Assembly (NCBI GenBank): GCA_019119895.1
Contig: DWWD01000048.1
Coordinates: 1 to 64,000, forward strand
Origin: Candidatus Anaerostipes avistercoris
Lineage (GTDB): Bacteria; Bacillota; Clostridia; Lachnospirales; Lachnospiraceae
Direction: 5' to 3'
Length of the DNA stretch: 64,000 bases
The notes beneath the pieces are model-generated. The model saw only the letters and a program-made list of their open reading frames with translations. It was not told the origin of the DNA and searched no databases. Shown here in pieces: positions 1 through 64,000 of this stretch. Positions within the stretch are counted from its first letter, which is position 1. Each line of letters opens with the position of its first letter. Both the position numbers and the translations under genes were made by a program.

Positions 1-36
1 GGCAATCCAAAGCTCGAAAAAACGGAATAGAACTGT

Positions 37-115
37 TGCAGTTACTCATGACAGGGTGCAATTACAACTTCATAAGGTTTCCAATGTGCGGTTACAACTT
101 CAATGTTGCAGTAAA
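37..115. promoter_or_regulatory. Phased TGC(A/G)(A/G)TTAC repeats upstream of the dehydrogenase
   Basis: Four related elements begin at 37 (TGCAGTTAC), 57 (TGCAATTAC), 87 (TGCGGTTAC) and 107 (TGCAGTAAA). Spacings are 20, 30 and 20 bp, all multiples of about one helical turn. Copies two and three continue as ACAACTTCA, so a longer unit repeats at 30 bp. This looks like a cooperative operator array on one face of the helix. The binding protein is unknown. The rest of 1-274 is AT-rich leader without a credible gene. Confidence 0.5.
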
Positions 116-274
116 GATTTCAGTTAACCTACGTCCATTATAAGAAAAAATTGCATGCCTGTAAAGCATATAATCACATTTTATATAAGTATTTGATATT
201 TAAATGCACAGAGACTATAGTTAAGACAGCAGGAAGAAAGATTCAATGGAAATAAGCATGAAAAGGAGGAAACT

Positions 275-1045
275 ATGGAAAAACAGATGCTGGAAGGCAA
301 AGCTGCGATTGTAACAGGAGCAAGCTATGGAATGGGACAGACAATTGCGGAACTCTTCGCAGAAGAAGGAGCGTCCGTTGTGCTGACTGCCAGAGGACAG
401 GAAAAATTAGATGCAGTTGTGGAAGGAATCCGCGCCAAAGGACAGAATGCGGTTGGTATTGTGGCAGATGTATGTTCTACAGAGGATACTAAGAAGGTGT
501 TTGAGACAGCAGTGAAAGAATTCGGACATCTGGATATTCTTGTCAACAATGCCGGTATCGGAGAGCAGAAAATGATTGATGAAACGGATGACGAATGGAT
601 GATGTATGTCATGAATACAAATCTGGGAGGTCCAATGCGCTATATCAGAGAAGCGCTGAAGATTTTCCTTCCGCAAAATGACGGGGTAATCATCAATGTA
701 TCTTCTGTAAATGGAACCCGTCCTTTCTGTGGAGCGACATATACTTCTACAAAGGGCGCATTGAATACTCTGACGAAAAATGTTGCCATGCGCCTGGTGG
801 ACACGAATATCCGATGCAATGCCATTGCGCCGGGAGCAACGATTACGCCGGCACATCTTGCAAACAAAGCCGGAGAACAGCCTGGAGGCGACAAAATGCT
901 GCAGTACAGCGGACATTATGTTTATTTCCCGGGACCGGAGTGTGAAGCAATCGATCAGGCATATGCATGTCTGTATCTTGCCAGCAGGATGGGGAAAGCA
1001 GTCCGCGGACAGGTTCTCCAGGTCTGCAACGGAGCATTTCTGTAA
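275..1045 (+). CDS. SDR-family NAD(P)-dependent oxidoreductase
   Basis: A classical short-chain dehydrogenase of 256 residues, the usual family length. The Rossmann glycine motif TGASYGMG is near residues 14-21, the NNAG motif near residue 90, the catalytic serine in the NVSS strand, and the YxxxK pair in YTSTK. It should interconvert an alcohol and a ketone in the cytoplasm. The substrate cannot be read from sequence. Gut Lachnospiraceae use this family for hydroxysteroids and for sugar or fatty-acid derivatives. AAAAGGAGG sits just before the ATG. The gene is monocistronic: phased repeats lie upstream and a strong terminator downstream. A bile-acid hydroxysteroid dehydrogenase is possible but unproven. 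Confidence 0.9.
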   Translation: MEKQMLEGKAAIVTGASYGMGQTIAELFAEEGASVVLTARGQEKLDAVVEGIRAKGQNAVGIVADVCSTEDTKKVFETAVKEFGHLDILVNNAGIGEQKMIDETDDEWMMYVMNTNLGGPMRYIREALKIFLPQNDGVIINVSSVNGTRPFCGATYTSTKGALNTLTKNVAMRLVDTNIRCNAIAPGATITPAHLANKAGEQPGGDKMLQYSGHYVYFPGPECEAIDQAYACLYLASRMGKAVRGQVLQVCNGAFL

Positions 1046-1088
1046 GATCTGATCAAGCGGTGCGCAGATAAAAACGGTAAATTCATCG

Positions 1089-1137
1089 CCGGATTCGATG
1101 TATGAGTATGGATTTCATATATTGAATCCGGTTTTTC
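1089..1137 (+). terminator. Intrinsic terminator after the SDR gene
   Basis: A long hairpin opens with CCGGATTC and closes with GAATCCGG, with further G-U-tolerant pairs inside, followed by TTTTTCT. It separates the dehydrogenase from the MATE gene. Confidence 0.8.
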
Positions 1138-1204
1138 TATTGACGGAAACAGGGAAAAGAGATAAGATGTCCATGCAAAAATGATATGAAAGGGGATTTT
1201 TACA

Positions 1205-2566
1205 TTGAAAAACAACAGGTTTGAGATTGATATGTGCAACGGAACGATTATGAATAAATTGATTTCCTTTTCGTTTCCGCTGATGCTCTCCAGTGTCCTT
1301 CAGCTGATGTTTAACGCGGTGGATATCATTGTAGTAGGAAGATTCAGCGGCAGACAGGCACTGGCGGCTGTGGGATCGACCACAGCGCTGATCAATATTT
1401 TTACGAATCTGTTTATTGGAATATCTCTGGGGGCCAATGTTCTGGCGGCAGGATATTTCGCGGCGGATAAGAAGAGAGAAATGTCGGAAGCAGTACATAC
1501 AGCCATAACATTTGCGCTGATCAGTGGAATTTTCATGGCCTTTGTGGGAGCCGGAGCTTCCAGGCTGGCTCTCCGGCTCATGGATACTCCTGCGGATGTA
1601 ATCGGGCAGTCCACGACCTATATGAGAATTTATTTTATGGGGATGCCATTCTTTATGCTGTATAACTACGGGGCGGCTGTTTTAAGAGCCGTAGGGGATA
1701 CCAAGAGGCCGCTGTTATTTCTGATGGCGGCAGGAGCCGCCAATGTGGCTCTGGACCTTCTGCTGGTTATCGTAATTCCGCTGGATGTGGCAGGAGTAGC
1801 GATTGGAACGGTAGCTTCACAGATGGTTTCTTCTGTATTGGTAATCTGGTGCCTTCACAGGACAGAAAGCAGTTATCAGCTGCGGTTTTCCGCTTTAACT
1901 ATAAAATGGAAGTATCTGAAACGAATTTTTCAGGTGGGGATTCCTGCGGGTATACAGAGTACGGTTATTAATTTTTCCAATGCCATGCTCCAGTCATCCG
2001 TGAATTCTTTCGGTTCAACAGCAATGGCAGGGTATACCGCAACCAATAATATTCTTGGATTCCTGTATGTGGCGGTGAATTCTATTACTCAGGCATGTAT
2101 GAGTTTTACCAGCCAGAATTACAGTGTTGGAAAGCAGAAACGAATGGATCGTGTATTTCTGGACTGTGTCATCTTATCGGTCGGCGTAGGCGGAATTCTT
2201 GGCGTTGGAGCTTATGTGTTCGGCCCTCAGCTGCTGAAAATTTATACGGCAGACGCCAGTGTGATTGCGTGCGGAATGGAGATTTTATCAATTACAACAA
2301 TCTTGTATTTTTTGTGCGGTATTATGGACCTGATTCCGGGAGCCCTGCGGGGAATGGGACATTCGGCGGTGCCGATGGTCTTATCTGTGATTGGCACTGT
2401 AGGGACGAGGATCATATGGATTTATGGTTTCTTTCCACATCACAGGTCGCTGTATTTTCTGTTTATTTCTTATCCGGGATCCTGGATTTTTACAATTATA
2501 ATGCAGGCTGTCTGTTTCTATTTCGTGCGGAAACAATGCCGGCGGCAGCCGCATCTCACAGCCTGA
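1205..2566 (+). CDS. MATE-family multidrug efflux transporter
   Basis: A 453-residue, twelve-helix MATE protein. The first helix carries the typical LMFNAVDIIVVGRFSG pattern, and the second half repeats it around QSTVINFSNAMLQSSVNSFG. It should export organic cations or metabolites with Na+ or H+ as counter-ion. The start is TTG at 1205 with AAAGGGG about nine bases upstream. An internal ATG at 1232 would cut the hydrophilic N-terminus and has no better ribosome site. A second, divergent MATE gene follows after about 95 bases. The two proteins belong to different MATE subgroups and are not a recent duplication. The substrate is unknown. Confidence 0.88.
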   Translation: MKNNRFEIDMCNGTIMNKLISFSFPLMLSSVLQLMFNAVDIIVVGRFSGRQALAAVGSTTALINIFTNLFIGISLGANVLAAGYFAADKKREMSEAVHTAITFALISGIFMAFVGAGASRLALRLMDTPADVIGQSTTYMRIYFMGMPFFMLYNYGAAVLRAVGDTKRPLLFLMAAGAANVALDLLLVIVIPLDVAGVAIGTVASQMVSSVLVIWCLHRTESSYQLRFSALTIKWKYLKRIFQVGIPAGIQSTVINFSNAMLQSSVNSFGSTAMAGYTATNNILGFLYVAVNSITQACMSFTSQNYSVGKQKRMDRVFLDCVILSVGVGGILGVGAYVFGPQLLKIYTADASVIACGMEILSITTILYFLCGIMDLIPGALRGMGHSAVPMVLSVIGTVGTRIIWIYGFFPHHRSLYFLFISYPGSWIFTIIMQAVCFYFVRKQCRRQPHLTA

Positions 2567-2662
2567 TAAAACCATAAGGTATATACATGAAAACTTATTG
2601 TTTCTTCAATGAAATGATCGATGATCCTATAATAAGAAAGAGGAAAGAAGGAAAAGGTCATA

Positions 2663-4012
2663 ATGAAGAAGGAACTATCAGAAGAAGAATTATTTGAGAA
2701 AATACCAGTTCCCCAGGCGGTCGCCACACTGGCGATTCCTACGATCATCAGCCAGGTGGTGACGATGATCTATAATTTGGCGGATACTTTTTTTGTAGGT
2801 CAGATTGGAAATCCTTATATGGTTGCGGCGGTGTCTCTGGTATCGCCATGGTTTAACCTGCTGACCGCACTGGGAAATCTGTTCGGACTTGGCGGCGGAA
2901 GCCTGATTTCAAGAATGCTGGGGAGCAGCAATCACCGGGATGTGAAACATGTTTCCGCTTTCAGTATATGGGGAGGCGGGCTCACAACTCTGCTTTTTTC
3001 GATTTTAACTTTCGTATTCCGCACTCCTCTTTTGAACTTTCTCGGAGCCAGTCCTGACACCTATGATTATGCGCAGAGCTATCTGAACTGGGTGGTCGTG
3101 CTGGGTGGAGCTCCGACGATGCTCAGTCTGACCATGGGACATCTGCTTCGAAGTGAAGGACATGCAAAGCCCGCCAGTACAGGAATGATGTTTGGCGGTA
3201 TTTTAAATGTGATCCTGGATCCTGTTTTGATTTTCGGATTACATCTGAACGTGGCAGGAGCGGCCATTGCGACAGCATGTTCCAATCTGGCGTCAGTTAT
3301 TTTCTTTGTTGTAATCTATATTCGTTTAAAAGAAAAAACGACAGTTTCACTGCTTCCGGGTTATTTCACATTTCGGTTTATCCGGCAGATATTTTCCGTC
3401 GGACTAGCGTCAGCTCTGGCAACGACCCTTGGAAATGTATCCAATATGGTAATCGTAAAACTTGCGGCAGGATACGGCGACATTCCGGTGGCAGCATATG
3501 GAATTGTCAAGAGGATTGATCAGGTTCCGCTGAATGTATCTATGGGACTTTGTCAGGGATTTATGCCTTTGGTCGGGTACAATTACGCATCAGGAAATTA
3601 TAGGAGAATGAGAGACGTGTCTTTCTTTTCCTGGAAAACAGCGGTTGTTATGTCAGCCTGTTTTGTCGCATGTTTCGCGTTTTTTGCGCACCCGATTCTG
3701 CATCTTTTTATTCCGGAAATGGAAACCAGCACGCTGGGAGCGAGCTTTCTGCGGATTGCCTGTCTGGCAGTGCCGTTTACGTCCATTAACTTCCTGATCA
3801 GTTATACGCTTCAGGCAATGGGAAAAGGCGCACAGTCTGCCATACTGACATTCAGCCGGCAGGGACTTTTAAATGTCCCGCTGCTCGTTTTGATGAACGT
3901 GACAATCGGGCTTTATGGAATGATATGGACCCAGCTGATCGTTGAACTGATCATGTTTCCGGTATCGCTGGGAATGTACAGGCATACATGGCAGAGATTA
4001 AAACATAGATAA
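2663..4012 (+). CDS. MATE-family efflux transporter
   Basis: A 449-residue MATE exporter. It starts with a short acidic tail (residues 1-15), then IPVPQAVATLAIPTIISQV and the signature MIYNLADTFFVGQIG. Twelve hydrophobic segments are visible. An internal repeat begins near FRFIRQIFSVGLASALATTL, as expected for the two-fold MATE architecture. The start ATG is preceded by a purine-rich AGGAAAGAAGG stretch. The gene ends against a bidirectional terminator shared with purC. The substrate is not predictable, and function as a general antimicrobial or metabolite exporter is inferred from the family. Confidence 0.88.
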   Translation: MKKELSEEELFEKIPVPQAVATLAIPTIISQVVTMIYNLADTFFVGQIGNPYMVAAVSLVSPWFNLLTALGNLFGLGGGSLISRMLGSSNHRDVKHVSAFSIWGGGLTTLLFSILTFVFRTPLLNFLGASPDTYDYAQSYLNWVVVLGGAPTMLSLTMGHLLRSEGHAKPASTGMMFGGILNVILDPVLIFGLHLNVAGAAIATACSNLASVIFFVVIYIRLKEKTTVSLLPGYFTFRFIRQIFSVGLASALATTLGNVSNMVIVKLAAGYGDIPVAAYGIVKRIDQVPLNVSMGLCQGFMPLVGYNYASGNYRRMRDVSFFSWKTAVVMSACFVACFAFFAHPILHLFIPEMETSTLGASFLRIACLAVPFTSINFLISYTLQAMGKGAQSAILTFSRQGLLNVPLLVLMNVTIGLYGMIWTQLIVELIMFPVSLGMYRHTWQRLKHR

Positions 4013-4062
4013 GCATAAGATGAAAAAAATAAATAAGTATAGAAATAGTAAATGAAAGAAAT

Positions 4063-4110
4063 AAGAGGATTGGCTCATGATAAAGGAAGCCAATCCTCTT
4101 TGTTTCTTAT
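4063..4110. terminator. Bidirectional terminator between the MATE gene and purC
   Basis: Arms AAGAGGATTGGCT (4063-4075) and AGCCAATCCTCTT (4088-4100) form a perfect 13-bp stem, followed by TTGTTTCTT. It serves the converging MATE and purC transcripts and overlaps the last bases of purC. Confidence 0.9.
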
Positions 4111-4973
4111 AAATCTTTTCCAGTCAGCAATTTGTACGCCTGAAGATATTTGTCGATTGTTTTATCTACGATATCCTGCGGCAGTTTCCAGTCATGCTCA
4201 TTTTCTTTTAACCAGTCGCGGGCGAACTGTTTGTCGAAAGACGGCTGTCCATGTCCAGGCTCATAGCTGTCTGCAGGCCAGAAACGGGAACTGTCAGGAG
4301 TCAGCATTTCATCTCCGAGAATGATGTTGCCGTCTTCATCCAGTCCGAATTCGAATTTTGTATCTGCGATGATGATGCCGTGTTCTAAAGCGTAATCAGC
4401 GCATTTCTTATATAATGCGATCGTAAAGTCACGAAGTTTTTCTGCGTATTCTTTTCCTTTTCCAGGGAATTCTTTCTCCAGAACGTCAATGCTCTGTTCA
4501 AAAGAAATATTCTCATCATGATCACCGATTTCCGCTTTTGTAGATGGTGTGTAAATCGGTTCCGGAAGTTTGTCAGATTCCTTTAATCCTTCCGGAAGAG
4601 TAATGCCGCAGACAGTACCGTTTTCCTGGTAGCTGTTCCAGCCGCTTCCTGTGATGTATCCGCGGACGATACATTCGATCGGAAGCATCTTTAATTTGCG
4701 GCACATCATGCTGTTGCCGTCGAATTTTTCCTGCTGGAAGTATTCCGGCATATCTTTGACGTCAACAGAGATCATATGGTTTGGCACAATGTCTTCTGTC
4801 ATATCAAACCAGAATTTGGACATCTGTGTCAGGACGGTTCCCTTTTTGGTCACATCGTTTTTCAGGATCACATCAAAACAGCTGATACGATCTGTGGCAA
4901 CCATAATCAGGCTGTCGCCGTTGTCATAAATTTCACGAACCTTGCCTTCTTTGATCGGTTTCAATTCTTCCAT
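4107..4973 (-). CDS. purC: Phosphoribosylaminoimidazole-succinocarboxamide synthase
   Basis: SAICAR synthase condenses CAIR with aspartate using ATP in purine synthesis, in the cytoplasm. At 288 residues it belongs to the longer bacterial/eukaryote-like type. Recognisable segments are GKVREIYDNGDSLIMVATDR near the N-terminus (ATP-binding lobe), ECIVRGYITGSGW, DTKFEFGL and LGDEMLTPDSSRFW. It stands alone: no other pur gene is adjacent, and I see no purine riboswitch in the 210 bases upstream that it shares with the divergent aldo/keto reductase. The identification is secure. Confidence 0.96.
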   Translation of the reverse strand: MEELKPIKEGKVREIYDNGDSLIMVATDRISCFDVILKNDVTKKGTVLTQMSKFWFDMTEDIVPNHMISVDVKDMPEYFQQEKFDGNSMMCRKLKMLPIECIVRGYITGSGWNSYQENGTVCGITLPEGLKESDKLPEPIYTPSTKAEIGDHDENISFEQSIDVLEKEFPGKGKEYAEKLRDFTIALYKKCADYALEHGIIIADTKFEFGLDEDGNIILGDEMLTPDSSRFWPADSYEPGHGQPSFDKQFARDWLKENEHDWKLPQDIVDKTIDKYLQAYKLLTGKDL

Positions 4974-5193
4974 TATTATTACCTCGCTTATCCATTGTTA
5001 AAAAGTTGCAGGAAATCTTATTTCCCTGTCTCTATATTAATATACGGTAAAACGAGGAAAAAATAAAGACCGTATTTACAGGTAAGTAAAAACCTATTGG
5101 TACATACTGTAAAACTTATAGGATATTCTGTGAAAAAACAAAGTGATTTATAATAATGATGAAAGAAAATAAAAGCAAGAAAGGATGTTGTTT

Positions 5194-6039
5194 ATGGAAT
5201 ACGCAGCTTTAAATAATGGACTCAAAATGCCGATGGCAGGAATCGGAACTTTTCTTTTATCACCGGATGAAGCAGAGGCTTCTGTATTATCTGCACTGCA
5301 GTGCGGATACCGCCTGATCGATACCGCCAATGCCTATGTCAATGAAAAGGCAGTCGGACGTGCCATGAAGAAATCAGGAGTTCCAAGAAGGGATATTTTC
5401 CTGGAAACAAAATTGTGGCCGTCTTTTTATGAACAGGACGAAACCATTGATAAAACACTGGAGCGCCTGGATACGGATTACATCGATCTTCTTCTGCTCC
5501 ATCAGCCTGCAGGAAACTATATTGAAGGATACAGGCAGATGGAAAAGGCATACAAAGAAGGCAAAGTAAAAGCAATCGGTCTTTCCAATTTCGATATGAA
5601 ACAAATGCAGGAAATCCTGGATATGTGCGAAGTAAAACCTGCGGTACTGCAGACGGAAGTTCATCCATATTCTCAGGAAAAAGAATTAAAAGAATTCCTG
5701 AAAAAAGAAGAAATTGTGATCCAGGCATGGTATCCTCTCGGACATGGAGATAAGGCTTTGATCCAGGAGCCGCTGTTTGTGAAACTGGGAGAAAAATATA
5801 AGAAAACCAGCGCGCAGATTATCCTGCGCTGGCATATCCAGGATGGAAATATTGTAATTCCGGGATCCAAGAATCCGAATCATATCAGAGACAACTTTGA
5901 TCTCTTTGATTTTGAACTGACAGAAGAAGAAATGAAAGAAATCTCTGATATGGATCAGAAAAAACGCTATTACCACAGCACGCCGGATATGCTGAAAGGA
6001 TATGTTTCCATGGTGCCTCCGGTAGACGAACAGAAATAA
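5194..6039 (+). CDS. Aldo/keto reductase
   Basis: An NADPH-dependent TIM-barrel reductase of 281 residues, AKR5-like (2,5-diketo-D-gluconate reductase type). The catalytic tetrad is visible: Asp in RLIDTANAY, Tyr in the same segment, Lys in ETKLWP and His in LLLLHQPAG. The C-terminal NADPH-binding IPGSKNPNHIRDN is also present. I chose ATG 5194 because AAGAAAGGA lies eight bases before it. The in-frame ATG at 5185 overlaps that site. The gene diverges from purC and ends at its own terminator. It probably reduces small aldehydes or diketones; the true substrate is unknown. Confidence 0.92.
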   Translation: MEYAALNNGLKMPMAGIGTFLLSPDEAEASVLSALQCGYRLIDTANAYVNEKAVGRAMKKSGVPRRDIFLETKLWPSFYEQDETIDKTLERLDTDYIDLLLLHQPAGNYIEGYRQMEKAYKEGKVKAIGLSNFDMKQMQEILDMCEVKPAVLQTEVHPYSQEKELKEFLKKEEIVIQAWYPLGHGDKALIQEPLFVKLGEKYKKTSAQIILRWHIQDGNIVIPGSKNPNHIRDNFDLFDFELTEEEMKEISDMDQKKRYYHSTPDMLKGYVSMVPPVDEQK

Positions 6040-6059
6040 GTCCATATAAACAGATAACG

Positions 6060-6093
6060 ATCTCCGCAGATAAAAAGAGTCTGCGGAGATTTT
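6060..6093 (+). terminator. Intrinsic terminator after the aldo/keto reductase
   Basis: Arms ATCTCCGCAGA and TCTGCGGAGAT pair perfectly over 11 bp around a nine-base loop, followed by TTT. Confidence 0.85.
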
Positions 6094-6201
6094 CTGCGTT
6101 TTGGTGAAGAAAACAGAATTCATTTCAGATGATTCAATTTTGAAAAAATGTAAAAAAGTGGTATCATGGATGTAAAAGCAGAAAAGACGAGGTGATCATT
6201 C

Positions 6202-7173
6202 ATGAAAGCAGTCAGCATCATATCCAAAGGCAGTTATCACATTGGAGGAAAGAAGGTTACGATTGAGGGCAGTGATCCGGTCGAGACCAGATTCTGGCCG
6301 GGAGGCCCGCCGGTAACGTATGACCCGAACGGCGATTTTCAGGCAGGACAGATGTATGTGCAGTACACCAGACTGGAAAATCCGGTCGTACCGTATCCGG
6401 TATGTATGATCCACGGAGGCGGGACTACCGGCGCTTTATGGGAAAGCACCCAGGACGGAAGAACGGGATGGGAGTTCCGGTTTCTGCAGAATGGATTTAA
6501 CGTTAATGTTTCCGATGGAGTGGAGAGAGGAAGGTCTTCCTGGGCACAGTTCCCGGAAATCAATGAGGGACCGCCGATGTTTAACAGTTACGCCGAACGG
6601 TGGACAACTTACCGGCTGGGGCCGAAACCGGGAGTTCCCTATGAGGGAAGCCGGTTTGATTACAGCAGATACGATCAGTTTATGAAACAGCATGTGCCGA
6701 GATGGACCACATCCAATGCCATGGTACAGGCTGCGTACGATGAGTATTTTGCCAGTATGAAAGAAGGAATGATCGTGCTTGCCCACAGCCAGGGCGGATT
6801 GTTTTCTCTGGAAGCAGCGCTTAAAAATGCGGAAAATGTAAAGGGAATCATTATGCTGGAAAGTTCCTCTGATCTGGATGTAAACAAAGTGGAAGTATCT
6901 GTTTTTCGCGATATTCCATTTCTCTTTGTATATGGAGATTTCCTTGGGGAAGAATACTGCATTGACGGTTATAAATGGCCGGGCGCTTTTGCCTGGGAAG
7001 GCAGTATGAGAAATCTGCATCGTAAAATGCTGGAAATGGGAGGAGACAGTACATGGATGTCACTGCCTGAGCTTGGAATTTACGGAAATACCCATGCGCT
7101 GATGATGGAAGACAACAGCGATGAGATTGCGGATCTGATCTGTGACTGGATGAAGGCGCACATTAAGGAATGA
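6202..7173 (+). CDS. Alpha/beta hydrolase (esterase-like)
   Basis: A 323-residue alpha/beta hydrolase. The oxyanion-hole motif is MIHGGGTTG near residue 73. The nucleophile elbow is LAHSQGG near residue 195 (a GxSxG variant with Ala first), and the C-terminal histidine is probably in YGNTHAL. No signal peptide is seen, so it is probably cytoplasmic. The N-terminal 60 residues form a beta-rich extension found in esterase-like hydrolases of this type. It ends 21 bases before the PRD regulator, so the two may be co-transcribed. The substrate is unknown, and a carboxylesterase role is inferred from the motifs. Confidence 0.82.
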   Translation: MKAVSIISKGSYHIGGKKVTIEGSDPVETRFWPGGPPVTYDPNGDFQAGQMYVQYTRLENPVVPYPVCMIHGGGTTGALWESTQDGRTGWEFRFLQNGFNVNVSDGVERGRSSWAQFPEINEGPPMFNSYAERWTTYRLGPKPGVPYEGSRFDYSRYDQFMKQHVPRWTTSNAMVQAAYDEYFASMKEGMIVLAHSQGGLFSLEAALKNAENVKGIIMLESSSDLDVNKVEVSVFRDIPFLFVYGDFLGEEYCIDGYKWPGAFAWEGSMRNLHRKMLEMGGDSTWMSLPELGIYGNTHALMMEDNSDEIADLICDWMKAHIKE

Positions 7174-7194
7174 TGTGAAAGGAAGAATCATGAC

Positions 7195-9198
7195 ATGGAC
7201 TATAGAAGCAGCAGAATCATAACAAGTGTAATGAAGAAGCAGAGGACGGACATTTCATATCTTGCAAAACAATTTCATGTTTCTGAGAGAATGGTTCGAA
7301 AGCTGGTTCGAGAACTGAATGGCGAACTGACGGAAACAGGGCTGCCTCCGCTGGGGATCAGTGCGGAAGGCGTGATTGATTTTCAGGAGAAAACAGAGTC
7401 TCTGCATCAGAAACTGAAAAATTTTTTATGTGATGTAGATTTTTATATATACCGCCTGAATGCATCAGAGCGGAAAACAATCTGTGCGATGATCCTGATG
7501 AACAGCGAAGGTTATGTGACTGCCGCAGAATTGTCAGAACGGCTTGAAATCAGCAGAAATACTGCGATTGCAGACTTAAATGAACTGAAAGACTGGTTTT
7601 CTTCCAATCAGATGGAATTAACTTCACAGGTTCAGAAAGGCTATAAAGTAAAAGGAGAAGAAGGAGACATTCGAAACGGAATTTTGAAGCTGATTGAACT
7701 GAATCCGGATTATTCCAATTATGAAAATGGGAAAGTATGGGATGTGTTTAACCATCTGCTTCTCCGGGAACTGGAATATGAGAACAGAGTGCCGGTGATT
7801 CAGAAAATTATTTCGGAAGAAGAAGGACGACATGATTTTTATTTTTCTGATTTTTCTTTTATGGAGACAGTATTCGAAGTTTTGATTCTTGTAAAGAGAT
7901 TATCGAAAGGAAAAATGCTGTCAGATATCAGAGATTCCATTAAGAAAAGTTCCAAGTATCCCTTCAGCGAAGGCATTCTGAACCGAATAGGGGAAGCTTT
8001 TTCCATTGAGATTCCAGAATCGGAAAAGAAAAATTTTGTTCAGTGTCTGCGGAGAAAAAGTTATCTCAAAAGCAGTACGACCAACGTAGATGAAATTGCG
8101 ATACCGGTCATCATCGGAGAGGCAATTTATCATATTTCAGAAAGTTTTAACATTAGTTTTTATCTGGACTTTGGTTTATATGATGTGCTGGTAGATCATA
8201 TGAAGTCGGCAGTCTACAGGGCAAGATCCGGGGAGTGTCTGAAGAATCCGTTTGGGAACGAGATCGAGAAAAAATATCCTGAGATTTTCCGGGTGGTGGA
8301 GGAGTGCGTCAAACCTTTGGAACGCTATATTGGAAAGAAGTTTCAGAAGGATGAGATTTCTTTCCTGGCAATGTATTTTGCTTCCATGGTCGAAAAGCAG
8401 AAAATGGAGCAGGCAAAAGATCAGAAAGTTCCGGTCATGCTGGTTGGAGCCATGGGAAGAGGAACGATGAAACTGTTTGAGACAGAGATGGAATATTTTG
8501 ATGATATTCTGGAAATCGCAGAAGTCCGTTCCTCACATGAAAATGCGCAGATTAGCCAGAAGGACATTCGGATGATCATATCCATGGCGCCGTATCACTC
8601 TGAGGGAATTCCCTGCATCAGGATCAGCGGCCCGATTCTGAAAAAAGAAGAAATTTATGATATCCGCATGATGGCAATGGATATTCTGGAGAAAATGCAG
8701 AACGAAACAGAATTTTCAGAGAAGGAAAACAAAAACCTGACATTTAAAAAAGAAGGAGAATCTTTCCTGAAAGAAGACGGCATTTTGCTGAATGCAGAGG
8801 CCGAAGACTGGGAAGAGGCAGTCCGGATTTCAGGAAGACTCCTTTATAAGACCGGAATGGTCAGAGAATCTTATATTGAAGCCATGGTGGATACCATACG
8901 GGAAAACGGAGATTATGTTGTGATTTATCCGGATCTCGCAATTCCCCATGCCGAAGCGGAAAAAGGAGCGCTTAAGGAAGGAATCAGCTTTGTAAGATTG
9001 AAAAAACCGGTTCTGTTTTTGGATCATGAAGACAAAGCGGTCACATATGTCATAGGTTTAAGTGTGCTGAATGCGGACAGCATCAATGATATTTTATACA
9101 ATCTTGTGAAAATGTTCAGCAATGACGTATTCAAAGAAAAATTAAATGCGATCAAAACAGAAAAAGAAATGTATGAGCTGATCCGGGACAAGATTTAG
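7195..9198 (+). CDS. BglG/MtlR-type transcriptional regulator with PRD and EIIA domains
   Basis: A 667-residue PTS-controlled regulator. Two winged-helix segments occupy residues 1-160 (DISYLAKQFHVSERMVRK and VTAAELSERLEISRNTAI). Two PTS regulation domains span roughly 170-400, with an EIIB-like domain near 405-490. A C-terminal EIIA domain of the mannitol/fructose class has its phospho-histidine in LAIPHAEAEKG. The EIIB-like loop reads VGAMGRGTMK and lacks the usual phospho-cysteine, so that domain is probably structural. It should sense PTS flux and activate a sugar operon. The galactitol-type PTS about 1 kb downstream is the natural target, although YedK and an ArsR remnant lie between. 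Confidence 0.9.
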   Translation: MDYRSSRIITSVMKKQRTDISYLAKQFHVSERMVRKLVRELNGELTETGLPPLGISAEGVIDFQEKTESLHQKLKNFLCDVDFYIYRLNASERKTICAMILMNSEGYVTAAELSERLEISRNTAIADLNELKDWFSSNQMELTSQVQKGYKVKGEEGDIRNGILKLIELNPDYSNYENGKVWDVFNHLLLRELEYENRVPVIQKIISEEEGRHDFYFSDFSFMETVFEVLILVKRLSKGKMLSDIRDSIKKSSKYPFSEGILNRIGEAFSIEIPESEKKNFVQCLRRKSYLKSSTTNVDEIAIPVIIGEAIYHISESFNISFYLDFGLYDVLVDHMKSAVYRARSGECLKNPFGNEIEKKYPEIFRVVEECVKPLERYIGKKFQKDEISFLAMYFASMVEKQKMEQAKDQKVPVMLVGAMGRGTMKLFETEMEYFDDILEIAEVRSSHENAQISQKDIRMIISMAPYHSEGIPCIRISGPILKKEEIYDIRMMAMDILEKMQNETEFSEKENKNLTFKKEGESFLKEDGILLNAEAEDWEEAVRISGRLLYKTGMVRESYIEAMVDTIRENGDYVVIYPDLAIPHAEAEKGALKEGISFVRLKKPVLFLDHEDKAVTYVIGLSVLNADSINDILYNLVKMFSNDVFKEKLNAIKTEKEMYELIRDKI

Positions 9199-9210
9199 AA
9201 AGAGGAAGTT

Positions 9211-9792
9211 ATGTGCGGAAGATATTATGAAGATGAAAAAAGCATCCGGTCACTGGAGACATTTACAAATCATTTGGAAGAGAAAGAAGCAGACTGGCAG
9301 ATGCGTGATGTGACGCCGGCGCAGACAGCTGTCGTATTATGCCGTGAAAACGATCATATCGCAGGCCGCCGCATGCTCTGGGGATTTCCGGGATTCCATG
9401 GGAAGGGATGTATCATCAATGCCAGAGCGGAAAGCGCAATGGAAAAGAAAATGTTTCGGGATAGTATGCGGCACAGAAGATGTGTGATAGCGGCAAAAGG
9501 ATTTTACGAATGGTCCAAAGCCAGAGAAAAATACACCTTTGAACGGAAGGATTCCGATGTATTATTTCTGGCAGGCTGCTTCAAAATGCAGGAAGGACAG
9601 GAACGTTTTGTGATCCTGACGACACAGGCCAATGCTTCCGTGGAGCCGGTTCATGACCGAATGCCTCTGATTCTGGAGCGGGAAGAAGTGGAAACATGGA
9701 TACTGGATGATCAGGCAGCAGAGCATTTGCTGCATAAGACGCCGGTCCTGCTGGAATCCGGCGCGGAATATGAACAGCTGAGCTTTTTTTAG
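9211..9792 (+). CDS. SOS response-associated peptidase (YedK/HMCES family)
   Basis: A SRAP-domain protein of 193 residues that forms a thiazolidine crosslink with abasic sites in single-stranded DNA. The catalytic Cys2 is exposed after Met removal (MCGRYY). Further family motifs are CIINARAES, the GFYEW segment holding an active-site glutamate, and the HDRMPLIL histidine. Length is slightly short for the family but complete. It begins only 12 bases after the PTS regulator stops, with AGAGGAAG as ribosome site, so it may be read from the same transcript. No LexA-type box was recognised upstream. Confidence 0.9.
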   Translation: MCGRYYEDEKSIRSLETFTNHLEEKEADWQMRDVTPAQTAVVLCRENDHIAGRRMLWGFPGFHGKGCIINARAESAMEKKMFRDSMRHRRCVIAAKGFYEWSKAREKYTFERKDSDVLFLAGCFKMQEGQERFVILTTQANASVEPVHDRMPLILEREEVETWILDDQAAEHLLHKTPVLLESGAEYEQLSFF

Positions 9793-9900
9793 ACAATAAA
9801 CATCTCGATTTTCTTTACGGATGAACAATATCTCGTTCTATATGGTAGAATACGTTGAAACGATGAAACACTTAAACCACAGCGATATATAATGGGAGAT

Positions 9901-10090
9901 ATGATGGATAACAGAAAAGAACAAATGGAAAATCTGGAGAAAGAGTTCAAATTTTGTCAGAAGATTTTAAATGCAATAGGAGATGAGACAAGACAGCATC
10001 TTCTGATCATCATGATGACATCTGGTGAATGTTCCGGAAGTGACTCTGCAGGATATTGAAAAGTCAATGAAGGATAAAACGATCGAATGA
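9901..10090 (+). pseudogene. Remnant of an ArsR-family regulator
   Basis: The region 9793-10280 contains only this relic and a terminator. From ATG 9901, behind GGGAG and a TATAAT at 9888-9893, a 52-residue frame includes FCQKILNAIGDETRQHLLI. This is the typical first helices of ArsR winged-helix repressors. It then stops at 10057. From 10028 a different frame reads NVPEVTLQDIEKSMKDKTIE and ends at 10088, resembling a C-terminal tail. The recognition helix and wing are missing. An internal deletion with frame change is the simplest explanation. Confidence 0.6.
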
Positions 10091-10116
10091 TATTACAATT
10101 CAGGAGAAATATAAAG

Positions 10117-10153
10117 CAAAAGGGATATTCATTATGGATGTCCCTTTTGTTTT
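10117..10153 (+). terminator. Intrinsic terminator after the ArsR remnant
   Basis: Arms CAAAAGGGATATTC and GGATGTCCCTTTTG pair over 14 positions with two wobble pairs around ATTAT, followed by TTTT. It isolates the PTS operon from upstream transcription. Confidence 0.75.
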
Positions 10154-10280
10154 GGTGGAACAGAAAATGAATAGCCCAATTTTGTGTCACGTCAGGGGGA
10201 AAGTCTTGTTCTTTATGAGGTACAATCTGGAGAATATAATAAAGATAGATAGAAAAGAAAAAGAAAGGAAGGAGGCAGAT

Positions 10281-10766
10281 ATGTTTTGGGACAAAATCAG
10301 CGAGCAGCTGATCTTCACAGGCATGGAAGCAGAGTCACCGGATGATATATTCGCAAGAATGGGAGGTGCGTTAATTAAATCCGGAAAGTGCAGAGAAAGT
10401 TATACGGAGGCTCTGAAGGAACGTGAAAAAGTTTTCCCGACCGGAATTATGGTGCAGGATACAGGAGTTGCCATTCCTCACACAGATCCGGAGCATGTGG
10501 TGGATTCGGCGATTGCGATCGCCGTTTTAAAAAATCCGGTAGAGTTCTATCATATGGGGACAAATCCTTCGGAAGGGATGAAAGTTCCGGTAACTTTTGT
10601 TATCATGCTTGCTATTGCGGGAAGGCAGCATCTGGAAATGCTTCAGAAAGCAATCCAGCTGATCCAGGATCAGGAAGTGCTGCAAAAACTGATTCAGTCA
10701 GAAGATGCTGCGCATATGATACAGATCATAAAAGAAAAGGAGGAAAAGGAACATGAGAACAGTTAA
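10281..10766 (+). CDS. PTS galactitol-type IIA component
   Basis: A 161-residue EIIA of the fructose/mannitol fold used in galactitol-type systems. It takes phosphate from HPr onto the histidine in GVAIPHTDPEH and passes it to IIB. ATG 10281 follows GGAGG at 10271-10275. Upstream in-frame ATGs have no ribosome site and one lies inside the terminator hairpin. The gene overlaps the start of the IIB gene by 14 bases, so translation is probably coupled. First gene of a five-gene catabolic operon. Confidence 0.92.
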   Translation: MFWDKISEQLIFTGMEAESPDDIFARMGGALIKSGKCRESYTEALKEREKVFPTGIMVQDTGVAIPHTDPEHVVDSAIAIAVLKNPVEFYHMGTNPSEGMKVPVTFVIMLAIAGRQHLEMLQKAIQLIQDQEVLQKLIQSEDAAHMIQIIKEKEEKEHENS

Positions 10767-11064
10767 AATTTTATCAGCATGTGGAACCGGCGTAGCGACA
10801 TCAACGGTAGCAGCAGAGACCTGTAAACGTCTGCTGACAGAAAGGGGAATTCCATCTGTTGACATTACAGAATGTAAGGCAATCGAAATCGTGGCACGAG
10901 CGGAAATAATACATCCCGACCTGATCATTCATACGGCAGAAGTTCCCCTGGACAAATTAAAAGAATATAAGTGTTTCCGGGTGCTGGAATTTATTACCGG
11001 ATTCGGCGCTGAAGAAGTAGCAGATCAGATTGCGGATTATATCAAAGAAACGGTGAAAGACTAA
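10753..11064 (+). CDS. PTS galactitol-type IIB component
   Basis: A 103-residue EIIB. The phosphocysteine loop ACGTGVATST lies at residues 9-18, next to a short beta strand, as in GatB proteins. It receives phosphate from IIA and phosphorylates the sugar alcohol during passage through IIC. It overlaps the IIA gene and is followed after 15 bases by the IIC gene, whose AAGGAGG site lies in the gap. Confidence 0.93.
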   Translation: MRTVKILSACGTGVATSTVAAETCKRLLTERGIPSVDITECKAIEIVARAEIIHPDLIIHTAEVPLDKLKEYKCFRVLEFITGFGAEEVADQIADYIKETVKD

Positions 11065-11079
11065 AAAAGGAGGATATAT

Positions 11080-12327
11080 ATGGAAATATTAAATTATATA
11101 TTGGACATGGGCGGATCGGTGGTTATGCCGATTATCATAACCATCATAGGACTGATTTTCGGGCAGAAATTCAGCAAAGCGTTTCGTTCCGGTATGACCA
11201 TCGGAATCGGTCTGATCGGTATCAACCTGATTACCGGTCTGATGGGAGACTACGTAAGTCCGGCAGCTCAGGCCATGGTAGACCGGTTTGGCATTAATCT
11301 TTCTGTTGTAGATGTGGGATGGCCGGTAAGCTCAGCGATTGCTTTTGCGACTACCATCGTGCCGTGGGTCTTCGTTACATGTTTTGTGTTAAATATCATT
11401 ATGCTTGCAACCAATACGACAAAAACATTGAACATCGACATCTGGAACTACTGGCATTTTATCCTGACAGGTTCTCTGGTACAGACAGCGACAGGCAGTC
11501 TGATTCTCGGAGTGATCGCATCCGGTCTTACTTTTATCATTGTTATGAAATTCGCGGATTACTCCGCACCGAGAGTACAGGAATATTTCGGGCTTCCAAA
11601 TGTATCGACTCCGCATACAGAAACCGTCAGCTGGGCGCCGCTGTGTATCCTGCTGGATAAAATATATGACAAAATCCCGGGATTCAATAAGATTAAATTG
11701 GACGGGGATACTATCCAGGAGAAACTGGGATTCCTTGGGGATCCAATCGTACTGGGGCTGATTCTGGGAGCTTTCATCGGTCTTTTGGCAGGATATGAGC
11801 CAAATGCCCTGATTACCCTTGCGGTACAGATGTCCGCGGTTATGTTCCTGCTGCCGAGAATGGTAAAAATCCTGATGGAAGGGCTGATGCCGTTAAGTGA
11901 GGACGCCAAGAAATTTATGGCAAAACGGTTTCCAGGAAAAGAAGTTTATATCGGAATGGACGCGGCGATTGCCACAGGGTCTCCAATGGTTGTTTCCGCA
12001 GCTTTACTGATGATTCCTATCACACTTCTTCTTGCGGTCATACTTCCTGGAAATAAACTGCTTCCGCTGGTGGATTTGTCAACTCTGCCGTTCTTTATGA
12101 TCTGGCCGGTTGTGGCATCCAGAGGGAACCTGCTGCGCGCCATCATAACAGGATGTCTGATGATGATCGCAATTCTTTATATCGGAACCGATCTTTCAGG
12201 TACGGCAACGGCCGTGGCACAGGCAACAAATTTCGCGTTTCCGGAAGGAGCGACTGCTATTTCATCTCTGGATATCGGAGCGCATCTGGTACCATATATT
12301 ATTTACAAGATTTTGGCATTATTCTAA
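11080..12327 (+). CDS. PTS galactitol-type IIC permease
   Basis: The membrane channel of a galactitol-family PTS, 415 residues. Many hydrophobic segments are visible from VVMPIIITIIGLIFG on. The central hydrophilic part LCILLDKIYDKIPGFNKI and the late segment MDAAIATGSPMVVSAALL resemble GatC/SgcC proteins. It transports and phosphorylates a hexitol or pentitol. The downstream dehydrogenase and class II aldolase suggest which kind of sugar, but not the exact one. AAAAAAGGAGG precedes the ATG. Confidence 0.92.
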   Translation: MEILNYILDMGGSVVMPIIITIIGLIFGQKFSKAFRSGMTIGIGLIGINLITGLMGDYVSPAAQAMVDRFGINLSVVDVGWPVSSAIAFATTIVPWVFVTCFVLNIIMLATNTTKTLNIDIWNYWHFILTGSLVQTATGSLILGVIASGLTFIIVMKFADYSAPRVQEYFGLPNVSTPHTETVSWAPLCILLDKIYDKIPGFNKIKLDGDTIQEKLGFLGDPIVLGLILGAFIGLLAGYEPNALITLAVQMSAVMFLLPRMVKILMEGLMPLSEDAKKFMAKRFPGKEVYIGMDAAIATGSPMVVSAALLMIPITLLLAVILPGNKLLPLVDLSTLPFFMIWPVVASRGNLLRAIITGCLMMIAILYIGTDLSGTATAVAQATNFAFPEGATAISSLDIGAHLVPYIIYKILALF

Positions 12328-12345
12328 GAAGGAGGAATTTTGTGT

Positions 12346-12993
12346 ATGCTGCTTGAAAATGAACGGAAAAAAGTCATTGAAATCGCACTGAAAATCCAGG
12401 CGGAAAAATTAATCCCTCTGACATTCGGAAATTTCAGCCTGAGGGATCCGGAAACAGGATATATCTGCATTACACCAAGTGGAATGCCTTATGAAACACT
12501 GCATCCATCCGACATTGTCGTTGTAGATGCAGACAACAATATCATAGACGGGGAACGGAGACCTTCCATCGAAACACCGCTCCATACATCCATGTACAAA
12601 AAGAGACCGGATGTAAACGGTGTAGTACATACCCATTCCACTTACTGCACTGCATGGGCATGCCGGGACGGCGGAATGCCGTGTATTACGTCAGAAGCCG
12701 CTGAGCTGGTCGGCGGGAAAGTGAATCTTGCCTCTTTTGTTCCTCCTGGTTCTGTGGAACTGGCAGAAGTGACATCCGAAGCGATCGGGAAGGACAAAGC
12801 GGTGCTTATGGGGAATCATGGAGTCATCTGCGTAGACGAAACAATTGATAAAGCGTTTCATGATGCAATCATCGTGGAGGAAAGCGCCAAGGTTGCTTAT
12901 ATTGCATATCAGATGGGAAATGTCAACACGCTGGAGGATCAGATGATTCGGTTTTTAAAAGAAGACGCAGATAAAAATTACGGACAGAAATAG
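12346..12993 (+). CDS. Class II aldolase/adducin-family protein
   Basis: A 215-residue zinc aldolase of the L-fuculose-1-phosphate aldolase/ribulose-phosphate epimerase group. Metal ligands are visible in VVHTHSTYCTA (His-x-His) and in the later LMGNHGVIC histidine. Glu in SIETPLHTSMY is the likely catalytic residue. It would split a ketose-1-phosphate into DHAP and a short aldehyde. AGGAGG at 12330-12335 favours ATG 12346, although a TTG two codons earlier is possible. Between the IIC permease and the dehydrogenase it completes a route that needs no sugar kinase. Confidence 0.88.
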   Translation: MLLENERKKVIEIALKIQAEKLIPLTFGNFSLRDPETGYICITPSGMPYETLHPSDIVVVDADNNIIDGERRPSIETPLHTSMYKKRPDVNGVVHTHSTYCTAWACRDGGMPCITSEAAELVGGKVNLASFVPPGSVELAEVTSEAIGKDKAVLMGNHGVICVDETIDKAFHDAIIVEESAKVAYIAYQMGNVNTLEDQMIRFLKEDADKNYGQK

Positions 12994-13012
12994 TATTATG
13001 AAGGAGGATAAT

Positions 13013-14065
13013 ATGCAGGGAAAAATGAAAGCACAGATGTTCTATGCACCTGGGGATGTCAGGTTTGAGGAAACAGAAATTCCTCAGATTACAGATGATG
13101 AAATTCTGGTAAAGGTAAAAGCCGCGCTCACATGTGGAACCGATTTAAAAACATATCGAAGAGGTCATCCGACGATTATTCAGTCAGTGCCGTCTACTTT
13201 CGGACATGAATTTGCAAGTGAAGTTGTGGAAGTTGGGAAAAATGTTACGAAATTCAAAGTAGGTGACAGGGTTGTAGGAGCCAATACGGCGCCATGCTTC
13301 GAATGTGAGAACTGCAAAAACAAACGATACAGTCTGTGTACAAATCTGCAGTATCTGAATGGAGCGTATTCTGAATATGTGGCAGTTCCGTCCCACATTT
13401 TAAAATATAACTTTTACAAAATACCGGATCATCTGCCGTATGAACAGGCGGCTCTGCTGGAGCCTCTGTCCTGCGCGGTGCATGGTGTGGATCGGATTCC
13501 GGTCAAAGTAGGAGATAAGGTTGCGGTTATCGGCGCAGGACCGATCGGTCTGATGTTTATGAATCTCCTGGTATTGAAGGGATGCCAGGTCATCGCCGTG
13601 GATTTGTCTGATTACAGGCTGAACATTGCAAAAGAAAAATTTGGAGTTTACAAAACCGTAAATGCGAAAGAGGACTCCCATATTCAGGAAGTAAGGAACA
13701 TCTGCGGCGGATCAGGAGCAGATGTGGTGGTAGAAGCAACCGGGTTCCCGAATGTCTGGGAAAATGCCATCAATATGGTGCGGCCGGGAGGAACGGTGCT
13801 GGCATTTGGAGGCACAAAGGCAGGAACCACCATCACAGTAGACTGTCAGAAATTCCATTATGAAGAAATTACACTGATGGCGGTTTATCATCATACGCCA
13901 TATCATGTAAATCTTGCGCTGAAACTTCTTTCAAACGGACTGATCGATGGAAGTAAATATATTTCTGGATACTATCCTTTGGAGAAAACCATTGACGCAC
14001 TGGAGAGTATTGGAAGGCAGGAAGGAATCAAATATGTGATTCTGCCGGAGGGCACAGATAAATAG
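13013..14065 (+). CDS. Zinc-dependent medium-chain dehydrogenase (polyol-phosphate type)
   Basis: A 350-residue MDR-family dehydrogenase. The catalytic zinc ligands are in CGTDLKTYRRGH and GHEFASEV. The structural zinc site is the four-cysteine lobe CFECENCKNKRYSLC. The NAD-binding motif is VIGAGPIGL. It most likely oxidises the sugar-alcohol phosphate made by the PTS. The ATG at 12998 lies upstream of AAGGAGG, so translation must start at ATG 13013, five bases after that site. Last gene of the operon, followed by a perfect terminator. Confidence 0.9.
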   Translation: MQGKMKAQMFYAPGDVRFEETEIPQITDDEILVKVKAALTCGTDLKTYRRGHPTIIQSVPSTFGHEFASEVVEVGKNVTKFKVGDRVVGANTAPCFECENCKNKRYSLCTNLQYLNGAYSEYVAVPSHILKYNFYKIPDHLPYEQAALLEPLSCAVHGVDRIPVKVGDKVAVIGAGPIGLMFMNLLVLKGCQVIAVDLSDYRLNIAKEKFGVYKTVNAKEDSHIQEVRNICGGSGADVVVEATGFPNVWENAINMVRPGGTVLAFGGTKAGTTITVDCQKFHYEEITLMAVYHHTPYHVNLALKLLSNGLIDGSKYISGYYPLEKTIDALESIGRQEGIKYVILPEGTDK

Positions 14066-14078
14066 CAGAAAAGTTACA

Positions 14079-14115
14079 GCAGAAGGCGGCAGATAAATGC
14101 CGCCTTCTGCCTTGT
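14079..14115 (+). terminator. Terminator of the PTS operon
   Basis: Arms GCAGAAGGCGGCA and TGCCGCCTTCTGC form a perfect 13-bp GC-rich stem around GATAAA. The U-tract is weak (CTTGT). Confidence 0.8.
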
Positions 14116-14175
14116 CCGGGCAAAAAATGTATGCTATCCTGTAAATGTAAGAAGCAGTAAGGTTCAAAGAAAAGG

Positions 14176-14610
14176 ATGGTGCATGCAATGAAAGACGGAT
14201 TAGAACGATTTGTATCTGTCCAGGAGAAGTCTTACGATACCGCGCTTCAGGAGATTCGGGCGGGAAGAAAACGAAGCCACTGGATGTGGTATATTTTCCC
14301 TCAGATTGCCGGACTGGGACACAGTCAGACCGCCCGGTATTATGCCATAAAGGATATGGAAGAAGCCAAAGCTTATATGAAAAATGAGACTTTGAAAAAG
14401 AATCTGATTGAAATATCCCAGGCGCTTCTACAGATTTCCTCCAGTGATCCGGGAGAGGTGATGGGATGGCCGGACGATATGAAGCTTAAATCATCCATGA
14501 CACTTTTTGCGCTGGCGGCGCCGGAATATAAAGTGTTTCAGGAAGTACTGGATAAATTTTTTCACGGAGAGAAGGATGGAAATACCATCAGGATTTTGAA
14601 AAACAGCTGA
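14176..14610 (+). CDS. DUF1810 family protein
   Basis: A small cytoplasmic protein, up to 144 residues, matching the calpastatin-like DUF1810 family. The conserved core reads RSHWMWYIFPQIAGLG, followed by a helical repeat and LFALAAPEYKVF. No enzymatic role is established for the family. The start may be ATG 14176 or ATG 14188. AAAAGGA (14170-14176) suits the second better, which would give 140 residues. It is monocistronic and ends in a terminator that also serves the reverse strand. Confidence 0.85.
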   Translation: MVHAMKDGLERFVSVQEKSYDTALQEIRAGRKRSHWMWYIFPQIAGLGHSQTARYYAIKDMEEAKAYMKNETLKKNLIEISQALLQISSSDPGEVMGWPDDMKLKSSMTLFALAAPEYKVFQEVLDKFFHGEKDGNTIRILKNS

Positions 14611-14650
14611 AAAAATGCTGCCGCAGACAAGATGCGGCAGCATTTTTATG
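14611..14650. terminator. Bidirectional terminator
   Basis: AAAAATGCTGCCGCA and TGCGGCAGCATTTTT form a perfect 15-bp stem around GACAAGA. A-tract and T-tract flanks make it work in both directions: for the DUF1810 gene and for the small reverse-strand ORF. The gap 14611-14922 holds this terminator, that ORF and a palindrome. Confidence 0.92.
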
Positions 14651-14774
14651 CTGTGTACTGTTTTCCGAATAGTTCATAAAACTGAATGTAGAGGCTGCGG
14701 TAAAATTCATTTTCTTCTATACTGATCCATGCCTCCAGATTTGATAAAATTCCCCGAATGATCCATTTTGGCAT
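14646..14774 (-). CDS. Small 42-residue protein of unknown function
   Basis: On the reverse strand, ATG at 14774 is preceded by a strong GGGAGGG site and opens a 42-residue frame starting MPKWIIRGILSNLEAWIS and ending FGKQYTA. It stops exactly at the bidirectional terminator. The sequence is rich in aromatics and amphipathic, with no obvious membrane helix. I do not recognise a family. The ribosome site, the terminator fit and an upstream perfect palindrome make a real gene likely. A short regulatory protein or peptide is one possibility. Confidence 0.5.
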   Translation of the reverse strand: MPKWIIRGILSNLEAWISIEENEFYRSLYIQFYELFGKQYTA

Positions 14775-14807
14775 AATAATCCCTCCCTGCTGAAAACTGT
14801 GTATTGG

Positions 14808-14821
14808 AGGAAGCGCTTCCT
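14808..14821. promoter_or_regulatory. Perfect palindrome AGGAAGCGCTTCCT
   Basis: A 14-bp perfect palindrome between the small reverse ORF and the divergent AraC gene. It resembles a catabolite-responsive element (AA-N-CG core) but deviates from the CcpA consensus at the outer T. A LacI- or GntR-type operator is equally possible. Confidence 0.45.
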
Positions 14822-14922
14822 TGTTTCTGTTTCATTCTTATGATAATATTATATTTCAGATATTTGATATTATCTATCTGAATGTTCCATAAAACTATAA
14901 CAATATTTCAAAGAGGGAAAAG

Positions 14923-15813
14923 ATGCAGGTAACATATACGAATAAGAATGATAAGTCGGAAAATGTTTTGTATGACATTCCGGATTTTCCAGCGTATATA
15001 CGCTGGGGACATCTGGCTTCCTATCCGGATTACAGCGCGATCAGTCACTGGCATGATGACGTAGAATTCATTCTGGTGCTGTCAGGGTATATGGAGTACA
15101 GTGTGAACGGAAAGATTGTGACCGTGAAAGAAGGAGAAGGGATTTTTGTCAATACAAGACAGCTGCATTATGGATTTTCCAGTGACCGCAGTGACTGCGA
15201 TTTCATCTGTATCCTGCTCCATCCGTTTTTACTGTGCTCTGTTCCATTTGTGGAAAAAGAATATATCGCGCCGGTCATGGAAAATGAGGCGATGCCGTAC
15301 CTTTTGCTGCATCCGGAGAAGAAATATGAAGAAGAGATTCTGCGGGCGGTGGATGAGATGTATCGGTGTCATGGACAGAAAACAGCGGCTTTGAGAGTCC
15401 AGAATCTGTTTTTTAAAATATGGGAGAACCTGTTCCTTTTATCAGGACATTTGAAGAAAACGTCGAAATCAGGAAATCATCATCTTACGATATTAAGAGA
15501 TATGCTTCGGTTCATTTATGAACACTATGATCAGAAGATATCTCTGACACAGATCAGCAAAGCAGGAAATGTGGGAAAGACAACCTGCTGTACGATTTTT
15601 CAGAAATATACCAATGAAACGCCGGTCTCATATCTGATCAGCTACCGCATCAAAAAAGGAATAGAGCTGCTGGAAACAACAGATAAAACGATATCGGAAA
15701 TCGCGCTGGAAGTTGGTTTTTCAGGGGCCAGTTATTTCACAGAAATCTTTCACAGGGCATATGGATGTACGCCGACAGAATATCGTGCAGAGAAGAAAAT
15801 CACTCTGTCATAG
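14923..15813 (+). CDS. AraC-family transcriptional regulator
   Basis: A 296-residue regulator with an N-terminal cupin sensor and a C-terminal double helix-turn-helix. The sensor region shows HWHDDVEFILVLSGYMEY, with the histidines typical of sugar-sensing AraC proteins. The DNA-binding part contains ISLTQISKAGNVGKTTCC and ISEIALEVGFSGASYFTEIF. The start ATG follows GAGGG. It stands upstream of the sulfhydrylase gene with only about 100 bases between, and divergent to the small 42-residue ORF. Either could be its target. Confidence 0.9.
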   Translation: MQVTYTNKNDKSENVLYDIPDFPAYIRWGHLASYPDYSAISHWHDDVEFILVLSGYMEYSVNGKIVTVKEGEGIFVNTRQLHYGFSSDRSDCDFICILLHPFLLCSVPFVEKEYIAPVMENEAMPYLLLHPEKKYEEEILRAVDEMYRCHGQKTAALRVQNLFFKIWENLFLLSGHLKKTSKSGNHHLTILRDMLRFIYEHYDQKISLTQISKAGNVGKTTCCTIFQKYTNETPVSYLISYRIKKGIELLETTDKTISEIALEVGFSGASYFTEIFHRAYGCTPTEYRAEKKITLS

Positions 15814-15830
15814 GAAAAGGTAATAACCAG

Positions 15831-15854
15831 CTGTCTATTTTTCATAATAGACAG
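15831..15854. promoter_or_regulatory. Inverted repeat before the sulfhydrylase gene
   Basis: CTGTCTATT and AATAGACAG form 9-bp perfect arms around TTTCAT. No T-tract follows. The repeat lies where a promoter for the next gene should be (TACTATG about 20 bases later), so an operator is more likely than a terminator. Confidence 0.45.
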
Positions 15855-15920
15855 ATATAGCCTACTATGTTAGTATGAATTCGGGATTTGAAAAGGATGA
15901 ATAGTATGGAGGACAGAGAC

Positions 15921-17231
15921 ATGACAGACATCAGAGATTCTAAAAACTGGGGATTTGAAACACGACAGCTTCATATCGGGCAGGAGCAGCCGGATCCGGC
16001 GACAGATGCCAGAGCGGTACCGATTTACGCAACAACTTCTTATGTATTTGAGGACTGCCAGGATGCCGCAGACCGATTTGGACTTCGAACGGGAGGAAAT
16101 ATATATGGAAGACTGACAAACCCGACCGAAGAGATATTTGAACAGCGAATCGCTTCTCTTGAGGGTGGAACGGCAGCACTCGCAGTGGCGTCAGGAGCAG
16201 CGGCGATCGACTATACCTTTCAGGCGCTGGCAAAGGCAGGGGAGCACATTGTCGCATCAAAAACAATATATGGAGGAACTTACAATCTTCTCGCCAATAC
16301 ACTGCCGCAGACAAGGAATATACATACGACATTTGTGAATCCGGAAGAAGAAGGATTATTTGAGGCGGCGATCCAGGATAATACGAAAGCAATTTTTGTA
16401 GAAACTCTGGGAAATCCGAATTCTAATCTGGTTGATTTTGAAGTATTGGCGGAAATTGCACACAGGCATAACATTCCGCTGATTGTGGATTCGACGTTTG
16501 CGACTCCATATCTGATCCGGCCGATCGAATATGGAGCGGACATTGTCATTCACTCTGCTACAAAATTTATCGGCGGTCATGGAACTGCCATTGGCGGTGT
16601 GATCATTGACAGCGGAAGGTTTGACTGGAAGAGTTCTGGACAGTTTCCCTGGATTTCAGAACCGAATCCGAGCTATCACGGTGCAGCTTTTGCTGACGCG
16701 GCGCCGGATGCAGCGTTTGTAACATATATACGCGCAGTGATCCTCAGGGATACCGGGGCAGCGATTTCACCATTTCACGCATTTTTCTTTCTGCAGGGAC
16801 TTGAGACATTATCTCTGCGGATGGAGCGGCATGTAAGCAATGCGCTGCAGATCGTAGAGTACTTAAACGGGCATCCTCAGGTAGAAGCAGTGCATCATCC
16901 GTCTCTGGAAAGCGAACCGAGTCATTCCTTATATCAAAAGTATCTGCCGAACGGCGGCGGTTCCATTTTTACTTTTGAGATAAAAGGAGACGAGAAGACT
17001 GCTCAGAGATTTATCGATCATCTGCCGATTTTTTCTCTGCTGGCTAATGTGGCAGATGTGAAATCCCTGGTGATCCATCCGGCAACGACAACCCACAGTC
17101 AGTGCACGCCGGAAGAACTCAGGCAGCAGGGAATCAGACCGAATACCATAAGACTTTCCATAGGAATTGAAAGAGTGGAAGATCTGATCGCGGCGCTGGA
17201 CGCGGCGTTTGCGGAAGTTTCGGAGAATTAG
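15921..17231 (+). CDS. O-acetylhomoserine sulfhydrylase-type PLP enzyme
   Basis: A Cys/Met-metabolism PLP enzyme of about 436 residues. It matches the OAH/OAS sulfhydrylase branch by length and by the motifs WGFETRQLHIGQEQPD, YGRLTNPT and the lysine in IHSATKFIGGHG, which carries PLP. It makes homocysteine from O-acetylhomoserine and sulfide in the cytoplasm. GGAGG at 15908-15912 suits ATG 15921. ATG 15906 with AAAAGGA and TTG 15888 are alternatives. No other met gene is nearby. Regulation may act through the inverted repeat at 15831. Confidence 0.92.
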   Translation: MTDIRDSKNWGFETRQLHIGQEQPDPATDARAVPIYATTSYVFEDCQDAADRFGLRTGGNIYGRLTNPTEEIFEQRIASLEGGTAALAVASGAAAIDYTFQALAKAGEHIVASKTIYGGTYNLLANTLPQTRNIHTTFVNPEEEGLFEAAIQDNTKAIFVETLGNPNSNLVDFEVLAEIAHRHNIPLIVDSTFATPYLIRPIEYGADIVIHSATKFIGGHGTAIGGVIIDSGRFDWKSSGQFPWISEPNPSYHGAAFADAAPDAAFVTYIRAVILRDTGAAISPFHAFFFLQGLETLSLRMERHVSNALQIVEYLNGHPQVEAVHHPSLESEPSHSLYQKYLPNGGGSIFTFEIKGDEKTAQRFIDHLPIFSLLANVADVKSLVIHPATTTHSQCTPEELRQQGIRPNTIRLSIGIERVEDLIAALDAAFAEVSEN

Positions 17232-17273
17232 AAAAGAACAGTCGCAAAAATATTAGGATTCAGACAGCTGTGC

Positions 17274-17302
17274 TTGTATTTTACACTCTGATAAGATATA
17301 TT
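17274..17302 (+). promoter_or_regulatory. Probable promoter of the 14-gene envelope operon
   Basis: TTGTAT, 17 bases, TATATT. It lies about 60 bases before the ATG of the first gene and is the only good sigma-A-like promoter I see before the series of tightly spaced genes to 34.3 kb. It also argues against upstream in-frame starts of the first gene. Confidence 0.55.
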
Positions 17303-17362
17303 ATAGGAAGAGTAAATGCGAGGGAAATCGACATATTTCAGACGGATTTGGAGGACAATGAA

Positions 17363-18922
17363 ATGGACAACTACAGGAAAAGAATCAGCACACTGAAAAT
17401 GATTATCCTGATTATGTTTGCGGTAACCGTATTTGTGACCCTGCAGTTCGACTACGGAATGATGGAACTGGCGATCAATACGGTCTTTCTGGCTGCCATG
17501 GCGCTGATGACCAGCTATGCGCTGCAGCATGGACTGGATCAGATGAATGCTTATACAAGAGATATAGAAACTATGATACGGGAACTGGAAGATAGTAAAG
17601 ATGACTGCGGCGGCGACAGAGAGAAACTGGAAGCCAGGGTGCTCGGTGTCGATGCATTTATAGAAAATCAGGACATGAAAGAACACTATGAAGCGTATTG
17701 TGAAGCATACCGCAGGAAAAGCGCGGCAGGCTGCAATATTACGGACTTTTTAAATTTTGATCAGCTGACGGAAAATTTGTCTGTGAGATTCTGTCAGATT
17801 CTTCCGGGACTTATGACGGCAATGGGGATTCTGGGAACCTTTCTCGGACTTGCCATTGGCCTGACGAATTTTGACTTCAGCTCTTCCCAGTCGTTGGGAG
17901 AATCTATTCAGATCTTTATTTCCGGAATTAATATCGCGTTCTACACTTCTATTTACGGAATTGTTATTTCTATTTATATGAACAGTTTTTATAATTCAGT
18001 GGAAGAGCGGTTTGAAGAAAAGCTGATGAAACTGGAAAAGTGCTTTGATAAGCTTGGAATGAACCAGTCAGAGCAGAGCATGTGGGCGCGGCTGTATGAA
18101 GAAGAGAGAAGCCAGACCCGGTCTCTGGATCAGCTGAACAAAGAATTTGCCAGTCATCTGGCGGATGTACTGGGTGAGAGGCTGTCTAAATCTTTTAATA
18201 TGACCAATTCAAACATTCAGAATCTGATGGGGCAGATTCATGAGAGAGAAAATTCAGCTTTGGAGCAGATGGCAGGCAGTTTTCTGAAGAATCTCAACAG
18301 CAGCATTCAGTCTGATTATGCGTCTATGGCAGAGACGGTGGGAAATCTGGAGAAGAATTTCCAGACGCTGGGAGAATCTGTGGGATATCTGAGCCAGTGG
18401 CAGAAGGAAATGACCGATGAGATCCGGAAATTTGTCGCTGAAGTAAGTGAATCCAATCGAAGGATGGAAGAACTCACTGTTCAGAATATGGAGCAGATGC
18501 GCCGTTTTCATGACACGCTGCAGGGTTTTTCCAGCTCTATGGAACAGGCAGAGGGGATTAATGAGAAACTTTCCCGATATCAGGAAGAATCACAGTGTCA
18601 GCTGCAGCAGATGGAATCACTGACCAAAGAGCTTAAGAGAGAACAGGAAAAACAAAAAGAGGATTCTATTGATTTAAAATGGATTCAACAGGAAATCAAG
18701 CTTGGACAGGAGAAGATCAATTATCTCCTGGATCAGATCAACGAATTAGAGAAGAAAGAAAATAACAGCAAAGAAGCAGAGAGGATCCATGAAGTTTTGA
18801 AATCTTTGAGCGGCGAAATAGAAGAGACAGAGAAGCATCTTCTGGACGCCATAGAAAACACAACACTGCGCGGCAAAATCCGCAGTTTCGGAAGTCTTTT
18901 TAATAAGGAGAAAGAGGCATAG
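17363..18922 (+). CDS. MotA/TolQ/ExbB-like proton channel protein with long coiled-coil tail (ZorA-like)
   Basis: A 519-residue membrane protein. Four hydrophobic segments lie near residues 13-29, 38-54, 145-168 and 187-207. The second pair carries the MotA/ExbB signature: LPGLMTAMGILGTFLGLAIG followed by GINIAFYTSIYGIV. Residues 210-500 are hydrophilic and helical, rich in Glu, Gln and Lys, which predicts a long cytoplasmic coiled-coil tail as in ZorA of Zorya defence systems. With the next gene it should form an ion-driven stator. ATG 17363 has GGAGGA seven bases upstream. No flagellar genes are near, so this is not motility MotA. First gene of the operon. Confidence 0.82.
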   Translation: MDNYRKRISTLKMIILIMFAVTVFVTLQFDYGMMELAINTVFLAAMALMTSYALQHGLDQMNAYTRDIETMIRELEDSKDDCGGDREKLEARVLGVDAFIENQDMKEHYEAYCEAYRRKSAAGCNITDFLNFDQLTENLSVRFCQILPGLMTAMGILGTFLGLAIGLTNFDFSSSQSLGESIQIFISGINIAFYTSIYGIVISIYMNSFYNSVEERFEEKLMKLEKCFDKLGMNQSEQSMWARLYEEERSQTRSLDQLNKEFASHLADVLGERLSKSFNMTNSNIQNLMGQIHERENSALEQMAGSFLKNLNSSIQSDYASMAETVGNLEKNFQTLGESVGYLSQWQKEMTDEIRKFVAEVSESNRRMEELTVQNMEQMRRFHDTLQGFSSSMEQAEGINEKLSRYQEESQCQLQQMESLTKELKREQEKQKEDSIDLKWIQQEIKLGQEKINYLLDQINELEKKENNSKEAERIHEVLKSLSGEIEETEKHLLDAIENTTLRGKIRSFGSLFNKEKEA

Positions 18923-19705
18923 ATGAGCAGACGGAAAAAGAGAAAAAACAGGAAGATCATGGACTACTGGCAGTCCTATTCTGATATGATGGCAGCTCTG
19001 CTGCTGGTTTTTATTTTGATTGTCTTTGCGGTGATTCAGAGACTGCAGACACAGCAGGATGAGATTGCGGCGAAACAGGCAATCGTGGACAAACAGAAGA
19101 TTACCATTGAAAAACTGGGCGGAGATGCGGATGGAGGCATGACCAAGTTTGAAGAGATGGAACAGAAGGTTTCCAAGATCATCGGTGTAAAAGCTGAAAT
19201 CATAGAAGATTTGAGGAAAGAATTAAACAACGTGAATCTTGAGATTGACGGACAGACTGGCGCGATCCAGTTTGATTCTGAAATCTTGTTTGATACAGAC
19301 AAGGCAGATTTGAAGACATCCGGGAAGAAAGAACTGGACCGGTTTATGAAAGGATATTTTAAAGTTCTTCTGAATGATAAATTCAGGAATCATATTGCGG
19401 AGATTATCGTGGAGGGACATACGGACACAGACGGAAGCTACGACTATAATCTGGAATTATCACAGAGAAGGGCGCTGAATGTGGCAAAATATTGTCTGAA
19501 TAATAAAAATCTGGATTTGGATACAGAGCAGAAAGAACAGCTGAGGAAAATTATAACTGCCAACGGGCGGTCTTTCAGCAATCCGATCCGCAAAAACGAC
19601 GGGACTATAGACAAGGACAAATCCCGCAGGGTTGTATTTCAGTTTCGACTGAAAGATGATGAAATGATACAGCAGCTGCAGGATATATTAAACGGAAAGG
19701 AATAA
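18923..19705 (+). CDS. MotB/OmpA-like peptidoglycan-binding stator partner (ZorB-like)
   Basis: A 260-residue protein with a basic N-terminal tail and one transmembrane helix near residues 20-38. The helix starts SYSDMMAALLLVF and carries the acidic residue (Asp21) that binds the ion in MotB/ZorB proteins. A helical linker follows. Residues 115-250 form an OmpA domain with LFDTDKADL, EGHTDTDGSYDY and the LSQRRA motif, which bind peptidoglycan. It starts directly after the stop of the channel gene. Together they make a MotAB-like motor anchored to the cell wall. Confidence 0.87.
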   Translation: MSRRKKRKNRKIMDYWQSYSDMMAALLLVFILIVFAVIQRLQTQQDEIAAKQAIVDKQKITIEKLGGDADGGMTKFEEMEQKVSKIIGVKAEIIEDLRKELNNVNLEIDGQTGAIQFDSEILFDTDKADLKTSGKKELDRFMKGYFKVLLNDKFRNHIAEIIVEGHTDTDGSYDYNLELSQRRALNVAKYCLNNKNLDLDTEQKEQLRKIITANGRSFSNPIRKNDGTIDKDKSRRVVFQFRLKDDEMIQQLQDILNGKE

Positions 19706-19737
19706 GGCTGACTTAAACTGTTGGAGAGGGAATGCAA

Positions 19738-21735
19738 ATGAAGAAATTGTCAAAAAGAGAATTCATAGAGAGTGTTCGGAAACTAAAAGGGGAAACGGTC
19801 CTGTGGCTGGTTATTTTGTATGAGGGTCTGCTTCTGGTGCCTGCTTTAGTAAAAGGAGTCAAGGGAAGCGGAAATGACGCGGTTTATTTCGGCTATCATT
19901 ATCTGGAATTTTTTCTGATCCTTGCCCTGGGGACCATTCTTTTTTATTTTGTGACTCTGTACATATTAGAGGGAAATCAGAAAATCGTATTGTATTCTTC
20001 CATTCTCCTGACCTGGGGAGTTTTTATGGAACTTCTCCTGCTGTTTCCGGGAGATGACGATCTGAATTCAGGATTTATCATAAGAAATATCATTCTTCTG
20101 CTGGCGGCCTATGTTTCAGCGGTGCTGGCGGGAGTGCTGTTTATCAAAATAAGAAAATTCAGGCAGGACAGTGTCAGCTTTCTTCTGGCGTGTCTTTCGG
20201 TCCTGTTTTATATTTTGCTGATGTTATTCGGTGTCGGTCCGGGCGGGCAGGCAAATCCTGAAGCCAGGACGAATCTTCCGTTTCCGGTGGTCGGTTCCAT
20301 TCCGGTAACGGAAATATTAAAAGTTATTTTTCTGATGGTACTGGTGTGTCTTCTGTGTAAACAGGCAAGGTCAAAGGAAGAGAAAAGGAAACGTCTGATG
20401 CTGTCAGCTCTTTATACCGGAATCAATATGCTCGGAATGCTGGCGATCAATGAGATGGGAAGTCTGCTGATCGTACTGCTGGTGTATATTGCATTTATCG
20501 TAATCTACATGCAGGAAATCAAATATTCGATTGCAGTGATCGCAGCCGGGGTTCTGATCGTACTGTCTGGAGTGATGGCCGGAGAAATGATGACGGATTC
20601 CATCAACAAAAAAATCAGCGCAAAAGAGCTGATCTCCTGTTTTTATGACAGAGAAGTGCCGTCCACATCCGGATATCACGGCGGCAGCGGAACGATTGAA
20701 GATTTCAGGCCGGCTCTTACGGATTATTTTGATGGAAAAAGCAGGGGAAACGACCGGAAAGTAACAGAGACTGAACTGAAAAAAATAGTGGGAAACGCCC
20801 AGGAAGATGCGCTCAGTGAAGCAGAAGAGCAGGCGGTCGAGGCACTGTTTTCAGACAAGACGGAGATTGGCTACGGTGATATGAAAGCAGCGGTTGAAGA
20901 CCGGAAAAATCAGTCCATGATGATTGCCATGAGCTATCTTTTTGCGGATCAGGGTGATAAGGAAGATTTTCTGGGAACTTACTATTTTACAAAAATATAT
21001 AATTATTATGTTAATTACGGGGACACCAATGCTCTGGAAAGATTTTATGTACCGAAATACGGAAAAGTAAAGACCAGATTCTACTGCTGGACGCATCCGG
21101 AATGGGATAACGGTGATTCCGGATATCAGAATTACCGGGCAAGGGCCGGAGTCCGGGATGGAGGACTCTTCGGCAAGGATTCTGCCGAAATCAGTACAGT
21201 GCCGAATGCAGACTCTGATATGATTTTTGTTGCCATATCAGAAATGTTCGGGAATATATGTCCGGTGCTGCTTCTGCTTTTGTTTTTCATGCTGTTTTGG
21301 GAAGGCAAGAAGATTGTGTTGTCTACAAAGCATGAATACAACAGTGGTATGGCTTTCGGTATTTCTTTTATGATCTGGATACAGGCTGTTTTCATGACGG
21401 CCAGTAATTACGGGCTTTTTCCGATTTTCGGAATGCCGATTCCGTTTATTTCCAACGGAGGAGCTTCCAAATGCGTGACTATGGCGATGATCGGGATCAT
21501 GGTCGTTATGTCTGCAGTTGAAATGGAAGAAGATGCAGTGGAAGATGAACGAACCAAGAACCGTATGGTCATATTGTCCCGGTATTATGTGACCGAGCCA
21601 TTGAAACATCTTGGGAAAGCTGTCTGGGCATTTATATGTCAGAAAGCCGGAGAATTGAAGAAGGCGGCCGTGGTGAAGATCAGGAAAAAGCTGAGGGAGA
21701 AGAGGAATGGAAACACACGCAGACGGAAACGGTAA
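19738..21735 (+). CDS. SEDS-family (FtsW/RodA/SpoVE) glycosyltransferase with large inserted extracellular region
   Basis: A multi-pass protein of 665 residues, far longer than the usual 370-430. SEDS landmarks are present in order: IPVTEILKVIF (like the PSE-x-x-K helix), NEMGSLLIVLL (like QPD-x-G), GGLFGKDSAEISTVPNADSD followed by MIF (the catalytic-loop aspartate) and GMPIPFISNGGASK. The extra roughly 170 residues, about 290-460, are hydrophilic and inserted before the catalytic loop, outside the membrane by the SEDS topology. The family polymerises lipid II with a partner penicillin-binding protein, and such a gene lies at 29592. ATG 19738 is preferred over 19732 because of spacing to GAGGG. 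Confidence 0.85.
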   Translation: MKKLSKREFIESVRKLKGETVLWLVILYEGLLLVPALVKGVKGSGNDAVYFGYHYLEFFLILALGTILFYFVTLYILEGNQKIVLYSSILLTWGVFMELLLLFPGDDDLNSGFIIRNIILLLAAYVSAVLAGVLFIKIRKFRQDSVSFLLACLSVLFYILLMLFGVGPGGQANPEARTNLPFPVVGSIPVTEILKVIFLMVLVCLLCKQARSKEEKRKRLMLSALYTGINMLGMLAINEMGSLLIVLLVYIAFIVIYMQEIKYSIAVIAAGVLIVLSGVMAGEMMTDSINKKISAKELISCFYDREVPSTSGYHGGSGTIEDFRPALTDYFDGKSRGNDRKVTETELKKIVGNAQEDALSEAEEQAVEALFSDKTEIGYGDMKAAVEDRKNQSMMIAMSYLFADQGDKEDFLGTYYFTKIYNYYVNYGDTNALERFYVPKYGKVKTRFYCWTHPEWDNGDSGYQNYRARAGVRDGGLFGKDSAEISTVPNADSDMIFVAISEMFGNICPVLLLLLFFMLFWEGKKIVLSTKHEYNSGMAFGISFMIWIQAVFMTASNYGLFPIFGMPIPFISNGGASKCVTMAMIGIMVVMSAVEMEEDAVEDERTKNRMVILSRYYVTEPLKHLGKAVWAFICQKAGELKKAAVVKIRKKLREKRNGNTRRRKR

Positions 21736-22438
21736 CTGGAAACTGACCAAATGCAGGCTCCGGCAGTATCTCAGGAAAATGAGTGACAGAGACAGGGAAA
21801 AGATGACCGTTCTCTGGAGCAAGCCGGATCTGGTTGACCGTGTATATTATGAATACTATCAGGCAGGTGAGCCGGGATACCGGCAGTATATGGACCGGTA
21901 TGAGGCAAATCAGAAATTCCTTGACCGGATCCGGGAGATTTTCCGGGAAGATATTTTTGAGCTGGATGCGGCAGTAACTTTGGAATTGTGGGAAATCCTC
22001 GATGAAAATCATGCATCTCAGGACAAGCATGTTTTGTCCAGGATGAGACAGAGCCTTGCGGGAAAACAAAAAGATGGTGTGCGGAAAAAACTGCAGAAAT
22101 ACGCTAATCCCGGAATTGTGATCCGGGAAGAACATATCAGGGCGTATCTGGAACTGCTGACAGAGCAGAAAAAACGGGAACGTCAGCTTCAGGAAGCGAA
22201 AAAGAGAATTCCTGACAAAATCCTTTTGTACCTGCAGACACAAGGAGACAGAATCCCGGCGGTTCATGATGGATGCAGAATCCTGGATTACTGCGCCGAA
22301 CAGATGAAATCGTTTCATTTTCCAAAAGAGGAGACCCTGTTCTGGAAAGATACACTGGTTGCGGCCGCCACAGCCGGGTCATCAGAAATATGGACAGAAA
22401 TTAAGAACTTAGTGACAGAAGAAGAGATGGGAGAGTGA
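21707..22438 (+). CDS. Unknown soluble operon protein
   Basis: A 243-residue protein of unrecognised family. It starts inside the last 29 bases of the SEDS gene, with AGAGG as ribosome site, so translation is coupled. No signal peptide, membrane segment or nucleotide-binding motif is visible. It is charged and almost entirely helical by composition, with aromatic-rich segments such as RVYYEYYQAGEPGYRQYM and FPKEETLFW. A repeat-like or adaptor fold is possible. Its fixed place between the SEDS and coiled-coil membrane genes suggests a cytoplasmic component of the same machine. Confidence 0.75.
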   Translation: METHADGNGNWKLTKCRLRQYLRKMSDRDREKMTVLWSKPDLVDRVYYEYYQAGEPGYRQYMDRYEANQKFLDRIREIFREDIFELDAAVTLELWEILDENHASQDKHVLSRMRQSLAGKQKDGVRKKLQKYANPGIVIREEHIRAYLELLTEQKKRERQLQEAKKRIPDKILLYLQTQGDRIPAVHDGCRILDYCAEQMKSFHFPKEETLFWKDTLVAAATAGSSEIWTEIKNLVTEEEMGE

Positions 22439-22440
22439 TT

Positions 22441-24171
22441 ATGAAAGGAAGAGTGAATATAAGAGGGAAAGTGTTCAGAGTGCTGATCATGCTGTTCTTA
22501 ACATTCGTATTTGCTCTGCCTGCAGGTGCAACAGAACTTCGGGCGGATGAAAGTTACCCTTTTGAAATGTACTATGACCCGGAAGAAGATGGATGGGCCA
22601 ATGAGAAACGTGTCAATATGGACGGCGGACTCAGCTTCACAGTTCCGGATATGAGCATCCGGTCTATGGATTTAATCGTATATGGCACCGGCAGCCCGAA
22701 ACTGCAGGAATTAAGAAATGAGGCGGGCAGTCAGGTTGATTTTGAAGAAGAACATACCGATGATGAATCCTATGCCTGCTATAAGGTACAGGATGTTTCA
22801 GAAGGGGACTGGAATCTGACTGTCACATCCACAGATATGACCAGCACAAAAGTATATATTATCTATAACAGTGCGATTACGGCCAGGTATGCCATCGAGC
22901 AGGAAATCGGAAATCCGGACAGCGGATACTACCAGGCGCTGATCCGGCTGTATAACACCGATAATAAACAACTGAAACTCAGCAACCGGAAGGTGGAATA
23001 TCTGGTAGATGACCGGTCGCTGATGAGCGAGACAGAGAAAAACGATGATTTTAACTGTTACCTGGGAGCGGCAGGGCTGGATGAAGATGATATGAAGATG
23101 CTGGGGGATAACTATTCTTTTCATGTGACAGCAACGGCAGAAGACGGCTCCATTGTTCTCCTGAGAAGCAGTCATGCTTCTGGCAGTGAATTTGATGATA
23201 TCAAGGATAAATATAATCCATCCTGGTGGCAGAGATTCAGGGCAAAACCGGCGGGGGAACAGAGAAATATTATTATGCTGGCAGTGCTGCTGTTGATCAT
23301 CGCTGCTGTTCTTATTATATTTATTCGAAAGAGCCGATTTTGGGAAAAGAAGAGTATCCGGGAGGAAAGCGAAAAAAAGAAACGGTATGAATCTGCGTTG
23401 AAAAATATCAGGGATGCAGGTGTTGAGCTGAAACGTTTTAAAGAAACGGCGGAAGAAATTGAAGATATCCTGAAAAAGCTGGAGCCTTATATCTATCTGA
23501 TCGAGGGAAGCATTTCACAGAGGCAGAGGATGAAATACAGCAATATGCTGCAGCCGGAATTTCTGGATGAGATGGAAAAGACATACTGCAGAGCGAAAGA
23601 AAAGATGGATGAGTGGACCAGGGCACAGGAGGCAAAGAGAAAGCTTCCGGGAGACGAAGAAAAGAAAGCTCTGCAAAATATCTCCAAACGCCGTACTGTG
23701 ATTCAGGAAAACGCAGAAGATCTGGCACAATACAGGGCGCTTCTTGGGGATTTGAGAGAGGAAATCGAGAAATATCAGGGACACAGGATATACCGGGATA
23801 TTTATGTTCTGGTTCAGAGTGAAGGATGTCTGTATTACGGGAGCATTGTCGCTAAGGATCTTGGACTTCCGAGAAAATCCGGCATTCAGAACCTGAATCT
23901 CCAGAAAATGAAAGACGAAAAGGGAATCAGGAAAGTTCAGTTCAGTGAATTTGATTTTGGAGGTCTTGTTCTGGGAATCGGCGTGACATCCGACGAAGAA
24001 CGGCAGGAAGTCGTATTATTCTCTGATCGAAAATTAAGGAGCACGACGGTGGATGATCTGGAGGATATGGAAGAGAAGTCAGTTCTTGGTCCGTATCAGT
24101 ACCGCAATATAGAAGGGCTGGATCTGTATGTCAGCAATCCTGAAAATATGTTCCGGATTGTCAGACAGTAA
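22441..24171 (+). CDS. Signal-peptide membrane protein with extracellular domain and cytoplasmic coiled coil
   Basis: A 576-residue protein of unrecognised family. Residues 1-29 form a signal peptide ending FALPAGATEL. About 235 residues outside the cell follow, beta-rich, with an immunoglobulin-like appearance. One membrane helix (IIMLAVLLLIIAAVLIIFI) follows, then a long charged coiled coil of roughly 140 residues. The last roughly 130 residues are globular and may be a separate domain (VLVQSEGCLYYGSIVAKDLG). Type I topology would link an outside event to the cytoplasm. The start overlaps the previous stop region; ATG 22441 suits GGGAGA best. Confidence 0.8.
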   Translation: MKGRVNIRGKVFRVLIMLFLTFVFALPAGATELRADESYPFEMYYDPEEDGWANEKRVNMDGGLSFTVPDMSIRSMDLIVYGTGSPKLQELRNEAGSQVDFEEEHTDDESYACYKVQDVSEGDWNLTVTSTDMTSTKVYIIYNSAITARYAIEQEIGNPDSGYYQALIRLYNTDNKQLKLSNRKVEYLVDDRSLMSETEKNDDFNCYLGAAGLDEDDMKMLGDNYSFHVTATAEDGSIVLLRSSHASGSEFDDIKDKYNPSWWQRFRAKPAGEQRNIIMLAVLLLIIAAVLIIFIRKSRFWEKKSIREESEKKKRYESALKNIRDAGVELKRFKETAEEIEDILKKLEPYIYLIEGSISQRQRMKYSNMLQPEFLDEMEKTYCRAKEKMDEWTRAQEAKRKLPGDEEKKALQNISKRRTVIQENAEDLAQYRALLGDLREEIEKYQGHRIYRDIYVLVQSEGCLYYGSIVAKDLGLPRKSGIQNLNLQKMKDEKGIRKVQFSEFDFGGLVLGIGVTSDEERQEVVLFSDRKLRSTTVDDLEDMEEKSVLGPYQYRNIEGLDLYVSNPENMFRIVRQ

Positions 24172-24191
24172 GAAAAAGAAAGGAGTTCCAA

Positions 24192-25673
24192 ATGCGTATT
24201 TGTCCATTTTGTCTGAACAAAATTGAAAGTACAGAAGTTGATTATTTATTCGAGGACGAATTCAGTGACTGGGATTTTCTGGGCGGCATGCGCAATCTGG
24301 AAGATTTCCCCCTGAACGCCAGAGAAGATAAAAAATATATTGCTTTCCGCAGACAGAAGAAACTTGCTGTAACGGACAGAGCGGATACCACCAGGGTCTT
24401 TGTCAGAAAAGAAGAGTTATATTCATTTATTACACAGCTTCGAAGGTACTGCGGAGTGGAGTATAACGGAGAAGTCTGGGTGGACAATCAGATCGACGAG
24501 AAATTTGAGTTCGAGGACGGCGAGATTTTGAGAATCAGGTATCAGAACCGGGAAAATGAGGATTCCATCCTGGACGTCTCCAGTGAGATCACAACCAGAA
24601 GAGCCAATATGATCTGCCGGCACTGCCATAATATCCTGCCTTCAGGATTTTTTCAGTACCGGCAGGTTACCATCGGCCTTGTAGGAAAGAAAGACGCCGG
24701 AAAGACCTGTATGCTGGTATCCATGCTTGCAAATCAAAGAAAAGCACTCAATGGAAGCAGTGAAGTTCTTTCTTTTGAGGAAGCCCAGACAATACAGGAT
24801 CCCAGTTACCGGGAACTGCGGGAGAAGGTAAGACTTTTGGAGGAGAACGGCATCTGCCCGGATTCCACCAGGGGCGAATTCATACCGCCGATGATACTGA
24901 AGGCTGTATGGCATGCTGAAGGAAAGGATGATCCGTTTATGGTGTGTATTTATGATGCTGCCGGGGAGCTGCTGGAAAATTCAGCACAAAACGGCAGTGT
25001 TCTGAATAATATTCTGAGCACCGACGGATGGATTTATCTGATCGATCCCCAGAATACAAAACTGGGTAACATGATCGAGACACTCTCGGACAAAGGACGA
25101 AGCAGGATTCTGACAAAGGCCGGAATCCAGAATATTAACCGTCAGAGAAAAATGCAGCAGTCTGATTCCGGCGGTGAAAAAGTCCGTGAGATCATGCAGG
25201 CTCTCCTGACGGATATCAATACAACAGCCCAGAATCGAAATTTCTGCGATGATCTGCTGCAGGTTTTATGGACGAAACAGGCAGGATTTACAAATAGACG
25301 GCCGGAGATGGCGTTTGTCCTGAGCAAATCAGATGAAGTCATGCAGTTTTTGAATGGGAAATATGGGGAATGGGCTTTGTTTGACAGAGACATCCATTAT
25401 CTGTCCCCGGAAGGAAGTGAAGCATACAGAGACCGGAAAGAGAAAATACAGGAGATTTTTCAGGATTTTGTCATGGACAGTGATGATATGAATACATATG
25501 GTAATATATATCTTGCTTCCGCGCTGGGATGTCCGACAAAACAAAAAAATATAAATGGTACGATGATCTATAAACTGGATGGAAAGTATGATCCGATTCG
25601 GATTGGGGAAGCTTTTGTACGTACAGCGATGGCATTAATAGAAAACAAGGCAAGAAGGGAAGATGAGGAATGA
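24192..25673 (+). CDS. Zinc-ribbon P-loop GTPase
   Basis: A 493-residue protein with an N-terminal split zinc ribbon. CPFC (residues 4-7) and CRHC (142-145) flank a beta-rich insert. The GTPase domain follows: P-loop GKKDAGKT (165-172), a switch/G3 motif DAAGE (255-259) and a G4-like SKSD (378-381) that indicates guanine specificity. The layout fits the double-GTPase (DO-GTPase) type described beside GAP1 proteins in NTP-dependent conflict systems; this match is from memory of the family. It overlaps the next gene by four bases (ATGA), which supports a physical complex with the GAP1-like protein. Confidence 0.82.
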   Translation: MRICPFCLNKIESTEVDYLFEDEFSDWDFLGGMRNLEDFPLNAREDKKYIAFRRQKKLAVTDRADTTRVFVRKEELYSFITQLRRYCGVEYNGEVWVDNQIDEKFEFEDGEILRIRYQNRENEDSILDVSSEITTRRANMICRHCHNILPSGFFQYRQVTIGLVGKKDAGKTCMLVSMLANQRKALNGSSEVLSFEEAQTIQDPSYRELREKVRLLEENGICPDSTRGEFIPPMILKAVWHAEGKDDPFMVCIYDAAGELLENSAQNGSVLNNILSTDGWIYLIDPQNTKLGNMIETLSDKGRSRILTKAGIQNINRQRKMQQSDSGGEKVREIMQALLTDINTTAQNRNFCDDLLQVLWTKQAGFTNRRPEMAFVLSKSDEVMQFLNGKYGEWALFDRDIHYLSPEGSEAYRDRKEKIQEIFQDFVMDSDDMNTYGNIYLASALGCPTKQKNINGTMIYKLDGKYDPIRIGEAFVRTAMALIENKARREDEE

Positions 25674-28192
25674 AATATGGATTTAACCAATATTATTATA
25701 CTGCAGCGCCGGATCTTTTCAATAAAAGCAGAAAGAGCGGATGGGGAATCTTCGGATCCAGTACGCCGGATCATAATATAGAAAATGAGAGGGCGGAACA
25801 GATTTCAAAAGACTGGGTCCCGATGCGGCTGGAGGAAGAAAAGGCTTTTCCGATCGAATACGTCATGTATTATGAAGACCGTTATATTGCCGGGGGGACC
25901 ACCTCCTGCAGTACGCTGATCGAGGGAGACAACCGTCCGAATACCTGGACTCATGTCATGATTCCGGAGAAAAAGGGAGAAGAGAGTTTTCTTTCCTGCC
26001 TTTCGGTATCTTCTTTTGACAAAGTACAGCGAGAGGATCAGAAAATACGGCTGAACAAGGTGATGATTCCCTACGACAGAACATTGGAGACCAGATCCGG
26101 CTTAAAGAGCTGGCAGGAAGAATGCACCGATGCATACTTTCTGAAGCTGCTTCTTTCCGGTCTTTCCGGAGCAAAAAGAATTCTGATTACAGATCATGAT
26201 CTGTTGGAGGATGATTTTGAGGCATACCAGCTGCTGGCGAGGAAAATGATGTATCATATTTATTATATGCTGCCGGGCTGCTGGAGAAAGGAACTGAATT
26301 TTATTACTCCGATGATGCCGAAATATTTCCTTCTTTCCTCAGAAAAACCCAAAGGGGCAAGATTCTATTTTGGTCCGGAAGATCAGCATGAACAGTATGA
26401 TCAGGTAATTTCCATGCAGCAGGGCAGGGAACTGGAAATCAGAGATTTTTATGATTCTTTACTGACCCGGATGAGCGAATTGTTTCACGAACACAATGAA
26501 CTGTATGAGGAGATTGGAAAAAAATTCCAGAAAAATAATTATGCTGCTAATGAAAAAGATTATATCTGGCATTTCATTTTTGAAATGGTGGAGAGAGAAA
26601 TACCGATTGACTGGGCAAGCTTCGGACTGGATGAGTATCAGGAAGCATACAACCAGGCATGGATGGATTCGGAGAGAAGAAATGATTTTCTGAAAATCAC
26701 AGATGTTTTGCTGGAAACGCGGGAGGATGCCGTGGTATCACCGGATTTCTTCAGCATCTACTGCCGTATGATCAGAGCTTTTTCCGGCGAAATGGATCTG
26801 AACATATGGGAGGAGGTCATTCGCCAGGCAGTCCGTTGGATGATGCAGATGGAAGGCAGGGAAGAAAACCTGCTGGAGCAGTATCTGCAGATTTTATCGG
26901 AAGCCGGGATCCGTAGTGATATCGAGGCGGAGATTCAGGGAATCGTAATGCAGCAAAGTACAGGAATCCAGAGAAAAGCGGCAGAAATTCTGGATCATCT
27001 GACAGCGGCAGACGAAATGGATCTTTGGTGGACTGCTTATTCCTCTCTGAAAGAAATATTTTCAGAAAACATAGAGCAGAAATTATCTGATCTGTTTATT
27101 CACGCAAAGAGCGTGAGCGAGAAGGAAAAAGTGCTTGATCTGGATGATCAGATTTTTGATGGGAAGGTCCGCGCAGGTCTCACAGAACGTCTCCTGAAAA
27201 AACTGAGAAATGTGACATTTCAGGATATGAAACAGCGGCAGCTGTGGGAAACAGGAAAAGAAGAATTAAAGATATTGTCGCCTGAGGAATATCAGAAGAT
27301 CCGGACAAGATTGGAAGCGGAAGAAAATAACCAGAAGAAGAATGAAGCCAGGATGGCGTCAGACGAGGAACTGCAGGAATTACTGCTGAGCGTCAATTAT
27401 TCTCAGAACAAGGAACAGTACCATTATGTGCTGGATAATATTTCATCCAGAATTTTAAAGTGCGATACACTGAAAGATGAGGTACAGTTTAATTTGTTCT
27501 GTTACTATTACATATGCTATCCGGATGCTTCCAGGGAAAAGAAGGATAAGTTCTGGCAGCTTTGCACGCTGGAATGGTTTTCGAAACTGGAACAGCTTCT
27601 GCAGGATCCGGCGGCAGAAGTACTGGAAGATGTGCTGAATTACGAAGGTATGCCTTTTGAAGGAAAATTATTCTTTCTGTATCACAGTTCCATGCAAAAT
27701 CCACTGGAAGATGCCAGAAAGGCAATCCGCAGGCAGCTGAAAACCTTTTCCACACCGGAAAGAGAGACAGCGAAACATTTCTTTTCACAGGAAAATGCAC
27801 AGGTACGCAGGATTTTGATCCAGGAGCTGAATCACTCCGATAAAAATCAGATGATCGATAATATCCAGCTGGTCATAAAAAGTGCATTCTGGATTGCGGC
27901 GGTTCTGCTGGTTTATGAAGGGATCAGTCAGCTGGACAGAATCCATCCGATTGCAGCGGTGGCGGCATGGGTTGTGATTCTGACAGTATGCCTGGTGAAA
28001 CTTCTGTTGTCGATGAAGAAGAAAAAAGAGGTGGTTCAGGACGATATGCTTTTATTTGGCGGGCTTTTGTGGATTTCCTGCGGCGCTGTGATCCGGGCGC
28101 TGTGCGGAATGATCGGTGTCGCAGTTTATCTTGTGGTGCTGCTCATCATTTCACTTGCTGTACTGCTGACGTCCAGCCGCCGGAACAGATAG
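25670..28192 (+). CDS. GAP1-like GTPase-associated membrane protein
   Basis: An 840-residue protein. The N-terminal about 150 residues (QYYYTAAPDLFNKSRKSGWG, then SSTPDHN and WTHVMI) recall the GAP1-N domain of GTPase-associated proteins, with the Q-x-x-Y-T-x-A and H-x-x motifs. Residues 150-720 are helical and charged, with no recognised catalytic motif. The C-terminus has about four membrane helices (AFWIAAVLLVYEGI, AAWVVILTVCLVKLLL and two more). So a cytoplasmic platform is tethered to the membrane. It is translationally coupled to the GTPase. The GAP1 assignment is an inference that a profile search would settle. Confidence 0.68.
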   Translation: MKYGFNQYYYTAAPDLFNKSRKSGWGIFGSSTPDHNIENERAEQISKDWVPMRLEEEKAFPIEYVMYYEDRYIAGGTTSCSTLIEGDNRPNTWTHVMIPEKKGEESFLSCLSVSSFDKVQREDQKIRLNKVMIPYDRTLETRSGLKSWQEECTDAYFLKLLLSGLSGAKRILITDHDLLEDDFEAYQLLARKMMYHIYYMLPGCWRKELNFITPMMPKYFLLSSEKPKGARFYFGPEDQHEQYDQVISMQQGRELEIRDFYDSLLTRMSELFHEHNELYEEIGKKFQKNNYAANEKDYIWHFIFEMVEREIPIDWASFGLDEYQEAYNQAWMDSERRNDFLKITDVLLETREDAVVSPDFFSIYCRMIRAFSGEMDLNIWEEVIRQAVRWMMQMEGREENLLEQYLQILSEAGIRSDIEAEIQGIVMQQSTGIQRKAAEILDHLTAADEMDLWWTAYSSLKEIFSENIEQKLSDLFIHAKSVSEKEKVLDLDDQIFDGKVRAGLTERLLKKLRNVTFQDMKQRQLWETGKEELKILSPEEYQKIRTRLEAEENNQKKNEARMASDEELQELLLSVNYSQNKEQYHYVLDNISSRILKCDTLKDEVQFNLFCYYYICYPDASREKKDKFWQLCTLEWFSKLEQLLQDPAAEVLEDVLNYEGMPFEGKLFFLYHSSMQNPLEDARKAIRRQLKTFSTPERETAKHFFSQENAQVRRILIQELNHSDKNQMIDNIQLVIKSAFWIAAVLLVYEGISQLDRIHPIAAVAAWVVILTVCLVKLLLSMKKKKEVVQDDMLLFGGLLWISCGAVIRALCGMIGVAVYLVVLLIISLAVLLTSSRRNR

Positions 28193-28205
28193 GAGGGGAG
28201 GCAGG

Positions 28206-28721
28206 ATGCTGATATTTTTACAGAGGCTGTGGGTTATGATTGTTGTAGACGGTTTTCTTCTGTACATCATAATCCGGCTGCTTCGAGAGAAAACGGAAGG
28301 AAAGAAGAAGGATAAGAAAGTCGGTCCTGCACCGAAACTGGAAAAATACATAGGAAGGCTTCTGGATTATGAGTTCAGCGATGAGCATGGACAGGCACAG
28401 TCAGGCAGCATAAAAGAGTATCCCTGTCTGCTGGGGCGTGGGAAGAACAGTGATGTGAGGATCCGGGAGACGGAAAAGAATGGTTATTATTTTCTGGCAA
28501 GAGAATTTATCCAGGTTACGGAGACGGCAGATGGGTTCCGTGTGACCAGATGCAAAAGGAATCAGAGAAAGCAGGAACTTATTTCCGGAACTGCGGATGG
28601 AAAGAGATTTAAAGATGAAGTCAGTATGACATTTAAATGGAACATTATGATACAAATTACGCCATTTATGACATTAAAACTTGAAAAACACAGACGTCGT
28701 ACTTCTACGATGACAAGGTAG
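28206..28721 (+). CDS. Membrane-anchored FHA-domain protein
   Basis: A 171-residue protein with one N-terminal transmembrane helix (LWVMIVVDGFLLYIIIRLL) and a cytoplasmic forkhead-associated domain. The FHA core is YPCLLGRGKNSDVRI, followed by a loop where the usual Ser/His pair is weak (FLAREFIQV). FHA domains bind phosphothreonine peptides. Here the kinase 3 kb downstream is the natural source of ligands. It starts 13 bases after the GAP1-like gene. Confidence 0.78.
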   Translation: MLIFLQRLWVMIVVDGFLLYIIIRLLREKTEGKKKDKKVGPAPKLEKYIGRLLDYEFSDEHGQAQSGSIKEYPCLLGRGKNSDVRIRETEKNGYYFLAREFIQVTETADGFRVTRCKRNQRKQELISGTADGKRFKDEVSMTFKWNIMIQITPFMTLKLEKHRRRTSTMTR

Positions 28722-28732
28722 AGGAGAAAGAT

Positions 28733-29572
28733 ATGTTAAGATATATTGTAATTGCCGTAATCGTGCTGATCTGCATCGGATTTCTGATCGGCTATCTGCT
28801 TTTAAAATGGAAAGAGGATGGAGCCGGTATCTTTGAAAAGAAAGATGGGTTTCAGGGAGATTTGGCAGATGATGATATTGAGGAGCTGGAAAAAATGAAA
28901 TATGGCGGAGAGAAACCGGCGGAGCCGGAAGAAGAAATCCGGGATTTCCCGGAAGAAAGTGACGACAGGCCGACTCTTTACAATGAACCGGAAACATCAG
29001 AAAAGGACGATTACAAAGATTTTGTTTTTATGGATGAACCTGCAAAAAACCCGGAAGAAGAAAAAAAGACGAAGCCGTTTGCCGGTTTTGAGGAAGAAAA
29101 ACCGATTCTTGATTACCGGATCATCATCGGCGGGAAAAGCAGAGAGGGCAGCCTGTCTGCGGGAAAAGAACTCTACCGCATTGGAAAAAACAGGCACTCG
29201 GATATTATCCTGGAAACCAGTGATGATCATGTGAGCAGAGATTTTCTGACACTGGAACCGGTCAGCGGAGAAAATATTTTCTGCCTGAAGCGGGTGAGAG
29301 AAGATTTTGTTCTTCCTGTCTGGTCAGAGGAAGAAGGAAAATGGGAGCCGCGCCGCGGCGGGATTTTATTTGGCGATGAACAGCAGATCATCATCGCATT
29401 AACGCAATGGAAAAAAGTGACGGACAAAAATATTTCAAGGCTGGAACTGGCAGCGCCGGGGTGTCTCCAGGAGGAAGAACCGGAAGAGACAGCCTATGAT
29501 TTCCAAGAGGAAACGCCAGTTCCTGAGGAGGATGACCTGGAAATATACTTTGGGGATCATTTTGACATCTAA
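28733..29572 (+). CDS. Membrane-anchored FHA-domain protein with acidic linker
   Basis: A 279-residue protein: one transmembrane helix at residues 2-23 (YIVIAVIVLICIGFLIGYLL), then about 100 residues of strongly acidic linker. The FHA domain carries LYRIGKNRHSDIIL and DDHVSRDFLTL, so the phosphate-contacting Arg and Ser are present. An acidic C-terminal tail follows. It is an intact phosphothreonine reader, unlike its smaller neighbour. Threonines in the linker (PTLYNEPETSEKD) could themselves be kinase targets, as with actinobacterial Fha proteins. The spacing of 11 bases supports one transcript. Confidence 0.83.
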   Translation: MLRYIVIAVIVLICIGFLIGYLLLKWKEDGAGIFEKKDGFQGDLADDDIEELEKMKYGGEKPAEPEEEIRDFPEESDDRPTLYNEPETSEKDDYKDFVFMDEPAKNPEEEKKTKPFAGFEEEKPILDYRIIIGGKSREGSLSAGKELYRIGKNRHSDIILETSDDHVSRDFLTLEPVSGENIFCLKRVREDFVLPVWSEEEGKWEPRRGGILFGDEQQIIIALTQWKKVTDKNISRLELAAPGCLQEEEPEETAYDFQEETPVPEEDDLEIYFGDHFDI

Positions 29573-29591
29573 GTAAAGGAGAATCAGAGAT

Positions 29592-31010
29592 TTGAAAGAT
29601 TACAGACGAAAAAGAATTCAAATTATTTCTGCTGTCACGCTTGTTCTGGCAGGGATCATGATTCTATCCATTTTGTGGACAACGATCCGCAATACGACCC
29701 ATGACGAGACCTATGCGAACCAGCAGAAAGAAGAACTGGTGGCCGAAAATAACAAAAGTGTACTGTGCGGAGATATTATTGACACAAACGGCACGGTGAT
29801 CGCTTCCGCCACGAAAGACGGAAACGGTCAGAAGATTCAGTATGAAGATCCGTACGCATACACATTGTTTGTAGGACTGACGGAGGGAAAGGACAGTCCG
29901 GAAACCTACGGACTGTATGAACTGTATCAGGATGAGCTCTATTCTACGGTGAAAGACGAAGAAAAAGGGGCGACTATTCAGATGTCAATCGACAGCAGTC
30001 TCCAGAAATATGCTTATAATCTCTTAAAGAAGCAGAACAAGAGAGGCTCAGCCATTATTATGGATGCAAAAACAGGCGCCATTAAGGCCTGCGTCTTTAC
30101 ACCGTCAGTGAACGGAAATAATCTTCCGTCCACGTGGAAAGAGGATCTGCAGAAAAACGGCGGTTTTATTAAGCCGTTGCTGAACCCGGCTGTTCCGGGA
30201 AGTATTTATAAGATCACCACCAGTGTCGGGATCCTGGAGGAAGGACTGGAAAATGAAGTAATTCAGGATAAGGGAAGTGTCAAAATCGGAAATACGACTC
30301 TGAGTAATAGCGGAGGAGCATCTCACGGAAAAATCTCACTTCCCCAGGGATTTTCAAGCAGCTCCAATGTGTATTTCGGAACTATGGGTCAGAAGTATCT
30401 GAAACAGGAGAAACTGGAAGATCTGGCGGATTGTTTTCTGATCGGTAAGAATCTGCGGCTGGACTTCGGAACGGTGTCTTCCACATTCTACACAAATAAC
30501 AAAAAAACGGAATTTACCGATATCCAGAATGCCTGGACAGCCATCGGGCAGAATCAGGTGCAGCTGACCATTGTCAATGCAGCCATGATTGCGCAGACCA
30601 TTGCAAATGACGGCGTTATGATGAAACCTTACGCGGTTCGTTCCATTTATCATGGATCCGGACAGAACAAGACATATGAGATGAGGACAAAACCTCAGGA
30701 ATATAAAACAGTAACAGAAAAAACAGTTGCGGACAGACTGCAGCAGATTATGAAAGATACCGGAGAACAGTATACCGAGCGGCTGACCGGTAAGAATACG
30801 ATTAAAGCAGGCGGAAAAGAGATTTCCATCGGATTGAAGACCGGTACCGGAGAAATCGGAAATAATAAGAGAAACAGCATCTGGATCACATCCATGGCGC
30901 CGGCGGACGATCCGGAGTATGTGATCGCAATGAATATTTATGATTCGGATGAGGCCGGACAAAGCCTTCTGGGCGACATTATTTCTCTGTATCAGCAGGC
31001 AATGAAATAG
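29592..31010 (+). CDS. Penicillin-binding protein (transpeptidase)
   Basis: A 472-residue class B-like penicillin-binding protein with an N-terminal membrane anchor (residues 10-30). The transpeptidase triad is intact: SIYK (Ser204-Lys207), SSN (257-259) and KTGT (416-419). The N-terminal part is short for the class, similar to actinobacterial PbpA. It crosslinks peptidoglycan and is the expected partner of the SEDS protein at 19738. The start is TTG at 29592, with AAAGGAG about ten bases upstream; no ATG lies near. Its position between the FHA and PP2C genes mirrors actinobacterial pbpA clusters. Confidence 0.9.
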   Translation: MKDYRRKRIQIISAVTLVLAGIMILSILWTTIRNTTHDETYANQQKEELVAENNKSVLCGDIIDTNGTVIASATKDGNGQKIQYEDPYAYTLFVGLTEGKDSPETYGLYELYQDELYSTVKDEEKGATIQMSIDSSLQKYAYNLLKKQNKRGSAIIMDAKTGAIKACVFTPSVNGNNLPSTWKEDLQKNGGFIKPLLNPAVPGSIYKITTSVGILEEGLENEVIQDKGSVKIGNTTLSNSGGASHGKISLPQGFSSSSNVYFGTMGQKYLKQEKLEDLADCFLIGKNLRLDFGTVSSTFYTNNKKTEFTDIQNAWTAIGQNQVQLTIVNAAMIAQTIANDGVMMKPYAVRSIYHGSGQNKTYEMRTKPQEYKTVTEKTVADRLQQIMKDTGEQYTERLTGKNTIKAGGKEISIGLKTGTGEIGNNKRNSIWITSMAPADDPEYVIAMNIYDSDEAGQSLLGDIISLYQQAMK

Positions 31011-31019
31011 AGGTGGACG

Positions 31020-31799
31020 ATGACAGGGCAGATTTACAGTTTGATACGAAAAAACGGCAGGGCAGAAAATCAGGATTATCTGTTCTACGAAAAGAAAAAA
31101 TTCAATGACAACGAAGAAATGACGGTGTTCGGCGTTTGCGACGGTATGGGAGGAATGGAAGAGGGCGACCGGCTGTCAAGACTGACGGCATGGACCTTCG
31201 GAGCCTATTTTTCACAGAAAATCGTGCCGTTCCTGGCAAAAGACAAAGCGGTGGTCCCTGAGCGGGAGGAAATCCGGCAGATTCTGGAGCGTACGGTGGA
31301 GTCTGTACAGCGTACGATTGCAGCATACATAAAGAAACACCGTATATCGGGCGGCAGTACGCTGACAGCCGGCGTTATCTGCAGAAACAGTCTTCATGTG
31401 ATCAATGCCGGAGACAGTCCCTGTTATTTGATCGATATTACAAACGATTCCGTAATCCTGGTTTCCAATGTGGAAAACTGTGCGTATGAAGGGCTGGCAA
31501 AAGGAATCTTTACGGATAAGAGATCCCCGGAATTCGAAAGAGCGTCCTGTTATCTGACTAATTATATCGGCGCCCCGGATTTTAAGAAACCGGAAACCTG
31601 CAGTTATCAGATCTTTCCGGGGAACCAGATTCTGGCGGGCAGTGACGGGCTGTTTGGAAATCTGGATGAGGGGGAACTTCTGCTGGCAGCAAAAGAACTG
31701 CCGGAAGAAAAAATTCTCGAGCGTATCGCAGGAAAATCAGCTTCCATGGGAGAAACTGACAATCAGAGCGGGGTTTTGTGGATATGGAAAAACAGATGA
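31020..31799 (+). CDS. PP2C-family serine/threonine phosphatase
   Basis: A soluble 259-residue PPM phosphatase. All metal-binding motifs are visible: RAENQDY, VCDGMGGMEEGD, GGSTLTAGVI, INAGDSPCYLI, GSDGLFGNL and the final GETDNQSG. It removes phosphate from Ser/Thr residues and should counter the kinase encoded next. It starts ten bases after the transpeptidase stops. It lacks the membrane helix and extracellular tail of mycobacterial PstP, so it is a cytoplasmic enzyme. Confidence 0.92.
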   Translation: MTGQIYSLIRKNGRAENQDYLFYEKKKFNDNEEMTVFGVCDGMGGMEEGDRLSRLTAWTFGAYFSQKIVPFLAKDKAVVPEREEIRQILERTVESVQRTIAAYIKKHRISGGSTLTAGVICRNSLHVINAGDSPCYLIDITNDSVILVSNVENCAYEGLAKGIFTDKRSPEFERASCYLTNYIGAPDFKKPETCSYQIFPGNQILAGSDGLFGNLDEGELLLAAKELPEEKILERIAGKSASMGETDNQSGVLWIWKNR

Positions 31800-31815
31800 G
31801 ATGGGAGGAAGCACC

Positions 31816-33273
31816 ATGCTGGAACGAGGAAAGATTTTCAGAGCCGGAAATGGGAAAACGGAAAAATTTCTTTGTTATCTGAAGGATGTCGATGATGAAC
31901 TTGACTACAGGAAAACAGGAATTGCCTTTGAGGCATGCAAGGAACTTGCCAATGGAGGACGAAAATGCGCATCCTGCCCGGAAAAATGTCAGGAGACAAA
32001 GAAGTATTATATAAAAGCAATTGATAAACAAAAACTTATCGAGAAACGCAGACAGCTGGGAAAACAGAGGTTTGAACATAGTGAATACTACGTTTATTTG
32101 TGTTGCCATTTGAAGGAAAGAGATCTGGTGGCACTTTTGAGAGAAGAACTGATTCCGGCGTATCTTGTGCCGCCCCAGTATATTTTTAATCTGCCGGAAG
32201 GAGAAAGCAGGAATGTAAAGATAACAGGAACAGCCTATCCGTACCGGGGCAGAAGCTGGCAGGATGTTATGAGAGAATGCCGGGGTATTATGAAGCCGGA
32301 AGAGTTTCTTCTGCTGAAAGAAAAGGTTATCTTTCAGCTGCTATATGCAGTAAAGGCTTTGCATCAGCTTCCGGGAGATCTTGTGCACCGGGATCTGAAG
32401 CCTTCCAATATTACCATAGAAAAATCAGGCGGCAGTTATGCGGATGATCTGCTGGTATCCATCATTGACTGGGACTGGGTCTGCATCAAAGAATCCGCGG
32501 ATGATCCTTTTGCGGACATTGCAGGAGGAACCAGCGGATTTGCACATCCCAACAGTCTGATCAGGAATCAGAAAGGAATTTTAAACGCTATTCCTTCCAG
32601 AAGATGGGATTATTATTCTGCGGCGCTGACTATTTTTTATATTCTGGAAGAACAGTATCATTTCAGAGAAGATGAAAGATACTGGGAGGATCGGAAAGCC
32701 TTTTCTCTCAGAGAAATGCCAAAAACGAAAAAATATCTGGATGAATGCTGCAGAGATGCTGCACAAAGTCTGGGATGCGCGCAGATGCTTCGCCGGATGC
32801 TGCAGAAGATGATGGGAGAAGACCTGGAATACAGAAATCAGTATCAGGATATTCAGGATGCGATCGACGACTTTGAACAATACTTATATGTGAGACATAG
32901 CAAAGAGTTTTCCAAATATTTTCGTTCCCGGTATCTGCTTCACAATTCAGATCAGCGATATTGCCGGGATCGTTTGATGCAGATTTGCTGCAGATACAAA
33001 AATGGGACGAAAACAGAGAATTTCTATTATGCATTAGCGGAGAGAGATGCCGTGACAGTGGAACTGGAAGGAAAGAAGACGGTGATTTTGTACCGCTGCG
33101 GAACAGAAATACTCCATGGATTTTTGCTGTCAGATGACTGGAGATGGAGTGACAGCAAACAAATTGCAAAAGATATGAGAGAGAGGGAACGGCTGTCTGG
33201 CGGGAAGGAAAACGGAGAACTGGAAATCTTATATTTAGCGGAAGGAGCAGATGATGAAACGGATTTGTTTTGA
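31816..33273 (+). CDS. Soluble serine/threonine protein kinase with cysteine cluster
   Basis: A 485-residue kinase-fold protein. The catalytic loop HRDLKPSN (191-198) is intact. The metal-binding DFG is replaced by DWD (218-220), keeping the aspartate, and GGTSGFAHPN stands for the activation-segment end. The glycine loop is degenerate (RAGNGKTEKF). A cluster C41-x9-C51-x2-C54-x3-C58 sits in the N-lobe and could bind zinc or an iron-sulfur cluster. There are no PASTA repeats or membrane helix, unlike PrkC/PknB. ATG 31816 follows GGGAGG by seven bases. Activity is likely but not certain given the N-lobe changes. Confidence 0.82.
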   Translation: MLERGKIFRAGNGKTEKFLCYLKDVDDELDYRKTGIAFEACKELANGGRKCASCPEKCQETKKYYIKAIDKQKLIEKRRQLGKQRFEHSEYYVYLCCHLKERDLVALLREELIPAYLVPPQYIFNLPEGESRNVKITGTAYPYRGRSWQDVMRECRGIMKPEEFLLLKEKVIFQLLYAVKALHQLPGDLVHRDLKPSNITIEKSGGSYADDLLVSIIDWDWVCIKESADDPFADIAGGTSGFAHPNSLIRNQKGILNAIPSRRWDYYSAALTIFYILEEQYHFREDERYWEDRKAFSLREMPKTKKYLDECCRDAAQSLGCAQMLRRMLQKMMGEDLEYRNQYQDIQDAIDDFEQYLYVRHSKEFSKYFRSRYLLHNSDQRYCRDRLMQICCRYKNGTKTENFYYALAERDAVTVELEGKKTVILYRCGTEILHGFLLSDDWRWSDSKQIAKDMRERERLSGGKENGELEILYLAEGADDETDLF

Positions 33274-33862
33274 TTTTGTAATCGATGTCACAGAATCTGC
33301 TGCGGTCAATCTGCCGGCAGTCCATCTGTTTTGTGATGATCTGATCCGAAAAGGATTTCAGGATATCCTGCAGAAATTTTATTATGGCATCACTGTATTT
33401 TATGGAAAGAAGAAACCAGCCAGAATCTGCAGGTTTGAGGGAAAAATATTTACCGATCATCTCTATGAGTTTCACCGTGTGTTTGAAGAGATAGAATCCG
33501 GTTACGGTTCCATGGACGGAATCGACGATATCACCGGAGGCATCAAATGTTCCGCTGAAAAATTCCGGGATAAAGACGGGCTGAAGATCATGCTGGTTTT
33601 CTCAGATTCTTATGTAAAAAAAGACGGTTTAAAGGATATAGGAATTGTGCCTGCGCAGAAAATCTATCTCTATCTGGCATCAAAAGAAGAACTGGGAGAT
33701 GTGGAAATGACCCCATTCTGGGGGATTCCGATGATGAACGGACGAAACAGAGTGGATCACAGACTGAGCCCGACACTTCATCGTTTGTCTGATATTTTTG
33801 ATGTGCAAAAGCGGGAAGAACGGATGGAAGAAATTATTGCAGATATAGTCGAAGCAATGTAA
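33254..33862 (+). CDS. vWA-like domain protein
   Basis: A 202-residue protein starting with a beta strand and a MIDAS-like motif DVTES (residues 11-15, D-x-T-x-S). A threonine in DDITGGIK (Thr94) and an aspartate in LVFSDSY (Asp118) would complete the metal site of a von Willebrand A domain. It overlaps the kinase gene by about 20 bases and is translationally coupled. vWA proteins act as metal-dependent binding modules, and in conflict systems they accompany GTPases and kinases. No membrane segment. Confidence 0.7.
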   Translation: MKRICFDFVIDVTESAAVNLPAVHLFCDDLIRKGFQDILQKFYYGITVFYGKKKPARICRFEGKIFTDHLYEFHRVFEEIESGYGSMDGIDDITGGIKCSAEKFRDKDGLKIMLVFSDSYVKKDGLKDIGIVPAQKIYLYLASKEELGDVEMTPFWGIPMMNGRNRVDHRLSPTLHRLSDIFDVQKREERMEEIIADIVEAM

Positions 33863-33878
33863 GTGAAGGGAGGTGTCT

Positions 33879-34316
33879 ATGAACTTTTTACAGCATTACG
33901 AAGAGGAAGGGCGGAGCAGTCTTTCTGTCTGTTTCTGCCTCCTGGATCAAATGTCTGCAGAGGATGAGGGCAGCCTGCATGCTATACAGCGGGAGATGAC
34001 AGAAAGCTCCATGAAAATCCGGCAAAGTTATGTGTTTGGAGATCAGACGGTCAATGGGTCGGAATTTACCGAGTTTCGCTCCGGATTTTATACGAAGGTG
34101 GAAAGAGGAGCGCAGACTTATCCGGACAGTGAGGCGCTTCTTCTGGCGGCAGGTATGATAAGGAAAGAAACGCAGAAATACGGACAGACATCAGAGCACG
34201 CGAACCTTATTATGATTCTGGGAGAAAAAGCGGAAGAAAGGCAGGATGAGGACTACCGGAGAGTCAGAGACTGGCTGGAACAAGAAGCGGAAACCATTGG
34301 CTTTGATATTTTATAG
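33879..34316 (+). CDS. Small operon-end protein, possibly a degenerate vWA fold
   Basis: A 145-residue protein with alternating strands and helices (LSVCFCLLDQMS, then LIMILGEKAE). The pattern suggests an alpha/beta fold like the preceding vWA protein, but without its MIDAS residues. I do not recognise a named family. ATG 33879 is placed behind GGGAGG; GTG 33873 overlaps that site. The gene is 16 bases after the vWA gene and closes the set of envelope and signalling genes. Confidence 0.65.
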   Translation: MNFLQHYEEEGRSSLSVCFCLLDQMSAEDEGSLHAIQREMTESSMKIRQSYVFGDQTVNGSEFTEFRSGFYTKVERGAQTYPDSEALLLAAGMIRKETQKYGQTSEHANLIMILGEKAEERQDEDYRRVRDWLEQEAETIGFDIL

Positions 34317-34328
34317 GGAGAAAAAATA

Positions 34329-35192
34329 ATGGCAAAAAAGACATTACGTTTAACATTTCCGGAATGGCAGGGAGGCATCAATCCGCCGTATTATGCGGGA
34401 AGCCATATACTGGATATGATTGCTCCGAAAGGAGACAATCTGGAATGTGCAGAGGTTCCGGTAAAAACAAACTTCGAAGATGAAGTTCCGGTCACTGATG
34501 GAGTTTCATGGAAAAATGAACTGCTGGAACAGCAGAAAATAGCCTATGAAATCTGCGAAATGAAAGATCCGGATAAAATCATCATTCTCGGAGGAGACTG
34601 CTCTGTAGAACAGGCGCCGTTTGATTATCTTCACGGAAAATATCCGGATCATACGGCTATTATCTGGATGGACGCTCATCCGGACTTTTCCAGACCGAAA
34701 GACTGTTCTAATGAGCATGCCATGGTCCTGGGGAATCTGATGGGGGACGGGGCGCCGGATTTTGCGGATATGGTAAAGCACCCGTTCCGAAAAGAGGATA
34801 TCATCTACGTGGGGCTGGTGGCAGATCATATGGAAACATGGGAAGAAGAATATCAGAAGGAATATCAGATGAAATACCTTACGCAGCAGCAGCTGGCTGA
34901 AAACAGCGAGGAACTGCTTTCCTGGATTCGGGAAAACGAGTATCAGCAGGTATTGATCCACTGGGATCTGGATGTTTTATCTCCGGATGATTTTCGTTCC
35001 CTGCTCTGCGCCGAGCCGCATATCCCTCCAGTCAGCTACGCGGTCGGGCAGATGACTCTGGATCAGATGATAAGAATCATCAAAGATGTGTCCGGAATCG
35101 TAAATGTTGCCGCTCTTGGAATTACAGAATTCCTTCCGTGGGATATGATACGATTCCAGAGAAAACTGAAAGAACTGGATATTTTCAATTAA
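34329..35192 (+). CDS. Arginase/agmatinase-family protein with substituted metal ligand
   Basis: A ureohydrolase-fold protein of 287 residues. Two of the three manganese motifs are intact: WMDAHPDFS (D-A-H-x-D) and WDLDVLSPDD (D-x-D). The first motif, GGDHS in the family, reads GGDCS, so a metal-binding histidine is a cysteine. It starts 12 bases after the previous stop, with no terminator between, and so is probably the last gene of the long transcript. Its role there is unclear. It may hydrolyse a guanidino compound, or may be catalytically altered and act as a binding protein. Confidence 0.82.
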   Translation: MAKKTLRLTFPEWQGGINPPYYAGSHILDMIAPKGDNLECAEVPVKTNFEDEVPVTDGVSWKNELLEQQKIAYEICEMKDPDKIIILGGDCSVEQAPFDYLHGKYPDHTAIIWMDAHPDFSRPKDCSNEHAMVLGNLMGDGAPDFADMVKHPFRKEDIIYVGLVADHMETWEEEYQKEYQMKYLTQQQLAENSEELLSWIRENEYQQVLIHWDLDVLSPDDFRSLLCAEPHIPPVSYAVGQMTLDQMIRIIKDVSGIVNVAALGITEFLPWDMIRFQRKLKELDIFN

Positions 35193-35211
35193 TCGATACC
35201 TGTAACCATAC

Positions 35212-35254
35212 AGACCGGCGCATATTCTGAAAAAAATGTGTGCCGGTCTATTTC
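35212..35254 (+). terminator. Terminator of the long operon
   Basis: AGACCGGCGCATA and TGTGTGCCGGTCT pair over 13 positions with two wobbles, followed by ATTTCT. This is the first convincing terminator after 17.3 kb. Confidence 0.8.
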
Positions 35255-35393
35255 TGTCTGCAGATTATACAGCCGGGGCATGAATCCTTATTCAAAGAAA
35301 GCATTAGACTTTTTTACTTCAAAGGATTACCATATCATTAGAAACAAAAAAAGTGTGGTACAGAATGCCGCAAAGGAAATGGAGGAAGATCGA

Positions 35394-35816
35394 ATGAACG
35401 AAGAACAGATGAAGAAGGATTTAGGCGGCGGAGCCGTATTCGAAATAGGTGATCCAAATACAGCATTCGCGCAGTATTTTATCGGACAAAGTTATTTAAA
35501 GATGCTCACAACAGAAGGCGTTGGCGTAGGAAATGTTACTTTTGAACCGGGATGCCGCAATAACTGGCATATTCATCACAAAGGCGGACAGATTCTTTTA
35601 TGCACCGGCGGAAGAGGATATTATCAGGAATGGGGCAAAGAAGCTCAGGAACTTCATGCCGGTGATGTAGTCAACATCCCGCCGGAAGTAAAACACTGGC
35701 ACGGAGCCGCAAAAGACAGCTGGTTCCAGCATCTTGCCATCGAAGTACCTGCAGAGGGTGGATCCAACGAATGGCTGGAAGAAGTATCAAACGAAGAATA
35801 TGCAAAATTGAAATAA
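35394..35816 (+). CDS. Cupin-domain protein
   Basis: A single-domain cupin of 140 residues. The two cupin motifs are visible: NNWHIHHKGGQILLCTGGRG and PPEVKHWHGAAKD, with the metal-binding histidines in place. ATG 35394 has GGAGG eight bases upstream. The longer upstream frame overlaps the terminator region and lacks a ribosome site. It pairs with the next gene, a carboxymuconolactone decarboxylase-like protein 19 bases downstream, a common combination in anaerobes. The substrate is unknown. Confidence 0.9.
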   Translation: MNEEQMKKDLGGGAVFEIGDPNTAFAQYFIGQSYLKMLTTEGVGVGNVTFEPGCRNNWHIHHKGGQILLCTGGRGYYQEWGKEAQELHAGDVVNIPPEVKHWHGAAKDSWFQHLAIEVPAEGGSNEWLEEVSNEEYAKLK

Positions 35817-35835
35817 GAACGGGAGGAAACCTGCT

Positions 35836-36543
35836 ATGTTACATGAAGACAGCTTAAAGAAAACAGATCCTGAATTTATAGAACGCTGGAAAGCGTTCGC
35901 TTATGACGAAGTTGTAAATGAACCGGACCAGCAGCTGGACGATCCGACCAGATATCTGGCAATTATGGCAACCTTAACAGGAAGTCAGAGTATTGATACA
36001 TTCAAAGCCATGCTTCCGGAAGCCATCGAAGGCGGTCTGACGCCGGTTATGCTGAAAGAAATGGTCTATCAGGCAGTGGATTATCTTGGATTCGGAAGAG
36101 TATATCCGTTTTTGAATGCGGTCAATGATTATCTCAAAGAGCAGGGCGTGGAACTTCCGCTGGAAGGTCAGGCAACGACAACCATGGAAGACCGTCTGGA
36201 AAAAGGCGCTCAGGCTCAGGTCGATATTTTCGGAGACGTTATGAAAGACTCCTGGAAGAAAGGACATATCAACCGCTGGCTTTCCGCTAATTGTTTTGGA
36301 GATTATTATACAAGAACCGGTCTGGACTACAAACAGAGAGAGATGATCACATTCTGTTTCCTGGCAGCGCAGGGCGGATGCGAACCGCAGCTGACATCTC
36401 ATGCGGGAGGAAACATGAAGATTGGAAATGATAAGGCATTTCTGATTAAAGTGGTATCTCAGTGCCTGCCGTATATCGGATATCCGAGAAGCTTAAATGC
36501 TATCAACTGCATTGAAAATGCGGCAAAAGCAATGGAAGAATAA
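35836..36543 (+). CDS. Carboxymuconolactone decarboxylase-family protein
   Basis: A 235-residue all-helical protein with two tandem CMD-like domains. The first holds LAIMATLTGSQSIDTFKAML and the second DYKQREMITFCFLAAQGG followed by LTSHAGGNMKIG. The redox CxxC of AhpD-type members is absent, so a peroxidase role is unlikely. It is co-transcribed with the cupin gene and ends in a terminator. A decarboxylase or isomerase-like role on a small acid is plausible but not established. Confidence 0.88.
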   Translation: MLHEDSLKKTDPEFIERWKAFAYDEVVNEPDQQLDDPTRYLAIMATLTGSQSIDTFKAMLPEAIEGGLTPVMLKEMVYQAVDYLGFGRVYPFLNAVNDYLKEQGVELPLEGQATTTMEDRLEKGAQAQVDIFGDVMKDSWKKGHINRWLSANCFGDYYTRTGLDYKQREMITFCFLAAQGGCEPQLTSHAGGNMKIGNDKAFLIKVVSQCLPYIGYPRSLNAINCIENAAKAMEE

Positions 36544-36565
36544 AAATCAATAAGTAAAAAATCAG

Positions 36566-36599
36566 AGCTCCGGCATAAAAAATGCCGGGGCTTTTGTTA
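36566..36599 (+). terminator. Terminator after the CMD-family gene
   Basis: AGCTCCGGCAT and ATGCCGGGGCT form an 11-bp stem with one wobble around an A5 loop, followed by TTTTGTT. Confidence 0.88.
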
Positions 36600-36707
36600 T
36601 TGATCCTGTGCTTTATCTATTTTCTACTACAAAGCGAACGCTTCTTTTTGCTTTTTATCTGTAACGGTAACTAACACTGAGAAAATTTCACATTACGGTC
36701 TGTGATA

Positions 36708-36767
36708 TTGAACCGGAAAATTGTTGTGTGCTATGATGATAACAGTGTTAGCACACGATGTTATCAT
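36708..36767 (+). promoter_or_regulatory. Promoter and TetR-type operator
   Basis: TTGAAC (36708-36713), 18 bases, TATGAT (36732-36737). The inverted repeat ATGATAACA (36736-36744) and TGTTATCAT (36759-36767) overlaps the -10 box. The half-site ATAACAG and the 26-bp core length match the operator of the second TetR gene at 56.9 kb. Confidence 0.65.
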
Positions 36768-36799
36768 TCGCGCGAAACATGATCATGGAGGTAAAAGAA

Positions 36800-37423
36800 G
36801 TGGCACAGGAAGGAAAGACACATGAGAAAATACTGGATGCCGCCAGAGAAGAGTTTCTGGAAAAAGGGTTCCAGAAAGCGTCTCTTCGCCGTATTGTGAA
36901 AACAGCAGGAGTGACGACGGGAGCATTTTACCGGTATTATCCAACAAAAGAGGCGCTGTTTGAGGATCTTGTAAAACCTCATGCAGATAAGGTCATCGGA
37001 TTTCTGAAAGAGGGAATTGCTGAAATTGAACGCATGCCGGGTGAGCAGCAGACGGTCCTGATGGATGTAACGGCAACTGATTATCTGGATCAGATGCTGG
37101 ATTATATTTACGATCACTATGAAGAATTTAAACTGCTGATCTGCGCTTCCGGAGGAACGGCCTATGAAGATTTTATTCATGAACTGGTGACAAGGGAGGT
37201 GGAAGCGACGCAGCATTATATAAAAGTCCTGCGGTCGATGGGACATTCTGTTCCGGAGATTGATGAGGGATTATGTCATATGATTTCCAGCGGTCTGTTT
37301 TCCGGTATTTTCGAAATGGTCATTCATGATATGAAAAAGGAGGATGCGAAGAAAAGAATTGCACTGTTCCGGGAATTTCATACCGGAGGATGGGAAAAAA
37401 TTATGCGGATTCAATTCGGATAA
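36800..37423 (+). CDS. TetR/AcrR-family regulator of an ABC exporter pair
   Basis: A 207-residue TetR protein. The helix-turn-helix lies in ASLRRIVKTAGVTTGAFYRY, and the C-terminal ligand-binding domain contains MLDYIYDHYEEFKLLICAS. GTG 36800 is preceded by GGAGGT at seven bases and gives an N-terminus MAQEGKTHEKIL parallel to that of the second TetR gene. An upstream ATG overlaps the operator. It probably represses itself and the ABC pair that follows after 90 bases. The two TetR proteins of this window are clear paralogues. Confidence 0.9.
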   Translation: MAQEGKTHEKILDAAREEFLEKGFQKASLRRIVKTAGVTTGAFYRYYPTKEALFEDLVKPHADKVIGFLKEGIAEIERMPGEQQTVLMDVTATDYLDQMLDYIYDHYEEFKLLICASGGTAYEDFIHELVTREVEATQHYIKVLRSMGHSVPEIDEGLCHMISSGLFSGIFEMVIHDMKKEDAKKRIALFREFHTGGWEKIMRIQFG

Positions 37424-37443
37424 AGAGATGCAGAGAGAAGAAC

Positions 37444-37470
37444 AGAGCGGATTTTCCGCTTCTTTCTTTG
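37444..37470 (+). terminator. Weak terminator after the first TetR gene
   Basis: A short hairpin AGCGG/CCGCT followed by TCTTTCTTTG. It may partly separate the TetR gene from the ABC genes. Confidence 0.4.
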
Positions 37471-37478
37471 AATTAATG

Positions 37479-37494
37479 GTTAGTTTTAACTAAC
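37479..37494. promoter_or_regulatory. GTTAG-N6-CTAAC box 1 (putative DtxR-family operator)
   Basis: GTTAGTTTTAACTAAC, 7-bp perfect arms, 19 bases before the start of the first ABC gene. It resembles half of the DtxR/IdeR consensus TTAGGTTAG-x-CTAACCTAA. Confidence 0.65.
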
Positions 37495-37513
37495 AATCAT
37501 ATGGGAGGTTGTT

Positions 37514-39301
37514 ATGGAAGATCAGAATGTAAAACAAAAATCTCCGGTCAGCTGGATCATGACATTTGCCGGCCGTTATAAAAAATTATATGCGACAAGT
37601 GTCGCGGCTGCGGCAGCCGGAGTTGTATGCGGAGTGATTCCGTATTTTATAATGGGAGACGTGATCCACCGGCTGGTGGAAGGAAATCGGAACTGGCAGG
37701 ATTATCTGACAAGCGGAATCTGGATGGCAGTGTTCTGGACACTGCGTGTTATCTGCCACGGCGTTTCCACCACCTGCTCTCATAAGGCGACATTTCATGT
37801 GCTGGGCGGACTCCGGCGACAGTTATGTGACAAACTGTCAAAAGTTCCGCTGGGATATGTGAAAGATATGCCGTCCGGTTCACTGAAAAATATTATGATG
37901 GAGAGAACAGACAGCATGGAAACGACGCTGGCTCATATTCTGCCGGAATTTACGGCAAATATCCTGGCGCCGGTGCTCGTTTTTATCTATATGCTGACCA
38001 TTGACTGGAGAATGGCGCTGATTTCTCTGATCACTCTGCCGCTTGGGATGCTGTGCTATTGTCTTATGATGATCGGGTATGAGGAAAATTATCGGAATGT
38101 CGTCACCAAAACAAAGACGCTGAATGATACGGCAGTAGAATATATCAATGGAATCGAAGTGATCAAGGCTTTTGGAAAGGCAAAATCATCATATGAACGT
38201 TTTGTCAAAGCAGCAAAGGAAGGCGCGTCCTGCTATATCGAATGGATGAGAAAATGCGACATTCCATTTTCTTTCGCCATGACACTGACGCCCTGCACAG
38301 CCCTGACAGTGCTTCCTTTTGGCGGCTATTTTGTTATGCGCGGCAGTCTGGAGCCGGAAGATTTTGTTATGATCGTTCTTTTGTCAGTCGGACTGGTACA
38401 GCCGCTGATCACCTGCATGTCTTATTCCGACGATATCGGAAAAATGAAAACCATCATAGGGGAAGTGACGGGGGTTCTTACCCAGGAGGAACTGATCCGG
38501 CCGGAGACAGACAGGAAGGAACCGGAGGATTACTCTGTTGTATTGGAAAATGTCAGGTTTGGATACCACGAAAAAGAGGTGCTCCATGGGATCAGCATGA
38601 AAATAGAATCCGGGACCATGGCTGCGCTGGTCGGCCCGTCAGGAAGTGGAAAATCCACCATTGCAAAACTGATTGCTTCATTGTGGGATGTAAAGGACGG
38701 AAGCATCCGGATCGGGGGCGTAAATATCAAAGATTTGTCCCTGGAGGAATATAACCGAAAAGTAGCCTATGTTTCTCAGGATAACTATCTTTTTGATGAT
38801 ACTATTCGGGAAAATATCCGAATGGGCCGTGAAGGAGCCAGTGATGCAGCAGTAGAAGAAGCAGCCAGAGGGAGCGGATGCCATGATTTCATCATGCAGC
38901 TGGAAAATGGATATGATACGGTCGTCGGAAGCAGCGGAGGTCATTTATCAGGCGGAGAACGGCAGAGAATCGCCATTGCCCGTGCGATGTTAAAAGATGC
39001 TCCGATCATTATCCTTGATGAGGCTACGGCCTACACTGATCCGGAAAATGAGGCGCTGATCCAGGCATCGATTGCCAGACTGATCAGGGAAAAGACGCTG
39101 ATCGTGATTGCCCACCGTCTGTCTGCGGTCAGTGACGCGGACAGAATCTTTGTCATAGAAGACGGCAAGGTAAATGCCAGCGGAACTCATAAAGAACTAC
39201 TGAAAGAAAGTGATTTATACCGCAGAATGTGGGAAGCCCACATATCAGTCAAAGATACGGCAGACAGCGGCCGGATGGAAGGAGGCAGCCGAAATGATTA
39301 A
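37514..39301 (+). CDS. ABC exporter-type half-transporter, first of pair 1
   Basis: A 595-residue half-transporter: a six-helix permease (residues 1-320) fused to an ATPase. Walker A is GPSGSGKST, the signature LSGGERQRIAIARAML, Walker B IIILDEATA and the H-loop IVIAHRL. It belongs to the exporter fold. By layout (two half-transporters, metal-type operator, AraC and DtxR regulators further on) it recalls the YbtP/YbtQ type, where this fold handles siderophores. GGGAGG precedes the ATG. It overlaps the second half-transporter by eight bases, so a heterodimer is expected. Confidence 0.9.
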   Translation: MEDQNVKQKSPVSWIMTFAGRYKKLYATSVAAAAAGVVCGVIPYFIMGDVIHRLVEGNRNWQDYLTSGIWMAVFWTLRVICHGVSTTCSHKATFHVLGGLRRQLCDKLSKVPLGYVKDMPSGSLKNIMMERTDSMETTLAHILPEFTANILAPVLVFIYMLTIDWRMALISLITLPLGMLCYCLMMIGYEENYRNVVTKTKTLNDTAVEYINGIEVIKAFGKAKSSYERFVKAAKEGASCYIEWMRKCDIPFSFAMTLTPCTALTVLPFGGYFVMRGSLEPEDFVMIVLLSVGLVQPLITCMSYSDDIGKMKTIIGEVTGVLTQEELIRPETDRKEPEDYSVVLENVRFGYHEKEVLHGISMKIESGTMAALVGPSGSGKSTIAKLIASLWDVKDGSIRIGGVNIKDLSLEEYNRKVAYVSQDNYLFDDTIRENIRMGREGASDAAVEEAARGSGCHDFIMQLENGYDTVVGSSGGHLSGGERQRIAIARAMLKDAPIIILDEATAYTDPENEALIQASIARLIREKTLIVIAHRLSAVSDADRIFVIEDGKVNASGTHKELLKESDLYRRMWEAHISVKDTADSGRMEGGSRND

Positions 39302-41027
39302 AATATTAAGGAAATTTTTTAATTTCTGCAGCGAAGAAAATAGAAAAAAGTTTTATATATCCATTGTATTTGGAATTTTTATGGCCTTGTTTGAAGCAAT
39401 GAAAATCCCGGCCATCATTTTAATGTTAAATGCGGTGATCCATCGTTCTGTTACGATGACGGTCATCTGGCAGTCTTTTGCCATCTGCCTGGTCAGTGTG
39501 ATCGGAGGAGCGGCTGTGAAGTATTACAATACCATCATTCAGTGTGAAGCAGGATACGATACGACAGCCTCCAAAAGAATTGAAATTGCGGAACATCTCC
39601 GGTATCTTCCGATGGGATATTTTAATAAAAACAGCATGGGATATATCACATCTGTGACGACGAATACCATGGAAAATCTGGGAGATGTGGCGACCAGGGT
39701 CGTCATGCTTGTAACCCAGGGCGTGCTGACCACTTTTTTGATCGCGGTCATGCTGCTGATCTATGATGCACGGATTGGAGCGGTGGTTCTGGCCGGTCTG
39801 GCGCTGTTTTTTCTGGTCAACAGCAGGATGCAGAAAAAATCAGAAAAAGTTTCACCGGAAAAGGTGAAAGCAGATTCTATACTTGTGGAAAAGCTGCTGG
39901 AATATATCCAGGGGATCATGGAAGTGCGCGCGTATCATTTGTCCGGCGCCCACAGCAGAAAACTAAATGATGCCATCAGTAAAAATGTAGAGTGGAATTA
40001 TACTCTGGAGAAAACATTTATTCCGTATATGGGTCTGCAGAGTTTTGTAACGAAAATGACAGGGGTAGTCATGTCCATGCTGTCCATATGGTTCTGGCTT
40101 CACGGCAGTATGGAGCTGATCACCTGCATTGCCATGCTGATATGTTCTTATATTGTTTATTCCAGTCTCGATTCTGCCGGCAATTATTCCGCGCTGCTGC
40201 GGACGGTGGACGTCAGTGTCGATAAAGCGCAGGATATCCTGGATCTGGAGCCTATGGATATCGACGGAAAAGAAATCGAGCCGGAAAATCATACGATTGA
40301 ATTGAAGAATGTAGAATTTTCTTATGATAAGCGCAGTATTATTAATGGAATCAATGCTGTGATACCGGAACAGACTACGATGGCGGTCGTCGGTCCCAGC
40401 GGCGGCGGAAAGACGACATTATGCCACCTGATTGCAAGATTCTGGGATGTGGACCGGGGAGAAGTAACATTGGGAGGCAGAAATGTAAAAGAATACAGCA
40501 TGGACAGTCTGATGAAAAATTTCAGTTTTGTGTTCCAGAATGTCTATTTGTTCCAGGATACCGTGGCCAATAATATCCGCTTCGGTCAGGGAGATGCTCC
40601 GATGGAACAGGTCATCGAGGCAGCTAAAAAAGCCTGCTGCCACGATTTCATCATGAAACTGCCAAATGGATATGAAACCGTGATCGGAGAGGGCGGAGCG
40701 TCACTGTCCGGCGGTGAAAAGCAGAGGATTTCTATTGCGAGAGCTATCATGAAGGATTCACCGGTCATTATTCTGGATGAGGCCACGGCAAATGTAGATC
40801 CCGAAAATGAAAAAGATCTGGTGGAGGCCATTGATGCCCTGACCAGAGAAAAGACGATCATTATGATCGCCCACCGGCTGAAAACGGTCCGAAAGGCAGA
40901 TCAGATTCTGGTTGTAGATCATGGAAAGATCGTCCAGAGAGGAAATCATGGGGAACTCATGAAACAGGAAGGAATCTACAGAAGATTTGTCGCTGCAAGA
41001 GAGACAGCGGCAGGCTGGAAACTGTAG
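39294..41027 (+). CDS. ABC exporter-type half-transporter, second of pair 1
   Basis: A 577-residue partner half-transporter. The permease part spans about residues 1-310. The ATPase shows Walker A GPSGGGKTT, signature LSGGEKQRISIARAIM, Walker B VIILDEATANVD and IMIAHRL. ATG 39294 has GGAGG eight bases upstream, inside the end of the preceding gene. The sequence is distinct from the first partner and closer to the second partner of pair 2 (59387), which shows that a two-gene unit was duplicated as a whole. Confidence 0.9.
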   Translation: MIKILRKFFNFCSEENRKKFYISIVFGIFMALFEAMKIPAIILMLNAVIHRSVTMTVIWQSFAICLVSVIGGAAVKYYNTIIQCEAGYDTTASKRIEIAEHLRYLPMGYFNKNSMGYITSVTTNTMENLGDVATRVVMLVTQGVLTTFLIAVMLLIYDARIGAVVLAGLALFFLVNSRMQKKSEKVSPEKVKADSILVEKLLEYIQGIMEVRAYHLSGAHSRKLNDAISKNVEWNYTLEKTFIPYMGLQSFVTKMTGVVMSMLSIWFWLHGSMELITCIAMLICSYIVYSSLDSAGNYSALLRTVDVSVDKAQDILDLEPMDIDGKEIEPENHTIELKNVEFSYDKRSIINGINAVIPEQTTMAVVGPSGGGKTTLCHLIARFWDVDRGEVTLGGRNVKEYSMDSLMKNFSFVFQNVYLFQDTVANNIRFGQGDAPMEQVIEAAKKACCHDFIMKLPNGYETVIGEGGASLSGGEKQRISIARAIMKDSPVIILDEATANVDPENEKDLVEAIDALTREKTIIMIAHRLKTVRKADQILVVDHGKIVQRGNHGELMKQEGIYRRFVAARETAAGWKL

Positions 41028-41125
41028 AAAAAGGTGAGAGACCGCGGAAATTTGATTTTCTTCTGTGTTTTTGATAGACTTTGTAAAAAAGTATGATAGA
41101 AATATCAGGGATCAGGAGGGAAATT

Positions 41126-41815
41126 ATGGAGATAGAAATTTTACAAATGATAGAAGGTGCCAGAAAAGCAAGAGGATGTGCTGTCATTATTGATGTTTTC
41201 CGGGCCTTTTCACTGGAATGTTATATGATGGCAGGAGGAGCTGATAAGGTGCTTCCGGTGGGTTCCAAAGAAACGGCGTACCGGCTGAAAGAAGAACATC
41301 CGGATTATCTGCTGGCAGGGGAGCGCCACGGAGCCATTCTGCCGGGATTTGATCTGGGCAATTCTCCGTCGCAGGCTGCCGGCATGAATCTGAAAGGAAA
41401 AACGATCATTCATACGACCAGCGCCGGAACCCAGGGAGTTACCAATGCAGAGCATGCAGATATCATTCTGACCGGAAGCCTGGTCAACGCCGGGGCAATT
41501 GCCCGTCTGATTCAGGAAAAAGAATACCGGCACGTTTCTCTGGTCTGTATGGGGCTGGAAGGGAAAGAACCGGCTCCGGAAGATCAGCTCTGTGCAGAAT
41601 ATATCCGGAGCCTTCTGAAAGGAGAAACATTTGACATGGAATCCGCGCTGAAAGATCTTCGGAAAGATCCTTCGGTTGAAAAGTTTTTCCGAAGCGAAAC
41701 AGCTGATGTTTTTCCGGAAGAAGATTACTGGATGTGTACGATGGCAGACCGCTTTGATTTTGTGCTGCAGGTGGAACCGGCAGGGAAGGATGTTTTTGAA
41801 ACCCATCGGATTTAG
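41126..41815 (+). CDS. 2-phosphosulfolactate phosphatase-like (ComB-family) protein
   Basis: A 229-residue ComB-fold protein. Family segments are AVIIDVFRAFSLE, LAGERHGAILPGFDLGNSP and IIHTTSAGTQGV. ComB dephosphorylates 2-phosphosulfolactate in coenzyme M synthesis in archaea and in some sulfolactate-making bacteria. No other gene of that route is nearby, so the real substrate may be another phosphoester. ATG 41126 follows AGGAGGG. It converges on the sirtuin gene, and the two stop codons overlap (TTAG). Confidence 0.85.
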   Translation: MEIEILQMIEGARKARGCAVIIDVFRAFSLECYMMAGGADKVLPVGSKETAYRLKEEHPDYLLAGERHGAILPGFDLGNSPSQAAGMNLKGKTIIHTTSAGTQGVTNAEHADIILTGSLVNAGAIARLIQEKEYRHVSLVCMGLEGKEPAPEDQLCAEYIRSLLKGETFDMESALKDLRKDPSVEKFFRSETADVFPEEDYWMCTMADRFDFVLQVEPAGKDVFETHRI

Positions 41816-42693
41816 ACCGTTTCCGTCTGCTCAAGGAGAGAAACAAGAACTTTTCCGATATCCTGATCCATGCAGACAGTTTGCTCTCTGATTTCTTTCG
41901 GGCAGATGGCATCCCCGTAATTGATGCATACATATGTCGCCTTCGGATTCTGGTACGTCATCTGCCAGAAAGGGTATTTTATAATGCCCGGGGTATTGTA
42001 TCCGACCCCCAGTTCCAGAAACAGAATGTTTCTGTCTTCGCAGCGTTCCAGGAACATGGAATAGCGTTTGGCCGCTTTATGCCAGCCTGCATCTTCCACA
42101 AAGGTCTGATCAGACCGGAGATTCATCGTCATTGGCTTTTCACAGTGCGGGCAGACAGGGATAAGACCGGATGGAATCCGCAAGGCTTCCTGCTGCAGGA
42201 TCATTTTTCCAACCTGCTTTTCGTTATCAAAAGTTTCATTGCAGCACGGCTCGCTGCACTGGAACAGCCCGTAATCTCCCTGTGTGTAAAATAACCTTTT
42301 TTTATCAAAACCGGCTTTCTGGAAACAGTGATCCACATTGGTTGTAAGGACAAAATAATCTTTGTTTCTGACCAATTGATATAAATTTTCATATACGGGC
42401 TTCGGTGCGTCCATATAACGGTTGATGTAGATGTACCGGCTCCAGAATGCCCAGTATTCTTCCAGTGTGTTATAAGGATAGAAGCCGCCGGAATACATAT
42501 CGTGAAATCCGTATTTTTTCTCAAAATCTGAAAAATATGTCTGAAATCTTTCCCCGGAATATTCAAAACCGGCTGATGTGGAAAGACCGGCGCCTGCGCC
42601 GATGATAACAGCATCAGATTGATCCATCGCTGTTTTCAGGTATCTTATCTGATCAGCTGAGCTGGTTTTCTTCATTGTCTGTACTGCATTCAT
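41812..42693 (-). CDS. SirTM-like (class M) sirtuin
   Basis: A 293-residue Sir2-fold protein. The NAD-binding motif is IIGAGAGLSTSAGFEYSG, and the segment TTNVDHCFQKAGF replaces the usual TQNID. The four-cysteine zinc ribbon is C-S-E-P-C-C and CPHC. The TTNVD form and the altered catalytic region point to class M sirtuins, which ADP-ribosylate a lipoylated carrier protein instead of deacetylating. Known SirTM loci also carry a macrodomain, a GcvH-like protein and a lipoate ligase. None is adjacent here. AAGGAGG precedes the ATG. It diverges from the HxlR gene. Confidence 0.82.
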   Translation of the reverse strand: MNAVQTMKKTSSADQIRYLKTAMDQSDAVIIGAGAGLSTSAGFEYSGERFQTYFSDFEKKYGFHDMYSGGFYPYNTLEEYWAFWSRYIYINRYMDAPKPVYENLYQLVRNKDYFVLTTNVDHCFQKAGFDKKRLFYTQGDYGLFQCSEPCCNETFDNEKQVGKMILQQEALRIPSGLIPVCPHCEKPMTMNLRSDQTFVEDAGWHKAAKRYSMFLERCEDRNILFLELGVGYNTPGIIKYPFWQMTYQNPKATYVCINYGDAICPKEIREQTVCMDQDIGKVLVSLLEQTETV

Positions 42694-42794
42694 GTATGAT
42701 TACCTCCTTACATTCCATTATAATTGTTTTGATTCAGGCGGCAAGAAGGCACCTTTTGGTAACCTGCCTCTTTCAAATAAAAGAGAATCAGAGA

Positions 42795-42823
42795 TTGCCA
42801 AAAGATGTAAAATGTCCTATAAT
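42795..42823 (+). promoter_or_regulatory. Promoter of the HxlR gene
   Basis: TTGCCA, 17 bases, TATAAT. It lies about 45 bases before the GTG start and excludes longer upstream starts. Confidence 0.75.
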
Positions 42824-42868
42824 AATGTAACAAGAAAGATTACAATTCGAAATGGAGGTTATGGTTCA

Positions 42869-43198
42869 GTGATAAAGAAAGAAGATCTGCCGCCATGCCC
42901 CGTAGCAACCACGGTGCAGCTGATCGGCAGCAAATGGAAACTGCTTATTATGAGGAACCTGTTAAAACGTCCATGGCGTTTTAATGAATTGAAAAAGGAT
43001 CTGGATGGAATCAGTCAGAAAATCCTGACATCCAGCCTGCGGTCCATGGAGGAAGATGGAATCATTGTCCGGACCGTATACCCGGAAGTACCGCCCCGGG
43101 TGGAATATTCCCTGAGTGAAATGGGAGAATCTATGCGTCCGATTCTGGATGCAATGGAAGAATGGGGAACGGAATATAAGAAAAGCATGGAAGGATGA
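42869..43198 (+). CDS. HxlR-family transcriptional regulator
   Basis: A 109-residue winged-helix protein of typical HxlR size. The conserved cysteine of redox-sensing members is in LPPCPVATTV near residue 7, followed by IGSKWKLLIMRNLL, RFNELKKDLDGISQKILT and the wing PPRVEYSLSEMG. It may sense electrophiles or oxidants. GTG 42869 is ten bases after GGAGG, and no in-frame ATG fits. It diverges from the sirtuin gene, a plausible target. Confidence 0.9.
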   Translation: MIKKEDLPPCPVATTVQLIGSKWKLLIMRNLLKRPWRFNELKKDLDGISQKILTSSLRSMEEDGIIVRTVYPEVPPRVEYSLSEMGESMRPILDAMEEWGTEYKKSMEG

Positions 43199-43216
43199 CC
43201 GCAGATAACAAAAAAT

Positions 43217-43267
43217 GGTGCTTCACCCGGCCTGAAAGAACAGGCAGATGAAGCACCGTTTTTTTTT
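43217..43267. terminator. Bidirectional terminator between HxlR and the alanine symporter
   Basis: GGTGCTTCA and TGAAGCACC form the outer stem and GGCCTG/CAGGC an inner one, followed by a run of nine T. Confidence 0.9.
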
Positions 43268-43288
43268 ACTTGTGACGGATCATCTTGA

Positions 43289-44686
43289 TCAGTCGTCTAC
43301 AATCGGCACAGGGGTGTCGTCCCATGCGTCAAGATCATTGATATATACTTTCGTCTCCTTTGAAATAACATTGGACAGCAGCAGAACCGCAATCAGGTTC
43401 GGAATTGCCATCAGAGCATTCAGAATATCAGCAAGCGCCCATACAACATCCAGAGTTACAACAGGTGCGATCGCTGCAACAACAACATAAAGCACACGAT
43501 AAGGAATCAGACCTTTCTTTCCGGAGAAATATTCTACCGCACGTTCTCCATAGTAAGCCCATCCCAGAACGGTAGAGTATGCAAAGCAGACGATTCCAAG
43601 GGTCAGAATGATTGGTCCGAGATAAGGAATCTGTCCGAATGCGAGCGTTGTCAAAACGCCGCCGTCTGTGATTTCATTTACGTTGATAGACGGATTTTTC
43701 ATGATCGTGGAAACCAGAGTCAGTCCAGTCATAAGACATACAACGACGGTATCCCAGAAAGTACCGGTAGAAGAAACCAGTGCCTGACGGACAGGGTTTC
43801 TTGTCTGAGCGGCTGCGGCTGCGATTGGAGCGGATCCCATACCAGATTCATTGGAGAACAGTCCTCTTGCGATTCCGTAACGCATTGCCATCATAATACC
43901 GGTTCCTACCAGACCGCCTGCGGCAGCTCCTGGCTGAAATGCCAGACGGCAGATGGTTGTGATTGCCGGGATAATATAGTCATAGTTGATGCAGAGAATG
44001 ATCACACATCCAAGTACGTAGAAAATAGCCATGAAAGGCACCAGCTTTTCACATACACGAGAGATGGATTTGATTCCACCGAAAATAACAAATGCAGTCA
44101 GAACAGCGACAACTACACCGACAATCCACACAGGGATTCCTGTGTTAGCTTTTACAACGTTTGCAATCGCATTTACCTGAGTGGCACATCCGATTCCAAA
44201 TGATGCAAATCCGGCAAAAACGGCGAAGATCATACCTAAGACCTTACCGAGTTTCTTCCATTTTAATCCGCGGGACAGAGCGTACATTGCGCCTCCCTGC
44301 ATTCTTCCGTCTTTTTTCTTTACCCTGTATTTTACAGCGATCAAAGCCTCAGAATATTTGGTCGCAATTCCAAATACACCGGAAAGCCAGCACCAGAGTA
44401 CGGCACCAGGTCCTCCGAGAGCGATCGCAGTACCTACACCGACGATATTACCGGTTCCGATGGTTGCGGCAAGAGCCGTTGTAAGAGCTCCAAAATTGGA
44501 TACCTCTCCATCAGCATCCGGGTCTTTTGTGACAGAAAGTTTAATTCCCTTTGTAATAGATTTCCATTGAATAAAGCGTGTTTTGAATGTCATAAAGATA
44601 TGAGTGCCAAATAATAAGATGATAAGCCACCATCCCCATATGACATCGTCGACTTTGTAAATCAAGTCGCTGATTGCTTCCAACAT
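43289..44686 (-). CDS. Sodium:alanine symporter (AGCS family)
   Basis: A 465-residue Na+-coupled alanine/glycine transporter with about 11 membrane segments. Typical motifs are TGNIVGVGTAIALGGPGAV, GVFGIATKYSEALIAVKYR and NESGMGSAPIAAAAAQT. It takes up small neutral amino acids into the cell. AAGGAGG lies before the ATG. A hairpin at 44742-44774 separates it from the upstream MATE gene, so it has its own promoter or is controlled by read-through. Confidence 0.93.
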   Translation of the reverse strand: MLEAISDLIYKVDDVIWGWWLIILLFGTHIFMTFKTRFIQWKSITKGIKLSVTKDPDADGEVSNFGALTTALAATIGTGNIVGVGTAIALGGPGAVLWCWLSGVFGIATKYSEALIAVKYRVKKKDGRMQGGAMYALSRGLKWKKLGKVLGMIFAVFAGFASFGIGCATQVNAIANVVKANTGIPVWIVGVVVAVLTAFVIFGGIKSISRVCEKLVPFMAIFYVLGCVIILCINYDYIIPAITTICRLAFQPGAAAGGLVGTGIMMAMRYGIARGLFSNESGMGSAPIAAAAAQTRNPVRQALVSSTGTFWDTVVVCLMTGLTLVSTIMKNPSINVNEITDGGVLTTLAFGQIPYLGPIILTLGIVCFAYSTVLGWAYYGERAVEYFSGKKGLIPYRVLYVVVAAIAPVVTLDVVWALADILNALMAIPNLIAVLLLSNVISKETKVYINDLDAWDDTPVPIVDD

Positions 44687-44734
44687 AAGTTTCTTATCCT
44701 CCTTGTATCATTATTTTCAGGTCAAAGACCGAAA

Positions 44735-44774
44735 AAAGCGCAAAAAGGTACCGTGGAAGAAACGGTACCTCTTT
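44735..44774 (-). terminator. Terminator after the reverse-strand MATE gene
   Basis: Reading on the reverse strand, AGGTACCGT and ACGGTACCT pair perfectly around TTCTTCC and are followed by TTTTGCGCTTTTTTC. It lies about 50 bases before the symporter start and could also act as an attenuator. Confidence 0.75.
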
Positions 44775-44843
44775 GTACTCATCTTTCATAGTTTACCGTA
44801 CTAGAGTGAAAATTTCAAGATAAAATGCGATAAAGACAGATAT

Positions 44844-46175
44844 TTAAGAAAATACAGCGGCTTTTTTTGTCTTCAGGAGGTATAAAATACCGGCAAAATC
44901 CGCAAGAAACCATCCGATCGGAACGGACCACCAGATTCCGACAACGCCCAGGGAAGGAATGGCTGAAAGGCGGTATGCGAGCAGAACACGGGTGCCCAAG
45001 GAGATAATGGTAAGGACAAGGGACATACCGGGCTTTCCAAGCGCGCGGTACAGGCCGTAAAGCAGGAACAGACAGCCGATTCCGCAGTAAAAACTTCCCT
45101 CAATATGCAGATAACGGACGCCTTCTGCCAGAATCTCAGTTTCGCCGGCGTCAATAAACAAAAGCATGAGCGGTTCTGCGAAGACCCAGATAAGAAGCGT
45201 AATGACGATGCAAAAAGCCATGGAAGACAGGAAGGCCCCATAGATTCCCCGGCGGATCCGGTCTTTTTTATCGGCTCCGTAGTTCTGGGCAATAAAAGTG
45301 GAAAAAGCATTGCCAAAATCCTGTACCGGCATATAGGCAAAGGAATCAATCTTAACGGCGGCGGCAAAAGCAGCCATCACCGCTGCGCCAAAGCTGTTGA
45401 CCAGTCCCTGTACCATAAGGATGCCAAGATTCATAATCGACTGCTGGACACATGTCAGGACGGAAAAATTGGCGATTTCCTTTAAACATACCTTTTGAAA
45501 ACGCAGGAGGGATGTTCTGATTTCAGGAAATTGAATCCAGGTATAGAGGAAGATTCCGATTCCGGAAACGTACTGTGAAATCACGGTTGCCTCGGCAGCG
45601 CCTGCTGTTCCCCTGGACAGTCCTACGACAAAAAGAAGATCCAGTCCGATATTCAGAATGGCGGAAACCGCAAGAAAAATCAGAGGAACGACGGAATTTC
45701 CAAGAGCCCGCAGGAAAGAAGAAAAATAGTTATAGAAAAATGTGGCGGTGATTCCAAAGAAAATGACCGCCAGATAATCCTTCATAAGGGGCTGTATTTC
45801 ATCCGGTACCTGCAGAAAAAGGATAATCTCATCTAACAATAAAAAAGAAGCAGCAGTCAGAATACAGGTAATGGCAGCGATAAAAAGAAACGAGGTTCCG
45901 ACAGAGTCTTTCAGTTTCTGAGAATTCCTCTGTCCGTAATAAATGGAAAATACGGTGCTGCTGCCCATACATAATCCCAGCAAAATCGAAGTAAGGAAAG
46001 TCATAAGAGTAAAAGCAGAGCCCACGGCTGCCAGGGCGTCAGCGCCCAGAAAACGGCCGACGATCAGAGTGTCCGCAACATTATAGCACTGCTGGAGCAG
46101 ATTTCCGAGGATCATGGGAACTGCGAATTTCAGCATGGTTCTGATTACAGGTCCCTCTGTCAGATTTTGGTTCAT
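44844..46175 (-). CDS. MATE-family efflux transporter
   Basis: A 443-residue, twelve-segment MATE protein. It has the N-terminal hallmark VPMILGNLLQQCYNVADTLI and the GRFLGADALAAVG pattern, repeated around LVQGLVNSFGAAVMAAF. It is the third MATE exporter of the window. The divergent Lrp gene lies 140 bases away across two palindromes, so Lrp probably controls both. The exported compound is unknown; amino-acid-related metabolites are suggested only by the Lrp neighbour. Confidence 0.9.
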   Translation of the reverse strand: MNQNLTEGPVIRTMLKFAVPMILGNLLQQCYNVADTLIVGRFLGADALAAVGSAFTLMTFLTSILLGLCMGSSTVFSIYYGQRNSQKLKDSVGTSFLFIAAITCILTAASFLLLDEIILFLQVPDEIQPLMKDYLAVIFFGITATFFYNYFSSFLRALGNSVVPLIFLAVSAILNIGLDLLFVVGLSRGTAGAAEATVISQYVSGIGIFLYTWIQFPEIRTSLLRFQKVCLKEIANFSVLTCVQQSIMNLGILMVQGLVNSFGAAVMAAFAAAVKIDSFAYMPVQDFGNAFSTFIAQNYGADKKDRIRRGIYGAFLSSMAFCIVITLLIWVFAEPLMLLFIDAGETEILAEGVRYLHIEGSFYCGIGCLFLLYGLYRALGKPGMSLVLTIISLGTRVLLAYRLSAIPSLGVVGIWWSVPIGWFLADFAGILYLLKTKKAAVFS

Positions 46176-46208
46176 TTGTCCGGACTCCTTTCATAATGTA
46201 AGTTATAA

Positions 46209-46223
46209 ATTACGTTTCGTAAT
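46209..46223. promoter_or_regulatory. Palindrome ATTACG-TTT-CGTAAT
   Basis: A perfect 6-bp-arm inverted repeat in the gap shared by the divergent MATE and Lrp genes. A candidate operator on the MATE side. Confidence 0.45.
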
Positions 46224-46251
46224 ATATTGTACCAGTAATGAACGAAATCTG

Positions 46252-46291
46252 CAATTCATGAATTGTGTTTTAATAAAAAATGCATTATGAT
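46252..46291 (+). promoter_or_regulatory. Palindrome and promoter of the Lrp gene
   Basis: CAATTCATGAATTG (46252-46265) is a perfect 14-bp palindrome overlapping the -35 TTGTGT (46263-46268). After 17 bases comes TATGAT (46286-46291). This position fits autoregulation. Confidence 0.6.
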
Positions 46292-46316
46292 GGAGACAAA
46301 AGGAAAGGAGAAGGAC

Positions 46317-46775
46317 ATGTTTCTCGATGGATTAGATACTCTGGATCAGAAGATCATAAAACTTCTGATGAAAAATGCAAGGATGTCCTATTCAGAAATA
46401 GGTGAGAAAGTGGGAATTTCCCGGGTTGCTGTAAAGATGAGGATTCAGGCTCTGGAAAAGAAAGGAGTCATCGAAGAATATACAACTATCATCAATCCTC
46501 AGAAAATCAGCGGCGTTGTGTCATGCTATTTTGAGCTGGAAGTCTCCCATGAAACACTGCAGGAAGTGATCCGGCGGTTAAAGGAAAACGAGAAAATCAC
46601 CCAGGTGTACCGTGTAACGGGAGAAAATAAACTTCATATCCACGCTGTTACAGCATCCAACGGGGAACTGGACCGGCTGATTCAGGAGGATATGGATACG
46701 CTTCCCGGAATCCTTCACATGAGCTGCAGTATTATATTGTCAAGGATCAAAGACATCAAAGGACTGCGTCTGTAA
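46317..46775 (+). CDS. Lrp/AsnC-family transcriptional regulator
   Basis: A 152-residue protein with an N-terminal helix-turn-helix (LDQKIIKLLMKNARMSYSEI, then GEKVGISRVAVKMRI) and a C-terminal RAM ligand domain (VSCYFELEVSHETLQEVI and the glycine-containing VTGENKLHIHAV). It should respond to an amino acid or similar ligand. ATG 46317 follows AAAGGAG, and the promoter at 46263-46291 rules out earlier starts. It is divergent from the MATE gene and followed by a small glutaredoxin-like gene. Confidence 0.92.
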   Translation: MFLDGLDTLDQKIIKLLMKNARMSYSEIGEKVGISRVAVKMRIQALEKKGVIEEYTTIINPQKISGVVSCYFELEVSHETLQEVIRRLKENEKITQVYRVTGENKLHIHAVTASNGELDRLIQEDMDTLPGILHMSCSIILSRIKDIKGLRL

Positions 46776-46823
46776 TGTGTTCTGGCAGAAAGTATGCAAA
46801 ATATGATAAAGGAGAAAGATAAT

Positions 46824-47096
46824 ATGGAACTTATTTTATTCGAATATCCCGGATGCCCATACTGCCGTCAGGCAGAGCGGATCATGGATGAGCTGATCAG
46901 CGAACATCCGGAATACGGCAAAGTGAAAATTGATATCATTGATGAGGTGGAACACTCAGAGATAGCGGATCAGTACAATTATTACTATACGCCGTGTTTT
47001 TTCCAGGGAAAGAAAAAATTATATGAGGCAGATCCGTCATGGAGTGAGGATGTTGTAAAAGAGAAACTGGATCAGATGTTCCGAAAGCTTGTATAA
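46824..47096 (+). CDS. Glutaredoxin/thioredoxin-like small protein
   Basis: A 90-residue thioredoxin-fold protein. The redox motif CPYC is near residues 10-13 (FEYPGCPYCRQAERIM), and the cis-proline region is YYYTPCFF. It probably reduces disulfides or glutathione-type mixed disulfides in the cytoplasm. ATG 46824 has AAAGGAG ten bases upstream. It lies about 50 bases after the Lrp gene and is probably read with it. Confidence 0.88.
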   Translation: MELILFEYPGCPYCRQAERIMDELISEHPEYGKVKIDIIDEVEHSEIADQYNYYYTPCFFQGKKKLYEADPSWSEDVVKEKLDQMFRKLV

Positions 47097-47132
47097 TCTG
47101 GAGAAAACTTTCTGACATTTTCAAAAAATCTA

Positions 47133-47161
47133 TTGACAGTCAGATCATCGGATGATATATT
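47133..47161 (+). promoter_or_regulatory. Promoter of the riboswitch operon
   Basis: TTGACA (47133-47138), 17 bases, TATATT (47156-47161): a near-consensus sigma-A promoter placing the transcript start near 47168, just before the aptamer. Confidence 0.85.
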
Positions 47162-47180
47162 CAATTCAAACAAAGCAAAT

Positions 47181-47307
47181 GAAAGGGAGTAGCTGAACGC
47201 TCAGTGATGAGTGGGTTTGAGATCGTCAGCCGCTGCGTGAAGCAGCCGTATCAAATGAGATAGCAAGACTTTTATTGTGGCTTAGGTCATGATAAGGGTC
47301 TTTTTAT
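47181..47307 (+). ncRNA. yybP-ykoY (manganese) riboswitch with intrinsic terminator
   Basis: The leader contains the family landmarks in order: AAAGGGAGTAGC near 47182, a paired region with GATCGTCAGCC near 47221, and TAGCAAGACTTTTATT near 47261. The 3' half AGACTTTTAT pairs with ATAAGGGTCT (47292-47301 region) over ten positions with two wobbles, followed by TTTTTATTTTT. Mn2+ binding to this family usually prevents terminator formation and turns expression on. The controlled genes are the small protein, YccF and EcsC genes downstream. Confidence 0.85.
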
Positions 47308-47367
47308 TTTTCTATAGAAAAATTGCAGCAAAATAACACTGGTATGAAAGAAATGAGGTTAAGAAGT

Positions 47368-47796
47368 ATGGGTGGAGAAATAGAAAAATTGGAAATTACA
47401 GAAGCGATTTTAGCTGGAGAAAGAGCGCTGGAGCGTCTTCAAAATGCGCGGGAACGTCTGGGAAAAGCAAAAAACTGGAGTCTCATTGATTTATTCGGTG
47501 GAGGGCTTTTTACAGACGTAATGAAACATTCCAGGTTAAAAGAAACAAAAGAATATCTGGAAGAAGCCAAAGAAGATTTGAGAAATTTCCGAAGAGAATT
47601 AAGCGATGTGCAGATGTTTCTGAATCTGAATCTGGAAATCAGTGATTTTCTGAAAGTAACTGACATATTTTTTGATAACCCTGTATCTGACTACATGGTG
47701 CAGTCCAAAATCAGCCAGGCAAAAGAACAGCTGGATGAGACTGTCTGCCAGGTGGAAAATCTGATATCGGATTTAAAACAGTTAAGAGATTATTAG
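47368..47796 (+). CDS. Small helical protein of unknown function
   Basis: A 142-residue protein, mostly helical and charged, with heptad-like stretches (ILAGERALERLQNARERLGK; KETKEYLEEAKEDLRNFRRE). A glycine-rich hydrophobic spot WSLIDLFGGGLFTD lies in the middle and could insert into or touch the membrane. I do not recognise an experimentally described family. ATG 47368 follows GAGG. It is the first gene under the Mn2+ riboswitch and is followed by YccF after 15 bases, so a membrane-stress or manganese role is inferred from context only. Confidence 0.78.
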   Translation: MGGEIEKLEITEAILAGERALERLQNARERLGKAKNWSLIDLFGGGLFTDVMKHSRLKETKEYLEEAKEDLRNFRRELSDVQMFLNLNLEISDFLKVTDIFFDNPVSDYMVQSKISQAKEQLDETVCQVENLISDLKQLRDY

Positions 47797-47811
47797 AAGG
47801 AGGAAAATGTT

Positions 47812-48171
47812 ATGGGATGTCTTGGAAATGTAATTTGGTTTATATGTGGAGGAGTCTTAAGCGGATTATCATGGTGCCTGGCAGGCTGTCTGTGGTGTAT
47901 TACCATTATCGGAATTCCGGTGGGCCTGCAGTGCTTTAAAATTGCATCACTGAGCTTCTTCCCGTTTGGAAAAGAAGTACGTTACGGCGGAGGCGCCGGA
48001 TCCTTTATCATGAACATTATATGGCTGATCGTATCCGGATTCTGGCTGGCAGTGGAGCATCTGATTTTTGGAGTGCTGCTCTGTATTACCATCGTCGGAA
48101 TTCCATTTGGGCTTCAGCATTTTAAACTGGCGAAACTGGCCCTGATGCCATTTGGCGCGGAGGTGTACTAA
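47812..48171 (+). CDS. YccF-domain membrane protein
   Basis: A 119-residue protein with two copies of the YccF repeat. Each has a membrane helix followed by the motif I-x-G-I-P-x-G-L-Q (ITIIGIPVGLQCFKIA and ITIVGIPFGLQHFKLA), then FFPFG or LMPFG. YccF proteins are small inner-membrane proteins of unknown function. AAGGAGG precedes the ATG. The stop overlaps the start of the EcsC gene (TAATG), so translation is coupled. Confidence 0.92.
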   Translation: MGCLGNVIWFICGGVLSGLSWCLAGCLWCITIIGIPVGLQCFKIASLSFFPFGKEVRYGGGAGSFIMNIIWLIVSGFWLAVEHLIFGVLLCITIVGIPFGLQHFKLAKLALMPFGAEVY

Positions 48172-48971
48172 TGCCGGATCCGAAGCAGAAACTTTATGCC
48201 TGGAAGGAGCTGAGAAGGCAGGAAAAGCAGGAAGCTGCCTGGCTGAGAAAACACAAGAATAGAAAAGAACCGCTGATACATCAAAAACTGGATCAGAAGA
48301 TCCCGCCAAAATTAAAAAGTACCCTGAATGCCGCTTTTGTGAAAGCATTTTCGGTTGTTTTCCAGAAGGGCTCCGGGGTGATCGAAAAGACATATGATAA
48401 AGAAGAATTAAAGCAGGATTATCAGGTCAGAGAATACGCGGCGCAATTAAAAAACAGCCGGAAAGGACTGCGGACCTTCTCCAGAGATGCAAAGAAAACA
48501 GGAAGAAAAAATCTTATGATTTCGGGCGGAGCAGGCATCGGCATGGGGATTCTCGGAATCGGACTGCCGGATATTCTTTTATTCGCAGGAATCGCGGAGA
48601 AAAATATTTACGAAATCGCACTGAATTATGGCTGTGAATACGATTCAGAAGAGGAGAAAAAATTTATTCTGATGCTGATTCAGGGAGCGGTTTCTTACGG
48701 AGAGGCGGCAGAAGCCATCAATCAAAAGATTGATGACTTTATTGATTCCGGAGAATTTGCAGAAAATATGTCTCTGGAAGAACAGATAGCCGCCACAGCC
48801 CATCAGTTGTCAGAGGAACTTCTATATATGAAGTTCCTTCAGGGAATTCCTGTGATTGGAGTGGTCGGAGGAGCGTTTGACGCCGTGTTTATGAAACGTA
48901 TTACAGATTATGCCGTATTAAAATATGACAGAAGGTTTTTGAAAAAACATTTCACAGAATCGGTTCAATGA
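48171..48971 (+). CDS. EcsC-family protein
   Basis: A 266-residue EcsC-domain protein. The central hydrophobic segment NLMISGGAGIGMGILGIGLPDILLF and the C-terminal GIPVIGVVGGAFDAVFMKRI are typical of the family. The N-terminus is strongly basic. EcsC proteins are membrane-associated and of unclear biochemical role. Its last 20 bases overlap the end of the converging TetR gene. It is the last gene of the manganese-riboswitch operon. Confidence 0.88.
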   Translation: MPDPKQKLYAWKELRRQEKQEAAWLRKHKNRKEPLIHQKLDQKIPPKLKSTLNAAFVKAFSVVFQKGSGVIEKTYDKEELKQDYQVREYAAQLKNSRKGLRTFSRDAKKTGRKNLMISGGAGIGMGILGIGLPDILLFAGIAEKNIYEIALNYGCEYDSEEEKKFILMLIQGAVSYGEAAEAINQKIDDFIDSGEFAENMSLEEQIAATAHQLSEELLYMKFLQGIPVIGVVGGAFDAVFMKRITDYAVLKYDRRFLKKHFTESVQ

Positions 48972-49515
48972 CCGCCCGGAAATACCGGTCTAATTCCTCA
49001 GGAGTCTGTTTCATCTGACCTTTGATCCACCACAGTACCATTTCTACAAAACTGCCGGAAATGTGGTGAACTAAAAAGTCCTGAGGAATATCGGTATTGT
49101 TCCTCCTGTTCTGACTGACAACCTGATCCCGTATCAATTCATTAAGACTGTCTTTAAAATACCGCAGGAACAGTTCACTGCTTTCACAGGAAAGAAGTTC
49201 GAGAATATTGTGTTCATTTTCCTGTAAATGCTGTAATAGGTGGCAGAATACAGATTCCGGCGCGCTTTCATCAGAATACAATCCGTGGGTATGTGTACAG
49301 TCGGCTGCGCTGCTGATAATATGACTGAAAAGACCTTCACACAGGGCTTTTAGAAGGTCGTCCTTTGTCTCAAAATGGGCATAAAAAGTAGTCCGTCCTA
49401 CATTGGCAGTGTCAATGATTTCCTGTACTGTAATTTTACTGTAACTTTTTCTGGCTAAAAGTGTGCTGAGTGCGGCAAAAATAGCTGCCCTGGTTTTCTG
49501 CTGGCGTCTGTCCAT
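48952..49515 (-). CDS. TetR/AcrR-family regulator
   Basis: A 187-residue TetR-like protein. The helix-turn-helix is in KITVQEIIDTANVGRTTFYA, followed by HFETKDDLLKALCEG, and the C-terminal domain resembles TetR_C_33-type regulators (TPEELDRYFRAVIEPIL). ATG 49515 has GGAAGGAG upstream. An inverted repeat at 49545 lies directly before it, in the gap shared with the divergent P-type ATPase, which is the probable target. The gene converges on EcsC with a 20-base overlap. Confidence 0.9.
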   Translation of the reverse strand: MDRRQQKTRAAIFAALSTLLARKSYSKITVQEIIDTANVGRTTFYAHFETKDDLLKALCEGLFSHIISSAADCTHTHGLYSDESAPESVFCHLLQHLQENEHNILELLSCESSELFLRYFKDSLNELIRDQVVSQNRRNNTDIPQDFLVHHISGSFVEMVLWWIKGQMKQTPEELDRYFRAVIEPIL

Positions 49516-49544
49516 AATAACTCCTTCCGTACATTTTTTCAAAA

Positions 49545-49562
49545 ATGTTCCATACCGAACAT
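49545..49562. promoter_or_regulatory. Inverted repeat ATGTTC-N6-GAACAT
   Basis: Perfect 6-bp arms, 30 bases before the TetR start and 150 bases before the P-type ATPase. The likely TetR operator. Confidence 0.55.
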
Positions 49563-49711
49563 GGGGATGATATTATCCATTGTATTTCAACATTTCCCTG
49601 TTTACAATAAAAGAGAACAAAATGTTTGTTATCAAATTTATTGTACGGAAACTGCAGATGAGTGTCAAGCGAAAAAGCGTTTGAAATGCTGTGGAGACAG
49701 GAGGGATTATG

Positions 49712-51607
49712 ATGTTAAAGAAACTCAATGATTTTCTGGCGGGACTTCCAATGACGATAGCAGCAGGTGTATTTCTGCTGCTGGATCTGGTGCCGCATCT
49801 GATGGAGGAATTTGGCAGCGCGCCGGTCCGGTTTACGTTCCTGCCGTTTGATCCGGCGTGGGTGACCATCATAATCAGCGGCATTCCGCTTTTATATTTA
49901 GCCGTCTGGAGAATCATTTATAATCCCGGCATCAATAAAATATCCTCCGCTCTTTTGATCTGTATTGCTATGTTTGCGGCGATTGCAATCGGAGATCTGT
50001 TTGCTGCCGGGGAAGTCGTATTCATTATGGCAATCGGAGCGCTTTTAGAAGAAGCGACTACCAACCGGGCCAAAAAGGGACTGAAAAATCTGATCAGTCT
50101 TACGCCGGCAAAAGGCCGCAGGCTGGAAAAAGGAAAGGAAGAAATGATACCGGCAGAAGAGATCAGACAGGGAGATATCCTGCGTATTCTGCCCGGAGAA
50201 ACGATTCCGGCTGACGGCATTATTATAAATGGAGAAACATCCGTTGATCAGTCTATTATGACAGGAGAATCTCTGCCGGTTGATAAAGGTGTGGGAGAGG
50301 AAGTTTTCTGCGGCACGATCAATCGTTTCGGTTCCATTGATATTTCTGCAACAAAGGCAGGTGAGAACAGTTCTCTGCAAAAACTGATTCGGATGGTACA
50401 GGAGGCAGAGAACAGGCAGGCTCCCATGCAGAGAATTGCCGACAGAGTGGCAAGCTGGCTGGTGCCTGCTGCACTGCTGATCGCTGTTTCTGCCTATGTG
50501 TTTACCGGGAATATTATTACCGCTGTGACCGTATTAGTTGTATTCTGTCCATGCGCTCTGGTTCTGGCAACGCCGACCGCCATTATGGCAGCCATCGGGC
50601 AGGCAGCAAAACACGGTGTGATCATCAAGTCTGGCGAAGCACTTGAGAAAATGGGGAAAGTAGATACGATTGCCTTTGATAAAACCGGAACCCTGACTTA
50701 TGGTCGTCTGGATGTCAGCGACATCATTTCTTTTGATGAAACCATCAGTGAAATGGATTTACTTTCTCTGGCTGCTTCTGCCGAAGCCAGGAGTGAACAC
50801 CCTCTGGGAAAAGCGATTGCAGCATATGCCAAATCAAAAAATGTTCCATTGATGGAATCAGGTGCATTCAAAATGACTGCCGGCAGGGGAATTTCTGTGG
50901 AGATGGAAAATCGCATACTGCTTTGCGGAAATGAAAAATTCCTGGAAGAAAACGGTGTTTTAATCGACGGCGATGTTAAAACCGTATTGGAGCAGCTGCG
51001 CACACAGGGAAAGGCTTCGATACTTACGGCAGACAATCAAAGATGTATTGGAATCATTGCACTTTCTGATGTACTGCGCCCGGAAGCAAAAGATATGGTT
51101 TCCCGGCTTTCAGATATGCGCACCCGTACCGTTTTGCTGACCGGCGACCACCAGAAAACGGCAGATTATTTTGCAAAACAGGCCGGTATTTCTGAAGTCC
51201 GGGCAGAATTGCTGCCGGAGGAAAAAGTGCGGAATATTGAAAAACTGCAGGAGGAACATCATAAAGTCTGTATGATCGGCGACGGCGTTAATGACGCACC
51301 GGCTCTGAAAACAGCGGATGTAAGCGTGGCAATGGGAAGTATGGGAAGTGATATTGCCATAAATGCCGCGGAAGTTGCCTTAATGAGTGATGATATTTCA
51401 AAAATCCCATATTTGAAGCGGCTGTCCAATGCAACGGTTAAAACGATCAAAGCCAGTATTACATTATCCATGTGCATTAATTTTGCGGCAATCGTGCTGT
51501 CTCTTATGGAAGTGCTGACACCGACTACCGGGGCGCTGGTGCATAATGCAGGATCCTGCTTTGTGGTACTGATCGCTGCCTTACTGTACGACAGGAAATT
51601 CGAGTGA
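49712..51607 (+). CDS. P1B-type heavy-metal-translocating ATPase
   Basis: A 631-residue metal pump. The intramembrane metal motif CPC is in VVFCPCALVLATP. The phosphorylation site is DKTGTLT, the nucleotide-binding SEHPLGKAI carries the His-Pro pair, and GDGVNDAPAL is the hinge. The last helix has VHNAGSCFVVL, which suggests a Zn/Cd or Mn subtype and not copper. There is no N-terminal heavy-metal-binding domain. ATG 49712 is seven bases after AGGAGG; ATG 49709 is too close. It is divergent from a TetR gene and lies next to the manganese-riboswitch operon. The metal is undecided. Confidence 0.92.
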   Translation: MLKKLNDFLAGLPMTIAAGVFLLLDLVPHLMEEFGSAPVRFTFLPFDPAWVTIIISGIPLLYLAVWRIIYNPGINKISSALLICIAMFAAIAIGDLFAAGEVVFIMAIGALLEEATTNRAKKGLKNLISLTPAKGRRLEKGKEEMIPAEEIRQGDILRILPGETIPADGIIINGETSVDQSIMTGESLPVDKGVGEEVFCGTINRFGSIDISATKAGENSSLQKLIRMVQEAENRQAPMQRIADRVASWLVPAALLIAVSAYVFTGNIITAVTVLVVFCPCALVLATPTAIMAAIGQAAKHGVIIKSGEALEKMGKVDTIAFDKTGTLTYGRLDVSDIISFDETISEMDLLSLAASAEARSEHPLGKAIAAYAKSKNVPLMESGAFKMTAGRGISVEMENRILLCGNEKFLEENGVLIDGDVKTVLEQLRTQGKASILTADNQRCIGIIALSDVLRPEAKDMVSRLSDMRTRTVLLTGDHQKTADYFAKQAGISEVRAELLPEEKVRNIEKLQEEHHKVCMIGDGVNDAPALKTADVSVAMGSMGSDIAINAAEVALMSDDISKIPYLKRLSNATVKTIKASITLSMCINFAAIVLSLMEVLTPTTGALVHNAGSCFVVLIAALLYDRKFE

Positions 51608-51653
51608 AGATGCGGGGAAGGAAATGGTTTTTAAAATAGTCATTCACTGCGGA

Positions 51654-52559
51654 TTAGTGATCTGCTGTATTCGAAAAATGTTCCATTATTTTATTTAGAA
51701 ATAGTTCGGCAGCGGGAGAAAATACCTGGTATTTTTTCCAGATAATATTCAGCCCGGACTCCAATTTCGGCGCCAATGGGCGAAAACAGAGATGACTGTT
51801 TTCGGAAGTATCAGCGAGATGATCCAGAGTGATTGCATATCCTATTCCTGCATCTACCATAATTGCTGCATTATAAACAAGATTAAATGTTGTAACAATG
51901 TTCAGTTTTTCGAAGTCTTCTCCAAACCAGTCTGAAAATTCATTTCCGGTCCGGTGAGATGAAATAGCCTGTCTGGAGCAGATCAGAGGGAGGTCTAAGA
52001 GATCTTCCTTTTTTATATGTCTTTTTTTGGCAAGAGGACTGTCCTTTCGCATGATTACGCCCCAGATATCCTTTTCGTGCAAATTGATATAATTATATTT
52101 TGAAATATTTGCCGGCTGAATTAAGACTCCAAAATCCAGCAGGCCTTTATCTAATCGCTCTGTTACGTCAGCAGCATTTCCGCTGTAGAGGTGAAAGTGT
52201 ATGTCAGGATAAGATTCGCGCAGCTCTTTTATGAGCTCAGCGATTTCATGCATGGCCCTTGTCTCTCCGCCGCCGATATAGATATCTCCGCTTACCGTAT
52301 TTTCTGCGGAAATAAACTCTGCCTCTGTTTTGTCCACCATGGATACGATTTCTTCAGCACGTTTCCGGAGGCGCATGCCGTCGGGAGTGAGGCTTACATT
52401 GTGGCTTTTCCTTATCAGAAGCTGTACACCCAGTTCTCCCTCCAGATCCTTGATCTGTCTGGACAAAGTGGGCTGTGTCAGATGAAGAAAGTTTGCGGCA
52501 GCAGTAATATTTCCTTCACGGGCAACAGCGAGAAAATAACGAAGTACACGGATTTCCAT
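51654..52559 (-). CDS. LysR-family transcriptional regulator
   Basis: A 301-residue LysR protein. The N-terminal winged helix is MEIRVLRYFLAVAREGNITA and AANFLHLTQPTLSRQIKDLE, and the co-inducer domain follows from about residue 90. ATG 52559 has AAAGGAG upstream. The longer upstream frame has no ribosome site. It is divergent from the two aldo/keto reductase genes, 250 bases away, and is the obvious candidate to control them. Confidence 0.93.
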   Translation of the reverse strand: MEIRVLRYFLAVAREGNITAAANFLHLTQPTLSRQIKDLEGELGVQLLIRKSHNVSLTPDGMRLRKRAEEIVSMVDKTEAEFISAENTVSGDIYIGGGETRAMHEIAELIKELRESYPDIHFHLYSGNAADVTERLDKGLLDFGVLIQPANISKYNYINLHEKDIWGVIMRKDSPLAKKRHIKKEDLLDLPLICSRQAISSHRTGNEFSDWFGEDFEKLNIVTTFNLVYNAAIMVDAGIGYAITLDHLADTSENSHLCFRPLAPKLESGLNIIWKKYQVFSPAAELFLNKIMEHFSNTADH

Positions 52560-52750
52560 AAAGTATAAACTCCTTTCAGGTGGAAATTTAGTTATGACTG
52601 TCCGATATTGATATTGAAAATATGTAAATATGGTAACATTTAGTGAAATACAAATCAAGCATATCACGAGATAAAAGTAAAGTATTAGCTATTTTTGTTC
52701 TCAAGAGTTATGATGCAGATAAGAAGAAAAGCAATGGAAAAAGGAGGGTT

Positions 52751-52807
52751 ATGGTAAATGGACTGACGGAAGAACAGCAGGGATTTTATCCGGGTGAGGA
52801 GGAATAA
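52751..52807 (+). CDS. Possible 18-residue leader peptide
   Basis: ATG 52751 behind AAGGAGGG opens MVNGLTEEQQGFYPGEEE and stops at 52807, three bases before the lipoprotein reductase starts. Its end supplies the GAGGAGG site for that gene. It may be a leader peptide or the remnant of a lost gene. Confidence 0.35.
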   Translation: MVNGLTEEQQGFYPGEEE

Positions 52808-52810
52808 GCC

Positions 52811-53761
52811 ATGAGAAAATGGATTTTAATTTTGACTGCGGCACTGTTCTTTGCCATATGCATGGCGGGATGTGAAAGCGGCAGTGCAGAATCTTCAAAA
52901 AATGAAAATTCTGCCGGAGAGAATTCTGGCAAAGAAAGTGCAGCTCCGGTTTTTGATTTTGAGAGCAGGACAGTTACACTTAACAGCGGCTACGAGATGC
53001 CGGCAGCGGGTCTTGGGACCTATGCACTTTCAGATGAAGAATGCTACAATTCCGTAACCGCACTGCTGGAAGATGGAGGGCGTCTCATTGACACAGCATC
53101 CTATTATGGCAATGAGGAAAGTGTCGGCAGGGCGATCCGGGACAGTGATGTACCCAGAAAGGAGATTTTTGTCACTACCAAAATCTATCCTACAGAATTC
53201 GATGATCCGGAAGGAGCCATTGAAGCCTGCCTGGAGCGTCTGGATATTGGATATATTGATCTCATGCTCCTGCATCATCCCGGAGATGGTGATGTGGAAG
53301 CGTATCATGCACTGGAAGAAGCGGTAGAAGATGGAAAAGTGCACTCAATCGGATTGTCTAACTGGTATGTCGAAGAACTGGAAGAGTTTCTGCCTCAGGT
53401 AAATATTACGCCTGCAGTGGTTCAGAATGAGATTCATCCTTATTATCAGGAAAAAGATGTAGTGCCTTATATCCAGGAACTGGGCATTGTGGTCAATGAG
53501 TATTCTCCGTTTGGAGGCAGAGGACATACAGCAGAATTATTTGAGGATGAAGTGATTGCATCTATTGCGAAAGCTCATGATGTGACAAGTGCGCAGGTAA
53601 TCCTCCGGTGGAATCTGCAAAGAGGCGTGGTGGTCAATCCGGGTTCCAGTGATCCGGAGCATATCAGGGAAAATCTGGATATCTTTGATTTTGAACTGAC
53701 GGAGGATGAGATGGAAAAAATCAGCACACTAGACAGAGGAGAAAAACATGAATGGTATTAA
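52811..53761 (+). CDS. Aldo/keto reductase with lipoprotein signal peptide
   Basis: A 316-residue protein. Residues 1-20 form a lipoprotein signal (RKWILILTAALFFAICMAGC) with the lipobox cysteine at residue 20. A Ser/Glu/Asn-rich linker to about residue 46 follows, then a full AKR5-like barrel. The catalytic tetrad is intact: Asp and Tyr in LIDTASYYGNEE, Lys in VTTKIYP and His in LLHHPG. Family members need NADPH, which is not expected outside the cell. This export is therefore unusual. The end overlaps the start of a second, cytoplasmic reductase of closely similar sequence. Confidence 0.88.
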   Translation: MRKWILILTAALFFAICMAGCESGSAESSKNENSAGENSGKESAAPVFDFESRTVTLNSGYEMPAAGLGTYALSDEECYNSVTALLEDGGRLIDTASYYGNEESVGRAIRDSDVPRKEIFVTTKIYPTEFDDPEGAIEACLERLDIGYIDLMLLHHPGDGDVEAYHALEEAVEDGKVHSIGLSNWYVEELEEFLPQVNITPAVVQNEIHPYYQEKDVVPYIQELGIVVNEYSPFGGRGHTAELFEDEVIASIAKAHDVTSAQVILRWNLQRGVVVNPGSSDPEHIRENLDIFDFELTEDEMEKISTLDRGEKHEWY

Positions 53762-54599
53762 TTTATTTGATCTGAAAAGCGGTGAAAACGGGAAAGCACC
53801 GGTGATTTTGCTAAACAGCGGTTATGGGATGCCGGCAGTGGGACTTGGAACTTATAGTCTGCATGGTAGTACCTGTACAAATGCTGTGCGTACAGCGATT
53901 GAAAATGGCTACCGTTTGATTGATACCGCATCCTTTTATGGAAATGAAAAAGAAGTGGGAAAAGGTATAAAAGCATCCGGTATTTCAAGAGAAGAAATTT
54001 TTGTTACTACAAAGCTGTATCCGAATCAGTATGGCCATGCGGCCAGAGCCATTGATGAAGCGCTGCGAAAGCTGGATATTGGTTATATCGATCTGATGTT
54101 ACTGCATCATCCCGGAGCGGGTGAAATAAATGCCTACAGGGAGATTGAAAAAGCGATAGACGCAGGAAAGATACGATCTGCCGGCGTGTCCTGCTATTAT
54201 ATTCGTGAAACAGATGCTTTCCTGAAGAATGTTTCTACGCCGCCGGCGCTGATCCAGAATGAAATTCATCCTTACTACCAGGATACGGATGTGGTGCGCC
54301 ATATTCAGAGTCTTTCCCAGAAGATTGTTGTGCAGAGCTGGTATCCTCTGGGAGGACGTGGATATACCGGACCGATGTTAAATAACAGGGTCATTGACGA
54401 AATCGCAGGAAGATACGGGAAATCCCCGGCACAGGTAATCCTTCGATGGGATCTGCAGAATGGGGTAGCGGTTATCCCGGGTTCCAGCAGTCCGAAGCAT
54501 ATCAGAGAAAATATTTCCATTTTTGATTTCGAACTTACTGCAGATGAAATGAAACAAATAGCAAAATTAAATCGTAACGAAAAACATGACTGGTACTAA
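53748..54599 (+). CDS. Aldo/keto reductase, cytoplasmic paralogue
   Basis: A 283-residue AKR5-like reductase without signal peptide. The tetrad is in LIDTASFYGNEK, VTTKLYP and LLHHPG, and NADPH contacts in IPGSSSPKHIREN. Both reductases end in the same E/N-K-H-x-W-Y motif, so they arose by tandem duplication. The ATG overlaps the preceding gene by 14 bases. It converges on blaR1, with stop codons overlapping by four bases. Probably under LysR control. Confidence 0.93.
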   Translation: MNGINLFDLKSGENGKAPVILLNSGYGMPAVGLGTYSLHGSTCTNAVRTAIENGYRLIDTASFYGNEKEVGKGIKASGISREEIFVTTKLYPNQYGHAARAIDEALRKLDIGYIDLMLLHHPGAGEINAYREIEKAIDAGKIRSAGVSCYYIRETDAFLKNVSTPPALIQNEIHPYYQDTDVVRHIQSLSQKIVVQSWYPLGGRGYTGPMLNNRVIDEIAGRYGKSPAQVILRWDLQNGVAVIPGSSSPKHIRENISIFDFELTADEMKQIAKLNRNEKHDWY

Positions 54600-56359
54600 A
54601 ACAGTATTTTGCCGGCAATCTTCTGAGCGGCAGCGCCGGAAGCCTGCTCACCGCGGACGCTGACAGCAAAATAAAATGTATTATCCGGCGTTTTGGAGTA
54701 ACCGATAAACCACCCGCTGGAATCCCCTTCGTTTGTCCGGATGGTTCCTGTTTTCCCATAAAGGGACCGGCCGGAATCAGAGGAAAGAAGCAGACTGTCC
54801 TTAACTGCCTGTATGTTTTTTTCTTTAAATTGAAATTGATTCTGTTCGAAGCGGATCAATAACTCTACTTGTTCAACGGCGGAAATTTTTAAAGACTGGT
54901 CCAGCCAGTAAGTTTCAAGACTGTTTCCGATCCGCTGATTTCCGTAATCAATTTCATTTAAGAAATTCTGGATATTCGAACGGCCGATGGAGGCGTCCAG
55001 TTTCTGAAAGTACCAGTTGACAGAGTCTCTGACAGCAGAATCAAGTGTCTGATCCTGTTCCCATTCTGAAAATGGATAGGAGGTTCCATCCCATGTCATT
55101 TTATTGGAATCTGGTGTGATCGTGCCGGATTCCAGCGCCAGAAGAGCGTCATAAATCTTATAAGTGGAGGCAGGAGATATCCTTTCCTGCGCCAGTTTTT
55201 CCTGATATATCTGCCAGTGATCATTTTTCCTGTCATAAACCACAAAACATCCGTCCATATTTCCAAATTCAGAGGAAAGATCCACGTAAGATACGGATTT
55301 TTCTGAAGCAGAAAAGCGGTAAATATCATCGGAATCTGCATAAGCAGGCAGGGCGGATCCCATAAGAACTGCAAGAGACACAGTCAGGAAAAGCATACCT
55401 CCGCCGAATGCTTTTTTCAGACGACTGGCAGGCTGATAACCGGCAATATTAGAAATCCTCCGCTTCATCTGTTTCATCGGGCTTCCGAATCCGGCAGCAA
55501 AAGAAAACAGAGAAATTTTTTCCGCAAAGCAGATCAATGTATGTCCGTATTTCAGACGATCTTCTTTTCTGAGCAGATTCATGACCGCACAGTCACAGGA
55601 CACCTCCCGGTCACAGCGGATTTCATTCCGAGCAACCCACACCATTGGATGAAACCAGTACAAAACGGCAGCAATCTGAACCAGGAGATTGATCAAGTTG
55701 TCATTCTGGCGGCAGTGGCGCAGCTCATGGAGCAGCATAAACCGGATTTCTTCTTCGGAAAAGTCAGACAGCAGCCGCAGCGGAAGATAAATAGCCGGTT
55801 TCAAGATTCCCACACAGGCAGGTGATTTTAATGCAGGAGTGATGAAAACAGAGACCGGACGTTTTATATGAAGCTCCTCTCTGCACTGGGAAACCAGCCG
55901 GAGAAAACCAGGATCCTCAAGGAAGATGGCAGATCGTTTCATTTGTCGCAAAGACAGACAGGAGCGCAGAGTCAGCAAAAGCATGATGATCATACCTGAA
56001 ATCCACACTGTGAATAAAACAGCGTCCCATGAACTTTCCTGAAAACGTTCCACAGAAACAGCCAGATCCTTTGACTGTCTGACGGCAGAGTCGGTAAAAG
56101 ACGGCAGAATGGATGCGGCAGAGGAAGATTCCTCTGCTGTCTGCCTCAGAAGCTGTGATAGAGAAATATGAGGAAGTTTCTCTATCAGTGCAGCCGGGAG
56201 AAAGGGCAGAAAAAGAAAAATGCCGTATGCCAGCCACAGAACATAGTGAATCTGAGCGGGAATCTGTTTTCTGAATATTTGCTTTATGAGCAAAAGCAGT
56301 CCGGTAAGAGGAAAAAGAAGCAGACCGCATGTGATAAGACGAACTATCAGCAAAGACAC
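54596..56359 (-). CDS. blaR1: BlaR1/MecR1-type beta-lactam sensor with M56 peptidase domain
   Basis: A 587-residue membrane sensor. The N-terminal half has about four helices and a zinc metallopeptidase motif HELRH in MLLHELRHCRQND. The C-terminal extracellular domain is a penicillin-binding sensor with SASTYK-like STYK, SVN and YGKTGT motifs. Acylation by a beta-lactam should activate the inner peptidase, which then removes the BlaI repressor. It starts with GTG one base after the blaI stop, using AAAGGAGG inside blaI. No beta-lactamase gene is adjacent in this window. Confidence 0.92.
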   Translation of the reverse strand: MSLLIVRLITCGLLLFPLTGLLLLIKQIFRKQIPAQIHYVLWLAYGIFLFLPFLPAALIEKLPHISLSQLLRQTAEESSSAASILPSFTDSAVRQSKDLAVSVERFQESSWDAVLFTVWISGMIIMLLLTLRSCLSLRQMKRSAIFLEDPGFLRLVSQCREELHIKRPVSVFITPALKSPACVGILKPAIYLPLRLLSDFSEEEIRFMLLHELRHCRQNDNLINLLVQIAAVLYWFHPMVWVARNEIRCDREVSCDCAVMNLLRKEDRLKYGHTLICFAEKISLFSFAAGFGSPMKQMKRRISNIAGYQPASRLKKAFGGGMLFLTVSLAVLMGSALPAYADSDDIYRFSASEKSVSYVDLSSEFGNMDGCFVVYDRKNDHWQIYQEKLAQERISPASTYKIYDALLALESGTITPDSNKMTWDGTSYPFSEWEQDQTLDSAVRDSVNWYFQKLDASIGRSNIQNFLNEIDYGNQRIGNSLETYWLDQSLKISAVEQVELLIRFEQNQFQFKEKNIQAVKDSLLLSSDSGRSLYGKTGTIRTNEGDSSGWFIGYSKTPDNTFYFAVSVRGEQASGAAAQKIAGKILF

Positions 56360-56360
56360 G

Positions 56361-56735
56361 TTAATTTCCTCCTTTGGACAGCATTTCCCGAAGAGTCTCG
56401 ATATCTGATGCGCTCAGCTGGTCATTTTCAAAATAAGAAGATACAAGGGCCGTGATATCTCCATGGAAATACCGGCTGAGAAAAGAATGACTTTTGTGGT
56501 CCAGATATTCTTCTTCACTGATCAGGGGAGAGTAGACAAAGACTCTGCCTTCTTTCTGATAGGTCAGAGCATTTTTTGTTACCAGGCGCTTTAACATTGT
56601 CTGGATAGTCTTAGGGCTCCAGTCTGTTTTACGAGTCAGATAATCTGTCACTTCTGTCGTACTGACAGGCGCTTTCTGCCAGACAACTTTCATTACTTCA
56701 AATTCGGCTTCTGAAATCTGAGGTATTTTTTTCAT
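56361..56735 (-). CDS. blaI: BlaI/MecI/CopY-family repressor
   Basis: A 124-residue winged-helix repressor. The DNA-binding part reads ISEAEFEVMKVVWQKAPVST followed by TDWSPKTIQTMLKRLV. The C-terminal dimerisation region is normal in length. It binds TACA-N2-TGTA boxes, and one lies 19 bases upstream of the start. ATG 56735 is preceded by GGAGGAAG. It forms an operon with blaR1. Confidence 0.93.
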   Translation of the reverse strand: MKKIPQISEAEFEVMKVVWQKAPVSTTEVTDYLTRKTDWSPKTIQTMLKRLVTKNALTYQKEGRVFVYSPLISEEEYLDHKSHSFLSRYFHGDITALVSSYFENDQLSASDIETLREMLSKGGN

Positions 56736-56753
56736 AAGGCTTCCTCCAAATCT

Positions 56754-56763
56754 TACAAATGTA
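56754..56763. promoter_or_regulatory. BlaI/CopY box TACAAATGTA
   Basis: A perfect match to TACA-N2-TGTA immediately before blaI. This fits autorepression. Confidence 0.7.
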
Positions 56764-56833
56764 GTAAAAACATTATAGCAGGCGTATGACCTGGAGTCAA
56801 ACGGAAACATATGATCGGAAGCAGAGACAGGGA

Positions 56834-56895
56834 TTGACAGGAAGAGAGTCATGTGATATATTCATAACAGCGTTTCGAAACACTGTTATGAATAT
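56834..56895 (+). promoter_or_regulatory. Consensus promoter with long TetR operator
   Basis: TTGACA (56834-56839), 17 bases, TATATT (56857-56862). A 38-bp palindrome (56858-56895) overlaps the -10 box and start point. Its 13-bp outer arms (AACAG and CTGTT at their inner ends) are perfect, its centre is GTTTCGAAAC, and only one base pair mismatches. Confidence 0.85.
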
Positions 56896-56910
56896 GAAAT
56901 AGGAGAAATT

Positions 56911-57573
56911 ATGGCAAAACAAAAAGAAGGAGTATACGAGCGTGTCTTAGAGTGCGCAGAGAAAGAATTCCTGAAAAAGGGGTTCAAGGACGCATCATTA
57001 AGAGAAATCGCGAAAGAGGCAGGAACCAGCACTGGTTCAATTTATACAAGGTTCGGGGATAAGGAAGGGTTGTTCCGGGAACTGGCAGAGCCGGTGCTGG
57101 AAGAACTGAAAGAACTGTTTACAGCGATCCAGGAACGGTTTGACCAGCTGGAGGAAGATTGTAAAGAGTCATCGATGAGATCGTATTCAGAAAATGGAAT
57201 GGAAAAAGTTCTGGATTATATTTATGATCATATGGACGCCTTTAAACTTCTGCTGGATGCGTCTTATGGAACCCGCTTTCAGAATTTCCTTGATGAACTG
57301 GTCGAGATTGAAGTGCGTTATACATTTCGGTATATGAAGGCCATTGGATGCCGGACGCTGGAAGAAGGAAAAACGTCGGGAGAATTTATCCATATTGCGG
57401 CTACAGGATACTTCAGCGCAATGTTTGAGGTAGTGCGCCACAACATGGACCGTGATCAGGCGGAGCGGTATATCGATATGCTTCAGAAATATCATCAGGC
57501 CGGATTTGACACTATTTTTTATCCAGAAAAATATGAACATGGGAAAGACGATCTGACAGATCCGATTTCCTGA
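56911..57573 (+). CDS. TetR/AcrR-family regulator of ABC pair 2
   Basis: A 220-residue TetR protein, paralogue of the one at 36800. The helix-turn-helix is ASLREIAKEAGTSTGSIYTR, and the C-terminal domain has MEKVLDYIYDHMDAFKLLLD, matching the first TetR closely. It starts with ATG after AGGAGAAA. Its own promoter is covered by a 38-bp palindrome. The ABC pair follows after 75 bases, with a hairpin and a GTTAG box between. Confidence 0.92.
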   Translation: MAKQKEGVYERVLECAEKEFLKKGFKDASLREIAKEAGTSTGSIYTRFGDKEGLFRELAEPVLEELKELFTAIQERFDQLEEDCKESSMRSYSENGMEKVLDYIYDHMDAFKLLLDASYGTRFQNFLDELVEIEVRYTFRYMKAIGCRTLEEGKTSGEFIHIAATGYFSAMFEVVRHNMDRDQAERYIDMLQKYHQAGFDTIFYPEKYEHGKDDLTDPIS

Positions 57574-57577
57574 AATC

Positions 57578-57606
57578 AGCTGCCTTTTTGGGGGCGGCTT
57601 TTGTCA
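57578..57606 (+). terminator. Hairpin after the second TetR gene
   Basis: AGCTGCC and GGCGGCT pair with one wobble, followed by TTTTG. A modest terminator, or attenuator, before ABC pair 2. Confidence 0.55.
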
Positions 57607-57615
57607 GAACTAAAG

Positions 57616-57631
57616 GTTAGTCAAAACTAAC
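57616..57631. promoter_or_regulatory. GTTAG-N6-CTAAC box 2 (putative DtxR-family operator)
   Basis: GTTAG, TCAAAA, CTAAC: 16 bases before the start of the first ABC gene of pair 2, the same geometry as box 1. Confidence 0.65.
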
Positions 57632-57647
57632 AAAAGGAGGAATCATA

Positions 57648-59390
57648 ATGCAGAAAAAGAGTCCTATGCTCAGGCTCTGGGAAATGGGCGAAATGGAACA
57701 CAACCGTCTGATCAGAGCTGTATTGTCTGCGGTATTTGGAGTGATATGCGGAATGCTTCCGTATTTTGCGGCAGCCAGGATGATCATCGCTCTTCTTTCT
57801 GGAAACACCCAGACAGATTTTTACCTGCGGTGGTGTTTTCTGGCGCTTGCAGGTTACATTTTGCGGGCCGTATTTTACGCCCTTGCTCTGTCCATGTCGC
57901 ACAATGCAACATTTTCTATTTTAAAGAGCATAAGGGAACGTATTTTAGAAAAACTTCCCAAAATGCCGCTTGGAAGTATCATGGATATCTCCAGCGGGCA
58001 TATGAAGCAGATAATTGTGGATCAGGTTGAAAGTATGGAACGTCCTCTGGCACATCTTCTTCCGGAAATGACTTCCAATATTATGGGACCGGTTTTTATC
58101 CTGATTTATCTTCTGGCGCTGGACTGGAGAATGGCCCTGCTGTCGCTGGTTTCTATTCCTCTTGGGATGGTGTTTATGGGAATTGTTATGAAAGATTACG
58201 GTGAAAAATACGAAGGTGCCGTGGAGACGTCCCAGGCTATGAATGCGGCGGTCGTGGAATATGTCGGCGGTATCGAAGTCATCAAAGCATTTAATCAGGG
58301 AAAGAATTCTTATGCGAAGTACAGGGGCAGTATCCTGGCCAATGCATCTTATTATTATCACTGGATGAAGAGCTGTCAGCTGCCCATGTCCATTGCAAGA
58401 GCTATTTTACCGACGACGCTGATCACGATCCTTCCGGCCGGATGGGCATGGTATGTGACAGGAAGTTTGTCTGTGGAAACATTTCTTACTGCGATCATTT
58501 TGTCTCTGGGAGTGGCGGGACCGCTGATCGCGGTGATGAACTTCATTGACGACCTGGCAAAAGTAGGAACCATTGTGGATTCGGTGAATTTTATTTTAAA
58601 CGGCGAGGAGCAGGTTCATACAGATCAGCCGGCGGTTTTATCTGATTCCGGTATTAAGGTGGAACATGTTTCCTTCAGTTACCATAAAGGAGAAGAAATT
58701 CTCCATGATGTCAGCCTTGAAATACCGTCCGGCCGGATGACAGCATTTGTCGGTCCCAGCGGCAGCGGAAAATCTACCATCGCAAAGCTGATCGGTGGTT
58801 TCTGGGATGTAAAAGAAGGGCGGATATCCATAGGCGGCGCGGATATGAAAGAAATTCCCCTGTCTCAGATTTATGACCAGACGGCATTTGTGTCTCAGGA
58901 TAATTATCTTTTTGATGAGACGATCCGGGATAATATCCGAATGGGCAGGCCGGGAGCTTCGGACCGGGAAGTGGAGCAGGCAGCAAAAGCAGCCGGCTGT
59001 GATGGCTTTATCCGGGCACTGGAAAATGGGTATGATACCAGAGTAGGAGAAGGCGGCGCGCATCTGTCCGGAGGCGAGCGGCAGAGAATATCCATTGCCA
59101 GAGCCATGTTAAAAGACGCCCCCATTGTGATTCTTGATGAGGCGACAGCCTATATCGATCCCGAAAATGAGGCGGTGATCCAGAGAGCGGTGGCCCGCCT
59201 GGTAAAAGGAAAGACAGTGATCGTGATTGCCCACCGGCTGTCTACGATTACGGATGCGGATCAGATTCATGTAATAAACGGCGGCAGAATTGAGGCGTCC
59301 GGAACCCACGAATATCTGCTGAAGAACAGCCCGCTGTATGAAGCTATGTGGCAGGCGCATATCGGAGCAAAGGATGGTGAAACAGTATGA
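57648..59390 (+). CDS. ABC exporter-type half-transporter, first of pair 2
   Basis: A 580-residue half-transporter similar to the one at 37514 over its whole length. The permease covers about residues 1-315. ATPase motifs are GPSGSGKST, LSGGERQRISIARAML, IVILDEATA and IVIAHRL. AAAGGAGG precedes ATG 57648. It overlaps the second partner by four bases (ATGA). The conserved permease segment LPKMPLGSIMDISSGHMK is shared with the other first partners. Expected substrate: a metal chelate or an exported metabolite. Confidence 0.9.
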   Translation: MQKKSPMLRLWEMGEMEHNRLIRAVLSAVFGVICGMLPYFAAARMIIALLSGNTQTDFYLRWCFLALAGYILRAVFYALALSMSHNATFSILKSIRERILEKLPKMPLGSIMDISSGHMKQIIVDQVESMERPLAHLLPEMTSNIMGPVFILIYLLALDWRMALLSLVSIPLGMVFMGIVMKDYGEKYEGAVETSQAMNAAVVEYVGGIEVIKAFNQGKNSYAKYRGSILANASYYYHWMKSCQLPMSIARAILPTTLITILPAGWAWYVTGSLSVETFLTAIILSLGVAGPLIAVMNFIDDLAKVGTIVDSVNFILNGEEQVHTDQPAVLSDSGIKVEHVSFSYHKGEEILHDVSLEIPSGRMTAFVGPSGSGKSTIAKLIGGFWDVKEGRISIGGADMKEIPLSQIYDQTAFVSQDNYLFDETIRDNIRMGRPGASDREVEQAAKAAGCDGFIRALENGYDTRVGEGGAHLSGGERQRISIARAMLKDAPIVILDEATAYIDPENEAVIQRAVARLVKGKTVIVIAHRLSTITDADQIHVINGGRIEASGTHEYLLKNSPLYEAMWQAHIGAKDGETV

Positions 59391-61129
59391 TCGGAGCATT
59401 AAAAATTATCTGGCAGTTTGCCGGTCCGGAAAAGAAATATATCAATCAGTCTGTGATTCTTGGATTCTTTTTTGCGGTTTTTCATATGTTTCAGGTGGCG
59501 GCTGTTTATTATGTAGTACTGGATCTGATCAGTGGAAAACAGGATATGAAGACAGCCTGGACCGCTTCGGCGATCCTTGCTGCCAGTATCATCGGGCGCG
59601 GTGTTATGAATTATTTTACACAGTTAAAGCAGACCCACGCAGGATATTTTATGGCAGGAAATAAAAGAATTGCCATCGGGGATAAAATGAAAAGTGTGCC
59701 TATGGGGTATTTCAATGACAATAATCTGGGAGAAATCACAGGAGTTGTAACGACCGTCCTGTCAGATGTAGAGACAACGGCGCCGATGGTTCTGGTCAAT
59801 ATTCTCGGCGGTTTTATCAATTCCATTGTATTTATCCTTATGGTTTTTATATTTGACTGGCGGATCGGATATATTGTGCTGTTTGGAATCGCTCTTTACC
59901 TGCTGATTACGTCAAAAATGGAGAGGAAATCCCGGGAAATTGTTCCCAAAAGGCAGAAATCCGAGGCACGGCTGGTTGCAGCGGTCCTGGAGCAGATACG
60001 GGGAATGAGCGTGATCAAATCTTTCAACCTTACAGGAAAAGGAGATCAGAGAGTCAGAGACGCGCTGGAAGATAACCGGAAATTTAATCTGGATATTGAA
60101 AAGCTGTTTACGCCTTATAATATTGCGCAGGAAATTACCCTCCATGCCTTCAGTGTTGTAATTATGGCGGCAGCAGTTGTATTTTATATACAGGGAGCCA
60201 TGGGGCTGGCGGATGCTCTCATGAGTATTATCATTTCTTTCATGGTGTTCGGACAGATTGAGTCGGCCGGAAGCGGAATGGCAATCTTAAGGGTAGCCAG
60301 CAGTTCCATTGAGCATGCCAATCAGACAGATGGCATTCCGCAGATGGACAAGGGTGGAGCGATTATCATTCCGGAAAGTCATGACATTGATTTTTCTCAT
60401 GTATCATTTTCTTATGATAAGAAGGAAATTCTGCATGATATTTCTGTGAGGATACCGGATAAAACCACAACAGCTGTGATCGGACCAAGCGGATCCGGAA
60501 AGACAACCATGTGCAGCCTGATCGCGCGTTTCTGGGATGTTCAGAAAGGTTCCATTAAAATCGGCGGAAAAGATATCCGGGACTATACGCTGGAATCGCT
60601 GATGGATCAGATCAGTATGGTATTTCAGAATGTGTATCTGTTTGCCGATACGATAGAAAATAACATTAAGTTCGGAAAGCCGGATGCGTCCCATGACGAG
60701 GTGGTGAGAGCGGCGAAAAAGGCCTGCTGCCATGAGTTTATTATGAAGCTTCCCCAGAAATATGACACAGTGATCGGCGAAGGAGGGAATTCTCTGTCAG
60801 GTGGAGAAAAACAGCGGATTTCCATTGCCCGGGCCATGTTAAAAGACGCCCCAATCATTATTTTTGACGAGGCAACAGCAAATGTAGACCCTGAAAATGA
60901 AGACAGACTGCAGAAAGCAATGGAAGCGCTGACACGGAATAAGACGATCATTATGATCGCGCACAGGCTGAAAACAGTCCGCAATGCAGATCAGATTCTC
61001 GTGCTGCATGACGGATCCATTGTACAGAGAGGGAACCATGAAGATCTGATCAGGAGAAAAGGCTATTATTCTGATTTTGTCCTGGGAAGGCAGCAGGCGG
61101 CCGGCTGGAAACTGAAGGCAGAAGAGTAA
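59387..61129 (+). CDS. ABC exporter-type half-transporter, second of pair 2
   Basis: A 580-residue partner, similar to the protein at 39294. Motifs are GPSGSGKTT, LSGGEKQRISIARAML, IIIFDEATANVD and IMIAHRLKTV. It ends RQQAAGWKL like the paralogue, which also ends AAGWKL, a clear sign of shared ancestry. It should form a heterodimer with the product of the preceding gene. The DtxR-family gene follows after 140 bases with its own promoter. Confidence 0.9.
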   Translation: MIGALKIIWQFAGPEKKYINQSVILGFFFAVFHMFQVAAVYYVVLDLISGKQDMKTAWTASAILAASIIGRGVMNYFTQLKQTHAGYFMAGNKRIAIGDKMKSVPMGYFNDNNLGEITGVVTTVLSDVETTAPMVLVNILGGFINSIVFILMVFIFDWRIGYIVLFGIALYLLITSKMERKSREIVPKRQKSEARLVAAVLEQIRGMSVIKSFNLTGKGDQRVRDALEDNRKFNLDIEKLFTPYNIAQEITLHAFSVVIMAAAVVFYIQGAMGLADALMSIIISFMVFGQIESAGSGMAILRVASSSIEHANQTDGIPQMDKGGAIIIPESHDIDFSHVSFSYDKKEILHDISVRIPDKTTTAVIGPSGSGKTTMCSLIARFWDVQKGSIKIGGKDIRDYTLESLMDQISMVFQNVYLFADTIENNIKFGKPDASHDEVVRAAKKACCHEFIMKLPQKYDTVIGEGGNSLSGGEKQRISIARAMLKDAPIIIFDEATANVDPENEDRLQKAMEALTRNKTIIMIAHRLKTVRNADQILVLHDGSIVQRGNHEDLIRRKGYYSDFVLGRQQAAGWKLKAEE

Positions 61130-61168
61130 TTGATAAATTATCTCCGTGCATTTTTGCACAGAATCATG

Positions 61169-61198
61169 TATAATGACTATAGGTTAGGTAGAGCTAAC
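61169..61198 (+). promoter_or_regulatory. -10 box and GTTAG-N6-CTAAC box 3 before the DtxR-family gene
   Basis: TATAAT (61169-61174), then GTTAG-GTAGAG-CTAAC at 61183-61198, exactly over the expected transcript start. The outer bases (GGTTAGG) bring this copy closest to the DtxR/IdeR consensus. The position fits metal-dependent autorepression. Confidence 0.7.
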
Positions 61199-61272
61199 TT
61201 TCGGAGCGTCAAAAAAGTGTGGTGCGGATCCGCCGCAGGCAGATTCGCTGATTCTGGAAAGGAGGCACGGAG

Positions 61273-61662
61273 ATGAAGCTGCTGGAATCAGGAGAAGATT
61301 ATCTGGAAACGATTCTGGTTCTTCAGAAACAGGAAGATAAAGTCCGGTCCATTGATATTGCAAATGCTTTGAAAGTCAGCAAGGCAAGCGTCTGTGTTGC
61401 CATGAAAAATTTGAAAAAGGGCGGATATATCCATATGGGAGATGATCATGTCATTACCCTGACGGAAGAAGGACAGCGTCTTGCGGAGTCGATTTATGAG
61501 CGCCATGTTTTATTTTCGGAAGTATTGTCAAAACTCGGCGTGGATCGGGAAACGGCGAAAAAAGATGCCTGCCGCATGGAACATGTACTCAGCGAGGACA
61601 GTTTTAAAGTGCTGAAGAAATATTTCAGTCAAAACGGGATTCCGTCCGAAAACAGAGAGTAG
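61273..61662 (+). CDS. DtxR/MntR-family metal-dependent repressor
   Basis: A 129-residue repressor. The winged helix covers SIDIANALKVSKASVCVAMK and the wing GYIHMGDDHVITLTEEG. Metal ligands by alignment to MntR and DtxR are Asp9, Glu12, His78, Cys100, Glu103 and His104. The length is MntR-like, with no SH3 domain, but Cys100 is the residue found in iron-sensing DtxR/IdeR where MntR has Glu. Iron is therefore the likelier signal. It is probably the factor that binds the four GTTAG-N6-CTAAC boxes. ATG 61273 follows AAAGGAGG. Confidence 0.9.
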   Translation: MKLLESGEDYLETILVLQKQEDKVRSIDIANALKVSKASVCVAMKNLKKGGYIHMGDDHVITLTEEGQRLAESIYERHVLFSEVLSKLGVDRETAKKDACRMEHVLSEDSFKVLKKYFSQNGIPSENRE

Positions 61663-61671
61663 GAGATTCAT

Positions 61672-62649
61672 ATGCTGTATCAGGACAGGCCGGAGTGCTA
61701 TCTGAATCAATTGTTTGAACGGACCAGGGGAGAGCCTCTGCAGGAAGTTTTGCGGCAGATTCCTGCGGAAATCGGCAAGATCCGGATTTTTGAGAAAAAA
61801 ACGAGACAGGGAATGTCCTGGATTGACTGGAAGATGCGGTGGAACCAGGATATGCGGGTCCGGAAAACAGGAAATGACGGAGAAGATATGATCCAGCTGA
61901 TTTTTTTCCTGAATCACGGAATGAACTGGGAAGTAGAGGGTAAAGAAAAGCAAATCTATATGGATGCGGGAGAATGCTGTATTTACCGTGATACAAAAGC
62001 GTCCAGCACCGGTGATTATCAGGGTGGGGCGGAACTTATGTTCAAAAACATTCAGATTCCTGCCGGGATTTTCTGTGAATGGATGGAGGAGGTTCTGGAT
62101 GACAGAGGACGCCGGAAGACACAGCAGGTCCTTCAGGAACTTCGAAAAACGATGATAACGCCGGAAATGTATCGTGTGATCAGGGAACTGGAGACGATGG
62201 ATCAGTACAAAAACGGACTTTCCAGCCTCTATCTGGAGGGAAAAATCATTGAACTTCTGACCGTTTTTCTGGATGCCGTCATGCCTTCTTTGTCCGGACC
62301 GGAGAAGAAGAGGAAGCTGTCAAAGACAGATCTTGAGATCCTTCTTGGCATCAAAGAAAGGATTGACCGTGACAGCGCCGATGTTCCGGGAATCGCACAG
62401 CTGGCCAGGGAAGTGCATGTAAGTCCGTCTAAGCTGTCAAAAGGTTTTAAAGAATTGACGGGATTGTCCCTTCATGCTTATGTGATCGACCGGCGGCTTT
62501 CTCATGCGGCAAAACTGCTGGAAGAGGGGGAAATGAATGTCAGCGAGGCGGCCATGTGTTCCGGCTATTCCAATATGAGTCATTTTTCTGCGGCCTTTCA
62601 GAAAAAGTATGGAGTCCTGCCGCGGGAATATCCTGACAGAAAGTGTTAA
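61672..62649 (+). CDS. AraC-family regulator, PchR/YbtA-like
   Basis: A 325-residue regulator. The C-terminal double helix-turn-helix contains IAQLAREVHVSPSKLSKGFK and VSEAAMCSGYSNMSHFSAAF. The N-terminal part (GMSWIDWKMRWNQDM, then IQLIFFLNHGMNWEVEGKEK) resembles the PchR type that senses siderophores. It starts nine bases after the DtxR-family gene and is read with it. It may activate the ABC gene downstream or the two ABC pairs. The terminator behind it contains GTTAG box 4. Confidence 0.88.
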   Translation: MLYQDRPECYLNQLFERTRGEPLQEVLRQIPAEIGKIRIFEKKTRQGMSWIDWKMRWNQDMRVRKTGNDGEDMIQLIFFLNHGMNWEVEGKEKQIYMDAGECCIYRDTKASSTGDYQGGAELMFKNIQIPAGIFCEWMEEVLDDRGRRKTQQVLQELRKTMITPEMYRVIRELETMDQYKNGLSSLYLEGKIIELLTVFLDAVMPSLSGPEKKRKLSKTDLEILLGIKERIDRDSADVPGIAQLAREVHVSPSKLSKGFKELTGLSLHAYVIDRRLSHAAKLLEEGEMNVSEAAMCSGYSNMSHFSAAFQKKYGVLPREYPDRKC

Positions 62650-62698
62650 AAATGAACCGGATTTTAGTAGAAACGGACCAGAAATGAAAGTAAAATAA

Positions 62699-62738
62699 GC
62701 ACATCGAGTTAGAAAAAACTAACTTGATGTGCTTTTTT
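62699..62738 (+). terminator. Terminator whose stem contains GTTAG box 4
   Basis: Arms GCACATCGAGTTAG and CTAACTTGATGTGC form a 14-bp stem with one G-U pair, an A6 loop and a T6 tail. The top five base pairs and loop are GTTAG-AAAAAA-CTAAC (62708-62723), the same motif as the operator boxes. Confidence 0.88.
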
Positions 62739-62802
62739 CGTTCCGGAAAAAAGATCTGACCGGAAGGAAGAGAATGTGATTAAAAGAAAGGAGTGAGAGG
62801 AC

Positions 62803-64000
62803 GTGTTTCGTAAGGTGTTTGAATATGCAGGACCTTATAAGAAAAAAACCATAGCCTCCGGAATCGTAATCCTGATCGCGGTGATCTTCAACATTCTGCC
62901 GTTTATTTTTGTTTATCAGGTAATTACCCCTCTGGTTATGGGAGAAAAAATCAGCGGCGGTATGGTCGCATGGAGGGCAGCGGGGGTCGGCATCTGCCTT
63001 TTGTGCCATGCCTGCCTTTATGTGAAAGGGCTGTCCATATCCCATGACGCGGCATATCATATTCTTATGAGGCTTCGGGTTTCCCTGCAGCAGAAAATGG
63101 AAAAACTGCCCCTTGGCGTGATTCAGGAGAAAGGCACCGGAAGTCTCAAACGAATGTTTGTGGACGATATTGACAGTATGGAGATGCTGCTGGCTCATAC
63201 GCTTCCGGAAGGAATCGGAAACGTGGCGGTCCCAGTCATCATCTATATCAGTTTGTTTTTCATCGACTGGAAACTGGCGCTGATGACGCTTGCGTCCCTG
63301 CCGGCGGGACTGGCCGCCATGATGATCATGTATGCCATTGGAATGAAAGACATGGCCAATTATTATCAGGCTGGAAAGGTAATGAACAATACGATCATCG
63401 AGTATATCAATGGAATGGAAGTGGTAAAGGTTTTTAACAAAGACGCGGATTCTTACCGGCGGTTTGAAAAAGACATTAAGGCGTACCGGGATTTTACGCT
63501 GGACTGGTATAAGGCGTGCTGGCCATGGATGGCTCTTTATAACAGCATTCTGCCATGTACGCTTCTTGTGACCCTGCCTCTGGGATCCTGGTTTGTGCTG
63601 AAAGGGTACAGCACTCTGCCGGATCTGATTCTTGTAATGTGCCTGTCTCTGAGCATGGGGATTCCTCTGCTGAAGGCCCTGGGATTTCTGCCGTCGCTGC
63701 CGCAGATCAATTATAAGATTGAAACCCTGGAGAAAATGATGGGCGCCGATTCGCTGAAACAAAATGGAGAAGATTTCCGCGGAGAAAATCATACGGTAAA
63801 ATTTCAGGATGTGGTGTTTGCTTATGACAAAGATTCGAAAGATATGGCGGCAGACCATGTCAGTCTGACAATTCGGGAAGGTGAGAAAACGGCGCTTGTA
63901 GGGGAGTCAGGATCAGGAAAGAGCACCCCGGCCAAACTTCTGGTACATTATTATGATCTGAAATCCGGAAAGATCACTGTAGGCGGGCAGGATATCTGTG
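62803..64000 (+). CDS. ABC exporter-type half-transporter, truncated by the window end
   Basis: An open frame of 399 codons from GTG 62803, preceded by AAAGGAG, running past the window end. The permease part (FRKVFEYAGPYKKKTIASG, LPLGVIQEKGTGSLKRM) matches the first partners of pairs 1 and 2. The ATPase begins at VKFQDVVFAYDKDS. Walker A reads GESGSGKSTPAKL, with proline directly after the Thr where the paralogues have isoleucine. A second half-transporter probably follows outside the window. Confidence 0.85.
   Translation, partial: MFRKVFEYAGPYKKKTIASGIVILIAVIFNILPFIFVYQVITPLVMGEKISGGMVAWRAAGVGICLLCHACLYVKGLSISHDAAYHILMRLRVSLQQKMEKLPLGVIQEKGTGSLKRMFVDDIDSMEMLLAHTLPEGIGNVAVPVIIYISLFFIDWKLALMTLASLPAGLAAMMIMYAIGMKDMANYYQAGKVMNNTIIEYINGMEVVKVFNKDADSYRRFEKDIKAYRDFTLDWYKACWPWMALYNSILPCTLLVTLPLGSWFVLKGYSTLPDLILVMCLSLSMGIPLLKALGFLPSLPQINYKIETLEKMMGADSLKQNGEDFRGENHTVKFQDVVFAYDKDSKDMAADHVSLTIREGEKTALVGESGSGKSTPAKLLVHYYDLKSGKITVGGQDIC

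Follow-up and report, generated by a model that had tools for sequence, protein, structure and literature searches.

A 14-gene block in Anaerostipes that combines a ZorAB-like stator, a predicted accessory SEDS-PbpA pair and GTPase and phospho-signalling genes

Gene content and layout of the block

We identified a block of 14 genes at ∼17363-34316 of the window (the whole 64-kb stretch of Candidatus Anaerostipes avistercoris DNA that was analysed). All 14 lie on the + strand with an intergenic spacing of -29 to +26 bases, bearing out the tightly spaced same-strand run described in the first-pass annotation, and their hydropathy and motifs fit the membrane and wall setting proposed there. The start of g1 is most likely the ATG at 17363, downstream of a GGAGG, rather than 17270 or 17274. 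For g12 the start is most likely the ATG at 31816, the longer ORF from 31642 being an artefact of ORF listing, and g14 more likely begins at the ATG at 33879 than at 33873, the coordinate listed here.

g1, 17363..18922, +, ZorA/MotA-like stator subunit with a long C-terminal tail; 4 hydrophobic segments
g2, 18923..19705, +, ZorB/MotB-like stator subunit with an OmpA-type domain; TM aspartate D21
g3, 19732..21735, +, predicted SEDS glycosyltransferase (RodA/FtsW family); 11 hydrophobic segments
g4, 21707..22438, +, soluble orphan; highest dN/dS in the block
g5, 22435..24171, +, membrane protein; an ectodomain and a cytoplasmic part, TM at 279-297 (hydropathy)
g6, 24192..25673, +, predicted DO-GTPase; two CxxC pairs, P-loop GKKDAGKT, YDAAGE
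g7, 25670..28192, +, probable GAP1; 4 C-terminal hydrophobic segments
g8, 28206..28721, +, N-terminal TM and FHA-like domain (motif, hydropathy)
g9, 28733..29572, +, N-terminal TM and FHA-like domain (motif, hydropathy)
g10, 29592..31010, +, short class B PBP, read as PbpA type; SxxK, SxN, KTG
g11, 31020..31799, +, PP2C phosphatase without TM
g12, 31816..33273, +, Ser/Thr kinase without TM; Cys4 (zinc-ribbon-like) insert
g13, 33251..33862, +, vWA-like protein; DxTxS motif
g14, 33873..34316, +, small and soluble; may be a degenerate vWA (shape only)

Promoter and terminator scans gave no decisive signal. There were 30 terminator-like sites as compared to a shuffle mean of 14.8, and because of this excess, with several sites inside the block, the scan does not prove a single transcript. 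The strongest hairpin of the scan (15 pairs, 35212-35249) lies downstream of the arginase gene. Neither tRNAs nor Rfam families at gathering score were found in the 64-kb window. The GC content of the block genes is 0.42-0.48 (0.45 for the window).

An additional, predicted wall-synthesis pair in an inherited unit

Two genes of the block, a SEDS member and a class B PBP with SxxK, SxN and KTG motifs, together form a predicted peptidoglycan synthase. The g3 protein matches Pfam FTSW_RODA_SPOVE (3.2e-36) and its ADSDMIF motif is kept in 3/3 orthologues; residues ∼285-446 have no counterpart in its SEDS paralogues within the genus, whose alignments with g3 start at 443-472. The g10 protein matches Pfam Transpeptidase (2.1e-35), and its PDB ranking is led by 4mnr (2.7e-29) and 7rd0 (4.6e-21), with PbpA (3un7, 8.3e-15) in sixth place. 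A core PbpA-like PBP that is 25-27% identical to g10 adjoins a SEDS gene in 11/11 Anaerostipes genomes, and we therefore regard the g3/g10 pair as accessory, a predicted synthase additional to the core pair of the genus.

The whole block, in the same unbroken order, is present in 3 of the 11 Anaerostipes genomes. The gene order that the first-pass annotation proposed to look for elsewhere thus recurs in two further genomes (G001 and G003), with presence and absence varying across the genus; g7 was not found in 8/11 Anaerostipes genomes, and samples of 243-398 genomes from outside the genus contained no whole block. Block orthologues (tblastn) have 75-92% identity in G001 and 43-83% in G003. 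The borders vary, and unrelated genes separate the block from the next conserved flank gene, or replace that gene, in both. By names read from the sequence, G001 has MatE-like and MarR-like genes at the left border and a Crp-like gene at the right, and G003 has a nucleotidyltransferase/HEPN-like pair at the left and an amino-acid-carrier-like gene at the right. Relative to G001, dN/dS ranges from 0.044 to 0.198 per gene over all 14 genes (g1 taken from one codon downstream of its start), with the maximum of 0.198 in g4. The SEDS, PBP, PP2C, kinase and GTPase motifs are kept in 3/3 species. Between G000 and G003, identity is 43% for g4, 53% for g7 and 77% for g10, as compared to 86% for the core PbpA. 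Core-gene identity among the three carriers is 86-91%, and 79% or less for the other members of the genus, a relatedness taken from the identity table, the core-gene tree leaving the order of most species open. Vertical inheritance looks likely because, in core-gene identity, each carrier is closest to the other two. The block is one inherited unit.

We considered whether the block is a mobile defence island and found this unsupported. Neither g6 nor g7 has a match on 72,556 plasmids, g2 has one weak plasmid match, a pattern scan of viral contigs, limited in its reach, detected no g6 relative, the GC content is window-like, and the carriers are closely related. In further plasmid searches the GAP1-N2 protein of locus L102 had no match and a kinase query gave one weak Nonomuraea match (an 11.8-Mb record).

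Relationship of the modules to described systems

The g6 protein scores just under the Pfam DO-GTPase2 cut-off (26.0 bits, cut-off 27; 8.9e-6) and aligns by hhalign with the DO-GTPases of loci L101-L103 (Prob 95, E 3.6e-8), two of which exceed that cut-off (G503, G466). Together with the CxxC pairs and the Walker-B-region Glu in YDAAGE, this identifies g6, newly here, as a predicted zinc-ribbon DO-GTPase. Tubulin-type DO-GTPase systems have a membrane vWA protein with which the g5 ectodomain aligns over 79 columns (hhalign score 37.9, as compared to a maximum of 23.2 in 100 shuffles; E 1.9e-4), and we make the further new identification of g5 as the predicted counterpart, minus the vWA, of that protein in tubulin-type GAP1-N2 systems.

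The neighbouring g7, directly after the GTPase gene with a 4-base overlap, is a probable GAP1 on weak sequence evidence. It has no Pfam match, and its hhalign score with GAP1 is 27.2 (100-shuffle maximum 24.2; seven other block proteins 11.7-20.0), dropping to 19.8 and 14.6 with two other GAP1-like proteins. In a comparison of 98 pairs the g7-GAP1 pair ranks fifth (E 0.022). Weak matches of g4 to GAP1 (77 columns, E 0.012) and of g5 to tubulin (E 0.015) were taken as chance; both outrank g7-GAP1, which calls for caution with g7 as well. No Pfam family above cut-off was found for g4 and no FNIII match in the 14 block proteins (Pfam), and PDB profile searches of g5, g7, g8, g9 and g13 returned nothing useful.

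Among the phospho-signalling genes, g11 matches Pfam PP2C_2 (26.9 bits, cut-off 24; 4e-6) with PP2C motifs kept. The g12 protein matches Pfam Pkinase (3.9e-11, query the longer ORF from 31642) and has HRDLKPSN and a DWD in place of DFG, motifs present in 3/3 orthologues; it also matches the PADLOC Mokosh kinase MkoA (6.4e-13), PD-T4-6 kinases (7.5e-7 or weaker) and, weakly, three kinases in a PDB profile search. Neither g8 nor g9 matches Pfam FHA, and we call both FHA-like by motif only: GRGKxxDVxI is found in 2/3 and (A/S)REFI in 3/3 orthologues of g8, and IGKNxxSDI in 3/3 of g9. Weak matches to Yop-YscD_cpl (E 0.04, 0.011 and 0.004) were also obtained for g9 and its orthologues, one of which is incomplete in sequence. 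Pfam returned no match for g13 or g14, and the vWA assignment of g13 comes from its DxTxS motif only. The three adjacent gene types of g11, g12 and g13 resemble those of the TerY-type vWA/PP2C/kinase triad; TerD and TerC have no match in the block (Pfam). The families first proposed for the four modules hold for the most part: the stator, SEDS, transpeptidase, PP2C and kinase were recovered by profile and the GTPase just under the Pfam cut-off, FHA and vWA were recognised by motif only, and the GAP1 match is weak.

The first-pass annotation held that such modules are rarely seen together and could match the block to no described system. This is not supported as stated, and we reject the view that nothing similar has been described, as there are two partial precedents. 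According to the available part of a 2020 eLife report, the third theme of GAP1-N2 systems brings a zinc-ribbon kinase, a PP2C and a vWA protein together with the GTPase and GAP1 and is restricted to actinobacteria (PMC7159879). The block likewise has a predicted zinc-ribbon DO-GTPase followed by a GAP1-like protein with C-terminal TM segments, a kinase with a zinc-ribbon-like insert, a PP2C and a standalone vWA-like gene (kinase and PP2C by Pfam and motifs, the zinc ribbon of the kinase and the vWA by motif only), and the tubulin-type systems have the g5 ectodomain in their membrane vWA protein. It differs in lying outside actinobacteria, in its weakly supported GAP1 and lack of an FNIII match, and in its added stator, SEDS, PbpA and FHA genes; the terms ftsw, tolq and transpeptidase are absent from the portion of PMC7159879 available. 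The second precedent is the actinobacterial pstP locus, given in the available part of PMC6554272 as rodA, pbpA, pknA, pknB, fhaA and fhaB with a PP2C. The block shares with it a SEDS protein, a PbpA-like PBP, a PP2C, a kinase and two FHA-like proteins. Unlike the PASTA-type TM kinase and TM PP2C of the pstP-rodA-pbpA locus, the block kinase has neither PASTA (no Pfam match in the block) nor TM and the phosphatase has no TM (hydropathy); the block adds the GTPase module and stator, and six genes separate its SEDS and PBP genes. None of the papers retrieved describes a characterised locus with the whole gene order.

The stator genes relate the block to Zorya. The g1 protein matches Pfam MotA_ExbB (3.3e-7, query 17270-18922) and PADLOC ZorA1 (3.2e-25, query 17357-18922), and g2 matches PADLOC ZorB1 (5.8e-75) with best PDB chains 8vvi (9e-21) and 8qyd (4e-17), both presumably ZorB. 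NCBIfam Zor models match the two proteins below their own curated cut-offs. The block thus has the ZorA and ZorB homologues of Zorya by PADLOC and PDB matches, including an OmpA-type motif and a TM aspartate (D21) that is invariant in 3/3 species, but PADLOC found none of the ZorC-G effectors in the 14 block or 6 flanking proteins, and we rejected Zorya membership on this ground. In 20/20 fetched Lachnospiraceae loci (6 of them shorter than 19 kb, cut by contig ends or by the length retrieved) the stator pair occurs without other block genes. At 10 of the 20 the gene after the pair was scanned with PADLOC, giving nine without a match and one nuclease-type 'Effector' (2.6e-8). The ZorB model scores g2 and the pairs without block partners equally. 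The scattering of genes among relatives, which the first pass named as a refuting observation, holds for the stator pair; the full block is intact in three Anaerostipes genomes.

A proposed role in conditional wall synthesis

We give an even chance to a model in which the 14 genes, inherited together as one operon, encode a membrane-anchored module for conditional peptidoglycan synthesis that is gated by a GTPase and Ser/Thr phosphorylation. The g5 ectodomain would sense the cell surface or wall state and pass a signal to g6/g7, a DO-GTPase/GAP1 switch at the inner face of the membrane. The kinase g12, phosphatase g11 and vWA protein g13 would set a level of phosphorylation read by the membrane-tethered FHA-like adaptors g8 and g9, and the output would be recruitment or activation of the accessory SEDS-PbpA synthase (g3, g10). 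Beside it, the ZorAB-like stator (g1/g2) may grip peptidoglycan and use ion flow. The likely purpose would be to repair or thicken the wall locally when the envelope is stressed.

Directly shown are the gene content and order, the conserved motifs, the hydropathy TM segments, selection and the extra SEDS-PbpA pair. In favour of the model, the 14 genes are fixed in order in three species while their borders change, dN/dS is 0.04-0.20, the catalytic families keep their motifs, the g3/g10 pair is accessory, and tubulin-type GAP1-N2 systems contain homologues of g5 and g6. By analogy, knock-down of the pstP locus affects mycobacterial wall synthesis (available part of PMC6554272). Against it stand the weak or motif-based identities of the g7 GAP1, FHA and vWA proteins, and several observations that would suit conflict: the describers of DO-GTPase/GAP1-N2 systems, in the text available, only predict a role, and that role is conflict (PMC7159879); g12 matches kinases of the Mokosh and PD-T4-6 systems; and divergence is faster in the block proteins than in the core PbpA, a pattern that would suit an arms race as well.

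These observations feed the possible but rather unlikely alternative of an anti-phage or anti-rival system, in which the sensor of wall perturbation is the ZorAB-like stator or g5, the threshold comes from the GTPase/GAP1 and kinase, and the effector is either a wall-sealing SEDS-PBP or a stator that depolarises the cell. The ZorAB homology of g1 and g2 and carriage by only 3/11 Anaerostipes species add to its case, as does the dependence of Zorya on ZorB peptidoglycan binding and ion flow (available part of PMC11890865). It is weakened by the missing ZorC-G, the lack of matches in the plasmid searches with g6 and g7 and in the limited viral-contig scan with g6, the apparently vertical inheritance in mutually nearest carriers, and the equal ZorB scores of partnerless stator pairs.

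A developmental wall event, with synthesis specific to sporulation, cell shape or the cell cycle, is doubtful. Dedicated wall synthases serve Clostridioides sporulation (available part of PMC10693644), and with NCBIfam models g3 reaches 82 bits for spoVE (cut-off 449) and g10 98 bits for spoVD (cut-off 689), though both matches are weaker than those to the rodA/ftsW and pbp2 models; no sporulation-specific family exceeds its cut-off in the block (Pfam, NCBIfam), and the failure to find g7 in most of the genus argues against a general developmental need. That there is no single machine, and independent envelope and signalling genes are co-transcribed by history, is improbable too: the stator pair does occur without the block genes, but the 14-gene order persists at ∼50% identity in several genes while the borders change.

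We suggest only tentatively that the synthase is gated or mechanically driven by an ion-powered, peptidoglycan-gripping ZorAB-type stator, with the DO-GTPase and Ser/Thr phosphorylation jointly in control. If true, such a synthase would be the first concrete output for DO-GTPase/GAP1 systems and a role for ZorAB beyond phage defence. What is new is the combination of modules and the two identifications, of g6 as a predicted zinc-ribbon DO-GTPase and of the g5 ectodomain. In the block a DO-GTPase/GAP1-type module is linked to a ZorAB-like motor and to enzymes whose product, peptidoglycan, can be measured, and because of this link both the role of the GTPase and that of ZorAB outside Zorya become directly testable.

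Conservation and range of the block

The first-pass annotation described 14 closely spaced genes on one strand, and the ORF list together with family scans bears this out; neighbouring genes are spaced by −29 to +26 bases.

About 17363-34316, + strand: the block, genes g1 to g14
21707-22438, + strand: g4, a soluble orphan protein
25670-28192, + strand: g7, a probable GAP1 protein
34329-35249: an arginase-family gene, starting 13 bases past g14, and a terminator-like hairpin site after it

The gene order, whose recurrence in relatives had been left for checking, is present complete and identical in A. butyraticus JCM 17466 and in a third Anaerostipes species (G003). The adjoining genes vary between genomes to the left and to the right, so the conserved unit is the 14 genes. 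The block is a real, conserved operon. Compared with A. butyraticus, its genes show dN/dS values of 0.044-0.198. Between the window genome and G003, identity is 43% for g4 and 53% for g7, both well below g10 (77%) and the core PbpA-like PBP (86%). The arginase-family gene, with a terminator-like 15-pair hairpin site 3' of it, may be co-transcribed with the block in the window genome; it lies ~1 kb from the block in A. butyraticus, and no copy turned up in the G003 stretch examined.

Single-protein searches with g7 returned 3 of 11 genus genomes, counting the window's own, and only the window's own among 396 family genomes. The window genome was likewise the sole match among 243 class genomes for g5 and for g12 at E ≤ 1e-10. 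The g6 profile matched 3/398 phylum genomes: the window's own and two weak, partial matches. The first, from G707 (locus L103), belongs to a tubulin-type system; the second, from G781 (locus L104), was taken as false because its surroundings are housekeeping genes and the matched ORF is HslU-like by eye. These family, phylum and class samples overlap and are each taken from a larger group, so block carriers elsewhere may be missed. A pattern scan of genome contigs, whose reach is close relatives and which did not return G003, matched only A. butyraticus. The other eight genus genomes carry the flanking Cys/Met-metabolism gene, and no block gene was found at E ≤ 1e-8 in the 13-17 kb around it.

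Wall-synthesis pair and phospho-switch

Both g3 and g10 retain the motifs typical of SEDS and class B PBP proteins. Outside the block, the PBP most similar to g10 (25-27% identity) has about 500 residues; it occurs in 11/11 genus genomes, with a SEDS gene adjoining it in each, and the four loci viewed read ruvA, ruvB, U32-peptidase-like, SEDS, PBP (names by eye). Since all 11 have this pair outside the block, the block pair is accessory. Among solved structures, g10 is closest to 4mnr, 7rd0 and three more chains that carry the label peptidoglycan glycosyltransferase, with mycobacterial PbpA in sixth place; from these matches and its length we read g10 as of the PbpA type.

Pfam supports the identities of the g11 PP2C phosphatase and the g12 kinase, which has a Cys4 insert and no transmembrane segment; the FHA-like and vWA-like genes were assigned by motifs. 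PADLOC matches of g12 include Mokosh MkoA (6.4e-13) and PD-T4-6.

GTPase module

The g6 protein has a P-loop, YDAAGE and two CxxC pairs, and aligns with the DO-GTPases of three other phylum loci, L101-L103 (Prob 95). At L102 the gene after the DO-GTPase is GAP1-N2 (Pfam 4.9e-42), accompanied by vWA and tubulin-like genes; L101 and L103 look similar, and this layout is the published tubulin theme of GAP1-N2 systems. The g5 ectodomain matches the membrane vWA protein of the tubulin-type system over 79 columns (E 1.9e-4), scoring 37.9 against 23.2 for the best of 100 shuffles. Directly 3' of g6, g7 ends C-terminally in four hydrophobic segments and has a weak sequence link to GAP1 (27.2 against 24.2 for the best of 100 shuffles). 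It outscores seven other block proteins (11.7-20.0), yet reaches only 19.8 and 14.6 with two further GAP1-like proteins, and g7-GAP1 ranks fifth of 98 pairs in an all-against-all comparison. We treat g7 as a probable GAP1 protein.

DO-GTPase genes also occur elsewhere. On Rhodococcus plasmid NZ_CP113952.1 (L182, 7894-22488) there is a DO-GTPase 3' of a GAP1-N2 gene and close to TerD- and TerC-like genes (by eye), hinting that such systems are linked with tellurium-type stress genes. Another phylum genome (L099, 5842-12086) carries a GAP1-N1-like DO-GTPase system (DO-GTPase2 7e-38) with a calcineurin-like phosphoesterase, and transposase and intron-type genes nearby (names by eye).

Stator pair and proposed role of the block

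The g2 profile matched 119/396 family genomes, the bulk with weak E-values and read as MotB. Strong ZorB-like matches (E ≤ 7.2e-45) occur in 29 besides the window's own, and three further matches (1.2e-38 to 7.3e-31) lie in longer frames. At the best 20 of these 29 (14 loci of at least 19 kb, six shorter), searches with the profiles of the 14 block genes gave relatives of g1 and g2 only, adjacent to each other. Besides the pair itself, neighbour families of 100 residues or more recur in 6/20 at most, and PADLOC on the next gene of ten loci gave one nuclease-type match and no Zorya effector. PADLOC ZorB1 scores are alike for g2 (5.8e-75) and three of these relatives (1.2e-76 to 5.9e-69). ZorAB-like pairs apart from block genes are therefore not rare in the family, and the block probably acquired its own pair from such a source. 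The 20 Lachnospiraceae loci (L045-L064) would use a Zorya-type motor with neither block partners nor a widely recurring neighbour.

The first-pass annotation could match the block to no described system. This holds for the whole combination in the papers found, by a search covering few subscription journals, but not for the GTPase, kinase, PP2C and vWA part: the third theme of GAP1-N2 systems in PMC7159879, there restricted to actinobacteria, has PP2C, vWA and a zinc-ribbon kinase. The block is best filed as a DO-GTPase/GAP1-like system to which a ZorAB-like stator and a SEDS-PbpA pair of its own are joined. Defence is a less likely role for it; with about even confidence, we infer that it would make cell wall conditionally, controlled by GTP and phosphorylation.
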